Source of the DNA: Streptomyces nigrescens
GTDB taxonomy: Bacteria; Actinomycetota; Actinomycetes; Streptomycetales; Streptomycetaceae
Reading direction: 5' to 3'
NCBI GenBank assembly: GCA_024349765.1
Contig: AP026073.1
Location: 1,736,001-1,800,000, forward strand
Length of the DNA: 64,000 nucleotides
The translations under genes were made by a program, and so were the position numbers. The notes beneath the pieces were generated by a model, which saw only the letters and a list, made by a program, of their open reading frames with translations, searched no databases and was not told the DNA's origin. This document shows, in pieces, positions 1 to 64,000 of this stretch; position 1 is the first letter of the stretch; each line of letters opens with the position of its first letter.

Positions 1-233
1 CCCCGGCCGGCGACTTCGACCGGGCCCGCAGCGCCCTCCGCGCCGCGGACCTCCCGGCCCTCCGCCCGCGCCACAACCACCTCACCGACCCGGCGCGCGG
101 CCTCCAGCTCCGCTTCGGCCACGACCACCGCTGGTACCCGTACGAATCCGAACCGGACGCCGAGGACTGGTGGCCCGCCGGCCCCGCCGACCCCGACCCC
201 GTAGGCGCCCTCACCACCCTGCTCGCACGATGA
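1..233 (+). CDS. C-terminal end of an unidentified protein, possibly SWIM zinc-finger type (5' end outside window)
   Basis: The frame that begins at base 3 is open to a TGA at 231-233 and gives about 76 C-terminal residues. They are rich in Arg, Ala and Pro, with a Trp-rich stretch (RWYPY, then EDWWPAG) near the end. The stop overlaps the next ATG (ATGA), so the two genes are probably translationally coupled. A tail of this kind reminds me of actinobacterial SWIM zinc-finger proteins that sit beside helicase-type genes. That is recollection only, because the zinc-binding residues lie outside the window. Confidence 0.6.
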   Translation, partial: PAGDFDRARSALRAADLPALRPRHNHLTDPARGLQLRFGHDHRWYPYESEPDAEDWWPAGPADPDPVGALTTLLAR

Positions 234-2161
234 CTAACCTCAACGCCGTGGAAGGTCTCGACACACTCACCCGCTCCCTCGCCCGCCGCACCCCGGAGCA
301 GCTCGCCGCACTCCTCACCCGCCACGCCGAGCCGCTCGCCCGCCGCCCCGCCCCCACCGAACTCCGCGGCCTGGCAACCGCCTTGTGGTCCTACGAAACC
401 CTCCACCACCTGGTGCTGCACCTCGACCACCCCCGGCTCCGGATACTCGCCACCACCGCCCGGCTCAGCCAGGAACGCACCGGACGGACCGCCCCCGCGC
501 CCGGCGCCGACTACCAGTCCCTCATGGCGCACCGGCTCTCCTTCGCCCACCTGGCCGGCGAACCGGTCCCGCCCCAGGACGTGTTCACCGCGCTCGGCGC
601 CGACCGGCCCGGACCGGCGCGTTCCGCCGCCGAGGCGGCCCTGCGTGCCCTCTACGACGACGGCCTCGCCGCCCCCACCGAAGACGGCGCCGTCGTCGTC
701 CCGCCGCGCCTCCCCCAGCTCCTCGGCACCGACGACCTCGGCCCGTTCCGCCCCGACGCCCCACGGCTCGCCCCGGACCCGAGCGCCGACCCCGGCATGC
801 CCGCCGCACCGGTCCCGGCGACCTCGCCGTACGACGAGTCCCGGGCCGCCGCGGCCGCCTTCGCCGCCACTCTGGAGCGCCTGCTGGCTTCCCTGGCCAC
901 GCAGCCCGCCGCCCTCCGCAAGTCCGGCGGGCTGGCCGTACGGGAGATCAAACGGCTGGCCAAGGCCGCCGGCGCCACCGAACCGCACGTCCGCCTGCTC
1001 CTCGACCTCGCCCTGGCCGCCGAGCTGATCGCCCTCACCCGCACCCCCTCGGGCATCACCGCGCTCCCCACCGGCGCCTACGACGACTGGTTGGCCCGCC
1101 CGCCCGGCGCCCGCCTCGCCCCCGTCCTCGCCGCCTGGTCAGCCCTGTGGGCCGTCCCCACCCACACGCCGTTCGGGGAGACCCCGACCGCCCTCGTCCG
1201 CGGCGGCGACCGGCACGCCCCCGCCCTCCGGCACGCCCTCCTCGCCGCCCTGGACACCGTTCCGTCCGGCGCCGGAGCGCCCCTGCCGCCCCTGCCGGCC
1301 ACGGACGCACCGGAGCAACGGGAGCCTGTCGACGGCCCGTTGGCGGACCTCCTCCGGGCCGCGGACTGGTACCGCCCGCTCGCCGTCACCCGCCAGCCGA
1401 TGGCCGAGGAACGCGCCGCCCACACCCTTCACGAAGCGGCCTACCTGGGCCTCGTCGCGCACGGCACCCTCACCCCCCTCGGGCGGGCCCTGCTCAACGG
1501 CCCGGACGCCCTCGCCGAGCCGCTCGGCGACCTGCTGCCGCCACCGCTCGAACAGGCCCACTTCCAGGCCGACCTGACCGCCGTCGTCCCCGGCCGGCCG
1601 TCCGCCGCACTCGCCGGACTGCTCGCCTCCGCCGCCGACCGGGAGTCCGAGGAACACGCCGTGACCTGGCGGTTCACCCCCGCGTCGGTCCGCCGCGCGC
1701 TGGACACCGGGCACTCCGCCGACACCCTCCTGACCGAGCTCACCGGGGCGTCGGCTACCGGCGCCCTGCCGCAGCCGCTCCACTACCTCGTACGGGACGC
1801 CGCCCGCGCCCACGGGCGGATGCGGGTGCTGCCCGCCGCCTGCTGCATCCGCTCCGACGACGAAACCCTCGTCAGGGAACTCGCCGGTCACCGCGGACTG
1901 CGCGACCTCGCCCTGCGCGTCATCGCCCCGACCGTCCTGGTCAGCGGCCGCCCGCCGAGCGCCACCCTGGACGCGCTGCGCGCCGCGGGCTATGCGCCGG
2001 CCCTGGAATCCGACACCGGCACGACCACCGTCGAACGCCTTCCCTCGCACCGCAGCCAGGCCCCCGCCCCGGCCCGCGACCCACACGCCCCGCTCCACCT
2101 CGCCCGGCGCCTCCTGGGCCGGGAACAGCCCCAGGAGGAACCCTTGACCGGGCGCAACTGA
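230..2161 (+). CDS. Helicase-associated (XPB/Ssl2-like N-terminal type) protein
   Basis: This 643-residue protein has no Walker A or B motif, so it is not itself a helicase. Two stretches resemble the helicase-associated family found in actinobacteria (helicase C-terminal domain-3, XPB/Ssl2-like). The first is a segment near residue 225 reading LRKSGGLAVREIKRLAK. The second is a C-terminal region from about residue 520 containing PLHYLVRDAARAHGRMRV, followed by IRSDDETLVREL and APTVLVSGRPP. Family members usually act with, or lie near, a DEAD/DEAH or SNF2 helicase in DNA repair or recombination. I chose ATG 230 because it overlaps the upstream stop; a longer in-frame start at 170 would run far into the upstream gene. 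It ends convergent with the RNA ligase gene. The domain family is fairly secure, the role is inferred. Confidence 0.75.
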   Translation: MTNLNAVEGLDTLTRSLARRTPEQLAALLTRHAEPLARRPAPTELRGLATALWSYETLHHLVLHLDHPRLRILATTARLSQERTGRTAPAPGADYQSLMAHRLSFAHLAGEPVPPQDVFTALGADRPGPARSAAEAALRALYDDGLAAPTEDGAVVVPPRLPQLLGTDDLGPFRPDAPRLAPDPSADPGMPAAPVPATSPYDESRAAAAAFAATLERLLASLATQPAALRKSGGLAVREIKRLAKAAGATEPHVRLLLDLALAAELIALTRTPSGITALPTGAYDDWLARPPGARLAPVLAAWSALWAVPTHTPFGETPTALVRGGDRHAPALRHALLAALDTVPSGAGAPLPPLPATDAPEQREPVDGPLADLLRAADWYRPLAVTRQPMAEERAAHTLHEAAYLGLVAHGTLTPLGRALLNGPDALAEPLGDLLPPPLEQAHFQADLTAVVPGRPSAALAGLLASAADRESEEHAVTWRFTPASVRRALDTGHSADTLLTELTGASATGALPQPLHYLVRDAARAHGRMRVLPAACCIRSDDETLVRELAGHRGLRDLALRVIAPTVLVSGRPPSATLDALRAAGYAPALESDTGTTTVERLPSHRSQAPAPARDPHAPLHLARRLLGREQPQEEPLTGRN

Positions 2162-2223
2162 ACGGCGGAGCAAGCGGTCCTGACCGGCGGCGGACGGCGC
2201 CCGTCGCGCGGCCCGGGCGGCGG

Positions 2224-3300
2224 CTACTCGTACTCCGTGCCGCCCCTGCGCGTCAGATAGGCGGCGCCGACCACCTTGGCCACCGCCCGGCCGCCCAGCT
2301 CCGCGCTGTAGCGGTCCCGGAGCGGGCGGACGACCACACCCTCCCGGATGTGCGCCGCACGCCCGGACAGCGTCTCGCGGCCCTCGGCCAGCTCCATCAC
2401 CGCGCGCGCCTCGTAGGGGCCGCGGTACAGCGTCGGCACCAACGGGAGCCGGCCGTCCAGCATCCCGGTCAGCTCCTCGGGGTCCAGCCACCGCAGGTGC
2501 CCGCCGGCCTCCACGGCGACGTCGAACACCGCGTAACCCGGCTCCCCACGCCGGCTGTCCGCGCCGTAGCCGAGGTCCTGGACACCGGCGCCGTAGACCT
2601 CGCCGTACACCCCGACCCGCGACGCCCCCAGCTCACCGGCGAGCTCCGCCGCCACCCGCGCGACGTCATGGCCGCGCACCGCCCGCCAATACACGTTCTT
2701 CGGGTCCTCCATCAATGCGAGCCGCTGCGCGCCCAGCCCCTTGGACGTCACCTGGAGCCGCCCGCCCTCGGCGTGGTATGTCACGCAGCAGGCCGTGCCG
2801 TGCACCTTCTCCGTGACCGCCACCGGCTCGCCGTCCGTGAACGCCGCCGGATAGCGCTTGAGGTTCTCGATGTCGATCCACGGCAGCAGTTCGGGCGCCG
2901 GCTCGACGTCCCCGCTCATCGAAACCGGAACCGGCGGAACCCACTTCACGATCCCCAGCTCCGCCGCGAAGTCGGAGCCGTCCGCCCGCGCCTTCGCCAG
3001 ATCCACCCCGGCCAGTGCCGTCGGGCGGCAGACGATGCCCTGCGACAGCTCACCCCGCAGCCGGATCGCCTTGACCCGGTTGGCCGCCGAGCCGGCCAGC
3101 TTCCCCGTCAGCCCGAGCTCGGCCACCAACTCCATCGGCAGCACGGCCTGTTCCGGAATGTAGACCGCCAGATCGCCCGTGCGATAGGAGCCCTTGGCGA
3201 CCACCGCGCGGTACAGGCCCACCTGGGCGAGCTCCAGGGCATCGGCGTTCGGATGCTCGTGGATGGTCAGTTCCTCGGCGGTGACGCGCAGCGTCGACAT
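2224..3300 (-). CDS. RNA ligase (ATP), DraRnl / Rnl5-type
   Basis: A 358-residue ATP-dependent RNA ligase of the Deinococcus DraRnl type. The N-terminal 120 residues form the expected OB-fold-like module. The nucleotidyltransferase domain follows, with motif I EKVHGT (Lys165 is the predicted adenylylated residue), motif IIIa-like YAVFDV, motif IV EGVVVRP and motif V AKVVGAAYL near the C-terminus. Enzymes of this family seal nicks with a 3' RNA end and are thought to work in RNA repair. Start choice: the ATG at 3300 follows a G-rich Shine-Dalgarno-like stretch and gives the usual MSTLRVTAEEL start; an ATG 7 codons upstream is less likely. It stands alone, convergent with the helicase-associated gene. 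Confidence 0.88.
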   Translation of the reverse strand: MSTLRVTAEELTIHEHPNADALELAQVGLYRAVVAKGSYRTGDLAVYIPEQAVLPMELVAELGLTGKLAGSAANRVKAIRLRGELSQGIVCRPTALAGVDLAKARADGSDFAAELGIVKWVPPVPVSMSGDVEPAPELLPWIDIENLKRYPAAFTDGEPVAVTEKVHGTACCVTYHAEGGRLQVTSKGLGAQRLALMEDPKNVYWRAVRGHDVARVAAELAGELGASRVGVYGEVYGAGVQDLGYGADSRRGEPGYAVFDVAVEAGGHLRWLDPEELTGMLDGRLPLVPTLYRGPYEARAVMELAEGRETLSGRAAHIREGVVVRPLRDRYSAELGGRAVAKVVGAAYLTRRGGTEYE

Positions 3301-3432
3301 ACCGCCCCCCGTTCCCGGCACTGCGTCGGACGGCGCCCGGTGCGCCGCCCCGTCCCACTGTGATCGACCCCGAGGACGCCGGGCGACCGAATTTCCCCCA
3401 CGGGCCGGTACGCCCGGCCGGCGGCCGCGGGA

Positions 3433-5007
3433 TCAGCCCTCGGCCGGTTTACGGCGTCCCGCCCCGCCGATGCGGCGCAGTGCCGTCGGCCGGAAACCGA
3501 GCGGGCGCCGGGCGGTGGGGACGGCCGAGACGGCGGACGGTGCGGCGGCCGCGGTCGGCGAGGCCTCGGGCGGGGCGCCGGACGCGGTCGGCTGGGCCGC
3601 GGGCGGGACGGGCAGCGGGGACGCCTCCCAGTCCGCGGTGCCGGTGACCGGACGGGTCCGGGCCGCGTCCCGCAGCATCGCGAGAGCGGCCGGGCCGCGC
3701 AGGAACGGTGCCGGACGCGGGCCGCCGGTGACGGCGTCGACGTAGGCGCGGCAGACGGTTGTCCGGCCGGCGGCGGGGGAGTGGCCGGGCACACCGATGG
3801 CCACGGACCAGAGCTCGTCGACGAGGCGCCCGATGGTGCGCTGGACCCTCCGGGCGAGCGCCGGATCGTCCATGCCGTACCGGGCCAGCGCCTCGCGCAG
3901 TGCGGTGGCGCCGTGGGCGGCGAGCGACAGGCCCTGGCCGAAATCGGGGCTGAGCGCGGCCACCGCGCCGCCGAGCGCGAGGAATCCCGAAGGCCAGGAC
4001 GGCAGTTGTTCGAAACGCCGCCGTCGGTTGACCGTGTCGCGGGACAGCCGCACCTCGCTCAGCGGCTCGGCGCCGGCGATGAGGTCGCCGATGCGGGGAT
4101 CTCCCGCGCGCCGGGCGAACGGCACGAACCGGCCGGCGTGCTGGGTCGGCCGGTCCTCGCCGGTGCCGGTGAGCGTGACCAGCCAGCGGCCGCCCTCGAT
4201 CGGCACCAGCGTCGCGGTCCGCTCCGGGACGGCCCGCACCGGGCGGGTACGTCCGGCGGCGGCGCGGGCGGCGCCGGAAGGGCCGGGCGGCGGCACGGTG
4301 AGGCCCGAACGTGAGGTGAGCACCGGGAGGTTCTCGGCGCCCTCGGGAGCGCGGAAGATCCGGGTCGCCGAGACGATCGCGGAGTCCGCGCGGTCCTCGC
4401 CCACCCGCGGCAGTCCCAGGGCGGCGAGCCGCGCCCGGCTGGTGGAGTGGCGGCCGGTGGCGTCGACGACCAGGTCGGCGTCGAGCCGATACGTTTCACC
4501 GGTCGTGGTGTCACGGACCCGCACCCCGGTGACGTGCTCCGCGGTGCCGGTCAGCTCCTCCGCTTCGGTGCCGTCGATGACGGCGACCCCGGGGCGGGTG
4601 GGAACCTGCTGGCGGATGACCCGGTCGAGCAGATCGCGGGAACAGGCGATCAGATGCGGGGGACAGCGCCGGTCCAGCCGGCTCAGCGAAGCGCGGCCGG
4701 CCAGTTCCGCCGGCACCGGGACCCGGCGCGCGCCCTCCGCCAGCCAGCGCTCGACACCGCCGGGCACCAGGGCCTCGACCATCCGGGCGCCGTCCGAGGT
4801 GAGCAGATGGGCGTGCCGGGCGTGCGGCAGGTCGGTCGGCAGCGCCGGGGTCCGCGGCAGCCGCTCCCGCTCGACGACGATGACCTCGGCGTACTCGGAC
4901 AGCGCCGCCGCGGCGAGCATGCCCGTGAAGCCGCCGCCGAGCACCACGGCGAGGTAGGGGTGGGTGAACTGCAGCCCGGTGCCGGGCGTACTGCTCGAGG
5001 CGTTCAT
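3433..5007 (-). CDS. FAD-dependent oxidoreductase / monooxygenase
   Basis: A 524-residue flavoprotein. Near the N-terminus it has a dinucleotide-binding motif, VVLGGGFTGMLAAAALSEY, then the acidic end of the second strand (VVERERLP). At mid-protein there is DLVVDATGRHS, which resembles the conserved second FAD motif of the group A hydroxylases. A third, GD-like segment reads ALSPDFGQGLSLAAHGA. The last 80 residues are Pro/Ala/Thr-rich and probably disordered. The substrate cannot be told from sequence. The start at 5007 overlaps the stop of a 91-codon upstream ORF (ATGA), which suggests coupled translation. No biosynthetic cluster surrounds it, so a small tailoring or detoxification role is possible. 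The class call is safe, the reaction is not. Confidence 0.75.
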   Translation of the reverse strand: MNASSSTPGTGLQFTHPYLAVVLGGGFTGMLAAAALSEYAEVIVVERERLPRTPALPTDLPHARHAHLLTSDGARMVEALVPGGVERWLAEGARRVPVPAELAGRASLSRLDRRCPPHLIACSRDLLDRVIRQQVPTRPGVAVIDGTEAEELTGTAEHVTGVRVRDTTTGETYRLDADLVVDATGRHSTSRARLAALGLPRVGEDRADSAIVSATRIFRAPEGAENLPVLTSRSGLTVPPPGPSGAARAAAGRTRPVRAVPERTATLVPIEGGRWLVTLTGTGEDRPTQHAGRFVPFARRAGDPRIGDLIAGAEPLSEVRLSRDTVNRRRRFEQLPSWPSGFLALGGAVAALSPDFGQGLSLAAHGATALREALARYGMDDPALARRVQRTIGRLVDELWSVAIGVPGHSPAAGRTTVCRAYVDAVTGGPRPAPFLRGPAALAMLRDAARTRPVTGTADWEASPLPVPPAAQPTASGAPPEASPTAAAAPSAVSAVPTARRPLGFRPTALRRIGGAGRRKPAEG

Positions 5008-5279
5008 GGGCAGTCCCGTTCTCGTCGGCGGCGCACGGTCCCCCGGCGGGGGCGGGACGCGTCCAGATAGAGCGGTGCCGCGTACGGCCGGGAGTGGCGG
5101 CGCGCGGCGGCGATGACGGCATCCGTGGCAGCCGCGACGGTGGCCGTCAGCGAGGGCGGCAAGGACGCGGATGCGGTCCGCAGCAGGCGGAGAGGTGCCG
5201 GTGGAAGTGGCAGTGCGCGTTGTGGGTCCCGGCAGGCCGGCGCGTACGCCGGCCTGCCGCCCCCCGATTTCCCCATCAT
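5004..5279 (-). CDS. Small protein of unknown function, coupled to the flavoprotein gene
   Basis: A 91-codon ORF whose stop overlaps the ATG of the downstream FAD oxidoreductase by the ATGA arrangement. A strong Shine-Dalgarno (GAGGGGG) lies about 5 nt before a double ATG (5279 and 5276), which argues for real translation. The N-terminus is Gly/Pro/Arg-rich. The middle can form a helix (SLTATVAAATDAVIAAARRH) and the C-terminus is very basic (RPRRGTVRRRRERDCP). I recognise no domain and no membrane segment. It could be a partner of the flavoprotein or merely a leader ORF that loads ribosomes for it. Confidence 0.45.
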   Translation of the reverse strand: MMGKSGGGRPAYAPACRDPQRALPLPPAPLRLLRTASASLPPSLTATVAAATDAVIAAARRHSRPYAAPLYLDASRPRRGTVRRRRERDCP

Positions 5280-5730
5280 GATTCCCCCTCAGGCCGTGCC
5301 CGCGCTGCCCTGCACGCGGCCATGCCCTCCGCCACCCGCCCGTATCACCGGGTGCGGTGGGTGAGCGGCGCTGCCTCGCGGAACGCGCTCGACCCCAGGG
5401 GACGCGGCCGTCACAAGTGGTCAACGGCGGACACAATTCGGGATCGTAGGCGTCGGCGATCACTTCCGGTAGCCGAGTTTGAGCGAGGGATGCGAGGCAG
5501 CCATCTCGGCCATACCGCTGGGTAGATCTGCAGCAAAACGGCGCAATGGGCGGAAAACGCTCCGGCCGTTTCTCGCGTCGCGAGAAAGCGGGCGGGAAAA
5601 TCTCGCCGGGAGAAGGGCAGCGGCAGGCCGAACCTCTCATGGTTGGCGCGAAATGATCGGGTATCCGCCCGACAACGGTCGCCCCGCCTACCCTGTGCGG
5701 GCACCGCACTTGTGAACCTGAGGGAGAGTC
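5280..5730. other. Divergent intergenic region, about 450 bp
   Basis: This stretch separates the flavoprotein operon (reverse) from the quinone oxidoreductase gene (forward). It is noticeably richer in A/T than its surroundings. It holds a 19-bp palindrome, described separately, plus a related imperfect TCTCGCCGGGAGA about 20 bp downstream. No convincing coding sequence or RNA gene is visible in it. Confidence 0.6.
5569..5587. promoter_or_regulatory. Perfect 19-bp palindrome, candidate repressor operator
   Basis: TTTCTCGCG and CGCGAGAAA flank a single central T, giving 9-bp arms with no mismatch. A weaker related dyad (TCTC..GAGA) follows at about 5602-5614. A palindrome of this size between divergent genes is typical of a TetR or MarR family operator. 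The regulator is not obvious in the immediate neighbourhood. Confidence 0.55.
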
Positions 5731-6675
5731 GTGCGCGCGATTGTGATGCGAGAATTCGGCGGTCCGGACGTGCTGCGGCTGGAGGACGTGCCCGAGCCCG
5801 CACCCCGCGGCGGCCACTCGCTGGTCCAGGTGACCCTGGCCGGTGTCAACTACGCGGACGTGCACGTCCGGGGGGACTCCTACCTCGCCCCCGTGAAGCT
5901 GCCGTACGTACCCGGCAACGAGGTCGTGGGCACCGTGGACGGCGGCCGCCGGGTCGTCGGCCTGTGCCGCGGCGGGGGCTACGCGGAACAGGCCCTGCTG
6001 CACAGCCGCGTCACCTGGGACGTGCCCGACGCCATCAGCGACGAGCAGGCCGTCGCGCTGGCCCTCCAGGGCAACAGCGCCTGGCACCTGCTGTTCACCG
6101 TACTGCGGATCGCCAAGGGCGAGACCCTCGTCGTGCCGGCCGCGGCCGGCGGCCTCGGCTCGCTGGCCGTCCAGCTCGCCGCGCACGCCGGGGCCAGGGT
6201 CATCGGCCTCGCCGGCTCGGCCGAGAAGCGCGAACTGGCCGCGAAACTGGGCGCCGACGCCGTCATCGACTCGCACGCCGACGACCTGACGGAGCGCATC
6301 CTGGACGCCGCCGGCGGCCCCGTCGACGCCGCTCTGGAGATGACCGGCGGCACCACCTTCACCCGCACCCTCGCCGCCGTCGCACCGCGCGGCCGGCTCG
6401 CCGTCTACGGCTTCGCCGGCGGCGACCTGGCGAACGTGCCGACCCGGGACCTGATGGAGCGCTCCCTGACCGTCTCCGGCTTCTGGCTGCCGCAGCTCTA
6501 CGCGGACCGTACGGCACTGCCGACGTCCATGCGGGCGCTGTTCGACGCCGTCGCCGACGGCACCCTCCAGCCGCTCACCGGCGCCGCCTACCCGCTCGGC
6601 GAGGCCGCCCGGGCGCACCACGACCTCGCCGCCCGCACACCGACCGGGAAGCTCGCCCTCGACGTCGCCCGATAA
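5731..6675 (+). CDS. Zinc-type alcohol dehydrogenase-like / NADPH:quinone oxidoreductase
   Basis: A 314-residue medium-chain dehydrogenase/reductase of the quinone oxidoreductase branch. Features are NYADVHVRGDSY and PGNEVVGTVDGG in the catalytic domain and AAAGGLGSLAVQLAAHAGARV (residues about 137-157) as the nucleotide-binding loop. The cysteines that bind the structural zinc in true alcohol dehydrogenases are absent, as is usual for this branch. It probably reduces quinones or enals with NADPH in the cytoplasm. The GTG start follows AGGGAGA at a good spacing. It is monocistronic in appearance, with the palindrome at 5569 about 150 bp upstream. Confidence 0.88.
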   Translation: MRAIVMREFGGPDVLRLEDVPEPAPRGGHSLVQVTLAGVNYADVHVRGDSYLAPVKLPYVPGNEVVGTVDGGRRVVGLCRGGGYAEQALLHSRVTWDVPDAISDEQAVALALQGNSAWHLLFTVLRIAKGETLVVPAAAGGLGSLAVQLAAHAGARVIGLAGSAEKRELAAKLGADAVIDSHADDLTERILDAAGGPVDAALEMTGGTTFTRTLAAVAPRGRLAVYGFAGGDLANVPTRDLMERSLTVSGFWLPQLYADRTALPTSMRALFDAVADGTLQPLTGAAYPLGEAARAHHDLAARTPTGKLALDVAR

Positions 6676-6834
6676 TGCGGGTAACCCGGGGCCACGGGCG
6701 GGCAGAACGGCTCCGGGAGCACTCCCGGGCGCCGACTGCCGGAGGGTGCGGCCGCGGGTGACGGAGGCGTCGGCTTCCACCGGACACGCAGGGCGCCTTC
6801 GGGCGCGGAACACTGCCAGGGGAGAGAGCACACG

Positions 6835-7776
6835 ATGGGCAACAGCACCGCAGCACCGGGTTCGCCGACCTCGGCCGACGCGTCGGCCTCCGCTTCGGGC
6901 ACCGCCGTCACCACGCCGGGTCCCTCGGGGCGCAAGAACGGACGCCAGACCGCCAGGAGTGGGTCCTCGGCGGGCACCCGGGCGTCGGGATCCAGCCATG
7001 CCGAGCGGGTCTTCCTCGTCCAGACCGCCTTCGCCGAACTCGGCGGATCGGCCCACGGCCCCGGCGAGATAGCCGAGTTCACCGGCCTGGACGACTCCGT
7101 CGTCTACCGCATCCTGCAGTCCGGCATCTACCAGCGCATCTTCGAACGGGTCGACCGCGGCCTGTACCGGCTGCGCACCTCCGCCGCCCAGCTCGCCTTC
7201 ACCGCGCTCGACCACCGCCTCGACGGCACGGTCACCCAGACCGTGCTGCAGGAACTGCGGACCGCCACCGACGGCGGGCTGGCGTTCCTCTACATGGTGG
7301 CGCCCTTCTCCGGCGCCCAACGGCAGTGCGTCGACATGGCCGTCGGCGACTCCGACCTGGCCGAACTCGGCATGACGCCGCGCGATGTGCTGTCCGTGAC
7401 GCGCTCCCTGCGCACCGGCGCCTCGGGGCGGACGATCCTGGCCTACCTGCCGGAGGTGCTCCAGCAGCGGGTCCTGGCAGAGCCCGTGCCGGACCAGGCC
7501 GGACCGGGCGTCTACCGGGACAACGACGCGCTGGCGGCCTCCCTCGCGGAGGTCCGCGACCTCGGCTACGCACTCGGCTACGAGGAGTGCATGGCCGGAT
7601 GGAACTCCTGCGCCGCGCCGATCATGTGGGACGGCTCCATCATGGGCGCGGTCCTTCTGCTCAAGCTCAAGTCCGTGATGCCGGTGGCCCCCGAGAACGT
7701 CATCGAGGCGACGAAGGAGGCGGCGGCCGAACTCAGCCGCTACGGCGCCGCCGGCCCGGACGCGGGCCAGGCCTGA
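6835..7776 (+). CDS. IclR-family transcriptional regulator
   Basis: A 313-residue protein. The first 55 residues are Ser/Gly/Ala/Thr-rich and look disordered. A winged helix-turn-helix follows (AERVFLVQTAFAELGG, then GEIAEFTGLDDSVVYRILQ) at about residues 58-110. The rest resembles the IclR effector-binding domain (TGASGRTILAYLPEVLQ; a segment around YEECMAGWNSCAAPIMWDG; ENVIEATKEAAAEL). The ligand is unknown. The gene directly downstream (43 bp gap, same strand) encodes a small protein with an amyloid-signalling-like motif, so the pair may be functionally linked. The long low-complexity N-terminus is unusual for IclR proteins, which normally begin near the HTH. Confidence 0.75.
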   Translation: MGNSTAAPGSPTSADASASASGTAVTTPGPSGRKNGRQTARSGSSAGTRASGSSHAERVFLVQTAFAELGGSAHGPGEIAEFTGLDDSVVYRILQSGIYQRIFERVDRGLYRLRTSAAQLAFTALDHRLDGTVTQTVLQELRTATDGGLAFLYMVAPFSGAQRQCVDMAVGDSDLAELGMTPRDVLSVTRSLRTGASGRTILAYLPEVLQQRVLAEPVPDQAGPGVYRDNDALAASLAEVRDLGYALGYEECMAGWNSCAAPIMWDGSIMGAVLLLKLKSVMPVAPENVIEATKEAAAELSRYGAAGPDAGQA

Positions 7777-7819
7777 ACCACGGCGCGACGGAACCACACC
7801 CGACACCCGAGGGGGACCC

Positions 7820-8272
7820 ATGGAAGCGGAGTTGGTGGCACTCGCCACGACAGGAGCGACCACGCTCGTGCAGCAGATGGCGACGGAGGGCTGGGCCACG
7901 GTCCGGCGCCGCATGGCGGCCTTCCTCGCCCGCCGCCGGGGCGCCGGGGACGCGGCCGCGCTGGAGGGCGAGCTGGACGACTCGCGCGCCGATCTCGTCG
8001 CCGCGCAGGAGGAGGGCGACCGGGACGGGGTGGCGGGCGTGACCGCGGCCTGGCGGCTGCGGCTGCGACGGCTGCTGAGCGAGGACCCGGCCGCCGCGGC
8101 CGAACTCCGCGCCCTGCTCGACGAGGTCGCGCCCGAGCAGGACCGCGGGACCGTGTGGGAGGTGCACAACACCATCAGCGGCGGCACCCAGCACGCCCCT
8201 GTCATCCAGGCCGGATTCGTCTCCGGCGCCCCCACCTTCCCCGCCCCGCCCGCCGGACCGCTCTCCGGCTGA
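7820..8272 (+). CDS. Small protein with C-terminal RHIM/BASS3-like amyloid-signalling motif
   Basis: A 150-residue cytoplasmic protein with no signal peptide or membrane segment. Residues 1-40 (LVALATTGATTLVQQMATEGW, then VRRRMAAFLARR) match a start I know from many uncharacterised streptomycete proteins. Residues 48-105 are a charged helical region. Residues 117-136 read NTISGGTQHAPVIQAGFVSG. The spacing N-x3-G-x6-V-I-Q-x-G resembles the RHIM / fungal PP / bacterial BASS3 amyloid-signalling motifs, which pass signals from NLR-type receptors to effectors by templated assembly. A Pro-rich tail ends the protein. ATG 7820 follows GAGGGGG. The motif is visible; amyloid formation is inference. Confidence 0.65.
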   Translation: MEAELVALATTGATTLVQQMATEGWATVRRRMAAFLARRRGAGDAAALEGELDDSRADLVAAQEEGDRDGVAGVTAAWRLRLRRLLSEDPAAAAELRALLDEVAPEQDRGTVWEVHNTISGGTQHAPVIQAGFVSGAPTFPAPPAGPLSG

Positions 8273-8313
8273 CGCCGTGCGCACCGCGCCCCGCCGCCCG
8301 GCACAATGGCGGG

Positions 8314-8952
8314 GTGCGGCTCGAAGCGATCACCTGGGAACGGCTCACCGACGCGCTCGCCGAGCGGATCCTCACCACGGAGGCCGAGGACGGCAGCCCC
8401 TGGCGGAGAGTGGCCCTCGACGGAGCGCCCGCCGCCGCACCCGGCGACCTGGCCGAACGGCTCGTCGAGGCGCTGCGGCTCCGTGGGCGGGCGGTGCACA
8501 CGGCCGGCGCCTTCGGCTTCCTGCGCCCCGCCTCGCTGCGGCTCGAATACGGCCGGGAGGACCCCGACGCCTACCACGACGAGTGGTTCGACCGGCAGGC
8601 GCTGTGGCGCGAGGTCTTCCGGCCCCTCGACCCGGGCGGCACCGGTCGCGTCCTCCCGGACCTCTGGGACCCGGTGGCCGACCGGGCCACCCGCAGCGCC
8701 TACGTGACGCTGCCGCCCGGTGGCGTCCTGCTGCTGCACGGTCCCCTCCTGCTCGGTCACTGGTTCCCCTTCGATCTCACCGTCCACCTCACGCTGTCGC
8801 CGGCCGCACTCGCCCGCCGTACCCCGCCGCACGAGCACTGGACGCTGCCCGCCTTCGCGCGCTACGAGGCCGAGACCCGGCCCGAGGAGGCCGCGGACAT
8901 CGTCGTACGGGCCGACGACCCGCGCCGGCCGGCCTGGAGCGGACCCGCCTGA
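8314..8952 (+). CDS. Uridine kinase-like protein lacking a P-loop
   Basis: A 212-residue protein from GTG 8314 (RLEAITWERLTDALAERI). Streptomyces genomes carry this family annotated as uridine kinase. The overall order of the kinase is present: a strand VALDGAPAAAP where the P-loop should be, AFGFLRPASLRLEYGRED as the nucleoside-binding-like part, then GGVLLLHGPLLLG and LTVHLTLSPAALARRTP. The Walker A sequence GxxxxGKS is absent (GAPAAAPGD stands there instead), so ATP-dependent kinase activity is doubtful. It lies 41 bp after the small signalling-motif gene on the same strand, but it appears to have only a weak ribosome binding site. Confidence 0.65.
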   Translation: MRLEAITWERLTDALAERILTTEAEDGSPWRRVALDGAPAAAPGDLAERLVEALRLRGRAVHTAGAFGFLRPASLRLEYGREDPDAYHDEWFDRQALWREVFRPLDPGGTGRVLPDLWDPVADRATRSAYVTLPPGGVLLLHGPLLLGHWFPFDLTVHLTLSPAALARRTPPHEHWTLPAFARYEAETRPEEAADIVVRADDPRRPAWSGPA

Positions 8953-8981
8953 TCCGGCGGCCGCAGAACGGTCCGGCGGCC

Positions 8982-10412
8982 TCAGACCAGCTGCCGGATC
9001 TCGCCGCGGACGCGGTAGAACCCGCCCGCGGCCGCCGACAGGTCGTCGACGACATACCGCGCCCCGGGCTGGCGTATGTGCCGCGGGAACTGGACGTTCC
9101 AGGACGGCTCATAGCCCTCGGAGACCACATGGACCCGCAGCCGGCCGCCCTCCTGCACACACTCCACCACGATCCCCGAGGCGGCCGCGGACGCCACCGT
9201 CCGCACCGTGGCCGAGGGCGTGTACGTCGGCAGCGCGGCGGCCGACTTCACGTCCCGGGCCACCGGCACCGTGCCCGCCCGGGCGGCGGCGACCGCCGCC
9301 TCGCTCGCGTCCACGCACACCAGCGACCCGTCGGTGGTGACCATGTACAACTTCTCGTCCAGATACTGCATCGACAGCGCCGAGCCCCCGCCCGTGCCCA
9401 GCTTCCACAGGCGGGTGCCGTCGGCGGCGAAGCAGTACACCGAGGAGGCCGAGTCGCCGGCGAAGACGTAACGGCCGCCCGGTGCCGTCGCGCAGGAGTA
9501 GACGACCGTGTCGCAGGCGTACGTCGCCTCCAGCGCACCGGAGTCCTTCGCCAGCCGCTGGACCACCCGCCGGTCGGTACCGGCGTACACCGAGTCGTCC
9601 TCCTGCCAGCCGAACAGCACCGCCCCCTGGGTCGGCGTGTGCCACAACTCGCCGCTGCCGTCGGCCATATAGGCCGTCACACCGCGGCGGTGGCCGTGGT
9701 AGACCGCGCGCTCGTCCCGCCGCACCATCCAGGCGTGCTCGCCGGTGCTGCGCCGCGACCACTGGTACTCGTCCTCGTGGTCGATGACCGTCAGACCGCC
9801 GCTGCGGTCCGCGACGTTGAGGATGCCCTCGTGGATGTCCAGCCAGAAGATGTCGACGTCGGGGGCGATGCCGTAGGCGGCGAACGGGAGTTTCGAGGAG
9901 AGGTCGTAGACCGTGCCGTCGTCACAGCCGGCGTAGATCCAGAAGTCGTCCGCCACCAGGCACTTGACGCCGTCCGGGAGCCGGTAGTGCGCCAGCACCT
10001 CGCCGTCGTGGCCGAGGGCGTGCACATCGCCGTTCTGGTTGCCGACCCAGGCGCGGTCCTCGTCGATGTGGATGCCGAACGCCGCGGCGCCGGTGCGGAA
10101 CCGCCACAGCACCGGCGCGACCGCGCGGGCCGTCGACGGCGCCGAGGACACCTGACGGCGCGTCACCGGGCGGGCGGTGCGCTGCCCCTGGACGGCCGGG
10201 GCATAGCCCTTGCGGACCTTCTCGCCGATCTTCTTCGCCGCCGCGGCCTGGGCCTTCTCCCGCGTCGGGAACGTCGAGGTCTGCCGCTGGCCGGCCGCGC
10301 CGATCCGGCCGTAGCGCACCGAGACGACCGTGTCCCGCACCGTCACCTCGTAGAACTTGTGGGCGCCGCCGCCCTCTTGGGACAGTTCCAGGTACGTCGT
10401 GGTCTCGGACAT
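8982..10412 (-). CDS. WGR-domain protein with PQQ-type beta-propeller
   Basis: A 476-residue protein. Residues 5-70 are a WGR domain (YLELSQEGGGAHKFYEVTV, then VRYGRIGAAGQ, then FPTREKAQAAAAKKI). WGR modules occur in PARP-type DNA-break sensors and in bacterial proteins linked to DNA metabolism, where they bind nucleic acid. From about residue 100 there are repeated beta-propeller strands (for example WVGNQNGDVHALGHDGEVL, IYAGCDDGTVYDLSS, VFAGDSASSVYCFAADGTRL, MVTTDGSLVCVDAS). The ATG at 10412 has a strong GGGAGGGGAG ribosome site. A PafBC-type promoter lies upstream at 10461-10483, so damage-inducible expression is predicted. Its partners are unknown. Confidence 0.85.
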   Translation of the reverse strand: MSETTTYLELSQEGGGAHKFYEVTVRDTVVSVRYGRIGAAGQRQTSTFPTREKAQAAAAKKIGEKVRKGYAPAVQGQRTARPVTRRQVSSAPSTARAVAPVLWRFRTGAAAFGIHIDEDRAWVGNQNGDVHALGHDGEVLAHYRLPDGVKCLVADDFWIYAGCDDGTVYDLSSKLPFAAYGIAPDVDIFWLDIHEGILNVADRSGGLTVIDHEDEYQWSRRSTGEHAWMVRRDERAVYHGHRRGVTAYMADGSGELWHTPTQGAVLFGWQEDDSVYAGTDRRVVQRLAKDSGALEATYACDTVVYSCATAPGGRYVFAGDSASSVYCFAADGTRLWKLGTGGGSALSMQYLDEKLYMVTTDGSLVCVDASEAAVAAARAGTVPVARDVKSAAALPTYTPSATVRTVASAAASGIVVECVQEGGRLRVHVVSEGYEPSWNVQFPRHIRQPGARYVVDDLSAAAGGFYRVRGEIRQLV

Positions 10413-10460
10413 GATGCTCCCCTCCCGGGCGGCCCCGACGGCCGTCCCCCGCTGTGAAAA

Positions 10461-10483
10461 ACCGTACGGCCGACCACTGACAA
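10461..10483 (-). promoter_or_regulatory. PafBC / RecA-NDp-type DNA-damage promoter for the WGR gene
   Basis: On the reverse strand this reads TTGTCAGTG, 8 nt, TACGGT, an exact match to the mycobacterial RecA-independent damage promoter TTGTCRGTG-N8-TANNNT. Unlike the other copies in this window it is followed by a leader of about 48 nt with a normal Shine-Dalgarno. Confidence 0.85.
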
Positions 10484-10548
10484 CGGGCCGTGGAGCGCGG
10501 CTCGGGGCCGCTGAACGCCCTGCTCAGGGCGGCGGTTAGCGTAAGGGC

Positions 10549-11019
10549 GTGACCTCTTCCTTCACCGCATCAGACCCCTCCGGCGCGGCCGACGCGCTGC
10601 CCGGCAGCCAGGGGCCCACCGCAACCGTGGAAGCCCGGCCGGGCTCCGTCGGCACCGTCAGGATGACCTACGCGCCCGACCCGGACGGCGACCCGGACCC
10701 GGGCGAGATCGTCTGGACCTGGGTGCCCTACGAGGAGAACGACGGCCGGGGCAAGGACCGGCCGGTGCTGGTCGTCGCCCGGGAGACCGGCGGCACGCTG
10801 CTGGCGGTCCAGCTGTCCAGCAAACGGCACAGCAACGACCGGGAGTGGGTGGCCATAGGCGCCGGCCCCTGGGACCGCGCGGGCCGCGACTCCTGGGTGG
10901 CGCTCGACCGGGTCCTGCGGGTGCACCCGGAGGGCATGCGGCGCGAGGCGTGCGCCCTGGACCGGGGCCGCTTCAACCTCGTCGCCAACCGGCTGCGGGA
11001 GTTCCACGGCTGGCGCTGA
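10549..11019 (+). CDS. MazF/PemK-family toxin-like protein without adjacent antitoxin
   Basis: A 156-residue protein. The first 45 residues are a variable extension. The PemK/MazF-like fold starts around PGEIVWTWVPYEENDGRGKDRP and contains RPVLVVARE, VQLSSKR and DSWVALDRVLRVHPEGMRRE. MazF proteins are sequence-specific endoribonucleases. This streptomycete subgroup usually has no linked antitoxin, and none is seen here, so it may not be a true toxin. GTG 10549 follows AAGGG. The promoter region is shared with the divergent WGR gene, 136 bp away. Confidence 0.8.
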   Translation: MTSSFTASDPSGAADALPGSQGPTATVEARPGSVGTVRMTYAPDPDGDPDPGEIVWTWVPYEENDGRGKDRPVLVVARETGGTLLAVQLSSKRHSNDREWVAIGAGPWDRAGRDSWVALDRVLRVHPEGMRREACALDRGRFNLVANRLREFHGWR

Positions 11020-11041
11020 ACAGCCGCGGGCCCGGGCGGCG

Positions 11042-11584
11042 TCAGGCGTCCGCCAGCGCCAGGAGCTTGGTGACGGTGTTCCAGTTGCGGGCGGTGGCCG
11101 TCACCCCGAGCGGGGTGCGGCTCACCAGCGCGGCGAGCTTGGAGCGGCCGATGCCGTCCGGGCACCACAGGTACAGTTCGCGTCCGACCAGCCGGAACCG
11201 GTCGGGCGCGAACGCCGCCTGGTCGATCGCGTCCAGCCGCGAGGTGTCGGCCGGCACCTCCGACAGGAACGTGAGGTGCAGGCTCTTGGGTTCCGCCGCG
11301 GCCTGCGGAAACGGGTTCGCGGCGACCGCGGCGGCCAGCTCGTCACGGGTCCGCACGACCACCGGCACCGTGAGGCCGAGCTCGGCGGCGATCCGGTCCT
11401 CGATCCGCCGGGCCGTCTCGCCGGGCGGGGTGCCCGGATCGGCGAAGACGAGGTTGCCGGTCTGCAGCACCACGGTGACGTCCTTCAGCCCCAGTGCCTC
11501 CGCCAGCTCCCGCTGCCGGGCCTTGGGGAAGGAGTTGTGGCCTCCGACGTTGATACCGCGGAGCAGGGCGATCTGACGGGACAT
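11042..11584 (-). CDS. DUF1697 domain-containing protein
   Basis: A 180-residue protein that matches the DUF1697 family over its full length: an N-terminal IALLRGINVGGHNSFPKA, then LQTGNLVFAD and ELAAAVAANPFPQA, and a C-terminal YLWCPDGIGRSKLAALVSRTPLGVTATARNWNTVTKL. The family is widespread and has no established biochemical function. It lies 78 bp downstream of the alkyl-cysteine methyltransferase gene on the same strand and could be co-transcribed with it. Confidence 0.9.
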   Translation of the reverse strand: MSRQIALLRGINVGGHNSFPKARQRELAEALGLKDVTVVLQTGNLVFADPGTPPGETARRIEDRIAAELGLTVPVVVRTRDELAAAVAANPFPQAAAEPKSLHLTFLSEVPADTSRLDAIDQAAFAPDRFRLVGRELYLWCPDGIGRSKLAALVSRTPLGVTATARNWNTVTKLLALADA

Positions 11585-11662
11585 GGCACTGCCCTTCGGG
11601 GAGCCGGCCTCGATGAGGACGGACGACGGCCGGAACCGGGAGCCGGAACCGGAGGGACGGGA

Positions 11663-12262
11663 TCAGAAGAGCGGCGCGGGCAGCACGCCTTCGAGTGCGA
11701 GCAGCTGCCGCTTGGTCTCCAGGCCGCCGCCGAAGCCGCCGATCCCGCCGTCACTGGCGACGACACGATGGCAGGGCACGACGACCGGCAGCGGATTGGA
11801 CCCCATCGCGGCACCCACCGCGCGGGCGGCACCCGGCTCCCCGACCCGGTCGGCGAGGTCCTGATAGCCGACCACGTCGCCGTAGCGGACGCCGGAGGCC
11901 AGGGTCTGCAGCACCCGGGCGTGGAAACCGGACGACAGCGACCAGTCCAGGGGGACGGTGAAGGTCCGCAGCTCCCCGGCGAAATAGGCGGTGAGCTCGG
12001 CCGCGGCCGTCGCCAGCGGGGGTGTCTCCGGAAGCGGCGGCCCGCCGAAGAACTGCTCCAGCCGGGTCAGCGCGCGGCGGCCCGTCCGCTCGTCCGCGTG
12101 GAAGACGACCTGCACCAGACCGTCCCGCGTCGCGGCGAGCAGCAGCGGACCGATGGGGGTCGCAAGGCGGGTCCACGCCCAGTCGCGCCGGGCGGCGGAC
12201 CCGGCCTTCGGCGGCGCGTCCGCCCGGGCCGCCGGCCCCGGAACCTGCTCGGAATTCGTCAC
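11663..12262 (-). CDS. ogt: Methylated-DNA--[protein]-cysteine S-methyltransferase
   Basis: A 199-residue suicide repair protein that transfers O6-alkyl groups from guanine to its own cysteine. The active-site motif PCHRV is present with Cys164, and the surrounding RAVGAAMGSNPLPVVVPCHRVVASDGGIGGF is typical of the family. The N-terminal domain (residues 28-105) has the usual ribonuclease-H-like sequence. GTG 12262 was chosen because the -10 box of a PafBC-type promoter ends 6 nt before it, which makes a leaderless transcript likely. The upstream in-frame extension to 12331 would overlap the promoter. The ada/ogt naming is by family only. Confidence 0.92.
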   Translation of the reverse strand: MTNSEQVPGPAARADAPPKAGSAARRDWAWTRLATPIGPLLLAATRDGLVQVVFHADERTGRRALTRLEQFFGGPPLPETPPLATAAAELTAYFAGELRTFTVPLDWSLSSGFHARVLQTLASGVRYGDVVGYQDLADRVGEPGAARAVGAAMGSNPLPVVVPCHRVVASDGGIGGFGGGLETKRQLLALEGVLPAPLF

Positions 12263-12268
12263 CTGATC

Positions 12269-12291
12269 AGGGTAGGACGCCCCACTGACAA
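12269..12291 (-). promoter_or_regulatory. PafBC / RecA-NDp-type promoter for ogt, leaderless geometry
   Basis: The reverse strand reads TTGTCAGTG, 8 nt, TACCCT. The GTG of ogt begins 6 nt after the -10 box, about where transcription should start. Repair of alkylated DNA fits control by a DNA-damage activator. Confidence 0.85.
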
Positions 12292-12350
12292 CGCGGCGGG
12301 GAACGGCCCCGCGGCGGCCGCCGCGGGCCACCCCTGCAGGTCGGCGGCGC

Positions 12351-13241
12351 TCAGCCGGAGTGGTCGCGGCCCTCCAAGGCGTCCCGCACCACGTCCGGCT
12401 TGTTCGTGATGATGCCGTCGACGCCCAGACCGGCGACCTTCACCGCGGTGGCCGCGTCGTCGACGGTCCAGGTGTACAGGTCCAGCGGCCGCCGGTGCGG
12501 CCCCCGCAGCCCGTGCACGGCGGCGACGTACTCCGGGGTGACCACCGTGTGGACCGGATTGATCTGGTCGCAGTACTTCGCGTACTTCGGCAGGTCCGCC
12601 ACCGACGGGTTCCCGAGGAAGCCGGTCCTGACGTCCGGGCGGACGGTGTGCACGGTCTTGATGGCGTCGGCGTTGAAGCTCTGGATGATCAGCCGGTGCC
12701 GGACGTGCTCCCTGTCCAGCCAGCCGACCCGGCGCAGTTCCCTGAGCGTCTGCAGCTCGATGCCCGGATAGAGCTCCGGGGACTTCAGCTCCATCAGCAG
12801 GCTCTGGTCGTTCTCCTCCACCTCGTCCATGTAGTCCTCGAGGGTCGGCACCCGCTCGCCCTCGAACTTCGGTGCGAACCAGCTGCCCGCGTCCAGCTTC
12901 TCGATCTCCTTGAGGGTGAAGTCCGAGACGTTCCAGGGGGAGCGGTCGGGGAAGACCGTCTTGACGTTGGTGGTCCGTGCGAGCGAGTTGTCGTGGAGGA
13001 TGACCAGCTCACCGTCCTTGGTGCGCTGGACGTCGTTCTCGACCCATTCGAAGCCGAGCCGGGCGGCCTCGTCGATGGAGGCGAGGGTGTTCTCGGGGGC
13101 GTACGACGAGGCGCCGCGGTGGGCGACCGTCACCGGGGTGTTCCGGTGCGGTGCGGCCTGGGCGGCGGCCGGGGAGAGGACGAGCGCGGACAGACCCATG
13201 AGCGCACCGGCGACGACGGTGGCAACGGGGCGAATACGCAT
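12351..13241 (-). CDS. Secreted glycerophosphodiester phosphodiesterase
   Basis: A 296-residue enzyme with an N-terminal signal peptide (basic MRIRP, hydrophobic core, cleavage probably after AQA near residue 29). The GDPD TIM-barrel follows. VAHRGASSYAPENT carries the catalytic His-Arg and metal ligand Glu; ENDVQRTKDGELVILHD carries the Glu-x-Asp pair and the second catalytic His; further strands are SLLMELKSPELYPG and LIIQSFNADAI. It should hydrolyse glycerophosphodiesters to glycerol-3-phosphate and alcohols outside the cell, for phosphate or carbon supply. A clear ribosome site (GAGGAG) precedes the ATG. I saw no convincing PhoP box in its upstream region. Confidence 0.92.
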   Translation of the reverse strand: MRIRPVATVVAGALMGLSALVLSPAAAQAAPHRNTPVTVAHRGASSYAPENTLASIDEAARLGFEWVENDVQRTKDGELVILHDNSLARTTNVKTVFPDRSPWNVSDFTLKEIEKLDAGSWFAPKFEGERVPTLEDYMDEVEENDQSLLMELKSPELYPGIELQTLRELRRVGWLDREHVRHRLIIQSFNADAIKTVHTVRPDVRTGFLGNPSVADLPKYAKYCDQINPVHTVVTPEYVAAVHGLRGPHRRPLDLYTWTVDDAATAVKVAGLGVDGIITNKPDVVRDALEGRDHSG

Positions 13242-13754
13242 ACGGACTCCTCGTGACGTCGTGGAGGTGAGCTGACGAGAACGGACAGGAACCGGAGGGA
13301 CGGAAGAGGCTCGCAGCCGGGCCGTGACGGGAGGCGGTCGTGTGGTGGCCGGGCGCTGAACGAGACATGGCCGGTGTGCCGTGTGGAGCGTCGCGCAATT
13401 GCAGGATGCCCGGATCTGTCATGCAACAGACGTACGCTTCCGCCGCCGTCCAACTTGCCGGAGCCGGGGCGTCCGCGCATCTTGGCCGATGATGCGTCAC
13501 CCGTCGCGCTTCTGACCGGTTTTGGTCATACGGGCAGAAAAGCTGGACTCGGGGACCGCCTGGCGCGGGGGCCCGGTCGATCATGAAGCCGGCGCCGCGG
13601 GGCGCCGGCGGACGGTGATCAGCGGGGCGCCCCGCGACGGCGGCCCCGCGGCATCCGGCCGACGCCGCCGCGCCGCCTCCCGCGCCCGCCGGACAGTGCC
13701 GCCCCGCCGCTGAGGCCGCCCCGACATCGCAGGTCGGAGCAATTGCCACGTCGA
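13242..13754. other. Divergent intergenic region, about 510 bp
   Basis: This spans the upstream regions of the glycerophosphodiesterase (reverse) and uvrB (forward). A GC-rich hairpin with 9-bp arms (GCCGGCGCC / GGCGCCGGC, 4-nt loop) lies at 13588-13609. The central part around 13480-13560 is less GC-rich. I find no coding sequence with convincing codon use. Confidence 0.5.
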
Positions 13755-13777
13755 TTGTCAGTGGCGGGTCGTACGGT
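13755..13777 (+). promoter_or_regulatory. PafBC / RecA-NDp-type promoter for uvrB, leaderless geometry
   Basis: TTGTCAGTG, 8 nt, TACGGT, then 7 nt to the ATG of uvrB. It is an exact match to the RecA-independent damage promoter. No LexA-type GAAC-N4-GTTC box was seen nearby. Confidence 0.88.
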
Positions 13778-13784
13778 GGATCCC

Positions 13785-15917
13785 ATGCGGCCCGTATCAA
13801 AGATCGAACGCACGGTGGCACCCTTCGAGGTCGTCAGCCCGTACCAGCCCAGTGGTGACCAGCCGGCGGCCATCGCCGAGCTGGAGCAGCGCATCCGCGG
13901 GGGTGAAAAGGACGTCGTCCTGCTGGGCGCGACCGGTACCGGCAAGTCGGCGACCACCGCGTGGATGATCGAGAAGCTGCAGCGCCCGACCCTCGTCATG
14001 GCGCCCAACAAGACCCTCGCGGCCCAGCTCGCCAACGAGTTCCGCGAGCTGCTGCCGAACAACGCCGTCGAGTACTTCGTCTCCTACTACGACTACTACC
14101 AGCCCGAGGCGTACGTCCCGCAGTCCGATACGTACATCGAGAAGGACTCCTCCATCAACGAGGAGGTCGAACGGCTGCGCCACTCCGCGACGAACTCCCT
14201 GCTCACCCGGCGTGACGTCGTCGTGGTCGCCTCGGTCTCCTGTATCTACGGCCTGGGCACGCCGCAGGAGTACGTCGACCGGATGGTGCCGCTCAAGGTC
14301 GGCGACGAGATCGACCGCGACCAGCTGCTGCGGCGCTTCGTCGACATCCAGTACAGCCGCAACGACCTGGCCTTCACCCGCGGCACGTTCCGGGTCCGCG
14401 GCGACACCATCGAGATCTTCCCGGTCTACGAGGAGCTGGCCGTCCGGATCGAGATGTTCGGCGACGAGATCGAGGCGCTCTCCACCCTCCACCCGCTCAC
14501 CGGCGAGGTGATCAGCGACGACCAGCAGCTGTACATCTTCCCGGCCAGCCACTACATCGCCGGCCCCGAGCGCATGGAGCGCGCCATCGCCGGGATCGAG
14601 GCCGAGCTGGCCGACCGGCTCACCACCCTGGAGAAGCAGGGCAAGCTGCTGGAGGCCCAGCGGCTGCGGATGCGCACGACGTACGACATCGAGATGATGC
14701 GCCAGATCGGCTCCTGCTCCGGCATCGAGAACTACTCCATGCACATGGACGGCCGCGAGCCCGGCTCGGCGCCCAACACCCTCATCGACTACTTCCCGGA
14801 GGACTTCCTCCTGGTCATCGACGAGTCGCACGTCACCGTCCCGCAGATCGGCGCGATGTACGAGGGTGACGCCTCCCGCAAGCGCACCCTCGTCGACCAC
14901 GGCTTCCGGCTGCCGTCCGCCCTGGACAACCGGCCGCTGAAGTGGGAGGAGTTCCTGGACCGCATCGGGCAGACCGTCTACCTGTCCGCGACCCCCGGGC
15001 CGTACGAGCTGGCCCGGGGCGACGGCTTCGTGGAGCAGATCATCCGCCCGACCGGCCTGGTCGACCCGGAGGTCGTGGTCAAGCCCACCGACGGGCAGAT
15101 CGACGACCTGGTGCACGAGATCCGCACCCGCACCGAGAAGGACGAACGCGTCCTGGTCACCACACTCACCAAGAAGATGGCCGAGGACCTCACCGACTAC
15201 TTCCTGGAACTCGGCATCCAGGTCCGCTATCTGCACAGCGACGTCGACACCCTGCGGCGCGTCGAGCTGCTGCGCGAGCTGCGCTCCGGCGAGTTCGACG
15301 TCCTGGTCGGCATCAACCTGCTGCGTGAGGGCCTCGACCTGCCCGAGGTGTCCCTGGTGGCCATCCTGGACGCCGACAAGGAGGGCTTCCTGCGCTCCGG
15401 GACCTCGCTGATCCAGACCATCGGCCGCGCCGCGCGCAACGTCTCCGGCCAGGTGCACATGTACGCCGACAAGGTCACCCCGGCGATGGAGAAGGCCATC
15501 GAGGAGACCAACCGCCGCCGGGAGAAGCAGCTGGCGTACAACAAGGAGCACGGCATCGACCCGCAGCCGCTCCGCAAGAAGATCGGCGACATCGTCGCCA
15601 CCATCGCCCGGGAGGAGATCGACACCCGGGAGCTGCTGGGCAGCGGCTACCGCAAGCCGGGCGACGCCAAGGACACCAAGGGCAAGGCGCCGGTCCCGGC
15701 ACTGGGCGCCAAGCCGGCGAAGGGCAAGGGCGCCAAGGAGGGCGCACCGCTGACGGACCGTCCCGCGGCCGAACTCGCCGAGCTCATCGAGGAGATGACG
15801 GAGCGGATGCGGGCCGCCGCGGCCGAGTTGCAGTTCGAGATCGCCGCCCGGCTGCGCGACGAGGTCGGCGAGCTCAAGAAGGAGCTGCGGCAGATGAGGG
15901 AGGCCGGCGTGAAGTAG
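13785..15917 (+). CDS. uvrB: Excinuclease ABC subunit B
   Basis: A 710-residue UvrB, the damage-verifying helicase-like subunit of nucleotide excision repair. It shows Walker [15 protein letters not shown] (residues about 45-58), the beta-hairpin region [12 protein letters not shown], Walker B-type [20 protein letters not shown], helicase motif VI within TIGRAARN, and the C-terminal UVR domain ([20 protein letters not shown]). A Lys/Gly/Ala-rich linker lies before the UVR domain. ATG 13785 is preferred over an in-frame ATG at 13743 because it gives the usual [16 protein letters not shown] start and sits 7 nt after the -10 box. uvrA and uvrC lie in the same window but are transcribed separately. 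Confidence 0.97.
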
Positions 15918-15941
15918 TGGGAGCCGGGCGGGTGGCGCACT

Positions 15942-15972
15942 CACCAGGACGGGTGGCGCGCCCGCCCTGGTG
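15942..15972 (+). terminator. Hairpin terminator after uvrB
   Basis: Arms of 12 bp with one mismatch (CACCAGGACGGG / CCCGCCCTGGTG) around a 7-nt loop, 25 bp after the uvrB stop. There is no U-tract, as is common in this high-GC group. Confidence 0.6.
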
Positions 15973-16083
15973 TTGCAGAAACGCCACAAACGCGGGCCCG
16001 CGACGCCCCGGGCCCGCCGTCGTGCGTAGGGTCGAAGCGGCCGCCGGAAACGTGGGCGGGACGGTACAGAGAGGGGACGGCGC

Positions 16084-16662
16084 GTGTCGGTCAATTTGTC
16101 CAAGGGACAGGGCATCAGCCTGCAGAAGTCCGACGGGGGGACGCTGACCGCGGTCCGGATGGGGCTCGGTTGGCGCTCGGCGCCGCGCCGCGGACTGTTC
16201 GGCCGGCGGACCAAGGAGATCGATCTCGACGCCTCGGCGGTGCTGTTCGCCGGCAAGCAGCCGATCGACGTCGTCTTCTTCCAGCACCTGGTCAGCGACG
16301 ACGGCGCGGTCCGGCACACCGGTGACAACCTGGTCGGCGGCGCCGGCCAGGGCGGCGACGACGAGGCGATCCTGGTCGACCTGGCGCGGCTGCCGGTCCA
16401 CATCGACCAGATCGTCTTCACCGTCAACTCCTTCACCGGGCAGACCTTCACCGAGGTGGAGGACGCCTTCTGCCGGCTGGTCGACGAGACCACCGGCCAG
16501 GAGCTGGCCCGCTACACCCTCACGGGCGGCGGCAATTACACCGCACAGGTCATGGCCAAGGTGCACCGCGTCGGCAACGGCTGGCAGATGACCGCCATCG
16601 GCGAGCCCTCCGTCGGCCGCACCTTCCAGGACCTGGTCCCGGCGATCGTCCCGCACCTGTAA
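16084..16662 (+). CDS. TerD-family protein
   Basis: A 192-residue TerD-type protein. It starts VSVNLSKGQGISLQKSDGG, has the acidic DLDASAVLF segment, FFQHLVSDDGAVRHTGDNL (calcium-binding type acidic loop), GDDEAILVDLARLPVHIDQIVFTVN and the C-terminal YTAQVMAKVHRVGNGWQMTAIGE. TerD proteins are calcium-binding beta-sandwich proteins linked to tellurite resistance and to poorly understood stress responses; streptomycetes carry many copies. A second TerD-type gene follows 104 bp downstream and terC comes next, which makes a small ter-like group. Confidence 0.92.
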   Translation: MSVNLSKGQGISLQKSDGGTLTAVRMGLGWRSAPRRGLFGRRTKEIDLDASAVLFAGKQPIDVVFFQHLVSDDGAVRHTGDNLVGGAGQGGDDEAILVDLARLPVHIDQIVFTVNSFTGQTFTEVEDAFCRLVDETTGQELARYTLTGGGNYTAQVMAKVHRVGNGWQMTAIGEPSVGRTFQDLVPAIVPHL

Positions 16663-16766
16663 GCAGCCGCAGCACCACGGCAGCGCGCACCCGGGCCGCG
16701 CCGCCGTGCGCCCCGGGCAGCCGCCCGGGGCGGGCCCGGGACGAGTGACAACCAGGGGGAAGAACG

Positions 16767-18728
16767 ATGACGGCCGAGCTGGTCCGGGGCCAGAACCAAC
16801 CACTGGACCGGAGCCGGGTGGAGATCCGGATCGCGGCGGGCGTCCCCGTCGTGGCCGGGATGACGCTCGGCGACGAGCGGGGCGCGCTGCCGGGCGCCGA
16901 AGCCGTCGTCCACCCGGGTGCGCCCCGCCGGCCCGGCGTCGAGGTGGCCGACCGGGCCGCCGCCGAGCACCGCCTCACGGTGGACCTCGACGCGCTGCCC
17001 GCGGCCGTCCACCGGGTCAGCGTGCTGCTGGCGCTCGCCGCCCGGAGCGGCGCGCCGGCCACCTTCGGCGCGGCCCCCGCGCCGTCCGTACGGCTCACCG
17101 CGATCGACGGAACGGGCCTGGCCGGCTACACCGTCACCGGACTCACCGCCGAGACGGCCGTCGTCGCCGTCGAGCTGTACCGCCGGCAGGGCGCCTGGAA
17201 GGTGCGGGCGGTGGGCCAGGGATACTCCGGCGGTCTGGCCGCGCTGCTGCACGACCAGGGGCTGGCCCGGGCGGCCGACGTGGCCGCCGAGGTCGAGGCG
17301 GCGGCCGCACCGGACCCGGCGCGAGAGATCCCGGCCCCCGCCCCCGTCGGCACCTCCGCGGCCGGCGCCCCGGCCGCCGCCGGCCCCGTCGACTACCGCC
17401 ACCCCAAGCGCCGCAGCACCCCCGCACCCGGCCCCACGCCGCCCGCCCCGGCCCCGTCCGGCGCATCCGCCGCCGGCGCCCCCGCGGCGGACGGCCCGCC
17501 GCCGCCCGTGGCCGGGGACGCCGCCGGATGGAGCATGGAGGAGCGGCTCTACAACCAGATCTGGGGCATGTTCGAGGACCTGGCCCGCTCGGTCGCGGCC
17601 TACCGCAGCGCATCGGACTTCGCCGCGTCCCGTCTGGAGCAGGAGCTCGACGAGGTCCTCGCCGACCCGCGCAACCGCCTCGGCACCGCCGCCGACGTCG
17701 CCCGGGCCACCGCCCGCGACCGGCACGCCACCCTCCTGACCCAGGCCCGCGCCGCCCTCGACCGCGACCTGGCGCAGCTGACCGCCGAGTCGGAGGTCGT
17801 CGAGCCCGCCCTGCCGCCCGCCTTCGCCCGCTGGGACAACCCCGTCTGGCAGGGCCACCACGTCCCCCTGGAGCGCCCGATGGCGCTGCGGCTGGGCGAT
17901 CTGCACCTCCCCGAGGTGCTGGACCTGCGCATCCCCATGCTCGTCCGGCTCCCGCTGGAGCGCGGGCTGTGGATCGACAGCGGACCCGACTCCGTCGCCC
18001 GCGCCACGGAGCCCGGACCGGAGCGCGAGTTCGGCCGGCGCGAGCTGGGCAGCGCGCTGACGGACGGCCCGCCGGACGCGGCGGAGATACGGCGGCTCGC
18101 CCTGGAGACCGCCGTCGCGATCGCCGCCCGGCTGCTCGCCGTCCACCCCGCCGGGGAGTTCGCCGTGCAGGTCATCGACCCCGGCGGTACGGCGGCGCAG
18201 GCATGCGCGCCGCTCGTGGAGACCGGCGTCCTGCCGGGGCCCCCGGTGCCCGGTGCCAAGGGGGTGGCCACGGTCCTGGAGGGGCTGATCAGGCGGGTGG
18301 ACCTGGTGCAGATGGCGATGCGCAGCCGGGCCGCGGACGCGCTCCCGCCGGATCTGGACACCGCCGAGCAGCTGCTGATCGTCCATGACTTCCCGCACGG
18401 CTTCGACGACCGCGCGGTGACCATGCTCCGCTATCTGGCCGACGAGGGCCCGGCGGCCGGGGTCCATCTGATGATGGTCGCCGACCGCGCCCAGGCCCGG
18501 GAGTTCGGCCCGGTGCTGGACCCGCTGTGGCGTTCCCTGCTGCGCATCACGCCGGTGCCGGACGCCCACCTCGCCGATCCCTGGGTCGGCCACGCCTGGA
18601 CGTACGAGCCGGCGCTCGCCCCGAAGGGCAGCCAGGTGGTGCGCCAGGTGCTGACCCGGCTCGCGGACGCCCGCCGCGCCGCCGCCCGCACCGAACCCGC
18701 CGGTCCACCCCTGCCGCCAACCCCCTGA
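16767..18728 (+). CDS. TerD-type domain fused to a degenerate FtsK/SpoIIIE-like domain
   Basis: A 653-residue protein in three parts. Residues 1-165 are a divergent TerD domain (LVRGQNQPL, VEIRIAAGVPVVAGMTLGD, VELYRRQGAWKVRAVGQGY). Residues 165-265 are a long Pro/Ala-rich linker. Residues 265-640 begin with a helical region (WSMEERLYNQIWGMFEDLARS) and continue into a fold with the pattern of FtsK/EccC-type ATPases: LGDLHLPEVLDLRIPMLVRLP, then LLIVHDFPHGFDDRAVTMLRYLADEG, then VHLMMVADRA. The expected Walker A Gly-x4-Gly-Lys-Ser is not there, so it is probably not an active ATPase. It follows the TerD gene on the same strand. Confidence 0.7.
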   Translation: MTAELVRGQNQPLDRSRVEIRIAAGVPVVAGMTLGDERGALPGAEAVVHPGAPRRPGVEVADRAAAEHRLTVDLDALPAAVHRVSVLLALAARSGAPATFGAAPAPSVRLTAIDGTGLAGYTVTGLTAETAVVAVELYRRQGAWKVRAVGQGYSGGLAALLHDQGLARAADVAAEVEAAAAPDPAREIPAPAPVGTSAAGAPAAAGPVDYRHPKRRSTPAPGPTPPAPAPSGASAAGAPAADGPPPPVAGDAAGWSMEERLYNQIWGMFEDLARSVAAYRSASDFAASRLEQELDEVLADPRNRLGTAADVARATARDRHATLLTQARAALDRDLAQLTAESEVVEPALPPAFARWDNPVWQGHHVPLERPMALRLGDLHLPEVLDLRIPMLVRLPLERGLWIDSGPDSVARATEPGPEREFGRRELGSALTDGPPDAAEIRRLALETAVAIAARLLAVHPAGEFAVQVIDPGGTAAQACAPLVETGVLPGPPVPGAKGVATVLEGLIRRVDLVQMAMRSRAADALPPDLDTAEQLLIVHDFPHGFDDRAVTMLRYLADEGPAAGVHLMMVADRAQAREFGPVLDPLWRSLLRITPVPDAHLADPWVGHAWTYEPALAPKGSQVVRQVLTRLADARRAAARTEPAGPPLPPTP

Positions 18729-18741
18729 CCAGCACTTTTAC

Positions 18742-18775
18742 CCATCCCTTTACTAAGTCTTGGCCATCCTTTACT
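18742..18775 (+). repeat. Direct repeat in the terC promoter region
   Basis: CCATCCCTTTACT (18742-18754) and CCATCCTTTACT (18764-18775) are near-identical direct repeats in an unusually A/T-rich patch just upstream of the terC leader RNA. They may be two binding sites for a regulator or may carry -10-like elements (TACTCT at 18772-18777). Confidence 0.5.
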
Positions 18776-18785
18776 CTTCTTGGTG

Positions 18786-18899
18786 CGGAGGGGAGTACTC
18801 CCGAAGCGGCGCACCCGTCATCACGGATCGTGCAAGTGACGAGATCCCGGGACGCCGGCCCCGTGCCCTTCGGGCGGCGCGGGGCGGAAGAGACCTCCG
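18786..18899 (+). ncRNA. Probable yybP-ykoY (manganese) riboswitch leader of terC
   Basis: The RNA begins GGAGG GGAGTA and closes with GAGACCTCC, so GGAGG pairs with CCTCC as a P1 helix. Between them are several GC-rich helices (for example around 18863-18885, CCCGTGCCC / GGGCGGCGCGGG). The GGGGAGUA element after the first P1 strand and the purine-rich AGAGACC before the second are the arrangement of the yybP-ykoY class, which binds Mn2+ and often controls TerC/Alx-type exporters. The downstream gene is indeed terC. Covariation was not tested. Confidence 0.7.
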
Positions 18900-18944
18900 G
18901 CAGCGACGACGCTGTGAGTGCCGTACGACTCTGCCGGAGGAGCA

Positions 18945-19937
18945 GTGGACGTTTCCCTGACCCTGTGGGCGCTGACCATCCTCGGTCTCTGCGCCCTGAT
19001 CGCCGCCGACTTCTTCATCGGCGGCCGCAAACCACACGAGGTCTCCCTCAAGGAGGCCGGCACCTGGACCGCCGTCTGGATCGCGCTCGCCGCGCTGTTC
19101 GGCCTCGGGCTGCTGGTCTTCGGCGGGACCGCACCGGCCGGTGAGTTCTTCGCCGGCTTCATCACCGAGAAGTCCCTGAGCGTCGACAACCTCTTCGTCT
19201 TCGTCCTGATCATGGCGAAGTTCGCGGTCCCGGCGGTCTACCAGCAGCGGGTGCTGATGGTGGGCGTGCTGATCGCGCTGGTGCTGCGGGCCGGCTTCAT
19301 CGGCGCGGGCGCCGCGATCATCGCCAACTTCTCCTGGATCTTCTACCTCTTCGGCGCGTTCCTCATCTGGACGGCCTGGAAGCTCATCCAGGAGGCGCGG
19401 GCGGACCAGGAGGACGAGGAGTACGAGGAGAACCGCTTCCTGAAGCTGGTCGAGCGGCGCTTCCCGTCGACCGACCGCTACCACGGCACCAAGCTGTTCG
19501 TGGTCGAGAACGGCAAGCGGCTGATGACCCCGATGCTGATCGTCATGCTGGCGATCGGCACCACCGACGTCCTCTTCGCCCTGGACTCCATCCCGGCGAT
19601 CTTCGGCCTCACCCAGGACCCGTACATCGTCTTCACCGCCAACGCCTTCGCCCTGATGGGACTGCGGCAGCTGTACTTCCTGATCGGCGGCCTGCTCAAG
19701 AAGCTGGTCCACCTCTCCTACGGCCTGTCGGTCATCCTCGGCTTCATCGGCGTGAAGCTCGTGCTGCACGCGCTGCACGAGTCCGGAGTGGCCGTACCGG
19801 AGATCAGCATTCCGGTCTCCCTGGGCGTCATCTGCGCCGTGCTGGTCGTCACCACGCTCACCAGCCTGCGCGCCTCGAAGAAGCAGTCGGCGGCCGAGGC
19901 GGCGGACGCGGACGCGAAGGAGCGCATCGAGGCCTGA
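18945..19937 (+). CDS. TerC-family integral membrane protein (probable manganese exporter)
   Basis: A 330-residue protein with about nine hydrophobic segments. The conserved TerC acidic motifs are present: SVDNLFVFVLIMAKF in the N-terminal half and GTTDVLFALDSIPAIFG in the C-terminal half. Both Asp-rich signatures lie in membrane segments, as expected for metal transport by the TerC/Alx/MntE-like group. A cytoplasmic acidic loop (ADQEDEEYEENRF) links the halves. The GTG start has a strong CGGAGGAG site; an upstream in-frame ATG at 18918 would lie at the end of the leader RNA and is not favoured. The riboswitch-like leader suggests Mn2+-dependent expression. Confidence 0.9.
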   Translation: MDVSLTLWALTILGLCALIAADFFIGGRKPHEVSLKEAGTWTAVWIALAALFGLGLLVFGGTAPAGEFFAGFITEKSLSVDNLFVFVLIMAKFAVPAVYQQRVLMVGVLIALVLRAGFIGAGAAIIANFSWIFYLFGAFLIWTAWKLIQEARADQEDEEYEENRFLKLVERRFPSTDRYHGTKLFVVENGKRLMTPMLIVMLAIGTTDVLFALDSIPAIFGLTQDPYIVFTANAFALMGLRQLYFLIGGLLKKLVHLSYGLSVILGFIGVKLVLHALHESGVAVPEISIPVSLGVICAVLVVTTLTSLRASKKQSAAEAADADAKERIEA

Positions 19938-19942
19938 GCAGC

Positions 19943-19973
19943 CGGAGACGGGCCGGCACACGGCCCGTCTCCG
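19943..19973. terminator. Bidirectional terminator between terC and the metallo-hydrolase gene
   Basis: Perfect 13-bp arms (CGGAGACGGGCCG / CGGCCCGTCTCCG) around a 5-nt loop, placed between two convergent genes. Confidence 0.75.
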
Positions 19974-20004
19974 CACGTCCCGACGGCCGGTGGCCGCAGC
20001 CCCG

Positions 20005-20661
20005 CTACCAGCCCCGCTCGCGCCACTCCGCCAGATGCGGGCGTTCCGCGCCCAGGGTGGTGTCGTTGCCGTGGCCCGGATAGACCCAGGTCTCGTCGGG
20101 GAGTTCGCCGAAGAGCTTGCCTTCCACGCCGTCGATCAGACTGCTGAACTTCTCGGCGTCGCCCCAGGTGTTGCCGACGCCACCGGGGAACAGGCAGTCG
20201 CCGGTGAACAGATGCGGGGGGCCGTGCGGGTCGTCGTAGACCAGCGCGATGCTGCCGGGGGTGTGGCCGACCAGATGGCGCGCCGTCAGCCGGACCCGGC
20301 CGACGGTGATCGTGTCGCCGTCGTCGACCAGGACGTCCGTGGGGACGGGGATGCCCTCGGCGTCGTACCGGCCCGCGTACGTCCGCGCGCCCGTCGCGCC
20401 GACCACCTCACGCAGCGCACCCCAGTGGTCGCCGTGGCGGTGCGTGGTCACGACGGACGCCAGGCCGCTGTCACCGATCAGCGTGAGGAGGGTGTGCGGG
20501 TCCGCGGCCGCGTCGATCAGCAACTGCTCGTCGGTCGCCCGGCACCGCAGCACATAGGCGTTGTTGTCCATCGGACCGACCGCGACCTTCGAGATCATCA
20601 GGTCGGTCAGCTCGTGCACGTCGGCCGGTCCGCCGACCTTCACTGCTCCGCTGTAGGCCAT
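20005..20661 (-). CDS. MBL-fold metallo-hydrolase
   Basis: A 218-residue metallo-beta-lactamase-fold enzyme. THRHGDHWG supplies the HxHxDH metal site at about residues 73-80, GHTPGSIALVY gives the third histidine, TGDCLFPGGVGNT the bridging Asp and YPGHGNDT the last His. The family includes glyoxalase II-like and thioesterase enzymes; the substrate here is not evident. Start: ATG 20661 gives the usual MAYSGAVKVGGPADVHEL and lies exactly 7 nt after a TAGAGT -10 box, so the transcript may be leaderless. The mycothiol-dependent gene next to it (11 bp away, same strand) suggests a link to mycothiol conjugate metabolism. Confidence 0.88.
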   Translation of the reverse strand: MAYSGAVKVGGPADVHELTDLMISKVAVGPMDNNAYVLRCRATDEQLLIDAAADPHTLLTLIGDSGLASVVTTHRHGDHWGALREVVGATGARTYAGRYDAEGIPVPTDVLVDDGDTITVGRVRLTARHLVGHTPGSIALVYDDPHGPPHLFTGDCLFPGGVGNTWGDAEKFSSLIDGVEGKLFGELPDETWVYPGHGNDTTLGAERPHLAEWRERGW

Positions 20662-20671
20662 GAACCCCACT

Positions 20672-21409
20672 CTAGAGCGGGGGTACGACAGGCAGCGCGG
20701 AGCCGTGACCGTCGAGTTCCGTGCCGTCGCCGCGCCCGGTGAGCCACCCGACCAGGGCCGCTGCGGAGCCGCTCACCACCACGGGCGCGTCCCCCGGGCC
20801 GGTGGCCGCGCGGCCGGTGCGCCAGTGGCGGCCGTCGTCGGTGCGGATCTCCAGGGCGGGCAGGCCCGGGTGCCCGGCGAACTTGACGGTGGTGAGGAAC
20901 GCCAGCTCGTCGTCGATGAACGCGGGCGACAGCTGGTCCAGGGTGTGGCCGACGCCGAGGTCCAGGTGGTGCAGCTCCACCTCGGCCAGCCGGCGCAGCG
21001 GCAGCCGGTCGGCGCGCTCCACGACCCCGTTGCGCATCTCCACCTCGAAGGCGCGGCGCGCCTCCGGCAGCGCGTCCACCGCGGCGTCGAACCGCGCGGC
21101 GCTCTCCTTGAGGTCCGTCAGATGCGCCTCCAGGGAGCGGTCGGCGTCCCGCTCGATGTCGGCGTCCCGGGCCTCCGCGCTCGCGTACATCGGCGTACGG
21201 ACGTCCGTCCGCGCCCAGGTGAGGAGGTTGACCAGGGCGTCCGCGTTGCGCGACAAATGGGCGAGGACGTGGCCGCGGGTCCATCCGGGCAGCAGCGAGG
21301 GTTCGCCGATCGCCGCGTCGTCGAGCTTGCCCAGCGAGATCAGGAGCCGGTCGGTGGCCTCACGAACGGCGGTCGCATCGTGCGCGAAGTGGGGCGGGGT
21401 GACGGTCAT
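20672..21409 (-). CDS. Maleylpyruvate isomerase-family mycothiol-dependent enzyme
   Basis: A 245-residue member of the DinB/MDMPI superfamily. The N-terminal four-helix bundle carries the metal-binding histidines in GWTRGHVLAHLSRNADAL (about residue 42) and EVELHHLDLGVGH (about residue 145). The C-terminal MDMPI-C domain (VVVSGSAAALVGWLTGRGDG) is intact. These enzymes use mycothiol, the actinobacterial thiol, in isomerisation or detoxification. A TAGCTT -10-like box ends 6 nt before the ATG, so this start too may be leaderless. It lies upstream of the metallo-hydrolase on the same strand. Confidence 0.9.
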   Translation of the reverse strand: MTVTPPHFAHDATAVREATDRLLISLGKLDDAAIGEPSLLPGWTRGHVLAHLSRNADALVNLLTWARTDVRTPMYASAEARDADIERDADRSLEAHLTDLKESAARFDAAVDALPEARRAFEVEMRNGVVERADRLPLRRLAEVELHHLDLGVGHTLDQLSPAFIDDELAFLTTVKFAGHPGLPALEIRTDDGRHWRTGRAATGPGDAPVVVSGSAAALVGWLTGRGDGTELDGHGSALPVVPPL

Positions 21410-21540
21410 GCTCCGAAGCTAGCGCCGACCGGGCGAGTTCGGGAGTCGGCGGGCACCGATCGGGGCGTACGCGGGGCGGGACGGGCGGCGCGCGGCGGCC
21501 GGACGGGCCACCGGGCGCCGCCCTCCCGGGGCACGCGGTG

Positions 21541-23157
21541 TCAGCCCGTCGGATCGGCGGGCGAGCCGAACCACCGCCGGAGCGCGGCCGCCAACCCGTC
21601 CGGCCCGTCCGGCCCGTCCGGCCCGTTCGGCGCGCTCGCCGTGCCGCCCGCGTCGACCGTGGATGCCGGAGCCCCGGGGACGTCCGCGGCCCAGGCGGTG
21701 CAACCGTCCGGCCGCACCAGGAGGCCGGCCAGCTCGGGCCGCTGCGGGCAGCCGGTGGTCAGCAGCCGCACCCGGCCGCCATATCCGGCGGCGCACTTGC
21801 GCAGCTCCGCGTCGTCGGCGAGGTCGAGCAACAGCGCCTGTCCGTCCCGCAGATGGTCCCCGAGCCGGCTGCCGTCGGAGAGTTCCAGGTCGGGCGCGCT
21901 GCGGCCGGTCAGCGGATGGTCGCCGGGCAGGTCGTAGCGCTGCCAGACACCGGAGATCTTCTTGGCGAAGAAGGTGGTGGCGGTGACCGTGCCCGTCAGT
22001 TCGGCGATGATCCGGCGCAGCGCCCCCGCATGCGACTCGGGCCGCATCAGCGCCACCTGGGCACGGGTCCAGTCCAGCACCCAGGCGCCTATCGGGTGCC
22101 GCTCGGCCGTGTAGGTGTCGAGCAGCCCCTCGGGCGCCCGGCCACGCACCGTCGCGGCCAGCTTCCAACCGAGGTTCATCGCGTCGCCGATGCCCAGGTT
22201 CAGCCCCTGCCCGCCGAACGGCGAGTGGACGTGCGCCGCGTCACCGGCGAGCAGCACCCGCCCCGCCCGGTAGTCGGGCACCTGACGGGCGTTGTCCGTG
22301 AACCGGGTCGCCGAGATCACCTTGTGGACCCGGACCTCGTCCACCCCGGAGACGCGGCGCAGCGACGCCTCCAACTCCTGTGCGGTGACCGGAGCTTCAC
22401 GATCCGCGGGCGGCCCGTCGAATTCGACGGTGAGGAACCGGCCGGGCACCGGGCCGTGCGCGTACGTCCCGTGCTCCGTCCAGTTCCAGCCGGTCCCCAG
22501 CGCCTCGGTGCCGGTCATCTCCACGAGGGCCTGGCGGCCGGTGATCCCCGGGGCCGTACCGGGGAACGGGAATCCGGCGAGCCGGCGGACCGTGCTGCGG
22601 CCACCGTCGCACCCCACCAGCCAGCCGGTGCGCAGCGTGCCCTGCGAGGTGTGCACCCGCACCCCGTCCTCATCGGCGTCGAAGCCGGTCAGCGTCACCC
22701 CGCGGCGCACCTCGACGCCCAGTTCGGCGGCGCGCGCGGCGAGCAGCCGTTCCAGGGGCTCCTGGGGGACCAGCCCGACGTCGGCGGCCGGGCCGGCGGC
22801 CTCGAAGTCCGGATCGGCCTCGTCCAGCAGATCGCCGCGCAGCATGATGCCCGCGAAGTGCCCGGCGAACTTGGGCGGTTGCCGCACCACGGAGGCACCG
22901 GCGGCCTGCCGCTGGCTCAGGAACGAGCTGAACCTTCCGAGGACGGTGCGCTGCACCTCGACCAGCTCCGGGAGCAGCCCGCGCCGGTAGAAGGCCTCCG
23001 CACTCGGGGTGTTGATCGCCCCCGCCTTGATCGTCGTGTCCACCTCGGTCAGCCGCTCCAGGACGACGACCGGCACCTCGGCCAGTGCCAGTTCGCAGGC
23101 GAGCATCAGCCCCACCGGGCCGCCCCCTGCCACGACTACGTCTGCGTCATAGGTCAT
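21541..23157 (-). CDS. FAD-dependent aromatic-type monooxygenase
   Basis: A 538-residue group A flavoprotein hydroxylase. It has the GxGxxG motif VVAGGGPVGLMLACELA at residues 6-22, the DG motif VGCDGGRSTVRRLAGF and the GD motif VLLAGDAAHVHSPFGGQGLN, GIGDAMNLGWKLA. A thioredoxin-like C-terminal region follows, containing a short GPDGPDGPDG repeat coded by tandem 9-bp units at about 21598-21627. The family includes rifampicin monooxygenases and polyketide hydroxylases. The start at 23157 (MTYDADVVV) lies 7 nt after TACACT. It is divergent from a TetR gene with a 71-bp shared promoter region, so the TetR protein probably represses it. Confidence 0.88.
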   Translation of the reverse strand: MTYDADVVVAGGGPVGLMLACELALAEVPVVVLERLTEVDTTIKAGAINTPSAEAFYRRGLLPELVEVQRTVLGRFSSFLSQRQAAGASVVRQPPKFAGHFAGIMLRGDLLDEADPDFEAAGPAADVGLVPQEPLERLLAARAAELGVEVRRGVTLTGFDADEDGVRVHTSQGTLRTGWLVGCDGGRSTVRRLAGFPFPGTAPGITGRQALVEMTGTEALGTGWNWTEHGTYAHGPVPGRFLTVEFDGPPADREAPVTAQELEASLRRVSGVDEVRVHKVISATRFTDNARQVPDYRAGRVLLAGDAAHVHSPFGGQGLNLGIGDAMNLGWKLAATVRGRAPEGLLDTYTAERHPIGAWVLDWTRAQVALMRPESHAGALRRIIAELTGTVTATTFFAKKISGVWQRYDLPGDHPLTGRSAPDLELSDGSRLGDHLRDGQALLLDLADDAELRKCAAGYGGRVRLLTTGCPQRPELAGLLVRPDGCTAWAADVPGAPASTVDAGGTASAPNGPDGPDGPDGLAAALRRWFGSPADPTG

Positions 23158-23173
23158 GAGCCGAAGTGTAGCC

Positions 23174-23198
23174 ACTAAAAACTTTTTGCGACTAAAAA
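23174..23198. promoter_or_regulatory. A/T-rich repeats, candidate operator of the TetR/monooxygenase pair
   Basis: ACTAAAAA occurs twice (23174-23181 and 23191-23198), 17 bp apart, and encloses an AAAAACTTTTT palindrome at 23177-23187. The block covers the expected -35 region of the reverse-strand monooxygenase promoter and abuts the PafBC-type box of the TetR gene. Confidence 0.6.
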
Positions 23199-23221
23199 TT
23201 GTCGGTGGGGGCGCCTAGGAT
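23199..23221 (+). promoter_or_regulatory. PafBC / RecA-NDp-type promoter for the TetR gene, leaderless geometry
   Basis: TTGTCGGTG, 8 nt, TAGGAT, then 7 nt to ATG 23229. It is an exact match to the consensus, with the same start geometry as uvrB and uvrC. Confidence 0.82.
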
Positions 23222-23228
23222 TTCGGGC

Positions 23229-24002
23229 ATGGTGGATGTGCAGCGGCGTGCGGACGCGCGGACCGGTGAGGACGCGAGGGACGCGGCGGGAGAAGGCGGG
23301 CGGGCCGACGCGGCCGGCGGCCGGGGCCGAGCGGTCCGCGGGCGGCAGGCGGAGATCGGCTTCGAGGCGGAGGACGGGCGGCTGACGCTGCGCGAGCGCA
23401 AGAAGCTCCGCACCCGCCAGCGGATCTCCGGCGAGGCCACCCTGCTCTTCATCGAGCGCGGCTTCGACAACGTCACCGTCGCCGAGGTGGCCCGCGCCGC
23501 CGAGGTCTCCACGATGACCGTCTTCAACTACTTCCCGCGCAAGGAGGACCTCTTCCTCGACCGCATCCCCGAGGGGCAGGAGCTGATCGGCCGCGCCGTA
23601 CGGGAGCGTGGCCCGGACGAGACGCCGCTGGCCGCGTTGCGCCGGCTCGTCCTGGACCTGCTGGCCGAGCGGCATCCGCTGTGCGGGGTGGGGGAGGGGT
23701 TCGAGCATTTCTGGCGTACGGTGCTGGACTCCCCGGCGCTGCGGGCCCGGGCCCGCGAGGCGGTCGAGGAGCTGGAGGCCGGCCTCGCCGGACTGCTCGC
23801 CGAGGCCGCGGGCGGCGACGCCGGGCGGCCGGACCACCCCGCCCGGCTGGCCGCGGCGCTGATCGTCGCCGGGATCCGTGCCGCGTACGCCGAGGCCGTG
23901 GGCCGTCAGCTCGCGGGTGAGCCGGTCGACGAGGTGGCCGCCGGGCAGGCGGGGGTGCTGCGGCGCACGTTCGAGGCGCTGGAACGGGCGCTGCCGGCTT
24001 GA
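23229..24002 (+). CDS. TetR-family transcriptional regulator
   Basis: A 257-residue regulator with a 55-residue disordered, Gly/Arg-rich N-terminus. The TetR DNA-binding domain is at about residues 57-110 (LRTRQRISGEATLLFIERG, then VTVAEVARAAEVSTMTVFNYFPRKEDL). The C-terminal ligand domain is helical and Ala/Leu-rich. It is divergent from the monooxygenase gene and presumably represses that gene and itself through the A/T-rich repeats between them. ATG 23229 is supported by a PafBC-type promoter with its -10 box 7 nt upstream. The DNA-damage promoter on a drug-type repressor is unexpected. Confidence 0.88.
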   Translation: MVDVQRRADARTGEDARDAAGEGGRADAAGGRGRAVRGRQAEIGFEAEDGRLTLRERKKLRTRQRISGEATLLFIERGFDNVTVAEVARAAEVSTMTVFNYFPRKEDLFLDRIPEGQELIGRAVRERGPDETPLAALRRLVLDLLAERHPLCGVGEGFEHFWRTVLDSPALRARAREAVEELEAGLAGLLAEAAGGDAGRPDHPARLAAALIVAGIRAAYAEAVGRQLAGEPVDEVAAGQAGVLRRTFEALERALPA

Positions 24003-24286
24003 CGGGTCGGACGGGCCGTGCCGCGGGCGTTTCCGCAGCGTACGGGCGTGCGGCGGGCCGGGAAGGATGTGCGGCCGCCACACGTTTGGGTGAAGAGGGC
24101 TTGCGGGCCCCGTAAATCGAATGCGCGTGCTATAGGCTCGTGTGTGGCATCCCAAAGACAGTGCCGCTGCGGGCCCCATACCCTGGGGCGTGGGCCCCGC
24201 TCCGTTCCGCCGCCTCTGCTCGCTCACCGAGCGGCGGACGCAGAGCCCGCGGCTCCCGCCCCTCTCCAAGAAAGGTGCCGACCGGC

Positions 24287-27316
<3,030 letters not shown>

Positions 27317-27322
27317 CGCCCC

Positions 27323-27363
27323 GCCGGTCCGGCCGGGACCCCGAGGGTCCCGGCCGGACCGGC
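27323..27363. terminator. Strong bidirectional hairpin between uvrA and the PfkB kinase gene
   Basis: A perfect 19-bp inverted repeat with a 3-nt loop (CGA); the arms begin GCCGGTCCGG and end CCGGACCGGC. It lies 7 bp after the uvrA stop, between convergent genes. Confidence 0.85.
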
Positions 27364-27398
27364 GCAGGCCGCGACGGCTGTGCCGCCGGCCGCGACGG

Positions 27399-28436
27399 CT
27401 ACGCCGCCAGTTCCGTGGCGTACGGCGGTTCCGCGCCCGCTCGGGAACAGGTGATGGCGGCCGCGCGGGCAGCGAAGCGGAGGATGTCCTCCCAGTCCTT
27501 GTCGCCGAGGGCGGCGAGCGCCGCGTACGAGAGCGCGTCATGGGCGTCGAGGCGGTGCAGCAGCGCCGCGTTGACGGTGTCGCCCGCTCCGATGGTGTCG
27601 ACGACGGTGACGCGCTCACCGGGCACGGTCAGTTCGCGGCCGTCCCTCGTCAGCACCGTCAGCCCCGCGCCGCCATGGGTGAGCACGATCGCCGCGGGCC
27701 CCGCGGCCAGCCACTCCCGGGCCGCCGCCAGGACCGCCGCCCGGCCGCCGCCACCGGCACCCGGATCCCCGCCCGTACCGGCACCCGCCGCACCCCCGCC
27801 CGTACCGGAGTCCGGCCCGCCGTCCGCCGTGGTGTCCCGTCCCGCCAGCCACAGCGCGTCCTCCTCCGACAGCTTCAGCAGGGCGACATGCGGCAGCCAG
27901 GAGCGGAAGCGGGCGCGGTAGGCGTCCGGGTCGGGGATCAGCCCCGGACGGACATTCGGGTCGAGGGCGGTGAAGACGCCGCGCGCGGCCTCACGCCGCA
28001 GCAGGGACTCGTAGGCGCTCGCCCCCGGTTCCAGAACCAGCGAGCAGGTGCCCAGCGAGAGCGCGCGGACCGCGGCGGGCAGCTCCGGCGGCAGGTCGAA
28101 GAGCCGGTCGGCGGTGCCGTCGGCGTAGAAGCCGTAGCCCGCCGAACCGTCCGGGCTGATGTCCGCCACCGCCAGCGCGGTCGGCTCGGCACCGCGCTGC
28201 ACCAGCGAGGTGTCCACCCCGCCGCCGCGCAGCCCGTTCAGCAGCGCCTCGCCGAAGCTGTCGGTCGAGACCCGGGAGCAGAACGCGGTGGGCGACCCGA
28301 GCCGCCCCAGTGCGACCGCGGTGTTGTACGGGCCGCCGCCGCGCCGCGGCAGCAGCGCGGGCAACTGGCCGTCCAGGGAAGGGCCTTGGGAGCTGGGCAC
28401 GAGGTCGATGAGCGCCTCGCCGGCGACGACGATCAC
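27399..28436 (-). CDS. PfkB-family carbohydrate kinase (fructokinase-like)
   Basis: A 345-residue ribokinase-superfamily kinase. The N-terminus has VIVVAGEALIDLVPS; the PfkB signature 1 region is RRGGGPYNTAVALGRLGSP, and signature 2 is VVDTIGAGDTVNAALLHRL, containing the catalytic Asp of GAGD near residue 290. An Ala/Gly-rich insertion (GGGAAGAGTGGDPGAGGGG) sits in the middle and is probably a flexible loop. It probably phosphorylates a sugar such as fructose. The GTG start overlaps the LacI stop by 4 bp, so regulator and kinase form an operon. A polyol dehydrogenase on the other side of the operator could supply its ketose substrate. Confidence 0.88.
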   Translation of the reverse strand: MIVVAGEALIDLVPSSQGPSLDGQLPALLPRRGGGPYNTAVALGRLGSPTAFCSRVSTDSFGEALLNGLRGGGVDTSLVQRGAEPTALAVADISPDGSAGYGFYADGTADRLFDLPPELPAAVRALSLGTCSLVLEPGASAYESLLRREAARGVFTALDPNVRPGLIPDPDAYRARFRSWLPHVALLKLSEEDALWLAGRDTTADGGPDSGTGGGAAGAGTGGDPGAGGGGRAAVLAAAREWLAAGPAAIVLTHGGAGLTVLTRDGRELTVPGERVTVVDTIGAGDTVNAALLHRLDAHDALSYAALAALGDKDWEDILRFAARAAAITCSRAGAEPPYATELAA

Positions 28437-29581
28437 GGGGTGGGGTTCCTTTCCTGGGCGGCCTGGGCGGCGGCCGGAACGGCCGGGCGAGCGGCCGGTG
28501 CGGCCTGGTGAGCGGCCTGTCCGGCCGGGGGAGCGGTCCGGCGGGCCGGGGAAGCGGCCGGGCCGGCTCCGTTCGCCGGTCCGGTTCCGGGGCAGCCGCA
28601 CGACGTGCGGTGCACGAAAGTGCAGGGCAGACGGACGGTGCGCGGCGGCCGGCCGGGCTCCTCCAGCCGCTCCAGCAGCAGCCGCACCGCGGTCGCCCCG
28701 ATCTCCTTGCTGGGCTGGGCGATCGCGGTCAGCCGGGGGCTGAAGAGGTCGGCCCAGGAGAAGTCGTCGAAGCAGGCCAGCGCGATGTCGCGGGGGACGT
28801 CGAGGCCCAGGTCGCGCAGCGCGCGGAGGGCGCCGATGGTCATCGCGTTGTTGGCGGTGATCAGCGCGGTGGGCGGTTCGGGCGCGGCGAGCAGCTGGCG
28901 GGTGGCGTCCTCGGCGCCCTCCGCCTCGGAGTTGCCGCCGGCGAGGAGTTCGGGCGCGAAGGGGAGGCCGCGCGAGTGCAGCCCCTCGCGGTAGCCCTGG
29001 ACGCGTTCGGTGGTCGTACTCAGCCCCGGCAGCCCGGCGACCAGGCCGATCCGGGTGTGCCCGGCGTCGGCGAGGTGCTCGACGAGCTGCCGCACCGGGC
29101 CGGTGTTCTCCGCGCACACCTGGTCGTGTTCCGCGCCGACCAGCCGGTCCAGGAAGACGGTGGGCACCTTCCGTCGGGCCAGATAGGCGGCCATCTCGGC
29201 GGGCTCCGCGGACGGCGCGACGATCATGCCGTCCACCCGGCGTTCGTGCAGCAGCTGGACGACCTTGCGCTCGTGCTGCGGGTCGTCGTGCGGGTCGGCG
29301 ATCAGCAGGCTGTAGCCGGCCTGGAGCGCACCGGCCTCGACACCCTGGAGGATCTCGGTGAAGTACGGGTTGCTGATCGCCGACACCGCCAGGCCGATCG
29401 ACCGGGTGCGGGCGGTCACCAGCGAGCGGGCCAGGGTGTTGGGGGTGTAGCCGAGCTCCTCGATGGCGCCGAGCACCGCCGCCCGGGTATCCGGGCGCAC
29501 CGGCCGGGTCCCGTTCAGCACGTGCGAGACCGTGGCGACGGAGACCCCCGCCCGCCGCGCCACATCCATCATCGTCGTCAT
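28433..29581 (-). CDS. LacI-family transcriptional repressor
   Basis: A 382-residue repressor. The LacI helix-turn-helix is at residues 4-30 (MDVARRAGVSVATVSHVLNG), followed by the hinge helix PNTLARSLV and the periplasmic-binding-protein-like core (IGLAVSAISNPYFTEIL; LLIADPHDDPQHERKVV; ALITANNAMTIGALRAL; FDDFSWADLFSPRLTAIAQP). A Pro/Ala/Gln-rich tail of about 40 residues follows the core and is not usual for the family. It is divergent from the polyol-type dehydrogenase and overlaps the kinase gene. It probably binds the palindrome at 29685-29712 and responds to a sugar or polyol. Confidence 0.92.
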   Translation of the reverse strand: MTTMMDVARRAGVSVATVSHVLNGTRPVRPDTRAAVLGAIEELGYTPNTLARSLVTARTRSIGLAVSAISNPYFTEILQGVEAGALQAGYSLLIADPHDDPQHERKVVQLLHERRVDGMIVAPSAEPAEMAAYLARRKVPTVFLDRLVGAEHDQVCAENTGPVRQLVEHLADAGHTRIGLVAGLPGLSTTTERVQGYREGLHSRGLPFAPELLAGGNSEAEGAEDATRQLLAAPEPPTALITANNAMTIGALRALRDLGLDVPRDIALACFDDFSWADLFSPRLTAIAQPSKEIGATAVRLLLERLEEPGRPPRTVRLPCTFVHRTSCGCPGTGPANGAGPAASPARRTAPPAGQAAHQAAPAARPAVPAAAQAAQERNPTP

Positions 29582-29684
29582 CCGGCTCTTCCTCCCCGCG
29601 GGTGCGGCGCCAGGGCGGCGCCCACGGCCGCGCCCGTACGGCCTCGTCCCGCGAGTCCACCACATTACGAGTATCGCCCCCCAA

Positions 29685-29712
29685 ACGTAAACGCTTGCGT
29701 AAGCGTTTACGT
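29685..29712. promoter_or_regulatory. LacI-type operator, perfect palindrome
   Basis: Arms ACGTAAACGCTT and AAGCGTTTACGT flank GCGT. The GTAAACGCTT / AAGCGTTTAC half sites are of the LacI/GalR class. It covers the expected -35 region of the dehydrogenase promoter (-10 TAGGGT at 29731-29736), so binding would block it directly. Confidence 0.85.
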
Positions 29713-29776
29713 CCCGGCTGGATTTTTCTGTAGGGTCCACCCCATCGCACTCGCACGACGTCGTGAGGAGGCGCCG

Positions 29777-30784
29777 ATGCGCGCGCTCTTGGTCACCGCC
29801 CCGGGCGGTCCCGGCGGCTTCGCCGTCACCGAACTGCCCGACCCCCGCCCCGCGCCCGACGAGGTCGTCGTGCGCGTCACCGCCTGCGGGCTGTGCGGTA
29901 CCGACATGCACCTGCTGGGCGGTGAACTCCCGGCCGCGCGCTACCCGTTGGTCCCCGGCCACGAGCTGACCGGCGAGATCGTCGCGGTCGGCGAGGCGGT
30001 CACCGCCCGCCGCCCCGGCGAGCGGGTCGCGGTCGACCCCAACATGCCGTGCGGCGCCTGCCACTACTGCCGGATCGGCCGCGGCAACCTCTGTGCGGAC
30101 TACACCGCGATCGGCGTCACCCGGGCCGGCGGTTTCGCCGAGCTGGTCGCCGTCCCGGAGCGCTGCTGCTACGTCCTGCCCGAGGACCTGTCGGAGGCCG
30201 CGGCGGGCCTCGTCGAGCCGCTGTCCTGCGCGGTGCACGGCCTCAACCGGCTGCCGCGCCGCCCCGGCGAGCACTATCTGATCTACGGCGCGGGCACCAT
30301 GGGCCTGATGATGGCCGCACTCGTCCGGACCGCGGGCGCCGCCTCGGTCTCCGTGGTGGACCTCAACGAGGAGCGGCTGGCGTTCGCCGAGTCCTTCGGG
30401 GTGGACGCGGCGGTGACCGACGCCGGCAAGCTCGGCCGGACACCCGGCTTCGAGGTCGTGGTGGACGCGACCGGCGTCGTCGCCGCCATCGAGGACGGCC
30501 TCGGGCGGGTCCGCCGCGGCGGTACGTTCCTCCAGTTCGGCGTCGCCGACCCGGCCCGGTCGGCGTCCTTCTCGCCGTACCGCGTCTACCACCACGAGAT
30601 CGACATCATCGGCTCGATGGCCGTGCACCACAGCTTCCAGCCGGCCATCGACCTGCTCGCCGGCGGACTCGCCCTCGACCCGCTGGTCAGCGACGTCTAC
30701 GGCCTGGACGGGTTCGGCGAGGCGGTCGCCCGCTTCCGGGCCGGCACCGGCCGCAAGATCCACCTCGCCCCGCAGAAGGGCTGA
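29777..30784 (+). CDS. Zinc-dependent alcohol (polyol/sorbitol-type) dehydrogenase
   Basis: A 335-residue medium-chain dehydrogenase. The catalytic zinc ligands are in ACGLCGTDMH (Cys, about residue 37) and GHELTGEIVAVGE. The structural zinc cysteines are in MPCGACHYCRIGRGNLC. The Rossmann motif is YGAGTMGLMMAALV near residue 175, with VVDLNEERL following. This class oxidises sugar alcohols or threonine-like substrates with NAD. Its position opposite a LacI-PfkB operon, with a palindromic operator between them, suggests polyol-to-ketose oxidation followed by phosphorylation. The ATG has a strong GTGAGGAGG site. Confidence 0.9.
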   Translation: MRALLVTAPGGPGGFAVTELPDPRPAPDEVVVRVTACGLCGTDMHLLGGELPAARYPLVPGHELTGEIVAVGEAVTARRPGERVAVDPNMPCGACHYCRIGRGNLCADYTAIGVTRAGGFAELVAVPERCCYVLPEDLSEAAAGLVEPLSCAVHGLNRLPRRPGEHYLIYGAGTMGLMMAALVRTAGAASVSVVDLNEERLAFAESFGVDAAVTDAGKLGRTPGFEVVVDATGVVAAIEDGLGRVRRGGTFLQFGVADPARSASFSPYRVYHHEIDIIGSMAVHHSFQPAIDLLAGGLALDPLVSDVYGLDGFGEAVARFRAGTGRKIHLAPQKG

Positions 30785-30822
30785 GCGCACGCCCGCACGC
30801 CTCGAGAACGCGCCTGCCGGCG

Positions 30823-30994
30823 TTCCTCTTCGTGCGGCGTCTGCTGCTGCTTCGTGCGGCGGCTGCTGCCCGAGACCAAGGGCCGCAGCCCGGAGGAGAT
30901 CGAGCAGGGGCTGCTGCGGGGCGGCCCGGCCCGGCCGGAAGCGGAGGAAACCGTGCCGGTATCGTCGGGATCCGTCCGCCTCCGAACCGTGTGA
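30823..30994 (+). pseudogene. Remnant C-terminus of an MFS sugar-porter transporter
   Basis: From 30851 the forward frame reads FVRRLLPETKGRSPEEIEQG and then a polar tail to a TGA at 30992. PETKGRS-x-EEIE is the signature that ends sugar-porter family transporters just after the last membrane helix. Only this end is left. A 22-bp tandem duplication (TTCGTGCGGCG repeated at 30829 and 30851) shifts the frame, and no membrane segments remain upstream. A sugar transporter is exactly what the neighbouring kinase/dehydrogenase/LacI locus now lacks. Confidence 0.65.
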
Positions 30995-31008
30995 TCCCTG
31001 GAGCCGTC

Positions 31009-31431
31009 ATGAGCCAGCCCCCCGCCCGCCGGACCGTGCTGCGGGGTGCCGCGCTCGCCGGGGCCGCCGGCTTCGGGCTGACGGCCTGCACGCCCGACGG
31101 CACGGACGACTCGGCGATCCCCGACAAGCCCGTGGCGCTGGGGCCCGCCGTCGACGTCCCGGTCGGCGGCGCCAAGCTCTACCGCGAGGACCGGCTCGTC
31201 GTCTCGCAGCCCGTCAAGGGCACGTACAAGTGCTTCAGCGCCAAGTGCACCCACGCCGGCTGCATCCTGTCCGACGTCGAGAAGAAGGAGGGCAGCTGCC
31301 CCTGCCACGGCAGCCGCTTCGACGTCACCACCGGCAAGGTCGTCCAGGGCCCGGCGTCCGAGCCGCTGCCCGAGGTCCCGGTCAGGGCCGAGCACGGCAA
31401 GCTGATCGCGGGCCCGAGCACGGCGAGCTGA
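31009..31431 (+). CDS. Tat-exported Rieske (2Fe-2S) lipoprotein
   Basis: A 140-residue protein. It has a twin-arginine signal (RRTVLRGAALAG) ending in a lipobox-like LTAC with Cys27, so the mature protein is probably a lipid-anchored exported Rieske protein. The cluster ligands are CTHAGC and CPCHGS, separated by 16 residues, followed by the Rieske Gly/Pro region (GKVVQGPASEPLPEVPV). It may serve electron transfer at the outer membrane face. Its 3' end and stop codon lie inside a 26-bp tandem repeat array, so the C-terminal residues (GPSTAS) have been altered by repeat expansion. Confidence 0.9.
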   Translation: MSQPPARRTVLRGAALAGAAGFGLTACTPDGTDDSAIPDKPVALGPAVDVPVGGAKLYREDRLVVSQPVKGTYKCFSAKCTHAGCILSDVEKKEGSCPCHGSRFDVTTGKVVQGPASEPLPEVPVRAEHGKLIAGPSTAS

Positions 31432-31493
31432 CCGGGGGCCGGAGCACGGCGAGCTGACCGGGGGCGGGACAGGGCGAGCCGACCGCGGGCTGT
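31390..31493. repeat. 26-bp tandem repeat, four copies, crossing the Rieske gene stop
   Basis: Units begin at 31390, 31416, 31442 and 31468 with the core GAGCACGGCGAGCTGACC; copies 1 and 4 are diverged. Because 26 is not a multiple of three, copy 2 is read in another frame and provides the TGA of the Rieske gene. Confidence 0.85.
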
Positions 31494-31498
31494 CCCCA

Positions 31499-31598
31499 GC
31501 CCCACCGGACGCTGCCCTGGTCCGCGATCCCACCCGATGCTGCCCTCATCCCGGATCCCACCCGATGCTGCCCTTATCCCCAATCCCACCCGATCCCC
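31499..31598. repeat. 28-bp tandem repeat, about 3.5 copies, crossing the XRE gene stop
   Basis: Units begin near 31499, 31527, 31555 and 31583 with the core ATCCCACCCGATGCTGCCCT. The array runs into the last codons of the reverse-strand XRE gene, whose C-terminus (GILGIGWDWG) is repeat-encoded. Confidence 0.85.
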
Positions 31599-32512
31599 AG
31601 TATTCCGGGCCGTACGCCCTGCTCGACGAGGTGGACGGCGTGGTACCGGCCGCTGAGCGTCAGCTCCTGCTGGGCGCTGCGCGGGGCGCCCGCCGAGGCC
31701 TGGGCGAAGCGGCGGCAGCGCACCGGCAGCGCCGCCTCGTCGAACCGCACCTGCAGCACGTACTGGCAGCCGGCGAAGCTGAAACCGCGCAGGTACTCGC
31801 TGCTGGGACCGCCGCTGCCGTCCTCGAAGACGTAGCCGAAGACATGGGTGTCGCCCGCCCGCAGCCGGGTGTCGAAGAGCAGCTCGGCGACCACCACACC
31901 GGCCTCGGCGTGCCCGCGCACCCGGCCCAGCCGGCAGTTCTCCCCGGCGTGCACCCGCACCCGGCCCGGCTCGCAGCCCGCCTCACCGCGGTGGATGGCG
32001 ACATAGCGGTCCACGCCGTCCCGGTGGGCCCGGACCACCTGGTGGGACTCCCGCTCGACGAGCTGGCGCTGCGGCCCGATGCGGACCCGTTCGTGGTGGC
32101 CGACGGTGTGCAGCCCGCCGTCCGCGGGCGCCTCCAGCTCGGCGAACAGCCGCTGCAGCGCGTCGGCGGGCGCCACCAGCGAGCGGTACGTGCGGGCGAC
32201 CGGCCGCTCGACCTCCGGGCGGGCACCGCCCTGCGGCACCAGCAGCCGGTGCAGGGACTGCGCGGGCAGCTCCAGGACCTCCTCCAGCGCGCGGACCGCC
32301 CGCAGCGATTCGGGCCGCTGCGGCCGCCGGGCACCCTGCTGCCAGTAGCTCAGGCTGGTCACCCCGATGGTGATGCCGCGCTGGGCGAGCTTGTGCTGGA
32401 CACGGGTGAGGGCCAGCCCCCGGGCGGTGAGCGCGGAGCGCAGGGCGAGATGGAACGGACCGGTCCGCAGGAGCTGGGCCAGCTCGGCCGACTGGGGAGT
32501 GTTCTGTGCCAT
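31574..32512 (-). CDS. XRE-type helix-turn-helix regulator (streptomycete family)
   Basis: A 312-residue protein. An N-terminal helix-turn-helix (FHLALRSALTARGLALTRVQ, then GITIGVTSLSYWQQGARRPQ) is followed by LRAVRALEEVLELPAQSLHRLL. The rest is a beta-rich region with repeated VGHHERVRIG, GDTHVFGYVFEDG and CQYVLQVRFDEAALPV segments that I do not recognise. This N-terminal type occurs in many Streptomyces regulators of secreted proteins. It is divergent from a secreted cysteine protease gene, with GTTCAC-type repeats between them, so the protease is a plausible target. Confidence 0.8.
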   Translation of the reverse strand: MAQNTPQSAELAQLLRTGPFHLALRSALTARGLALTRVQHKLAQRGITIGVTSLSYWQQGARRPQRPESLRAVRALEEVLELPAQSLHRLLVPQGGARPEVERPVARTYRSLVAPADALQRLFAELEAPADGGLHTVGHHERVRIGPQRQLVERESHQVVRAHRDGVDRYVAIHRGEAGCEPGRVRVHAGENCRLGRVRGHAEAGVVVAELLFDTRLRAGDTHVFGYVFEDGSGGPSSEYLRGFSFAGCQYVLQVRFDEAALPVRCRRFAQASAGAPRSAQQELTLSGRYHAVHLVEQGVRPGILGIGWDWG

Positions 32513-32534
32513 GTCCTCTTCCTCCGGCGCGCGG

Positions 32535-32613
32535 GTGAACGTTCACAACCGGATTGCGCGCCGCGTGCTCTCCATGCCTGTTCACTGCAGTACGCCGGGC
32601 ACCGGTCGTTCAC
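32535..32613. promoter_or_regulatory. GTTCAC repeats between the XRE gene and the protease gene
   Basis: A 12-bp palindrome GTGAACGTTCAC (32535-32546) lies 22 bp from the XRE start, and two more GTTCAC half sites follow at 32580-32585 and 32608-32613. They may be binding sites of the XRE protein. GTTCAC is also the core of PhoP direct repeat units in streptomycetes, but the 11-bp spacing of PhoP boxes is not seen. Confidence 0.5.
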
Positions 32614-32749
32614 ATCCGGGCCCGTCCGTCCACACCCCCATGTCACCCCGCATTGAAGCGTGTTGACCTGCCTGCGACAACACCCGATGCTCCTTCGCAA
32701 GCATCCGGATGCGCTCCTCTCCCCCTCACCCCCCATCGGGAGGAACGCC

Positions 32750-33385
32750 ATGCCACGTGCACCCCTGTCCCGCCGGAGATGGCTGTCGGCCGCGGCGCTC
32801 ACCACCGCCGTACTGACCGCCTCCTCCACCGCGACCGCCGCGGCGGCCACCCCGCCCGCCCGCTCGTCGCACCCCACCGCCACGGCCGCCCCCGCGCGCC
32901 CCCTGACCGCCAACCGACTCGACATCTCCATGCAGGCCCAGGAGAAGACCAACTGGTGCTGGGCCGGCTCCGGCAACACCATCGCCTCCTGGTACGGCAG
33001 GAACTACAGCCAGAACCAGTTCTGCAACGCCGCGTTCAACCGCCAGCAGGGCACCACCTGCCCCAACAACCAGGCCACCCTCGGCAACGTGCAGAACGCC
33101 TTCGACTGGATGGGCATCAACTCCGGCACCTACGTGACCGGATGGCTCCGCTTCAGCACCGTCCAGAACGAGATCAACGCCAACCGGCCCGTCGAGACCC
33201 GCATCCAGTGGTCCTCCGGCGGCGGCCACATGCACGTCGTCTACGGCTACGACACCGACAACAACTGGATCTACTGGGGCGACCCCTGGCCCTCCAACTA
33301 CCGTTACAACTGGGGCGATTTCGACAACTACGTCAACGGCAGCTCCTTCTCCTGGACGCACTCCCTCTACCGGATAGGAGCCTGA
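32750..33385 (+). CDS. Secreted papain-like cysteine protease (C70/AvrRpt2-like)
   Basis: A 211-residue protein with a signal peptide (RRR, then a hydrophobic stretch to about residue 32) and an Ala/Pro-rich propeptide-like stretch. The mature part starts with MQAQEKTNWCWAG, giving the catalytic Cys70 in the NWCWA motif of AvrRpt2-type papain-like proteases. GGGHMHVVYGYD supplies the catalytic His (160 or 162), and NNWIYWGDPWP follows as the acid/amide region. Two cysteines in FCNAAFN and GTTCPNN could form a disulfide. ATG 32750 follows GGGAGGAA. The next gene begins 3 bp after its stop, so the two are co-expressed. Confidence 0.85.
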   Translation: MPRAPLSRRRWLSAAALTTAVLTASSTATAAAATPPARSSHPTATAAPARPLTANRLDISMQAQEKTNWCWAGSGNTIASWYGRNYSQNQFCNAAFNRQQGTTCPNNQATLGNVQNAFDWMGINSGTYVTGWLRFSTVQNEINANRPVETRIQWSSGGGHMHVVYGYDTDNNWIYWGDPWPSNYRYNWGDFDNYVNGSSFSWTHSLYRIGA

Positions 33386-33388
33386 GGC

Positions 33389-34267
33389 ATGACGCAGCGC
33401 ACCGCCGCCCCCACCGTCGTCCGCGCCGTCGCCACCGGAGCGCTCGCCACCGCCCTGATCGGCCTCGCGCCGTACGCCGCGGTCGCCGCCCCCGTCCCCG
33501 CGCCGCAGGCACCGGCCCGGGCGAGCCTCACCGCGGCCCACGACGCGGCCACCGACCCCGCGACCCTCACGACCCTGGCCCGCTTCTTCGCCGCCGCCGC
33601 GAAACGCTCCGGCGCGGCGGCCGTGGCGCCCGGCGCCGTACGGCCGCACATCGAGGGCGCCACCGTCCCCGTCTACGCCCTCTCCCCGGACTTCGTCCGC
33701 GGCACCGCCCACGCCCCCGTCGCCCGCCTGGAGTTCCTCGCCAGCAAGGCCGTCGCCGCCGACGGCCGCACCGCCTCGGTGTGGACCGTGCGCCAGGGCC
33801 GCACCTGGAAGGTCGTGAACATCGCCAGCGGCGACGACGAGACCCGCTACACCGCGGCCGGCGCCGCCCGGGACGCGGCCGGCACCGTCTTCCACGAGCC
33901 GCAGATCGACGCCTGGTACCTCCAGCGCGGCGACCGCATCGAGCCGCTGGACGCGGATGCCCGGAAGGCCGTCGGCGCCCACGGCACCACCGTCGCCGCC
34001 TACCGCAAACGGGTGGCGAAGGCCTACGGCGACAAGCTCCCCGGCTCCGCGTACGACAAGCGGGGCGAGGCCGGCGGCTACGGCCCGAAGGCCGCGGAGC
34101 GGGCCGCGCCCGCCGCCGAACCGGCCGCCCGGCAGCCCGCACAGGCCTCCGCGGTACCGGACGGCGGCCTGCCCGTGACCGCCGCCACCACCGCGGCCGG
34201 CGCCGCCGCCCTCCTCGCCCTCGGCCTGTCCACCGCGACCGCCCTGCGCCGGCGCCGCCACCGCTGA
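33389..34267 (+). CDS. Secreted membrane-anchored protein, partner of the cysteine protease
   Basis: A 292-residue protein with a signal peptide (cleavage near AVAA, residue 34), an Ala-rich extracellular domain with VWTVRQGRTWKVVNIASGDDE and FHEPQIDAWYLQRGDRIEPLD, an Ala/Pro-rich stalk, and a C-terminal hydrophobic helix ending RRRRHR. The sequence before the helix is DGGLPVTAATT, close to a sorting signal but without the Gly of LPxTG or LAxTG, so sortase attachment is doubtful. It follows the protease gene by 3 bp. An inhibitor, chaperone or anchoring role for the protease is inference; I recognise no domain. Confidence 0.7.
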   Translation: MTQRTAAPTVVRAVATGALATALIGLAPYAAVAAPVPAPQAPARASLTAAHDAATDPATLTTLARFFAAAAKRSGAAAVAPGAVRPHIEGATVPVYALSPDFVRGTAHAPVARLEFLASKAVAADGRTASVWTVRQGRTWKVVNIASGDDETRYTAAGAARDAAGTVFHEPQIDAWYLQRGDRIEPLDADARKAVGAHGTTVAAYRKRVAKAYGDKLPGSAYDKRGEAGGYGPKAAERAAPAAEPAARQPAQASAVPDGGLPVTAATTAAGAAALLALGLSTATALRRRRHR

Positions 34268-34339
34268 CCAGGGCACCCGGCCGCCTGCCCGCCACCCCCA
34301 CGGCGGGCAGGCACCCCGGCCGCGGTCCGGACACCGTGA

Positions 34340-34362
34340 TTGTCGGTGGCGGTCAGTAGGGT
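34340..34362 (+). promoter_or_regulatory. PafBC / RecA-NDp-type promoter for uvrC, leaderless geometry
   Basis: TTGTCGGTG, 8 nt, TAGGGT, then 7 nt to ATG 34370. It is an exact match to the consensus and nearly identical in layout to the uvrB promoter. It would also drive rapZ, yvcK and whiA, which overlap uvrC. Confidence 0.88.
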
Positions 34363-34369
34363 GGGGTTC

Positions 34370-36418
34370 ATGGCAGACCCCAGCAGCTACCGACCCAAGC
34401 CGGGACAGATCCCCGACTCGCCGGGGGTCTACAAATTCCGCGACGAGCACGGCCGGGTCATCTACGTCGGCAAGGCCAAGAGCCTGCGCCAACGCCTGGC
34501 CAACTACTTCCAGGACCTGGCCGGCCTCCACCCGCGCACCCGCACGATGGTCACCACCGCCGCCTCGGTGGAATGGACCGTCGTCTCCACCGAGGTCGAG
34601 GCCCTCCAGCTCGAATACAGCTGGATCAAGGAGTTCGACCCCCGCTTCAACGTCAAATACCGCGACGACAAGAGCTATCCGTACCTCGCCGTCACCCTCA
34701 ACGAGGACTTCCCCCGCGCCCAGGTCATGCGCGGCGCCAAGAAGAAGGGCGTGCGCTACTTCGGCCCGTACGCCCACGCCTGGGCCATCCGCGAGACCGT
34801 CGACCTCATGCTGCGGGTCTTCCCCGTCCGCACCTGCTCCGCCGGCGTCTTCAAGCGCTCCGCCCAGATCGGCCGCCCCTGCCTCCTCGGCTACATCGGC
34901 AAGTGCTCCGCCCCCTGCGTCGGCCGGATCTCCGAAGCGGACCACCGCGAACTCGCCGAGGAATTCTGCGACTTCATGGCCGGCCGCACCGGCGCCTACA
35001 TCCGCCGCCTGGAGCGCAGCATGCAGGACGCCGCCGAGGAGATGGAGTACGAACGCGCCGCCCGGCTCCGCGACGACATAGGCGCCCTCAAGCGGGCCAT
35101 GGAGAAGAGCGCCGTCGTCCTCGCCGACGCCACCGACGCCGACCTGATCGCCGTCGCCGAGGACGAACTCGAAGCCGCCGTCCAGATCTTCCACGTCCGC
35201 GGCGGCCGGGTCCGCGGCCAGCGCGGCTGGGTCACCGACAAGGTCGAGGCGGTCACCACCGGCGACCTCGTCGAACACGCCCTCCAGCAGCTCTACGGCG
35301 ACGAACACGGCGACGCCGTACCCAAGGAAGTACTGGTCCCTGCCCTGCCCGACCCCGTCGAACCGGTCGCCCAGTGGCTCACCCAGCGCCGCGGCTCCCA
35401 GGTCTCCCTGCGCATCCCGCAGCGCGGCGACAAGAAGGACCTGATGTCCACGGTCGGCCGCAACGCCCAGCAGGCCCTCGCCCTGCACAAGACCAAGCGC
35501 GCCTCCGACCTGACCACCCGCTCCCGCGCCCTGGAGGAGATCGCCGAGGCCCTCGGCCTGGACTCGGTCCCGCTGCGCATCGAGTGCTTCGACATCTCCC
35601 ACCTCCAGGGCGAGGACGTGGTCGCCTCCATGGTGGTCTTCGAGGACGGCCTGGCCCGGAAGAGCGAATACCGCCGCTTCCAGATCAAGGGATTCGCCGG
35701 ACAGGACGACGTCCGGTCCATGCACGAAGTCATCGGCCGCCGCTTCCGGCGCTACCTCCAGGAGAAGCAGAAGTCCGGGGAGTGGACCGAGGAGCCCGGA
35801 GCGCCGGACGGCGAAACCCCCGAGGACACCGCCCCCGCCCCCGACGGCCCGCTCGACGACGACGGCCGCCCCAAGCGGTTCGCCTACCCTCCCCAGCTCG
35901 TCGTCGTCGACGGCGGCGCCCCCCAGGTCGCGGCCGCCCGCCGGGCCATGGACGAGCTCGGCATCGACGACGTCGCCGTCTGCGGCCTGGCCAAGCGCCT
36001 GGAGGAGGTCTGGCTGCCCGGCGAGGACGACCCGGTCGTCCTGCCCCGCAGCAGCGAGGGCCTCTACCTCCTCCAGCGCGTCCGCGACGAGGCACACCGC
36101 TTCGCGATCACCTACCAGCGCAGCAAGCGCACCAAGCGGCTGAAGGCCTCACCGCTCGACGCCGTGCCCGGCCTCGGCGACACCCGCCGCCAGGCACTGC
36201 TCAAGCACTTCGGCTCGCTGAAGAAGCTGCGGGCCGCGACGATCGACGAGATCTGCGCCGTCCCCGGGGTCGGCCGCAAGACCGCGGAAACGGTCGCCGC
36301 CGCACTGGCCGGAGCGGCACCGACCGCTCCCGCGGTGAACACCGCCACAGGAGAGATCATTGAGGATGACGGGGCCCCACCGGCCGCGTTGTCGGCAGAA
36401 CGGGGGCAGGAACCATGA
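34370..36418 (+). CDS. uvrC: Excinuclease ABC subunit C
   Basis: A 682-residue UvrC, the dual-incision nuclease of nucleotide excision repair. The GIY-YIG-type nuclease is at residues 10-95 ([21 protein letters not shown]). The UVR domain is near residue 220 ([20 protein letters not shown]). The RNase H-like UvrC domain has [21 protein letters not shown] and [14 protein letters not shown], and a C-terminal helix-hairpin-helix pair includes [18 protein letters not shown] and [19 protein letters not shown] 34370 fits the leaderless promoter. The stop overlaps the rapZ ATG (ATGA), starting a four-gene overlapping operon. Confidence 0.97.
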
Positions 36419-37368
36419 GCACAGAGCACGAGACGCAGGAAACCGAGAGAGACGGTGCACAGGTGAGTACGGGCACGATGCGCGAGTCCGACCAGGGCGA
36501 GAGCGCCGCGATCCCCGAGCTGGTGATCATCTCCGGGATGTCCGGCGCCGGCCGCAGCACGGCCGCCAAGTGCCTGGAGGACCTCGGCTGGTTCGTCGTC
36601 GACAACATCCCGCCCGAGCTGATCCCCCCGATGGTCGAGCTCGGCGCCCGCTCCCAGGGCAACGTCGCCCGCATCGCCGTCGTCGTCGACGTCCGCGGCC
36701 GCCGCTTCTTCGCCAACCTCAAGGAGTCCCTGGCCACCCTCGACGCGCAGAACGTCAAGCGCCGCATCGTCTTCCTCGAATCCTCCGACGAGGCCCTGGT
36801 GCGCCGCTTCGAGTCCGTCCGCCGCCCGCACCCCCTCCAGGGCGACGGCCGCATCGTCGACGGCATCGCCGCCGAACGCGACCTGCTGCGCGAGCTGCGC
36901 GGCGACGCCGACCTGGTCATCGACACCTCCAGCCTCAACGTCCACGAACTCCGCGCCAAGATGGACGCCCAGTTCGCCGGCGAAGAGGTCCCCGAGCTCC
37001 GCGCCACCGTCATGTCCTTCGGCTTCAAGTACGGCCTGCCCGTCGACGCCGACATGGTCATCGACTGCCGCTTCATCCCCAACCCGCACTGGGTCCCCGA
37101 GCTCCGCCCCTTCACCGGCCTCAACGACGAGGTCTCCCACTACGTCTTCAGCCAGCCCGGCTCCAAGGAGTTCCTCGACGGCTACGCCGAGCTGCTGCGG
37201 ATCGTCGCCGAGGGCTACCGCCGCGAGGGCAAGCGCTACGTCACCATCGCCGTGGGCTGCACCGGCGGCAAGCACCGCAGCGTCGCGATGTCCGAGAAGC
37301 TCGCCCACCGGCTGGTTTCCGAAGGGGTGGAAACCGTCGTCGTCCACCGCGACATGGGGCGCGAGTGA
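36415..37368 (+). CDS. rapZ: RNase adapter / nucleotide-binding protein RapZ
   Basis: A 317-residue P-loop protein. Walker A is [19 protein letters not shown], with Arg in place of the usual Lys as in other actinobacterial copies. [14 protein letters not shown] and [25 protein letters not shown] are typical of the family, and the C-terminal domain carries [16 protein letters not shown]. In proteobacteria RapZ controls a small RNA that regulates amino-sugar synthesis; the actinobacterial role is less clear. The start overlaps uvrC and the stop overlaps the yvcK GTG. The first 35 residues are polar and variable, and a GTG about 16 codons downstream is an alternative start. Confidence 0.95.
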
Positions 37369-38416
37369 GCGGCCGCACACCACGGCTGCGCCGGGTCCGC
37401 CGATTCGTCCCCAGCGGCCGTACGACGAAGGGCGCCACCCCCAAGGTGGTGGCGCTCGGCGGAGGCATGGGCCTGTCCGCCTCCCTCGCCGCGCTCCGCC
37501 GCATCACCGGCGACCTCACGGCCGTCGTCACGGTCGCCGACGACGGCGGCTCCAGCGGCCGGCTCCGCGACGAGCTCGGCGTGCTGCCGCCCGGCGACCT
37601 GCGCAAGGCACTGGCCGCGCTGTGCGGCGACGACGACTGGGGCCAGACCTGGGCCCGGGTCATCCAGCACCGCTTCCAGAGCGAGGGCGAACTGCACGAC
37701 CACGCCGTCGGCAACCTGCTCATCGTCGCCCTGTGGGAGCAGCTCGGCGACCACGTCCAGGCCCTCGACCTGGTCGGCAAGCTGCTCGGCGCACAGGGCC
37801 GGGTACTGCCCATGTCGGCCGTCCCCCTGGAGCTCCAGGCCCAGGTCAGGGGCCACGACCCGGACCACCCCGACGACGTCTCCACGGTCCGCGGCCAGGC
37901 CACCGTCGCCCTCACCCGCGGCGAGGTGCAGTCCGTCCACGTCGTCCCCGAGGACCCGCCGGCCGTCCCCGAGGCGGTCGCCGCGGTCCGTGACGCCGAC
38001 TGGGTGGTTCTCGGCCCCGGATCCTGGTTCTCCTCCGTGATCCCCCATCTGCTGGTGCCACAGCTGCGCGAGGCCCTGGAGGAGACCAAGGCACGCAAGG
38101 TGCTCTCCCTCAACCTCGCACCGCAGCCGGGCGAAACCGAAGGCTTCTCCCCGCAGCGTCATTTGGAGGTTTTGGCCCGACACGCCCCTAAACTCGCCTT
38201 CGACGTGGTGCTGGCCGACAGGGCCGCCGTGCCCGACATCGATGGCCTGACGGTTGCCGCCAAGCAGCTCGTCGGCAGCGAGGTCGAGCTGGCGGCGGTC
38301 GCGGCGCAAGGAGACGACGCCCGGCCGACCGCCGGGGGAGCCCCCGACCGGCACGACCCGGAGCTGCTGGCCGCCGCGTACGACCGTATTTTTCGGATGC
38401 ATGGAAGGATCGGCCC

Positions 38417-38426
<10 letters not shown>
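37365..38426 (+). CDS. yvcK: YvcK/CofD-like gluconeogenesis factor
   Basis: A 353-residue protein of the CofD/YvcK family. It has the N-terminal nucleotide-binding motif [64 protein letters not shown] and the conserved [42 protein letters not shown] follows. In Bacillus YvcK is needed for growth on gluconeogenic carbon and affects cell shape; in actinobacteria it is always found with rapZ and whiA. The GTG overlaps the rapZ stop by 4 bp and the gene overlaps whiA by 10 bp. Confidence 0.95.
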
Positions 38427-40634
<2,208 letters not shown>

Positions 40635-40670
40635 TATCTCTGCCTGATACCCCAGGCACCGAGGTGTGAA

Positions 40671-40716
40671 GGACGGGGCTCGTACGACGCGACGAAGCGT
40701 CGTACGAGCCCCGTCC
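40671..40716 (+). terminator. Perfect 20-bp hairpin between gap and pgk
   Basis: Arms of 20 bp with no mismatch (beginning GGACGGGGCTCG and ending CGAGCCCCGTCC) around the loop GACGAA. It sits between two genes of one pathway, so it may cause partial termination or act as an mRNA stability element that lets gap be expressed above pgk. Confidence 0.8.
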
Positions 40717-40747
40717 TGCGACCGAATCAAGCGACGGAGCACTTCCC

Positions 40748-41950
40748 ATGAAGACGATCGACGACCTTCAGGTAGCAGGACAGCGGGTCTTTGTCCGCGC
40801 CGACCTGAACGTACCGCTGGACGGCACCACCATCACCGACGACGGCCGCATCCGCGCCGTCGCCCCGACGATCGCCAAGCTCACCGAGCGCGGCGCCAAG
40901 GTGATCGTCGCCTCCCACCTGGGCCGCCCCAAGGGCGCCCCGGACCCGGCCTTCTCCCTGGCCCCCGCCGCCCAGCGGCTCGGTGAAATCCTCGGCCAGG
41001 ACGTGGCGTTCGCGACCGACACCGTCGGCGCATCCGCCGCCGCCGTCACCGCGGGCCTCGCCGACGGCCAGGTGGCCGTGCTGGAGAACCTCCGCTTCAA
41101 CCCCGGCGAGACCAGCAAGGACGACGCCGAGCGCGGCGCCTTCGCCGACCAGCTCGCCGCCCTCGCCGACCTCTACGTCGGCGACGGCTTCGGCGCCGTG
41201 CACCGCAAGCACGCCTCCGTCTACGACCTTCCCAAGCGCCTGCCGCACGCCGCCGGCGACCTCATCGCCACCGAGGTCGGCGTCCTGAAGAAGCTCACCG
41301 AGGACGTCAAGCGCCCCTACGTCGTCGTGCTCGGCGGCGCCAAGGTCTCCGACAAGCTCGCCGTCATCGACGAACTCCTCGGCAAGGCCGACCGCCTCCT
41401 GATCGGCGGCGGCATGGCCTACACCTTCCTCAAGGCCAAGGGCTACGAGGTCGGCATCTCCCTCCTCCAGGAGGACCAGATCCCGGCCGTCACGGAATAC
41501 ATGGAACGCGCCGAGAAGAACGGCGTCGAGCTGGTCCTGCCCGTCGACGTCCTCGCCTCCACCGACTTCCCGGACCTGAAGACCAAGGCCCCCGCGGACT
41601 TCGACACCCTCGACGCCGACAAGATCCCCTCCGACAAGGAGGGCCTGGACATCGGCCCGAAGACCCGCGAGCTGTACGCTTCCAAGCTGGCCGACGCCGC
41701 GACCGTCTTCTGGAACGGTCCGCTCGGTGTCTTCGAGCACCCGGACTACGCCGGTGGCACCCGCGCCATCGCCCAGGCGCTCGTCGACAGCGATGCCTTC
41801 ACCGTGGTCGGCGGTGGCGACAGCGCCGCCGCGGTCCGCCTGCTGGGCTTCGACGAGAACGCATTCGGCCACATCTCGACCGGTGGCGGCGCCAGCCTCG
41901 AATACCTCGAAGGCAAGACGCTCCCCGGCCTCGCCGCTCTGGAGGACTGA
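40748..41950 (+). CDS. pgk: Phosphoglycerate kinase
   Basis: A 400-residue enzyme that makes ATP from 1,3-bisphosphoglycerate. Conserved parts are VFVRADLNVPL, SHLGRPKGAPD, FNPGETSKDD (a shorter form of the family segment), VVVLGGAKVSDKLAVIDEL, and the ATP-binding C-terminal FTVVGGGDSAAAVRLLG. Length and order are those of the family. It is separated from gap by 113 bp containing a strong hairpin and from tpiA by 6 bp. Confidence 0.97.
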   Translation: MKTIDDLQVAGQRVFVRADLNVPLDGTTITDDGRIRAVAPTIAKLTERGAKVIVASHLGRPKGAPDPAFSLAPAAQRLGEILGQDVAFATDTVGASAAAVTAGLADGQVAVLENLRFNPGETSKDDAERGAFADQLAALADLYVGDGFGAVHRKHASVYDLPKRLPHAAGDLIATEVGVLKKLTEDVKRPYVVVLGGAKVSDKLAVIDELLGKADRLLIGGGMAYTFLKAKGYEVGISLLQEDQIPAVTEYMERAEKNGVELVLPVDVLASTDFPDLKTKAPADFDTLDADKIPSDKEGLDIGPKTRELYASKLADAATVFWNGPLGVFEHPDYAGGTRAIAQALVDSDAFTVVGGGDSAAAVRLLGFDENAFGHISTGGGASLEYLEGKTLPGLAALED

Positions 41951-41956
41951 ACAACC

Positions 41957-42733
41957 GTGAGTGACCGCACCCCGCTGATGGCGGGCAACTGGAAGATGAA
42001 CCTCAACCACCTCGAGGCCATCGCCCACGTCCAGAAGCTCGCCTTCGCCCTCGCCGACAAGGACTTCGACGCCGTAGAGGTCGCCGTCCTGACGCCCTTC
42101 ACCGACCTCCGCTCGGTGCAGACCCTGGTCGACGGCGACAAGCTCAAGATCAAGTACGGCGCGCAGGACCTCTCCGCGCACGACTCCGGCGCGTACACCG
42201 GTGAGATCTCCGGCGCGATGCTCGCCAAGCTCAAGTGCGCCTACGTCGCCGTCGGCCACAGCGAGCGCCGCCAGTACCACGGCGAGAACGAAGAGATCTG
42301 CAACGCCAAGGTCAAGGCCGCCTTCCGGCACGGCCTGACCCCGATCCTCTGCGTCGGCGAGGGCCTGGACGTCCGCAAGGCCGGCAACCAGGTCGCGCAC
42401 ACCCTCGCCCAGGTCGACGGCGGCCTCGCGGACATCCCGGCCGAACAGGCCGAGACCATCGTGATCGCCTACGAACCGGTGTGGGCCATCGGCACCGGCG
42501 AGGTCGCCACCCCCGAGGACGCCCAGGAGGTCTGCGCGGCCATCCGCGGCCGCCTGGCCGAGCTCTACAGCCAGGAGCTGGCCGACAAGGTCCGCATCCA
42601 GTACGGCGGCTCGGTCAAGTCCGGCAACGTCGCGGCGATCATGGCCCAGCCGGACGTCGACGGCGCCCTCGTCGGCGGCGCGGCACTGGACGCCGACGAA
42701 TTCGTCAAGATCGTCCGCTTCCGCGACCAGTAG
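41957..42733 (+). CDS. tpiA: Triosephosphate isomerase
   Basis: A 258-residue TIM-barrel enzyme. The N-terminal [11 protein letters not shown] holds the catalytic Asn and Lys, [14 protein letters not shown] the catalytic His, [17 protein letters not shown] the catalytic Glu on loop 6, and [12 protein letters not shown] the phosphate-binding region. GTG 41957 lies 6 bp after pgk, so it is co-transcribed with it. Confidence 0.97.
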
Positions 42734-42786
42734 CAGCCGCGCAACACCAGCAGCTATGACGAGGACGAGCCCTCGTCGTACCCTGT

Positions 42787-42825
42787 CGGGGCCGGGACCG
42801 GTGCAGCAGCGCCGCCCCGGCCCCG
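42787..42825 (+). terminator. Hairpin between tpiA and secG
   Basis: Arms CGGGGCCGGG / CCCGGCCCCG around a 19-nt loop, about 54 bp after tpiA. A smaller GAGG/CCTC dyad precedes it. Confidence 0.55.
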
Positions 42826-42890
42826 CACCATATGTTCCACGTATCGTGATCCATACGTCCGTCCGTCAGTCCTAGAGAGTTGGTCCAGCC

Positions 42891-43127
42891 GTGGTCATCG
42901 GATTCTCGATCGCCCTCATCGTCTTCAGCCTGCTGCTGATGATGCTGGTGCTCATGCACAAGGGGAAGGGCGGCGGTCTGTCCGACATGTTCGGCGGCGG
43001 CATGCAGTCCTCGGTCGGCGGCTCCTCGGTCGCCGAACGCAACCTGGACCGCATCACCATCGTGATCGGTCTGCTCTGGTTCGCCTGCATTGTCGTCCTC
43101 GGCGTCCTGATGAAGCTCGGCAGCTGA
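42891..43127 (+). CDS. secG: Preprotein translocase subunit SecG
   Basis: A 78-residue membrane protein with two hydrophobic segments (residues 2-22 and 53-73) and the conserved loop LVLMHKGKGGGLSDMFGGG between them, then VAERNLDRITI. SecG supports SecYE in protein export. GTG start, as in other streptomycetes; the usual position after tpiA is kept. Confidence 0.95.
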   Translation: MVIGFSIALIVFSLLLMMLVLMHKGKGGGLSDMFGGGMQSSVGGSSVAERNLDRITIVIGLLWFACIVVLGVLMKLGS

Positions 43128-43188
43128 CATACCGTCGGGGGCGCGGCCTATCATGAGGGCGGCGTCCCGGGACGGTAACTCCGGTCAC

Positions 43189-43216
43189 TGGACGCGCGTT
43201 GGGCCTTACGTAGACT
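43189..43216 (+). promoter_or_regulatory. Candidate promoter of the rbpA-like gene
   Basis: TGGACG, 16 nt, TAGACT resembles a vegetative promoter, about 65 nt before the GTG of the rbpA-like gene. Confidence 0.4.
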
Positions 43217-43280
43217 GTGGCGTTCCGCAGCGCAGCTGATGTGAAGGCTTTGCAGCACCATTACGCAGGGAGTAACGACC

Positions 43281-43616
43281 GTGGCAAGTGGCAACGCGAT
43301 CCGAGGAAGTCGGGTCGGGGCGGGGCCGATGGGGGAGGCCGAGCGCGGCGAGTCCGCGCCGCGCATCCGCATCTCCTTCTGGTGCTCCAACGGGCACGAG
43401 ACGCAGCCCAGCTTCGCCGGCGATGCGCAGGTTCCGGACACCTGGGACTGCCCGCGCTGTGGTTTCCCGGCCGGCAAGGACCGGGACAGCCCGCCGGACC
43501 CGCCGCGCACCGAGCCCTACAAGACCCACCTCGCCTACGTCCGCGAGCGCCGCAGCGACGCCGACGGCGAGGCCATCCTCGCGGAGGCGCTCGCCAAGCT
43601 CCGCGGCGAGATCTGA
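43281..43616 (+). CDS. RbpA-family RNA polymerase-binding protein (RbpB-type paralogue)
   Basis: A 111-residue protein with the RbpA plan. An N-terminal GNAIRGSRVGAGP precedes a zinc-ribbon-like core with FWCSNGHETQ and DTWDCPRCGFPAG (Cys-Cys-Cys pattern), then PPRTEPYKTHLAYVRERRSDADGEAILAEALAKL, the sigma-interaction helix region. RbpA binds RNA polymerase and principal sigma factors and gives basal rifampicin tolerance. The S. coelicolor RbpA I know starts differently (MSERALRGTRL), so this is the shorter second paralogue, often named RbpB or simply RbpA in annotation. GTG 43281 follows GGGAG. Confidence 0.92.
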   Translation: MASGNAIRGSRVGAGPMGEAERGESAPRIRISFWCSNGHETQPSFAGDAQVPDTWDCPRCGFPAGKDRDSPPDPPRTEPYKTHLAYVRERRSDADGEAILAEALAKLRGEI

Positions 43617-43633
43617 CGGAACAGACACACGGC

Positions 43634-43671
43634 CGGCCCGGCCGGAAGGAACCCCCCTTCCGGCCGGGCCG
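43634..43671 (+). terminator. Hairpin terminator after the rbpA-like gene
   Basis: Perfect 16-bp arms (CGGCCCGGCCGGAAGG / CCTTCCGGCCGGGCCG) around a 6-nt loop, 17 bp after the stop. Confidence 0.85.
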
Positions 43672-43757
43672 ACCGCGTTCGCACGAGCCGCCGCACCCGC
43701 GCCCTCCACCGCGTCCGAGACAGCGGATGGGGCCGCTACCCCCATACCCCAAGCCCG

Positions 43758-43780
43758 TTGTCAGTGGTCGCCCGTATCGT
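43758..43780 (+). promoter_or_regulatory. PafBC / RecA-NDp-type promoter without an identified gene
   Basis: TTGTCAGTG, 8 nt, TATCGT, followed by 6 nt and ATG 43787. It matches the consensus exactly and has the same leaderless start geometry as uvrB, uvrC and ogt. What it transcribes is not clear (see the next entry). Confidence 0.8.
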
Positions 43781-43786
43781 TGTCGC

Positions 43787-44338
43787 ATGCGGACGCTCCG
43801 TGGTCGTGCGACTGCGAGGCGCATCCGGCGCGATGACGGTGTGATGGTGTCGACAGAAGGGGGCGACATGAGCGACACGGGCCGGACGGCGGTGCACAGG
43901 GCTGCGGTACACAGGGCGGCGCCGGGCCGGACGGCGGGGGCTGCCGGCGCGCTCCCCTGGCACGGGGGCCACGGCCGGCTGCGGACCGCGGCCGCCGCCT
44001 CCCGCCCACCCACCGGCCGACCGCCACCGGACGCACCCGGCGGCGCGATCTCACCGACAGCCTGCGGGAGTTGTGACGCGGCCGGGTCCTGCGGGCCTAC
44101 TGCCCGCCTGCCCGACGGCCGGCAGCGCGCCCCGGACGCCACGGTGTACGCCCCAGCGGTCCCGCCCTCCTCGCGATTGGCCTGCCGGACCCCGTCACCC
44201 CGGCATTCCTCCCCGCCCGTCCACCGGTTCGTCAGAAGCCCGACAGCGCACCGACCGGCAGCGGACAGATACCTCATACCGCGCCCTGATCAATTAGGTT
44301 GGGAGATGGCGGGGCCGGTACGAGATGAAGAAGGCTGA
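43787..44338 (+). CDS. Uncertain ORF downstream of the damage-type promoter; possibly an eroded gene
   Basis: The ATG placed 6 nt after the -10 box opens a 183-codon frame whose TGA overlaps the pgi ATG (TGATG). The product starts [20 protein letters not shown] and is low in complexity, rich in Arg, Pro, Ala and Ser. Third-position GC is lower than in the neighbours, and rare codons (AGA, ATA, TTA, CGA) accumulate toward the 3' end. Near 44032-44076 another frame reads [14 protein letters not shown] and stops, which looks more protein-like. A real gene with a frameshift, a short leaderless peptide or an untranslated leader of pgi are all possible. I recognise no domain. Confidence 0.3.
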
Positions 44339-45999
44339 TGTCCGAGATGAACCCACAAGGCCGCAGCAGGCTCGACCAGATGCCTGAGTGGACCGCGCTG
44401 AGCAAGCACCGCGAACAGATGGGGGAGGTGCACCTCCGCGAACTGTTCGAGCGCGACCCCGCGCGCGCCGACCGCTACACCCTCCAGGTCGGCGACCTGC
44501 ACCTGGACTACTCCAAGCACCTGGTCACCGACGAAACCCTGCGGCTGCTCGGCGACCTGGCCGCGGCGACCGGCGTGGCCGAACTCCGCGACGCGATGTT
44601 CCGCGGCGACAAGATCAACGTCACCGAACAGCGGTCCGTGCTCCACACCGCGCTGCGCGCACCCGGCTCCGCGGTCATCAAGAGCGACGGCACCGACGTC
44701 GTCCCCGGCGTCCAGCACGTCCTGACGAAGATGGGCACCTTCTCCGACCGGGTCCGCTCCGGCGACTGGAAGGGCCACACCGGCAAGCGCATCAAGACCG
44801 TCGTCAACATCGGCATCGGCGGCTCGGACCTCGGCCCCGCCATGGCGTACGAGGCGCTGCGCGCCTACACCCACCGGGACATGCAGTTCCGCTTCGTCTC
44901 CAACGTGGACGGCGCGGACCTGCACGAAGCCGTCCGCGACCTCGACCCGGCCGAGACGCTCTTCATCATCGCCTCGAAGACCTTCACCACCATCGAGACG
45001 ATCACCAACGCCACCTCGGCCCGCAACTGGCTGCTGACCGGCCTCCGGGCCGACGAGGAAGCCGTCGCCAAGCACTTCGTCGCCCTCTCCACCAACACCG
45101 AGAAGGTGACCGAGTTCGGCATCAACCCGGACAACATGTTCGAGTTCTGGGACTGGGTCGGCGGCCGCTACTCCTACGACTCCGCGATCGGTCTCTCGCT
45201 GATGATCGCCATCGGCAAGGAACACTTCCGCGAGATGCTCGCCGGCTTCCACCTCGTCGACGAGCACTTCCGCTGCACCCCGCCGCAGGAGAACGCCGCA
45301 TTCCTGCTGGGCCTCCTCGGCATCTGGTACGGCAACTTCTGGGACGCCCAGTCGCACGCCGTACTGCCCTACAGCCACTACCTCTCCAAGTTCACCGCCT
45401 ACCTCCAGCAGCTGGACATGGAGTCCAACGGCAAGTCCGTGGACCGCGAGGGCCACCGGGTCAACTGGCAGACCGGCCCGGTCGTGTGGGGCACGCCCGG
45501 CACCAACGGCCAGCACGCCTACTACCAGCTGCTCCACCAGGGCACGAAGATGATCCCGGCCGACCTCATCGGCTTCGCCGAACCGGTCGCCGACCTGCAG
45601 CCCGGACTGGTCGCCCAGCACGACCTGCTGATGGCCAATCTCTTCGCCCAGGGCCAGGCACTGGCCTTCGGCAAGACGCCCGACGAGGTGCGTGCCGAGG
45701 GCGTGGCCGAGGAACTCGTCCCGCACAAGACCTTCCAGGGCAACCGCCCCACCACCACGATCCTCGCCAAGGAACTCAGCCCGTCCGTACTCGGCCAGTT
45801 GATCGCCCTGTACGAGCACAAGGTCTTCGTCCAGGGCGCGATCTGGAACATCGACTCCTTCGACCAGTGGGGCGTCGAACTCGGCAAGGTCCTCGCCAAG
45901 CGCGTCGAACCGGCCCTCACCGAAGGCGCCGCCGTACCGGGCCTCGACCCCTCCACCACCGCCCTGGTCGCCAAGTACCGCGCCCTCCGCGCCCGCTGA
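44338..45999 (+). CDS. pgi: Glucose-6-phosphate isomerase
   Basis: A 553-residue isomerase linking glucose-6-phosphate to fructose-6-phosphate. The sugar-phosphate-binding segments are [18 protein letters not shown] and [17 protein letters not shown]; the catalytic region has [15 protein letters not shown] (Glu/Arg region), then [24 protein letters not shown] and [14 protein letters not shown] near the C-terminus. GAAGAAGG precedes the ATG. It is separated from secG and the rbpA-like gene by a terminator, and it faces the pentose phosphate operon across a bidirectional terminator. Confidence 0.96.
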
Positions 46000-46054
46000 C
46001 CCCACACCTGTAAAGCCCACCCGCAACCAAGCCACACCCAGCCACACCCAAGCC

Positions 46055-46087
46055 GCGGGCCCCGCCCTCGAAGAGGACGGGGCCCGC
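46055..46087. terminator. Bidirectional terminator between pgi and pgl
   Basis: Perfect 10-bp arms (GCGGGCCCCG / CGGGGCCCGC) around a 13-nt loop between convergent genes. A short direct repeat (AGCCACACCC twice) lies just before it. Confidence 0.75.
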
Positions 46088-46151
46088 AAGGCCGCAAGCA
46101 AGGCAAGAGCGGTCGTCGCGACGGCCGACGCTCAGGCCGAAGGCCGCCGGC

Positions 46152-46934
46152 TCAGGCCGACGCCGGTGGGTAGAGGCCGCGCGGCAGTTGGGCCGCGGCC
46201 GGCTCGTCGAGGAGCCACAGCGTGCGGCTGCGGCCGCGGGCGCCCGCCGCCGGGGCCTGGACCTCGCCCGCGCCGGAGAGCGCGATGGCGGCCGCGTTGG
46301 CCTTGTCCTCGCCGGCCGCCAGCAGCCAGACCTGCCGCGCCGCGCGGATCGCGGGCAGCGTCAGGGAGATCCGGGTGGGCGGCGGCTTGGGCGCGCCGTG
46401 CACCCCGACCACCGTGCGCTCGGTCTCCCGTACGCCGGGGAGCTCGGGGAAGAGCGACGCGACGTGGGTGTCCGGGCCGACGCCGAGCAGCAGGACGTCG
46501 AAGGACGGGACCGGGCCGTGGTCCTCCGGGCCTGCCGCGGCGGCGAGTTCGGCGGCGTACGCCTCGGCGGCGGCGTCCGGGTCGTTGCCGTACGAGCCGT
46601 CCGCGGCGGGCATCGGGTGCACCCGGGCCGGGTCGAGCGGGACGCTGTCGAGCAGCGCCGCGCGGGCCTGGGTGTCGTTGCGCTCCGGGTCGCCCTCGGG
46701 CAGGAAGCGCTCGTCACCCCACCACAGGTCGAGCCGGGACCAGTCCACGGCGTCCCGGGCGGGCGCCTCGGCGAGGGCCGCGAGCAGCCCGTTGCCGTTG
46801 CGCCCGCCGGTCAGCACGATGGCGGCGGAGCCGCGCGCGGCCTGGGCGTCCACGATCTTCGTGATCAGCCGGGCCGCCGCGGCCTTCGCCATCAGCTCCT
46901 TGTCGCGGTGGACGACGACTTCGGGAGCACTCAC
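46152..46934 (-). CDS. pgl: 6-phosphogluconolactonase
   Basis: A 260-residue lactonase that opens 6-phosphogluconolactone in the oxidative pentose phosphate pathway. Key parts are IVLTGGRNGNGLLAALAE, WWGDERFLPEGDPERNDTQA, FDVLLLGVGPDTHVASLFPE and RISLTLPAIRAARQVWLLAAGEDKA. GTG 46934 overlaps the opcA stop (GTGA); a second GTG two codons downstream is an alternative. It is last in the operon tkt-tal-zwf-opcA-pgl. Confidence 0.94.
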   Translation of the reverse strand: MSAPEVVVHRDKELMAKAAAARLITKIVDAQAARGSAAIVLTGGRNGNGLLAALAEAPARDAVDWSRLDLWWGDERFLPEGDPERNDTQARAALLDSVPLDPARVHPMPAADGSYGNDPDAAAEAYAAELAAAAGPEDHGPVPSFDVLLLGVGPDTHVASLFPELPGVRETERTVVGVHGAPKPPPTRISLTLPAIRAARQVWLLAAGEDKANAAAIALSGAGEVQAPAAGARGRSRTLWLLDEPAAAQLPRGLYPPASA

Positions 46935-48037
46935 TTGCCGGCCGCCTTCTTGGCGGGTGCCTTCTTGCCCGAGGACGCGGACTTGGCCGGGGTGCCGTCG
47001 GCGGACGCCGCCGGTTCGCCGTCGGCCGTTCCGCCCTCGTTTCCGCCCTTGGCCGTTCCGCCCTTGGTCGTGCCCGCCGGGTCCCCGCTTCCGCCGCCGG
47101 CCGGACCGTCGCCGTCGCCGAGGCGTTCCACGCCGAACTTCAGGGCGGCGGCGTAGATGTCGTCCGGGTCGAGCCGGCGGAGCTCCTCGGCGAGGAGTTC
47201 CGCGGTGTCCCGGCGCTTGAGCGCCACCGAGCGGTCCGGCTGGCCGGGCATGGAGAGCGTGGCCAGCGAGGCCTCGGGGCGGTCGAGCACGATGGGGCCG
47301 CCGCTGGACTGCATGCGGACGGCCGTGAGGCCGGGGCCGCCCGAGACCTTGCGGGAGACCGGGACGTTCAGCCGGCTGGCGAGCCACATGGCGAGCAGCT
47401 CGCAGCTGGGGTTGAACTCCTCGCCCTCGACCTCGGCCGAGGTGACCGTGCACGGGCCCTGGTCGAGCGCCGCCGCCAGCATGGAGCGCCAGGGCGTGAT
47501 CCGGGTCCAGGACAGGTCGGTGTCGCCCGGAGTGTACGTTTCTGCGCGCGCGGAGAGCTCCTGCACCGGGCGCTCGCAGGCGTAGGCGTCGGTCACCCGG
47601 CGCTGGGCGAGCGCGCCCAGCGGGTCCTTGGCCGGGTCCAGCGGGGCGTTGACCGCCCACCAGACGACCACCGGGGCGTCCGGCAGCAGCAGCGGCAGGA
47701 CCACGGACTGGGCGTGGTCGATCGCCTCGCCGTAGAGCCGCAGCACGACCGTCTCGCCGGTGCCGGCCTCGGTGCCGACCCGCACCTCGGCGTCCAGGCG
47801 GGCCTTGGCGCGGTCGCGCGGCGACCGGCTGACCCGCTTGATGACGACGAGGGTGCGCGACGGGTGCTCGCGGGACGCCTCGTTGGCGGCCTTGAGGGCG
47901 TCGTAGGCGTTCTCCTCGTCGGTGACGATGACGAGCGTGAGCACCATGCCGATGGCCGGGGTGCCGACGGCGCGACGGCCCTCCACCAGCGCCTTGTTGA
48001 TCTTGCTGGCCGTGGTTTCCGTCAGATCGATCTTCAT
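46931..48037 (-). CDS. opcA: Glucose-6-phosphate dehydrogenase assembly protein OpcA
   Basis: A 368-residue protein that in actinobacteria and cyanobacteria activates glucose-6-phosphate dehydrogenase. Conserved stretches are KINKALVEGRRAVGTPAIGMVLTLVIV, LPDAPVVVWWAVNAPLDPAKDPL, DLSWTRITPWRSMLAAALDQ and FNPSCELLAMWLASRLNVPV. After about residue 310 there is a long Gly/Thr/Ala tail ending in a basic KKAPAKKAAGK. ATG 48037 overlaps the zwf stop by 4 bp, as expected for the two subunits of one functional unit. Confidence 0.95.
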   Translation of the reverse strand: MKIDLTETTASKINKALVEGRRAVGTPAIGMVLTLVIVTDEENAYDALKAANEASREHPSRTLVVIKRVSRSPRDRAKARLDAEVRVGTEAGTGETVVLRLYGEAIDHAQSVVLPLLLPDAPVVVWWAVNAPLDPAKDPLGALAQRRVTDAYACERPVQELSARAETYTPGDTDLSWTRITPWRSMLAAALDQGPCTVTSAEVEGEEFNPSCELLAMWLASRLNVPVSRKVSGGPGLTAVRMQSSGGPIVLDRPEASLATLSMPGQPDRSVALKRRDTAELLAEELRRLDPDDIYAAALKFGVERLGDGDGPAGGGSGDPAGTTKGGTAKGGNEGGTADGEPAASADGTPAKSASSGKKAPAKKAAGK

Positions 48038-49566
48038 GGCCGACGCCAGCTCCGTCCGTCTCGTGCGAGCATTTCGTCCGCCTCGGCCGGGCCCCAGGTG
48101 CCCGCCGGGTACTGCGCGGGCTTGCCGTGCTTGTCCCAGTACTCCTCGATCGGGTCGAGGATGCGCCAGGACTGCTCGACCTCCTCCAGTCGCGGGAAGA
48201 GGTTGGCGTCGCCCAGGAGTACGTCGAGGATCAGGCGCTCGTACGCCTCGGGGCTGGACTCGGTGAAGGACTCGCCGTAGGCGAAGTCCATCGAGACGTC
48301 CCGGACCTCCATCGACGTGCCGGGCACCTTGGAGCCGAACCGCACGGTCACGCCCTCGTCCGGCTGGACGCGGATGACCAGGGCGTTCTGGCCGAGCTCC
48401 TCGGTGGCGGTGTGGTCGAACGGGGAGTGCGGGGCGCGCTGGAAGACGACCGCGATCTCGGTGACCCGGCGGCCCAGCCGCTTGCCGGTGCGCAGGTAGA
48501 AGGGGACGCCCGCCCAGCGGCGGTTGTCGATCGACAGCTTTATCGCGGCGTAGGTGTCGGTCTTCGACTTCGGGTCGATGCCGTCTTCCTGGAGGTAGCC
48601 GACGGCCTTCTCGCCGCCCTGCCAGCCGGCCGCGTACTGCGCGCGCACGGTCTCCTTGCCCAGGTCCTTGGGCAGTCGGACCGCGCCGAGCACCTTGGTC
48701 TTCTCCGCGACCAGGGCGTCGGCCTCGAAGGAGGCGGGCTCCTCCATGGCGGTCAGCGCGAGCAGCTGGAGGAGGTGGTTCTGGATGACGTCACGGGCCG
48801 CGCCGATGCCGTCGTAGTAGCCGGCCCGGCCGCCGATGCCGATGTCCTCGGCCATCGTGATCTGGACGTGGTCGACGTAGCTGCGGTTCCACAGCGGCTC
48901 GAACATCGTGTTGGCGAAGCGCAGCGCCAGGATGTTCTGGACGGTCTCCTTGCCGAGGTAGTGGTCGATCCGGAAGACCTCGTTCGGCGGGAAGACCTCG
49001 TGGACGATCCGGTTGAGCTCCTGGGCGCTCTCGAGGTTGTGCCCGAACGGCTTCTCGATGACCGCGCGGCGCCAGGAGTCCTCCTTCTGGTCGGCCAGTC
49101 CGTGCTTCTTGAGCTGCTGGACGACCTTGGGGAAGAACTTCGGCGGCACGGACAGGTAGAAGGCGAAGTTACCGCCGGTGCCCTGGGCCTTGTCGAGCTC
49201 GTTGATGGTGTCCTTGAGGGTCTCGAACGCCTCGTCGTCGTCGAAGTTGCCCTGGACGAAGCGGCAGCCCTGGACCAGCTGCTGCCAGACCTCCTCGCGG
49301 AACGGCGTACGGGCGTGCTCCTTGACCGCCTGGTACACCTCCTGCGCGAAGTCCTCGTTCTCCCACTCCCTGCGGGCGAATCCGACGAGGGAGAAACCGG
49401 GCGGAAGCAGGCCGCGGTTCGCCAGGTCGTAGACGGCGGGCATCAGCTTTTTACGGGACAAATCGCCCGTGACGCCGAAAATGACCAGGCCCGACGGCCC
49501 CGCGATGCGCGGGAGCCGTCGGTCCGCGGCGTCACGAAGCGGGTTCGCTCCATGAACAGCGGTCAA
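48034..49566 (-). CDS. zwf: Glucose-6-phosphate 1-dehydrogenase
   Basis: A 510-residue enzyme for the first step of the oxidative pentose phosphate pathway. It has the NADP-binding VIFGVTGDLSRKKLMPAVYDL, the conserved VIEKPFGHNLESAQEL, and the active site FRIDHYLGKETVQN. The only good start in frame is TTG 49566, about 10 nt after GGAGG; it gives LTAVHGANPLRDAADRRLPRI, the usual beginning. A nearby ATG is out of frame. The gene lies 5 bp after tal and overlaps opcA. A TTG start may reduce translation relative to tal. Confidence 0.95.
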   Translation of the reverse strand: MTAVHGANPLRDAADRRLPRIAGPSGLVIFGVTGDLSRKKLMPAVYDLANRGLLPPGFSLVGFARREWENEDFAQEVYQAVKEHARTPFREEVWQQLVQGCRFVQGNFDDDEAFETLKDTINELDKAQGTGGNFAFYLSVPPKFFPKVVQQLKKHGLADQKEDSWRRAVIEKPFGHNLESAQELNRIVHEVFPPNEVFRIDHYLGKETVQNILALRFANTMFEPLWNRSYVDHVQITMAEDIGIGGRAGYYDGIGAARDVIQNHLLQLLALTAMEEPASFEADALVAEKTKVLGAVRLPKDLGKETVRAQYAAGWQGGEKAVGYLQEDGIDPKSKTDTYAAIKLSIDNRRWAGVPFYLRTGKRLGRRVTEIAVVFQRAPHSPFDHTATEELGQNALVIRVQPDEGVTVRFGSKVPGTSMEVRDVSMDFAYGESFTESSPEAYERLILDVLLGDANLFPRLEEVEQSWRILDPIEEYWDKHGKPAQYPAGTWGPAEADEMLARDGRSWRRP

Positions 49567-49571
49567 GGGGA

Positions 49572-50690
49572 TCAGCCCTCCGTGGGAGCGAGGCGCTTGA
49601 GCTCCGCCTCGGTCGACTTGAGCAGGTCGTTCCAGGAGGCCTCGAACTTCTCCACGCCCTCGTCCTCCAGGAGCTGCACGACATCGTCGTACGAGATGCC
49701 GAGCGCGCCGATCGCGTCGAGGTCGGCCTGGGCCGCCTCGTAGGTGCCGGCGATGGTGTTCCCGGTGATCTCGCCGCGCGCCGCGGTGGCCTCCAGGGTG
49801 GCCTCCGGCATGGTGTTGACCGTGCCCGGGGCGACCAGTTCGTCCACGTACAGCGTGTCCTTGTAGTCCGGGTCCTTCACGCCGGTCGAGGCCCACAGCG
49901 GACGCTGCCTGTTGGCGCCGGCCTTGTCCAGGGCGGCCCAGCGGTCGGAGGAGAAGACCTCCTCGTACGCCTGGTAGGCCAGCCGCGCGTTGGCCAGCGC
50001 GGCCTTGCCCTTGAGGGCCTTGGCCTCGTCGGTGCCGTTCTTGTCCAGGCGCTTGTCGATCTCGGTGTCCACGCGGGACACGAAGAACGAGGCGACCGAA
50101 CGGATCAGGGACAGGTCCAGGCCCGCGGCCTTGGCCTTCTCCAGGCCCGCGAGGTAGGCGTCCATGACCTCGCGGTAGCGCTCCAGCGAGAAGATCAGCG
50201 TGACGTTGACGCTGATGCCCAGGCCGATGACCTCGGTGATCGCCGGCAGGCCCGCCTTGGTGGCCGGGATCTTGATCAGCGTGTTCGGGCGGTCCACCAG
50301 CCACGCCAGCTGCTTGGCCTCGGCGATGGTCGCCGCGGTGTTGTGGGCCAGGCGCGGGTCGACCTCGATGGAGACCCGGCCGTCCTGCCCGCCGGTGGCG
50401 TCGAAGACCGGCCGCAGGACGTCGGCGGCGTCCCGGACGTCCGCCGTCGTGATCATGCGGATGGCTTCCTCGACGGTGACCTTACGGGCGGCGAGGTCGG
50501 CGACCTGCTGCCGGTAGCCGTCGCCCGAGGAGATCGCCTTCTGGAAGATCGAGGGGTTGGTCGTGACGCCGACGACGTGCTGCTGGTCGATCAGCTCGGC
50601 GAGGTTGCCGGACGTGATGCGCTTGCGCGACAGGTCGTCCAGCCAGATCGCGACGCCTTCGTCGGAGAGGCGCTTGAGTGCGTCTGTCAT
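49572..50690 (-). CDS. tal: Transaldolase
   Basis: A 372-residue transaldolase of the longer bacterial class. [26 protein letters not shown] is the N-terminal signature, and [21 protein letters not shown] carries the Schiff-base Lys. [23 protein letters not shown] and [14 protein letters not shown] follow. It transfers dihydroxyacetone units between sugar phosphates. ATG 50690 is preceded by GGAG, 34 bp after tkt. Confidence 0.96.
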
Positions 50691-50724
50691 GGGTTCTGCA
50701 TCTCCTACTCGTCGTATACGTGCG

Positions 50725-52827
<2,103 letters not shown>

Positions 52828-53284
52828 CCTGAGTCAGGGCTCCTCTCCACATGTCGAATGCCACGGACGGTATGTCCGCCAGGCGGTGTCGAGCCTACCC
52901 CCGCAAGTGCGGGCGTCTTTTCGACGCTCATTCGGTGTTTTCGGTGCTCAGTCGCTGCGTGGCCGTCACGGAGGTTCGTCGCTTCGGGCAACCGAATCGC
53001 CGGATCGGACATTCCCGGCCCGGCGGCCACGGCCATACGACCAGACTGCCGGGCGGCGGTCTGGCCCGCCTCCTGAACAACGGGCGAACGCCCGGGGAAA
53101 GCTGCCGACGCCACCGGGCCGCGCGGGCCCCAACACGACCCCACCCCCGCGAAGATCGCCGTATGGCCAACGTCTAAAGTGGCGTGGTACGCGCAAGCTT
53201 TTACCCGGTTCACGGGGTCGTAAGGCTTGCGAGCCTTATTTCCATCCGCGGCGGGAGCCGCTGATGTTACTTCCAGGGGTGTGC
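52828..53284. other. Divergent tkt-ctaB intergenic region, about 460 bp
   Basis: It contains the promoters of tkt (reverse) and ctaB (forward). Two small hairpins are seen. CCCGCA-AG-TGCGGG (52900-52913) is followed by CGTCTTTT and looks like an intrinsic terminator on the forward strand. TAAGGCT-TGCG-AGCCTTA (53221-53238) is followed by TTTCC, shortly before ctaB. A short forward transcript ending at the first hairpin is possible, but nothing else supports an RNA gene. Confidence 0.45.
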
Positions 53285-54235
53285 GTGACGGCCGTCGAAT
53301 CCCGTCCTGCGGGGGTGCTCTCCGAGAGCCCGGGGGGTCCGGGGCACCGTCCGTTCGGGGCCCGTGTGAAGGCTTTCGTGGCGCTGACCAAGCCGCGTGT
53401 CATCGAGCTCCTGCTGATGACGACGATCCCCGTGATGTTCCTGGCGGCGGGCGGTGTCCCCGACCTGTGGCTGGTGTTCGCGACCTGCGTCGGCGGTTAC
53501 CTCTCCGCCGGCGGCGCGGCCGCCTACAACATGTACATCGACCGGGACATCGACGCCCTGATGGACCGCACGTCCCAGCGCCCCCTGGTCACCGGCATGG
53601 TCTCGCCGCGCGAGTGCCTGGTCTTCGCGACCGCCCTCGCGGTGGGTTCCACCGCCTGGTTCTGGGTCTTCGTCAACCCGCTGTCGGCGATGCTGTCGCT
53701 CGGGGCGCTGCTTTTCTACGTGGTCGTCTACACGATGATCCTCAAGCGCCGCACCTCGCAGAACATCGTCTGGGGCGGCATCGCGGGCTGCATGCCGGTC
53801 TTCATCGGCTGGTCCGCGGTGACGAATTCGGTCTCCTGGGCCGCGCTGGTCCTCTTCCTCGTCATCTTCTTCTGGACGCCGCCGCACTACTGGCCGCTGT
53901 CGATGAAGGCCAAGGACGACTACGAGCGGGTCGGCGTGCCGATGCTGCCGGTGATCGCGGGCAACAAGGCCGTGGCCCGGCAGATCGTCGCCTACAGCTG
54001 GGTGATGGTCCTGGTCTCGCTGCTGCTGCAGCCGCTGGGCTACACCGGCTGGTTCTACACCGCGGTCGCGGTCGCCTGCGGCGCCTTCTGGCTGAAGGAG
54101 GCGCACGCCCTGCAGTCCCGCGCCAAGGCCGGGATCACCGGGCCCAAGCTCAAGGAGATGCGGCTGTTCCACTGGTCCATCACCTATGTGTCCCTGCTGT
54201 TCGTCGCCGTCGCCGTGGATCCCTTCCTTCGGTGA
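53285..54235 (+). CDS. ctaB: Protoheme IX farnesyltransferase (heme O synthase)
   Basis: A 316-residue membrane prenyltransferase that farnesylates heme B to heme O for cytochrome c oxidase. The first Asp-rich motif is [21 protein letters not shown], and the second region is [18 protein letters not shown]; about nine hydrophobic segments are present. GTG 53285 follows AGGGG and gives the usual start [12 protein letters not shown]. An in-frame ATG at 53264, also with a G-rich site, would add seven codons including TTA, a codon read by the bldA tRNA. ctaA lies 2 kb downstream on the other strand. Confidence 0.93.
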
Positions 54236-54259
54236 TTACTCGTGGGTAGCATGCTGTCC

Positions 54260-54643
54260 ATGGCAGACACCCAGCAGGCGGACGAGCAGGCGGAGACGGC
54301 GGTCGGCGCGGCGGCCGCCACCAAGGACGAGAAGCGGGCCGGCAAGCGCGCCGCGCGGCTCGCCCGGCAGATCCGCGCCTTCGCCGACTCCCACGGCGGC
54401 AGCGCCGAGGGCCAGCTCGCGCACATCGCCCGCGGCAGCGTCCGGATCGCCCTCGTCGGGGCCAACGGCGAGTGGGGCAACCTCGTCGCCGGTACGTACG
54501 ACGAGGCCAAGGACGCCGCGGCCCGGGCCGGCCTCACCCTCCACGACGACTTCGACGGCGACCTCGCCGCCAAGGTCCGCACCGGCCGCTACGAGTGGTC
54601 CCGCATGGCGGGCATCCAGCTGGGCGGCCCGGCCAACGCCTGA
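54260..54643 (+). CDS. Conserved hypothetical protein
   Basis: A 127-residue soluble protein. Residues 1-50 are Ala/Lys/Glu-rich and helical (KDEKRAGKRAARLARQIRAFADS). The second half has VRIALVGANGEWGNLVAGTYDEAKDAAARAGLTLHDDFDGDL, followed by RYEWSRMAGIQLGG. I believe it is conserved in Streptomyces beside ctaB, but I know no function. ATG 54260 is chosen because a TAGCAT -10-like box ends 7 nt upstream and no Shine-Dalgarno is seen (leaderless). In-frame starts at 54242 and 54251 are possible. Confidence 0.75.
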   Translation: MADTQQADEQAETAVGAAAATKDEKRAGKRAARLARQIRAFADSHGGSAEGQLAHIARGSVRIALVGANGEWGNLVAGTYDEAKDAAARAGLTLHDDFDGDLAAKVRTGRYEWSRMAGIQLGGPANA

Positions 54644-54775
54644 CGCACGGTGCGGCGGCGCGCCGGGGCGCGCGCGAGGAAGCGGAGCCCGCTACCTCAC
54701 CACCCCCTCGTCCGTTAGGCCCACCGGGCGCGGCGGTCCTGCCACGCCCGGCGGGCTCTCGGCGAGGAGGAGCGG

Positions 54776-55840
54776 ATGGACGGCATTGCCTTCCCGGCGG
54801 ATCAGCCACCGCTCATCGATCAGTACAGCCACGGCGCCGTGCACGGCGAACTCGGCCTCGGCTCCTTCGAGACCCATCTGGCCGCCGCGGTCGGCGCGCA
54901 CGGCCCGGCCCCCGCCGGCACGAGCTACTTCGACAGCTTCACCGGCCTCGCGATACGCCGCTGGTGCCCCCCGCTGCTCGGCCTGGAGCCGCACTGTCCG
55001 CCGGCCCGCTATCTGGCCCGCAGACGCGAGGTGGGCGCCTACACGGCGGGCCGGATGCTGCTCCGCGGCTCCGGCATCGGCACCTTCCTGCTGGAGGCCG
55101 GCACCCCCAGCGAACTGACCTCGGCCGCCGAGATCGCCACTGCCGCCGAGGCCCGCGCCCACGAGGTGGTACGGCTCGAACCGCTCGCCGAGCAGGTCGC
55201 CGACACCTCCGGCAGCGTCGAATCCTTCATCGGCTACACCGCCGAGGCGCTCTACGCGGCGGCCCAGCACGCCACCGCCTTCGCCTCCGGCGCCACCTAC
55301 TGCGACGGACACGCCCCCGAGGCCGGCGAGGTGCGGCGCGCCGCGGACCGCTGGCTGCGTGCCCGCCGGCCCGGCGACCGGCTCGCCGAACCGGCCCTCG
55401 TACGGCACCTGCTGTGGAGCGCGGTCGCCACCGGACTGCCCGTACAGCTGCACTGCCCCGACCCGCGGCCGCTGGCCGGGTTCCTGCGGGCCACCACCGG
55501 GATCGGCGCGGACCTGGTCCTGCTGCCCGCGGCCCCGCACCACCGCCGGGCCGCCCAGCTCGCCGCGGCGCACGCCCATGTGTACGCCGACACCGGGCCC
55601 CGCCCCGAGGAGACCCTGCCGCACGCGCCGTTCGGGAAGCTGCTGTTCTCCTCCGGTGCCCGCGGGCTGCCCGAGCTCTATGTGACCGGCGCCCGGTCCT
55701 TCCTGCGCGCCATGGACCGCCTCGTACGGGAGTGGACCACCGAGGGGCTGTGCGGGGCGGAGGACGGGCGGCGGATCATCGAGATGATCGCGTCCGGGAC
55801 GGCCCGCCGGGTCTACCGGCTCGACGCGGACGCCACCTGA
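54776..55840 (+). CDS. Amidohydrolase-family protein
   Basis: A 354-residue TIM-barrel protein. PLIDQYSHGAVHGEL near the N-terminus stands where the metal-binding HxH pair lies in amidohydrolases. VQLHCPDPRPLAGFLRATT, HVYADTGPRPEETLPHAPFGKLLFSSGARGLPELYVTG and the helix MDRLVREWTTEGL resemble the FluG-type amidohydrolase module. The first HxH is reduced to S-H-G-x-V-H, so metal binding and activity are uncertain. GAGGAGGAG precedes the ATG. Its last 28 bp overlap the 3' end of ctaA on the other strand. Confidence 0.75.
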   Translation: MDGIAFPADQPPLIDQYSHGAVHGELGLGSFETHLAAAVGAHGPAPAGTSYFDSFTGLAIRRWCPPLLGLEPHCPPARYLARRREVGAYTAGRMLLRGSGIGTFLLEAGTPSELTSAAEIATAAEARAHEVVRLEPLAEQVADTSGSVESFIGYTAEALYAAAQHATAFASGATYCDGHAPEAGEVRRAADRWLRARRPGDRLAEPALVRHLLWSAVATGLPVQLHCPDPRPLAGFLRATTGIGADLVLLPAAPHHRRAAQLAAAHAHVYADTGPRPEETLPHAPFGKLLFSSGARGLPELYVTGARSFLRAMDRLVREWTTEGLCGAEDGRRIIEMIASGTARRVYRLDADAT

Positions 55841-56823
55841 GGCTCCGCGGGCTCCTCGTCCGCGGCGGCCGGCGCGTCGCCGTCCCCGGGCTCGTCCTCC
55901 TGAAGCGGTCCGCGGTCGCGCAGCGACAGCGCCACCCGCAGCACGGCGATCCACACCAGCGTCGAGCCCAGCATGTGCAGCCCGATGACGATCTCGGGCA
56001 GGCCCAGGAAGTACTGGACGTAGCCGATGACGCCCTGCAGCGCGATGCAGGCGAGCAGTTCCAGCACCCTCCGGCGCGCGGCGGCCGGTGCCTTGACGGC
56101 GCGCAGCGCGAACCACAGGGCGACGGTCAGGCCGACGACGATGTAGACGAAGTCGACGTGGAGCTGGGTGATCTCCTGCCAGTTCAGCGGGATGCGGTGG
56201 ACCTTGTGGGCGTCGCCGGCGTGCGGGCCGGTGCCGGTGACGACCGTGCCGATGACGGTCAGCGTGCCGGTCGCCGCCACCAGCAGCCAGGCCAGCTGCC
56301 GGAGGGGACGGGCGGTCACGTCACGCGGTGCGTCGTCGCCCTCGCCGGCCCGCTGCCAGCTCAGTACGGCGACCGTGAGCAGCGTCGTGGACAGCAGGAA
56401 GTGCGCGGCGACGAGGTACGGGTTCAGGCCGGTCAGGACGACGATGCCGCCCCAGACCGCGTTGCCCATCACGATCCAGAACTGGGCCCAGCCGAGGCGG
56501 GTGAGCGAGCGGCGTCGCGGGTGCCGGGCGCGGGCGGCGATGATGAACAGCCCGACGAACGCGCACAGCACGTACGTCAGCAGGCGGTTGCCGAACTCGA
56601 TGAGGCCGTTGATGCCCATGGCGTGGGTCGGCGTGAGGCTCTCCGGCGTGCACTTCGGCCAGGTCGAGCAGCCCAGTCCGGACTGCGTGAGCCGGACCGC
56701 GCCGCCGGTCACGACGATGATCACGGCCATCACGACGGTCGCCAGCGCGGCCCGCCGCACGAAGGCCGCGGACGGCTGCCAGCGGCGGGCGATCAGCTCA
56801 AGGGGATTCAGCGAGTTCGGCAC
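55813..56823 (-). CDS. ctaA: Heme A synthase (CtaA/COX15)
   Basis: A 336-residue membrane protein with eight hydrophobic segments. It has VVTGGAVRLTQSGLGCSTWPKCTPESL with the conserved cysteine pair region, INGLIEFGNRLLTYVLC with the conserved Glu and heme-ligand His region, and the second-half histidines in QLHVDFVYIVVGL and VIGLHMLGSTLVW. It converts heme O to heme A. The GTG start lies 6 nt after TACCAT and may be leaderless. A Rex-like site covers the expected -35 region. The acidic C-terminal tail is not conserved. Confidence 0.93.
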   Translation of the reverse strand: MPNSLNPLELIARRWQPSAAFVRRAALATVVMAVIIVVTGGAVRLTQSGLGCSTWPKCTPESLTPTHAMGINGLIEFGNRLLTYVLCAFVGLFIIAARARHPRRRSLTRLGWAQFWIVMGNAVWGGIVVLTGLNPYLVAAHFLLSTTLLTVAVLSWQRAGEGDDAPRDVTARPLRQLAWLLVAATGTLTVIGTVVTGTGPHAGDAHKVHRIPLNWQEITQLHVDFVYIVVGLTVALWFALRAVKAPAAARRRVLELLACIALQGVIGYVQYFLGLPEIVIGLHMLGSTLVWIAVLRVALSLRDRGPLQEDEPGDGDAPAAADEEPAEPQVASASSR

Positions 56824-56844
56824 GGAGCCATGGTAGGCGGCGGC

Positions 56845-56862
56845 TTGTGCAAGTTTTCACGA
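56845..56862. promoter_or_regulatory. Candidate Rex redox operator upstream of ctaA
   Basis: TTGTG, 6 nt, TTCAC with the flanks of the streptomycete Rex site (consensus TTGTGAACGCGTTCACAA; 13 of 18 positions agree). It overlaps the likely -35 region of ctaA. Confidence 0.45.
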
Positions 56863-56921
56863 GGGGGTGGGCGGCACGAGGGGTGCGGTGCGGTGCGGAC
56901 CCTGAACGGTCCACCCGGTGA

Positions 56922-57712
56922 CTACTCCCAGCGGAAGAACTTCGCCGCCGTGCCCAGCCCCAGGACGGCCCACCCGGCGAGGACGCCCAGGTCGGACCAC
57001 GGTACCGACGCGCCGTGCCCGAGCACCTCGCGCAGCCCGTCCGAGAGTGCCGAGATCGGCAGCAGGTGCAGCACGGCCCGGGCGGCCTCCGGGAACTTGG
57101 CGAGCGGGACGATCACCCCGCCGCCGACCAGGAGCAGCAGGAAGACCAGGTTGGCCGCGGCCAGCGTCGCCTCGGCCTTCAGCGTCCCGGCCATCAGCAG
57201 TCCCAGCCCCGAGAACGCGGCCGTGCCGAGCAGGAGGAGCAGCAGCACCGTGAGCGGGTTGCCGTGCGGGGACCAGCCCAGCGCCAGGGCCACCGCCGTG
57301 AGCAGTGCGATCTGCAGGACCTCGGTGACCAGCACCGCGCAGGTCTTCGCGGTCATCAGCCCCCAGCGCGGCAGCGGTGAGACCGCGAGCCGCTTGAGGA
57401 CGCCGTAGCGGCGCTCGAAGCCGGTGGCGATGGCCTGGCCGGTGAAGGCGGTGGACATCACGGCCAGCGCGAGGATGCCCGGCGCCAGGAAGTCCACGGC
57501 CTTGCCGGCCCCGGTGTCGACGATGTCGACGGCGGAGAACAGCACCAGCAGCAGCGTCGGGATGATCACCGTGAGCAGCAGCTGTTCGCCGTTGCGCAGC
57601 AGCATTCGGGTCTCCAGGGCCGCCTGGGCCCGGATCATCCGGGGCAGCGGCGCGGCGCCGGGCCGCGGGGCGAACGTGCCCGTGGTGGTGGCGGTACCGG
57701 CCTCGGTGGCGG

Positions 57713-57716
<4 letters not shown>
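56922..57716 (-). CDS. ABC-2-type transporter permease
   Basis: A 264-residue protein with six hydrophobic segments. MIRAQAALETRMLLRNGEQLLLTVIIPTLLLVLFS starts the first membrane helix, and GFERRYGVLKRLAVSPLPRWGLMTAKTCAVL is the conserved cytoplasmic loop of ABC-2 permeases (RRYGVLK-LAVSPL). It forms an exporter with the ATPase gene upstream, whose stop overlaps its start by 4 bp. The substrate is unknown; daunorubicin-type drug export is the usual guess for this class. Confidence 0.9.
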
Positions 57717-58675
<959 letters not shown>

Positions 58676-58783
58676 GCCGCGCAGTCTACGAAGAGCGGCC
58701 GCACCGTCGTCAGTGGGGGCTCGCCCCGAATTGCGGCCCTTCCGGGCAGGTCGCCGGCCTGATCGTGGGCCAACGGGCAGGGT

Positions 58784-58802
58784 TGAAATGAGGTGAACCT
58801 AA
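58784..58802. promoter_or_regulatory. Partial iron-box (DmdR/IdeR-like) upstream of sufR
   Basis: The right half, ending AACCTAA, is intact relative to the iron-box consensus TTAGGTTAGGCTAACCTAA, and 13 of 19 positions agree overall. The left half is poor, so function is uncertain. Confidence 0.35.
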
Positions 58803-58861
58803 GTGATAGAGGCCACCATCCCGCCATCCGGACCACGCTTGAATCGGTTTGACGAATTACG

Positions 58862-58875
58862 CAACAATGGCGTTG
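58862..58875 (+). promoter_or_regulatory. SufR operator CAAC-N6-GTTG
   Basis: CAAC, six bases, GTTG is the exact inverted repeat recognised by SufR. It ends at the first base of the sufR GTG codon. A TTGACG -35-like element lies at 58849-58854, so a bound repressor would cover the promoter and the start, giving autoregulation of the suf operon. Confidence 0.85.
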
Positions 58876-59738
58876 TGAAATACGCGAGCGAGGATCAGCG
58901 AGAGCCCGGGGTCGGCGAGACCGCCGGGCCGGCCGCCTCCGCGCCCGGACGGGACGCCTCGGCGATGCCGGCCCCGCAGGCCGCCCCCGCGTCACACGAC
59001 GAACAGCAGGGCACCCGCAACAGGGTCGCCCGCTCCATCCTCGACCACGGTCCGTCCACCGCCGCCGAGCTCGCCCTCCGGCTGGAGCTGACCCAGGCCG
59101 CCGTCCGCCGGCACCTGGACGCGCTGGTCGCCGAGGGCGTCGTCGAGCCCCGCGAGCAGCGGGTCTACGGCAGCCGCGGCCGCGGCCGCCCGGCCAAGGC
59201 CTTCGCCCTCACCGACTGCGGGCGGGACGCCTTCGACCAGGCCTACGACCAGCTCGCCGCCGACGCGCTGCGCTGGATCGCGCAGAGCGCGGGCGGTGGC
59301 GAGAAGGGTGAGGCGGCGGTCGCCGCGTTCGCCCGCGCCCGGTTGGCCGCCCAGGCCGAGGGCTACCGCGAGGCGGTCGAGAGCGCCGACCCGGAGGCCC
59401 GCACCCAGGCCCTGGCGAAGGCGTTGACCGCGGACGGGTACGCTGCTACGGCGCGCAGCGCCCCCAACCCCCAGCTCGGTGAACAGCTCTGCCAGCACCA
59501 CTGCCCGGTCGCCCACGTCGCCGAGCGGTACCCGCAGCTGTGCGAGGCGGAGACCGAGGTCTTCTCCCGATTGCTCGGGACCCACGTACAGCGCCTTGCC
59601 ACCATCGCCCACGGCGACGGGGTGTGCACGACCTTCGTCCCGAAGGCCGGAGCCGGCAAGGCAGCTCACCGCGCCGGTGAGCGCCCCCACAAGACCACGA
59701 CACCATCTGCAAGCACGGCCGGGAGGAACCCCGCATGA
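58875..59738 (+). CDS. sufR: SufR-type iron-sulfur-sensing repressor of the suf operon
   Basis: A 287-residue regulator. After a disordered start, the winged helix is at about residues 45-105 ([40 protein letters not shown], then [18 protein letters not shown]). The C-terminal part has the cluster-ligand region [22 protein letters not shown], with three cysteines expected to bind a 4Fe-4S cluster. When the cluster is lost, repression of suf is released. GTG 58875 is chosen because it directly follows the SufR box; a GTG at 58803 would place the operator in the coding sequence. The stop overlaps sufB (ATGA). Confidence 0.9.
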
Positions 59739-61156
59739 CGCTCCCCACGGAGACTGCCCACCCCGAACTCGAGGGTCTGGGCAAGTACGAATACGGCTGG
59801 GCCGACTCCGACGTGGCCGGCGCTTCGGCGAAGCGCGGTCTCTCCGAGGACGTCGTCCGTGACATCTCGGCGAAGAAGAACGAGCCGGAGTGGATGCTCA
59901 AGCTCCGCCTCAAGGGGCTGAAGCTGTTCGACAAGAAGCCCATGCCGAACTGGGGCTCCGACCTGTCGGGCATCGACTTCGACAACATCAAGTACTTCGT
60001 CCGCTCCACCGAGCAGCAGGCCGCCTCCTGGGAGGACCTGCCCGAGGACATCAAGAACACCTACGACAAGCTCGGCATCCCCGAGGCGGAGAAGCAGCGC
60101 CTGGTCGCCGGTGTCGCCGCGCAGTACGAGTCCGAGGTCGTCTACCACCAGATCCGCGAGGACCTGGAGGCGCAGGGCGTCATCTTCCTGGACACCGACA
60201 CCGCGCTGAAGGAGCACCCGGAGCTCTTCCAGGAGTACTTCGGCACGGTCATCCCGGTCGGTGACAACAAGTTCGCGTCGCTGAACACCGCGGTGTGGTC
60301 CGGCGGCTCGTTCATCTACGTCCCCAAGGGTGTCCACGTCGACATCCCGCTGCAGGCCTACTTCCGGATCAACACCGAGAACATGGGCCAGTTCGAGCGG
60401 ACGCTGATCATCGTCGACGAGGACGCCTACGTCCACTACGTCGAGGGCTGCACCGCGCCGATCTACAAGTCGGACTCGCTGCACTCCGCGGTGGTCGAGA
60501 TCATCGTCAAGAAGGGCGGCCGCTGCCGCTACACGACCATCCAGAACTGGTCGAACAACGTCTACAACCTGGTCACCAAGCGCGCCGTCGCCTACGAGGG
60601 CGCGACCATGGAGTGGGTCGACGGCAACCTCGGCTCCAAGGTGACGATGAAGTACCCGGCGGTCTACCTCATGGGCGAGCACGCCAAGGGCGAGACCCTG
60701 TCCATCGCCTTCGCCGGCGAGGGCCAGCACCAGGACGCCGGTTCCAAGATGGTCCACATGGCGCCGAACACCTCGTCCAACATCGTCTCCAAGTCGGTGG
60801 CGCGCGGTGGCGGCCGGACCTCCTACCGCGGTCTGGTCGAGATCGGCGAGGGCGCCGCGGGCTCCAAGTCCAACGTGCTGTGCGACGCCCTGCTGGTGGA
60901 CACCATCTCCCGGTCGGACACGTACCCGTACGTCGACGTCCGCGAGGACGACGTCTCCATGGGCCACGAGGCGACCGTCTCCAAGGTCAGCGAGGACCAG
61001 CTGTTCTACCTGATGGCCCGCGGTCTGTCGGAGGACGAGGCCATGGCGATGATCGTGCGCGGCTTCGTCGAGCCGATCGCCCGTGAGCTGCCGATGGAGT
61101 ACGCCCTGGAGCTCAACCGGCTGATCGAGCTGCAGATGGAGGGTGCGGTCGGCTGA
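59735..61156 (+). CDS. sufB: Fe-S cluster assembly scaffold protein SufB
   Basis: A 473-residue SufB, the scaffold of the SufBCD complex. Conserved regions are [81 protein letters not shown] and the C-terminal [36 protein letters not shown]. No intein is present, unlike the mycobacterial SufB. ATG 59735 overlaps the sufR stop. Confidence 0.97.
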
Positions 61157-61215
61157 CCCGGCCCCCCGCAGCGACCGACTCCCAAAGAACGCAGAAAGCG
61201 AGCTAGACGACAGCC

Positions 61216-62400
61216 ATGGCTGAGGCTCAGAACATCCCGGCGGGTTCCACGACCACCGGCTCCATCGCGGTGGCCGCGGAGTCCACCGTCGCCACGAGGA
61301 TGAGCGCCCCGCCGTCCTACGACGTGGCGGACTTCCCGGTGCCGCACGGCCGCGAGGAGGAGTGGCGGTTCACCCCCCTCGCGCGCCTGAAGGGCCTGCA
61401 CGACGGCTCCGCGGAGGCCGGCGGTCCGGACCTGAAGATCGACATCACCGCTCCCGAGGGCGTCACCCACGAGCTGGTCGACCGCGCCGACCCGCGGGTC
61501 GGCAAGGCCGGCAAGCCCGTCGACCGGGTCGCCGCCCAGGCGTACAGCTCGTTCGAGAAGGCCTCGGTGGTCACGGTCCCCAAGGAGACCGTGCTCAGCG
61601 AGCCGATCCGGATCGCCGTGCACGGCGAGGGCGGCACGGCCTTCGGCCACCAGGTCATCGAGCTCGGCGCGTTCGCCGAGGCGGTCGTGGTCATCGACCA
61701 CACCGGTGACGCGGTGCTCGCCGCCAACGTCGACTACCTCCTCGGCGACGGCGCGAAGCTGACCGTCGTCTCCGTCCAGGACTGGGAGGAGTCGGCCGTC
61801 CACACCGGCCAGCACAACGCCCTGGTCGGCCGGGACGCCACCTTCAAGTCCGTGGTCGTCACCTTCGGCGGCGACCTCGTCCGCCTGCACCCGCGCGTCA
61901 CGTACGCCGGCCCCGGCGGCGAGGCCGAGTTCTACGGCCTGTACTTCACCGAGCAGGGCCAGCACCACGAGCACCGCCTGTTCGTCGACCACGAGGCGTC
62001 CAACTGCCGCTCGCACGTGACCTACAAGGGCGCGCTGCAGGGCGAGGACGCGCACGCCGTCTGGATCGGCGACGTCCTCATCCGCGCCTCGGCCACCGGC
62101 ACGGACACCTACGAGCTCAACCGCAACCTCGTCCTCACCGACGGCGCGCGGGTCGACTCGGTGCCCAACCTGGAGATCGAGACCGGTGAGATCGTCGGCG
62201 CCGGCCACGCCTCGGCGACCGGCCGCTTCGACGACGAGCAGCTCTTCTACCTGATGGCCCGCGGCATCCCCGCCGAGGAGGCCCGCCGGCTCGTCGTGCG
62301 CGGCTTCTTCGCCGAGCTGGTCCAGCAGATCGGCCTGCCGGACGTCGAGGAGCGCCTGATGAGCAAGATCGAGGCCGAGCTGGAAGCGTCCGCGGTATGA
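61216..62400 (+). CDS. sufD: Fe-S cluster assembly protein SufD
   Basis: A 394-residue SufD that pairs with SufB on the SufC ATPase. It has PHGREEEWRFTPLARLKGL near the N-terminus, a beta-helical core (VVVTFGGDLVRLHPRVTYAGPGGEAEFYGLYF, HEHRLFVDHEASNCRSHVTYKGAL) and the C-terminal [31 protein letters not shown]. The gap to sufB is 59 bp, and the stop overlaps the following Rieske gene (ATGA). Confidence 0.96.
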   Translation: MAEAQNIPAGSTTTGSIAVAAESTVATRMSAPPSYDVADFPVPHGREEEWRFTPLARLKGLHDGSAEAGGPDLKIDITAPEGVTHELVDRADPRVGKAGKPVDRVAAQAYSSFEKASVVTVPKETVLSEPIRIAVHGEGGTAFGHQVIELGAFAEAVVVIDHTGDAVLAANVDYLLGDGAKLTVVSVQDWEESAVHTGQHNALVGRDATFKSVVVTFGGDLVRLHPRVTYAGPGGEAEFYGLYFTEQGQHHEHRLFVDHEASNCRSHVTYKGALQGEDAHAVWIGDVLIRASATGTDTYELNRNLVLTDGARVDSVPNLEIETGEIVGAGHASATGRFDDEQLFYLMARGIPAEEARRLVVRGFFAELVQQIGLPDVEERLMSKIEAELEASAV

Positions 62401-62714
62401 GCTACGTACGCGCAGCGGCGCTGAGCGAGCTGGAGGAGGACACCCCCAAGCGGGTGGAGATCGACGGCACGCCCATCTCGCTGGTCCGCACCGAGGGCGA
62501 GGTGTTCGCGATCAACGACATCTGCTCGCACGCGAACGTCTCCCTCTCCGAGGGCGAGGTCGAGGACTGCTCGATCGAGTGCTGGCTGCACGGTTCGAGC
62601 TTCGACCTGCGCACCGGCAAGCCGTCCGGCCTCCCCGCGACGCGCCCCGTCCCCGTATACCCCGTAAAGATCGAAGGGGACGACGTGCTCGTCTCCGTCA
62701 CCCAGGAGTCCTGA
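62397..62714 (+). CDS. Rieske-type ferredoxin of the suf operon
   Basis: A 105-residue Rieske ferredoxin with CSHANVSLSEGEVEDCSIECWLH giving the C-x-H and C-x2-H ligands of a 2Fe-2S cluster, then DLRTGKPSGLPATRPVPVYPV. It is usually annotated as a dioxygenase ferredoxin subunit, but its place between sufD and sufC suggests electron supply for cluster assembly. It overlaps sufD by 4 bp; sufC begins 8 bp later. Confidence 0.92.
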   Translation: MSYVRAAALSELEEDTPKRVEIDGTPISLVRTEGEVFAINDICSHANVSLSEGEVEDCSIECWLHGSSFDLRTGKPSGLPATRPVPVYPVKIEGDDVLVSVTQES

Positions 62715-62721
62715 GTCACCC

Positions 62722-63486
62722 ATGGCAACGCTTGAGATCCACGACCTGCACGTCTCCGTCGAGGCCGAGAACGGTCCGCGCGAGATCCTGAAGGGCGTCG
62801 ACCTGACCGTGAAGCAGGGCGAGACGCACGCCATCATGGGCCCCAACGGCTCCGGCAAGTCGACCCTCGCCTACTCGCTCGCGGGTCACCCCAAGTACAC
62901 GATCACCGGCGGCACCGTCAGCCTCGACGGCGAGGACGTCCTTGAGATGTCCGTCGACGAGCGCGCCCGGGCCGGCGTCTTCCTCGCCATGCAGTACCCG
63001 GTCGAGGTCCCCGGTGTCTCCGTCTCCAACTTCCTGCGCACCTCCGCCACCGCGATCCGCGGTGAGGCCCCCAAGCTGCGGCTGTGGGTCAAGGAGGTCA
63101 AGGAGGCCATGGAGCGCCTCCAGATGGACCCCTCCTTCGCCGAGCGGAACGTCAACGAGGGCTTCTCCGGCGGTGAGAAGAAGCGCCACGAGATCCTCCA
63201 GCTGGAGCTGCTCAAGCCGGCCATCGCGATCCTCGACGAGACCGACTCCGGTCTGGACGTCGACGCGCTGCGCATCGTCTCCGAGGGTGTCAACCGCATC
63301 CGCGAGACCGGCCAGGTCGGCACCCTGCTGATCACTCACTACACGCGCATCCTGCGCTACATCAAGCCCGACCACGTCCACGTCTTCGCCAACGGGCGGA
63401 TCGCCGAGTCCGGCGGCCCGGAGCTGGCGGACAAGCTGGAGGCCGAGGGCTACGAGGCATACGTGAAGGGTGGTACGACCGCGTGA
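62722..63486 (+). CDS. sufC: Fe-S cluster assembly ATPase SufC
   Basis: A 254-residue ABC-type ATPase without membrane partner. It has Walker A MGPNGSGKSTLAYSLAGHP, the Q-loop region VFLAMQYPVEVPGVSVSNFLR, the signature NEGFSGGEKKRHEILQ, Walker B AIAILDETDSGLDVDAL and the switch LLITHYTRIL. It drives the SufBCD scaffold. The stop overlaps the sufS GTG (GTGA). Confidence 0.97.
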   Translation: MATLEIHDLHVSVEAENGPREILKGVDLTVKQGETHAIMGPNGSGKSTLAYSLAGHPKYTITGGTVSLDGEDVLEMSVDERARAGVFLAMQYPVEVPGVSVSNFLRTSATAIRGEAPKLRLWVKEVKEAMERLQMDPSFAERNVNEGFSGGEKKRHEILQLELLKPAIAILDETDSGLDVDALRIVSEGVNRIRETGQVGTLLITHYTRILRYIKPDHVHVFANGRIAESGGPELADKLEAEGYEAYVKGGTTA

Positions 63487-64000
63487 CACAGCTGCCGGGC
63501 CTCCTCGACACAGAGGCGATCCGTAAGGACTTCCCCCTCCTGGACCGCCAGGTCCACGACGGCCGGAAGATCGTGTACCTGGACAACGCGGCGACCTCGC
63601 AGAAGCCGCGTCAGGTCCTCGATGCCCTGAACGCCTACTACGAACGTCACAACGCCAACGTCCACCGCGGCGTGCATGTGCTCGCCGAGGAGGCCACGGC
63701 GCTGTACGAAGGCGCCCGCGACAAGGTCGCCGCCTTCATCAACGCGCCCAGCCGCGACGAGGTGATCTTCACCAAGAACGCCTCGGAGTCGCTCAACCTC
63801 GTGGCGAACATGCTCGGCTGGGCCGACGAGCCCTACCGCGTGGACCGCGAGACCGAGATCGTCATCACGGAGATGGAGCACCACTCCAACATCGTTCCGT
63901 GGCAGCTGCTCTCGCAGCGCACGGGTGCGCAGCTGAAGTGGTTCGGCCTGACCGACGACGGCCGCCTGGACCTGACGAACATCGAAGAGGTCATCACCGA
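63483..64000 (+). CDS. sufS: Cysteine desulfurase SufS (3' part outside window)
   Basis: The first 172 residues of a SufS/CsdA-type PLP enzyme that supplies sulfur. Visible are the start LLDTEAIRKDFPLLDRQVHDG, VYLDNAATSQKPRQVLDAL, NVHRGVHVLAEEATALYEGAR, IFTKNASESLNLVANML and ITEMEHHSNIVPWQLL, with the His that stacks on PLP. The PLP Lys and the catalytic Cys loop lie beyond the window. GTG 63483 overlaps the sufC stop by 4 bp. Confidence 0.96.
   Translation, partial: MTQLPGLLDTEAIRKDFPLLDRQVHDGRKIVYLDNAATSQKPRQVLDALNAYYERHNANVHRGVHVLAEEATALYEGARDKVAAFINAPSRDEVIFTKNASESLNLVANMLGWADEPYRVDRETEIVITEMEHHSNIVPWQLLSQRTGAQLKWFGLTDDGRLDLTNIEEVIT

Follow-up and report, generated by a model that had tools for sequence, protein, structure and literature searches.

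Why should one stretch of the Streptomyces nigrescens genome hold six exact copies of a single DNA-damage promoter pattern, what reads them, and which genes do they serve? The window analysed here, 64,000 nt in length, was scanned on both strands and at exact spacing for the 23-nt motif TTGTCRGTG, 8 nt, TANNNT, and all six of the copies listed by an earlier note on this DNA (6/6) are present without a mismatch at the positions and on the strands given below. Taken together, we consider it very probable that all six represent core promoters belonging to the RecA-NDp class, that a mechanism of the PafBC type is likely, and that the cluster results from a gathering of repair genes. The relevant features follow; the six promoters are all exact matches of the RecA-NDp/PafBC type.

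8982..10412, minus strand: WGR plus PQQ/BamB-like beta-propeller protein, 476 aa (Pfam WGR 1.1e-17, residues 5-75; PQQ_2 3.5e-7)
10461..10483, minus strand: promoter serving the WGR/beta-propeller gene, whose start codon lies 48 nt past the -10
11663..12262, minus strand: ogt, methylated-DNA--cysteine methyltransferase (Pfam PF01035 3.5e-29, PF02870 4.8e-10)
12269..12291, minus strand: promoter of ogt, GTG 6 nt past the -10, predicted leaderless
13755..13777, plus strand: promoter of uvrB, ATG 7 nt past the -10, predicted leaderless
13785..15917, plus strand: uvrB (NCBIfam NF003673 1e-248, TIGR00631 3e-247; first 497 residues scanned)
21541-23175, minus strand: FAD monooxygenase, divergent from the TetR gene
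23171-23181 and 23188-23198: two ACTAAAAA repeats directly upstream of the TetR-gene promoter
23199..23221, plus strand: promoter of the TetR-family gene, ATG 7 nt past the -10
23229..24002, plus strand: TetR-family regulator, 257 aa (Pfam TetR_N 8.9e-13)
34340..34362, plus strand: promoter of uvrC, ATG 7 nt past the -10, predicted leaderless
34370..36418, plus strand: uvrC (NCBIfam NF001824 4.2e-256; first 497 residues scanned)
43281..43616, plus strand: RbpA-family RNA polymerase-binding protein (Pfam RbpA 3.7e-42), upstream neighbour of the orphan site
43758..43780, plus strand: orphan promoter between the RbpA-family gene and pgi
43787..44338, plus strand: non-coding open frame, the remnant of an MFS transporter gene (from its GC pattern and MFS fragments)

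A chance origin of these sites can be rejected on two controls: dinucleotide shuffles of the window yielded any motif match in 0 of 100, and the genome-wide scan proposed by the earlier note returned 43 exact sites in 9.33 Mb, the window's six included, against 0 for the reversed motif. At the window's GC content of 72.07%, independent bases give a both-strand expectation of 0.0011, in agreement with the roughly 0.001 previously estimated at about 73% GC. The concentration remarked on in that note is equally real, with 43 sites per genome predicting 0.30 per 64 kb where six are found (Poisson P of at least six, 7e-7); allowing for the choice of window, the probability that any 64-kb stretch would take in at least six of 43 randomly placed points is 0.0004, falling to 1e-5 for any stretch of 33.3 kb. 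Fourteen of the 43 sites lie upstream of DNA-repair, replication or nucleotide-pool genes, a plain tally and not a formal enrichment statistic against all genes, and their targets include recA, ruvC, uvrB, uvrC, ogt, xthA, UDG, AlkZ-like, RarA, UvrD-like and dnaX. Three further sites (L019, L021 and L023) have no assigned ORF and were left out of the family-model scans. Many of the 43 precede genes with no evident repair role.

Family models confirm the earlier calls of uvrB, uvrC, ogt, the WGR protein and the TetR regulator, and the assignment of the motif to the RecA-NDp/PafBC class, with copies ahead of the three repair genes, proves right and far above chance. Across orthologous loci (own locus counted throughout), the uvrB site is kept with at most one mismatch in 28 of 30, exactly in 22, and the ogt site in 27 of 30, exactly in 19. 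At uvrC, where matches came from 31 genomes and the site comparison took in 30 loci, only 12 hold the site to within one mismatch (two exactly), and in 17 of the 18 that depart further TAGGGT is all that remains. Three fetched relatives carry an exact site at uvrA that is absent from the S. nigrescens uvrA. The reversed pattern, as a control in the ortholog footprints, never came closer than three mismatches. The proposal that the WGR protein belongs to the damage response is supported and extended, its site being conserved in 12 of 12 orthologs, own included (nine exact, three with one mismatch). Among PDB sequences, residues 115-367 of this protein match 3hxj, with designed 'Cake' chains also matching, and residues 17-75 match the uncharacterised protein 2ra8; a single-sequence fold was poor (mean pLDDT 44.9) and is the basis of no claim. 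The protein may act as a scaffold that binds nicked or broken DNA.

The two remaining sites are of a different character. Among the matches listed from 30 congeners, the best-scoring counterpart of the TetR regulator in another genome is 46% identical, and none exceeds 49% identity or qualifies as a close ortholog; its site sits within a 2.5-kb segment that S. celluloflavus, a close relative, lacks. The divergent FAD monooxygenase is nearest to rifampin-monooxygenase models, at scores under their cut-offs. Beyond the site at 43758, the 'unidentified ORF' once counted as a damage-response member is a transporter-gene remnant that does not code in this genome: codon-position GC is 0.73/0.73/0.77, a Pfam scan of the frame found no match, and fragments after the site match MFS residues of about 14-60 and 199-232, the second of them carrying a stop. 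On these grounds a coding gene after 43758 was rejected. Comparison of pgi loci shows what once stood there, with 13 of 30 bearing a site in the RbpA-pgi interval ahead of an MFS transporter gene; in this count L187 and L189, apparent second pgi copies elsewhere, and L169, which ends near a contig edge, are tallied as having no site, and the Pfam scan of the transporter ORFs covers L172, one of the 13. In S. celluloflavus, too, a site precedes an MFS transporter gene in the same interval, and a blastn search of 43799-44255 against that genome gave no match. Sequence comparison thus indicates that at 43758 the promoter alone survives after loss of the transporter gene.

The promoter type is not new. 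It has been described as RecA-NDp at the Streptomyces rimosus recA gene (Ahel et al. 2002, as quoted in PMC2375139), and the consensus given in that quotation, TTGTCAGTGGC-N6-TAGggT, agrees with the 23-nt pattern used here, spacing included, for which reason we rejected the idea of a new promoter class. The motif is not confined to the mycobacteria in which the earlier note called it 'well described', and that wording was an overstatement: the pattern was known from S. rimosus recA in 2002 and from a scan of S. coelicolor by 2008. The SIGffRid program, applied to S. coelicolor and S. avermitilis in search of sigma-factor binding sites, placed related motifs at 67 genes of S. coelicolor, among which DNA repair was the leading group and uvrB a member; the motifs are looser than the exact 23-nt pattern used here (PMC2375139). 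The S. coelicolor macrodomain gene SCO6735 carries the motif and rises 5-fold after UV, and the motif also lies ahead of its homologues in several other species; this work, in the sections available, concerns one gene and no genome-wide set (PMC5087735, PMC9411070). The S. nigrescens genome has a macro-domain-like gene of its own (L025) with a leaderless-spaced site, on weak matches that fall under the families' cut-offs. In contrast to the S. rimosus recA report as quoted, the present set comprises uvrB, uvrC, ogt, the WGR/propeller and the TetR genes, with counts of conservation and spacing. In Mycobacterium, where recA, uvrA and uvrC are named as PafBC-regulated, the M. smegmatis PafBC consensus is said, in the passages available, to resemble RecA-NDp closely (PMC11804915, PMC8223512). 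The present promoters share that similarity, by the wording of the consensus, and occur in a genome that also has PafB and PafC homologs; PafBC activation is, in those passages, a report on Mycobacterium, whereas for Streptomyces we infer it from sequence.

Within the genus the pattern occurs in all 61 genomes searched (own included), with 11-44 sites in each and 1518 sites in total against six matches to the reversed pattern; all eight genomes with named records (8/8) carry the exact motif, S. narbonensis with 21 sites. The S. nigrescens genome encodes adjacent PafB and PafC proteins, both with WYL and WCX domains and PafC also with HTH_PafC, which match the chains of the solved M. smegmatis transcription complex 7p5x at 5e-54 and 7e-56 over nearly their whole length, PafB aligning closely in the part that surrounds the recognition helix, for which PMC6789036 names F/R residues. 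Against PafBC control, the PafC family extends much further than the motif: its cut-off is exceeded in 158 of 246 phylum genomes, most PafC-bearing genomes of the phylum sample have no site, and outside the class 42 of 225 genomes have any site (1-3 each) versus 21 with a control match. On the mechanism that appears likely, modelled on mycobacterial PafBC, damage would expose single-stranded DNA to be bound by the WYL domains of a PafB-PafC heterodimer; PafB would then read the -26 element, here taken as TTGTCRGTG, PafC would dock the principal sigma factor, and RNA polymerase, needing no -35 element, would begin transcription at the TANNNT -10. The genes so driven, and presumably induced by damage, would be uvrB, uvrC, ogt and the WGR/propeller gene, with the TetR gene a probable addition.

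Other explanations of the same sites deserve weighing. In Streptomyces, damage-inducible promoters of the RecA-NDp class might be read by an activator other than PafBC, either some further WYL protein or an alternative sigma factor, and three observations speak for this: the genome returns eight WYL and eight PafC-HTH matches, four of 13 genomes from other genera of the class lack any exact site despite a strong PafC match, and SIGffRid met related motifs while seeking sigma-factor sites (PMC2375139). We nevertheless regard this as improbable, given the adjacent PafB/PafC pair that matches the M. smegmatis complex with the recognition-helix stretch of PafB retained, and given the PafC match in all 17 phylum-sample genomes with at least three sites (17/17), a correspondence whose weight is limited by shared descent. 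Control mainly by LexA, with the motif serving as a constitutive extended promoter, is highly unlikely. The recA gene of S. nigrescens does have an SOS half-box as well as the motif, LexA binds uvrA in S. venezuelae, and a TCGAAC half-site lies 49 nt past the start of the uvrB site; yet in the 310 nt around each site only four of the 43, all outside the window, show a consensus-like box with two mismatches or fewer, the type of box seen at the genome's own recA occurs among the 43 at recA only, and SCO6735, which bears the promoter, is UV-induced (PMC5087735). A strict consensus scan found no full SOS box near the six sites, and its one zero-mismatch match in the window, at 12862, falls within a coding frame; the same scan misses the box at the genome's own recA, which makes box counts weak and the rejection of SOS control as the main explanation a weak test.

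Two further alternatives concern the cluster and two of its sites. Six sites within 33 kb (P = 1e-5 under random placement), five of which recur by position in the same order and orientation in S. celluloflavus, might be taken for a functional damage-response domain in which sites were gathered for joint control. Against this, the site of a given gene is present in some genomes and missing in others, as at uvrC and uvrA, and 37 of the 43 lie elsewhere in the genome; neighbouring repair genes suffice to explain the cluster, a special domain is therefore rejected as very improbable, and the cluster reflects the repair-gene neighbourhood of uvrB, uvrA, uvrC and ogt. A far more serious contender, to which we give nearly an even chance, is that the TetR and orphan sites are now functionless, relics or passengers rather than members of a regulon. 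Nothing coding follows the orphan site, two congeners keep theirs without an intact transporter (L181 with one mismatch, L182 exactly), and the TetR segment is missing from S. celluloflavus; but the TetR ATG stands exactly 7 nt past the -10, as at uvrB and uvrC, and exact copies almost never arise by chance.

That spacing recurs well beyond the window. An ATG or GTG occurs 6-7 nt past the -10 at 27 of 43 sites, where 2.6 would be expected, and heads a long coding frame at 25 of them; among the matches listed, 118 of 120 recA-type loci have a start-like codon at +7. Since the start codon thus lies where transcription should begin at most targets, the corresponding mRNAs are predicted to be leaderless. 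We tentatively advance, as one joint reading of somewhat doubtful standing, that the PafBC response of Streptomyces is a leaderless-mRNA regulon with WGR/beta-propeller and MFS exporter members, which may be additions to the RecA-NDp/PafBC literature consulted, where they were not met. At most targets an activator-dependent -10 would make transcription begin on the start codon itself, repair proteins induced by damage would then be made by leaderless initiation, and the promoter of the MFS exporter would outlast its gene when the gene decays.

For annotation, the interval of 6-7 nt from -10 to start codon offers a simple check on start codons, that of recA included, and the WGR/propeller protein emerges as a conserved, uncharacterised member of the promoter set. 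A 2022 paper on S. venezuelae, which counts against the PafBC reading, left a PafBC-type response in Streptomyces still to be shown because its initial search suggested that the M. smegmatis PafBC motif was not conserved there; the exact RecA-NDp form, present in every genus genome sampled, makes the question of PafBC in Streptomyces directly testable.

All six RecA-NDp/PafBC-type promoters claimed in the earlier note, TTGTCRGTG (the -26 element) followed by eight nucleotides and TANNNT (the -10), lie where they had been reported, with zero mismatches:

10461-10483 (-), before a gene for a WGR-domain plus beta-propeller protein (the WGR gene)
12269-12291 (-), before ogt
13755-13777 (+), before uvrB
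23199-23221 (+), before a TetR regulator gene
34340-34362 (+), before uvrC
43758-43780 (+), the sixth site, upstream of pgi

Equally sound was the estimate of about 0.001 chance matches, the independent-base expectation being 0.0011 at 72.07% GC; dinucleotide shuffles of the window gave a match in 0 of 100, and tolerating two mismatches adds only three further sites, each with two mismatches, where 1.0 is expected in all. The 9.33-Mb genome (G000) holds 43 exact sites against 0 for the reversed pattern, our control, and the presence of 6 of the 43 in this 64-kb window, against 0.30 expected, is unusual: under random placement of 43 sites, some 33.3-kb stretch would hold six with P = 1e-5 and some 64-kb stretch with P = 0.0004. 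For a target we took the frame behind each site whose third codon positions are rich in GC; 40 of 43 were scanned with family models, three sites being without an assigned frame. These models place DNA-repair, replication or nucleotide-pool genes behind 14 of the 43 sites, namely recA, ruvC, uvrB, uvrC, ogt, xthA, a UDG-family glycosylase, an AlkZ-like glycosylase, RarA/MgsA, a UvrD-like helicase, dnaX, a RecD2-HHH protein, MazG and, as a second frame, an AlkB-like oxygenase; other targets include ABC transporters, a SWIM protein, DUF families and, weakly, a macro-domain-like protein. Two of the sites form a divergent pair 0.9 kb apart (L020 and L021; G000:C1:3276140 (-) and 3277081 (+)), one preceding a short frame with leaderless spacing and then the AlkB-like gene, the other having no assigned gene.

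Measured from the final T of the -10, an ATG or GTG stands at offset 6 in 12 of the 43 sites and at offset 7 in 15, with 0-4 at each other offset; these 27 sites compare with 2.6 expected (binomial P for 27 or more = 1e-22). Long coding frames hold 25 of the 27 starts, the exceptions being a remnant at 43787 and the short frame before the AlkB-like gene. Since transcription from such a -10 normally begins about 6-8 nt downstream, start codons 6-7 nt past it predict messages that should be leaderless. A scan of named records for an SOS box with TTGTCRGTG 60-90 nt downstream matched at least 120 stretches; all 120 listed (L220-L339, recA-type loci) carry the complete 23-nt pattern, and 118 of them an ATG or GTG at +7. 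The +7 start-like codon of the recA-type locus in our own genome sits upstream of a second in-frame ATG. Excerpts of PMC10936776, on PafBC, use the word leaderless solely in the title of a cited work. Sites before DUF1877, SWIM, DUF2797, TIGR02996-like and DUF6333 genes (L042, L044, L048, L050 and L051), targets with no obvious repair role, all have a start codon 6-7 nt past the -10.

Homologs of the activators PafB and PafC are encoded by adjacent genes (C1:2170925-2172889), downstream of what we take to be pafA. Both align along almost their whole length with their counterparts in 7p5x, the M. smegmatis transcription complex (PafB 5e-54, PafC 7e-56), and carry WYL and WCX domains, with HTH_PafC in PafC; the two organisms have almost the same PafB sequence around the recognition helix that PMC6789036 describes. 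Excerpts of PMC11804915 describe the mycobacterial mechanism, in which single-stranded DNA binds the WYL domains while PafB sits on the -26 motif and PafC on sigma domain 4. We infer that PafBC controls the promoters found here. Titles and abstract openings in the literature searched, which omits most subscription journals, revealed no recognisable work on how PafBC functions in Streptomyces.

We scored the regions upstream of orthologs, counting our own genome, against the pattern; the reversed pattern, run as a control, never came under three mismatches. At most one mismatch separates the site from the pattern in 12 of 12 WGR-gene orthologs (9 exact), 28 of 30 uvrB loci (22 exact), 27 of 30 ogt loci (19 exact) and 12 of 30 uvrC loci (2 exact). 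A full WGR-gene ortholog occurs in 12 of 31 genomes, with weak partial matches only in two more. One of the two uvrB loci outside the 28 (L113) has both boxes, set 7 nt apart where the pattern requires 8, and at least one likely site therefore escapes an exact search; among the remaining 18 uvrC loci, 17 retain TAGGGT while the upstream half has decayed. Seven uvr regions, some stopping short of uvrA, show an exact site upstream of that gene in three (L340-L342) and a one-mismatch site in one. The window gene at 24287-27316, presumably uvrA by its N-terminus, has no upstream site, the best candidate with spacers of 6-10 nt having three mismatches. Our genome has no exact uvrA site but instead an exact one at uvrC, which a single other locus among the 30 shares. 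Four window members of the putative set are supported: uvrB, ogt and the WGR gene, with uvrC on weaker ground.

The 'unidentified ORF' behind the sixth site, which the earlier note took for a damage-response gene, did not hold up as one: GC at the three codon positions of the frame starting at 43787 is 0.73/0.73/0.77, which sets it apart from coding frames here, and it has no Pfam match. The interval upstream of pgi holds the site and then a transporter frame of 392-474 codons, from the first start, in 13 of 30 loci (12 exact, 1 with one mismatch), one member of the 13 scanning as MFS_1 (1.1e-28), and neither site nor transporter in 11 of 30. S. celluloflavus is 70-92% identical over long stretches of DNA (mostly 80% or more), which together with gene content indicates that our genome is Streptomyces. 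It carries the site and, 56 nt from where the site starts, a transporter frame open over 419 aa; its alignment with the window breaks off near 43798 and resumes near 44256, with no match between, and transporter fragments persist in the window, one with a stop. Non-coding frame, site-plus-transporter in relatives and surviving fragments together indicate that the promoter at 43758 is an orphan here and that the ancestral regulon member is a predicted exporter. Two other congeners (L181, L182) still have a site before pgi but no intact transporter; in L181 both gene ends are present and the middle is missing.

The TetR gene, whose ATG lies 7 nt past the -10, is a plausible member. With its divergent FAD monooxygenase it occupies a stretch (about 21493-24041) that has no counterpart in S. 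celluloflavus, suggesting that a 2.5-kb segment next to uvrA was gained or lost; among the matches listed from 30 congeners none exceeds 49% identity, the best-scoring being 46% identical. Two ACTAAAAA repeats adjoin the promoter and could be a candidate operator of the regulator itself. The same 23-mer occurs in congener G039 (L343, position 4602 (-)), 7 nt before the GTG of a frame that is presumably polA-like by its N-terminus.

LexA may also act at these promoters. A consensus-like SOS box (no more than two mismatches) accompanies 4 of the 43 sites and none in the window; this strict scan misses the genome's own recA box, so LexA input keeps some plausibility, and SOS half-sites occur near 7 of the 43, including that box and one 49 nt after the uvrB site start. 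A zero-mismatch SOS match at 12862-12877, inside a glycerophosphodiesterase-like coding frame, is probably due to chance.

Across the genus, 61 of 61 genomes (ours included) carry 11-44 sites, 1518 in total against 6 reversed-pattern matches. In a phylum sample of 246 genomes, sites occur in 8 of 8 genus members (10-43 each), 9 of 13 further members of the class (1-12) and 42 of the 225 genomes beyond it (1-3, with control matches in 21); PafC, above its family cut-off in 158 of the 246, is thus more widely distributed than the exact motif. Eight named genomes, chosen from loci already carrying a recA-type site (S. narbonensis, S. lateritius, S. bikiniensis, S. albidoflavus, S. globisporus, Streptomyces sp. 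SirexAA-E, S. lydicus and S. celluloflavus), each carry 9-39 sites and together a single reversed-pattern match. S. narbonensis, close to S. venezuelae, has 21. According to an excerpt of PMC9380542 (2022), the mycobacterial PafBC motif seemed, from an initial search, to be unconserved in S. venezuelae; the count in S. narbonensis, though from another species, is in tension with this.

Neither conserved WGR/propeller and exporter members nor the leaderless spacing rule and a genus-wide count of exact motifs were found in the literature surveyed, partly as excerpts. The observation is sound; the promoter class was already known and its membership is now better defined. With DNA-repair, replication or nucleotide-pool genes behind 14 of the 43 sites and other families behind further ones, the pattern marks a putative damage-response set of which repair genes are only part.
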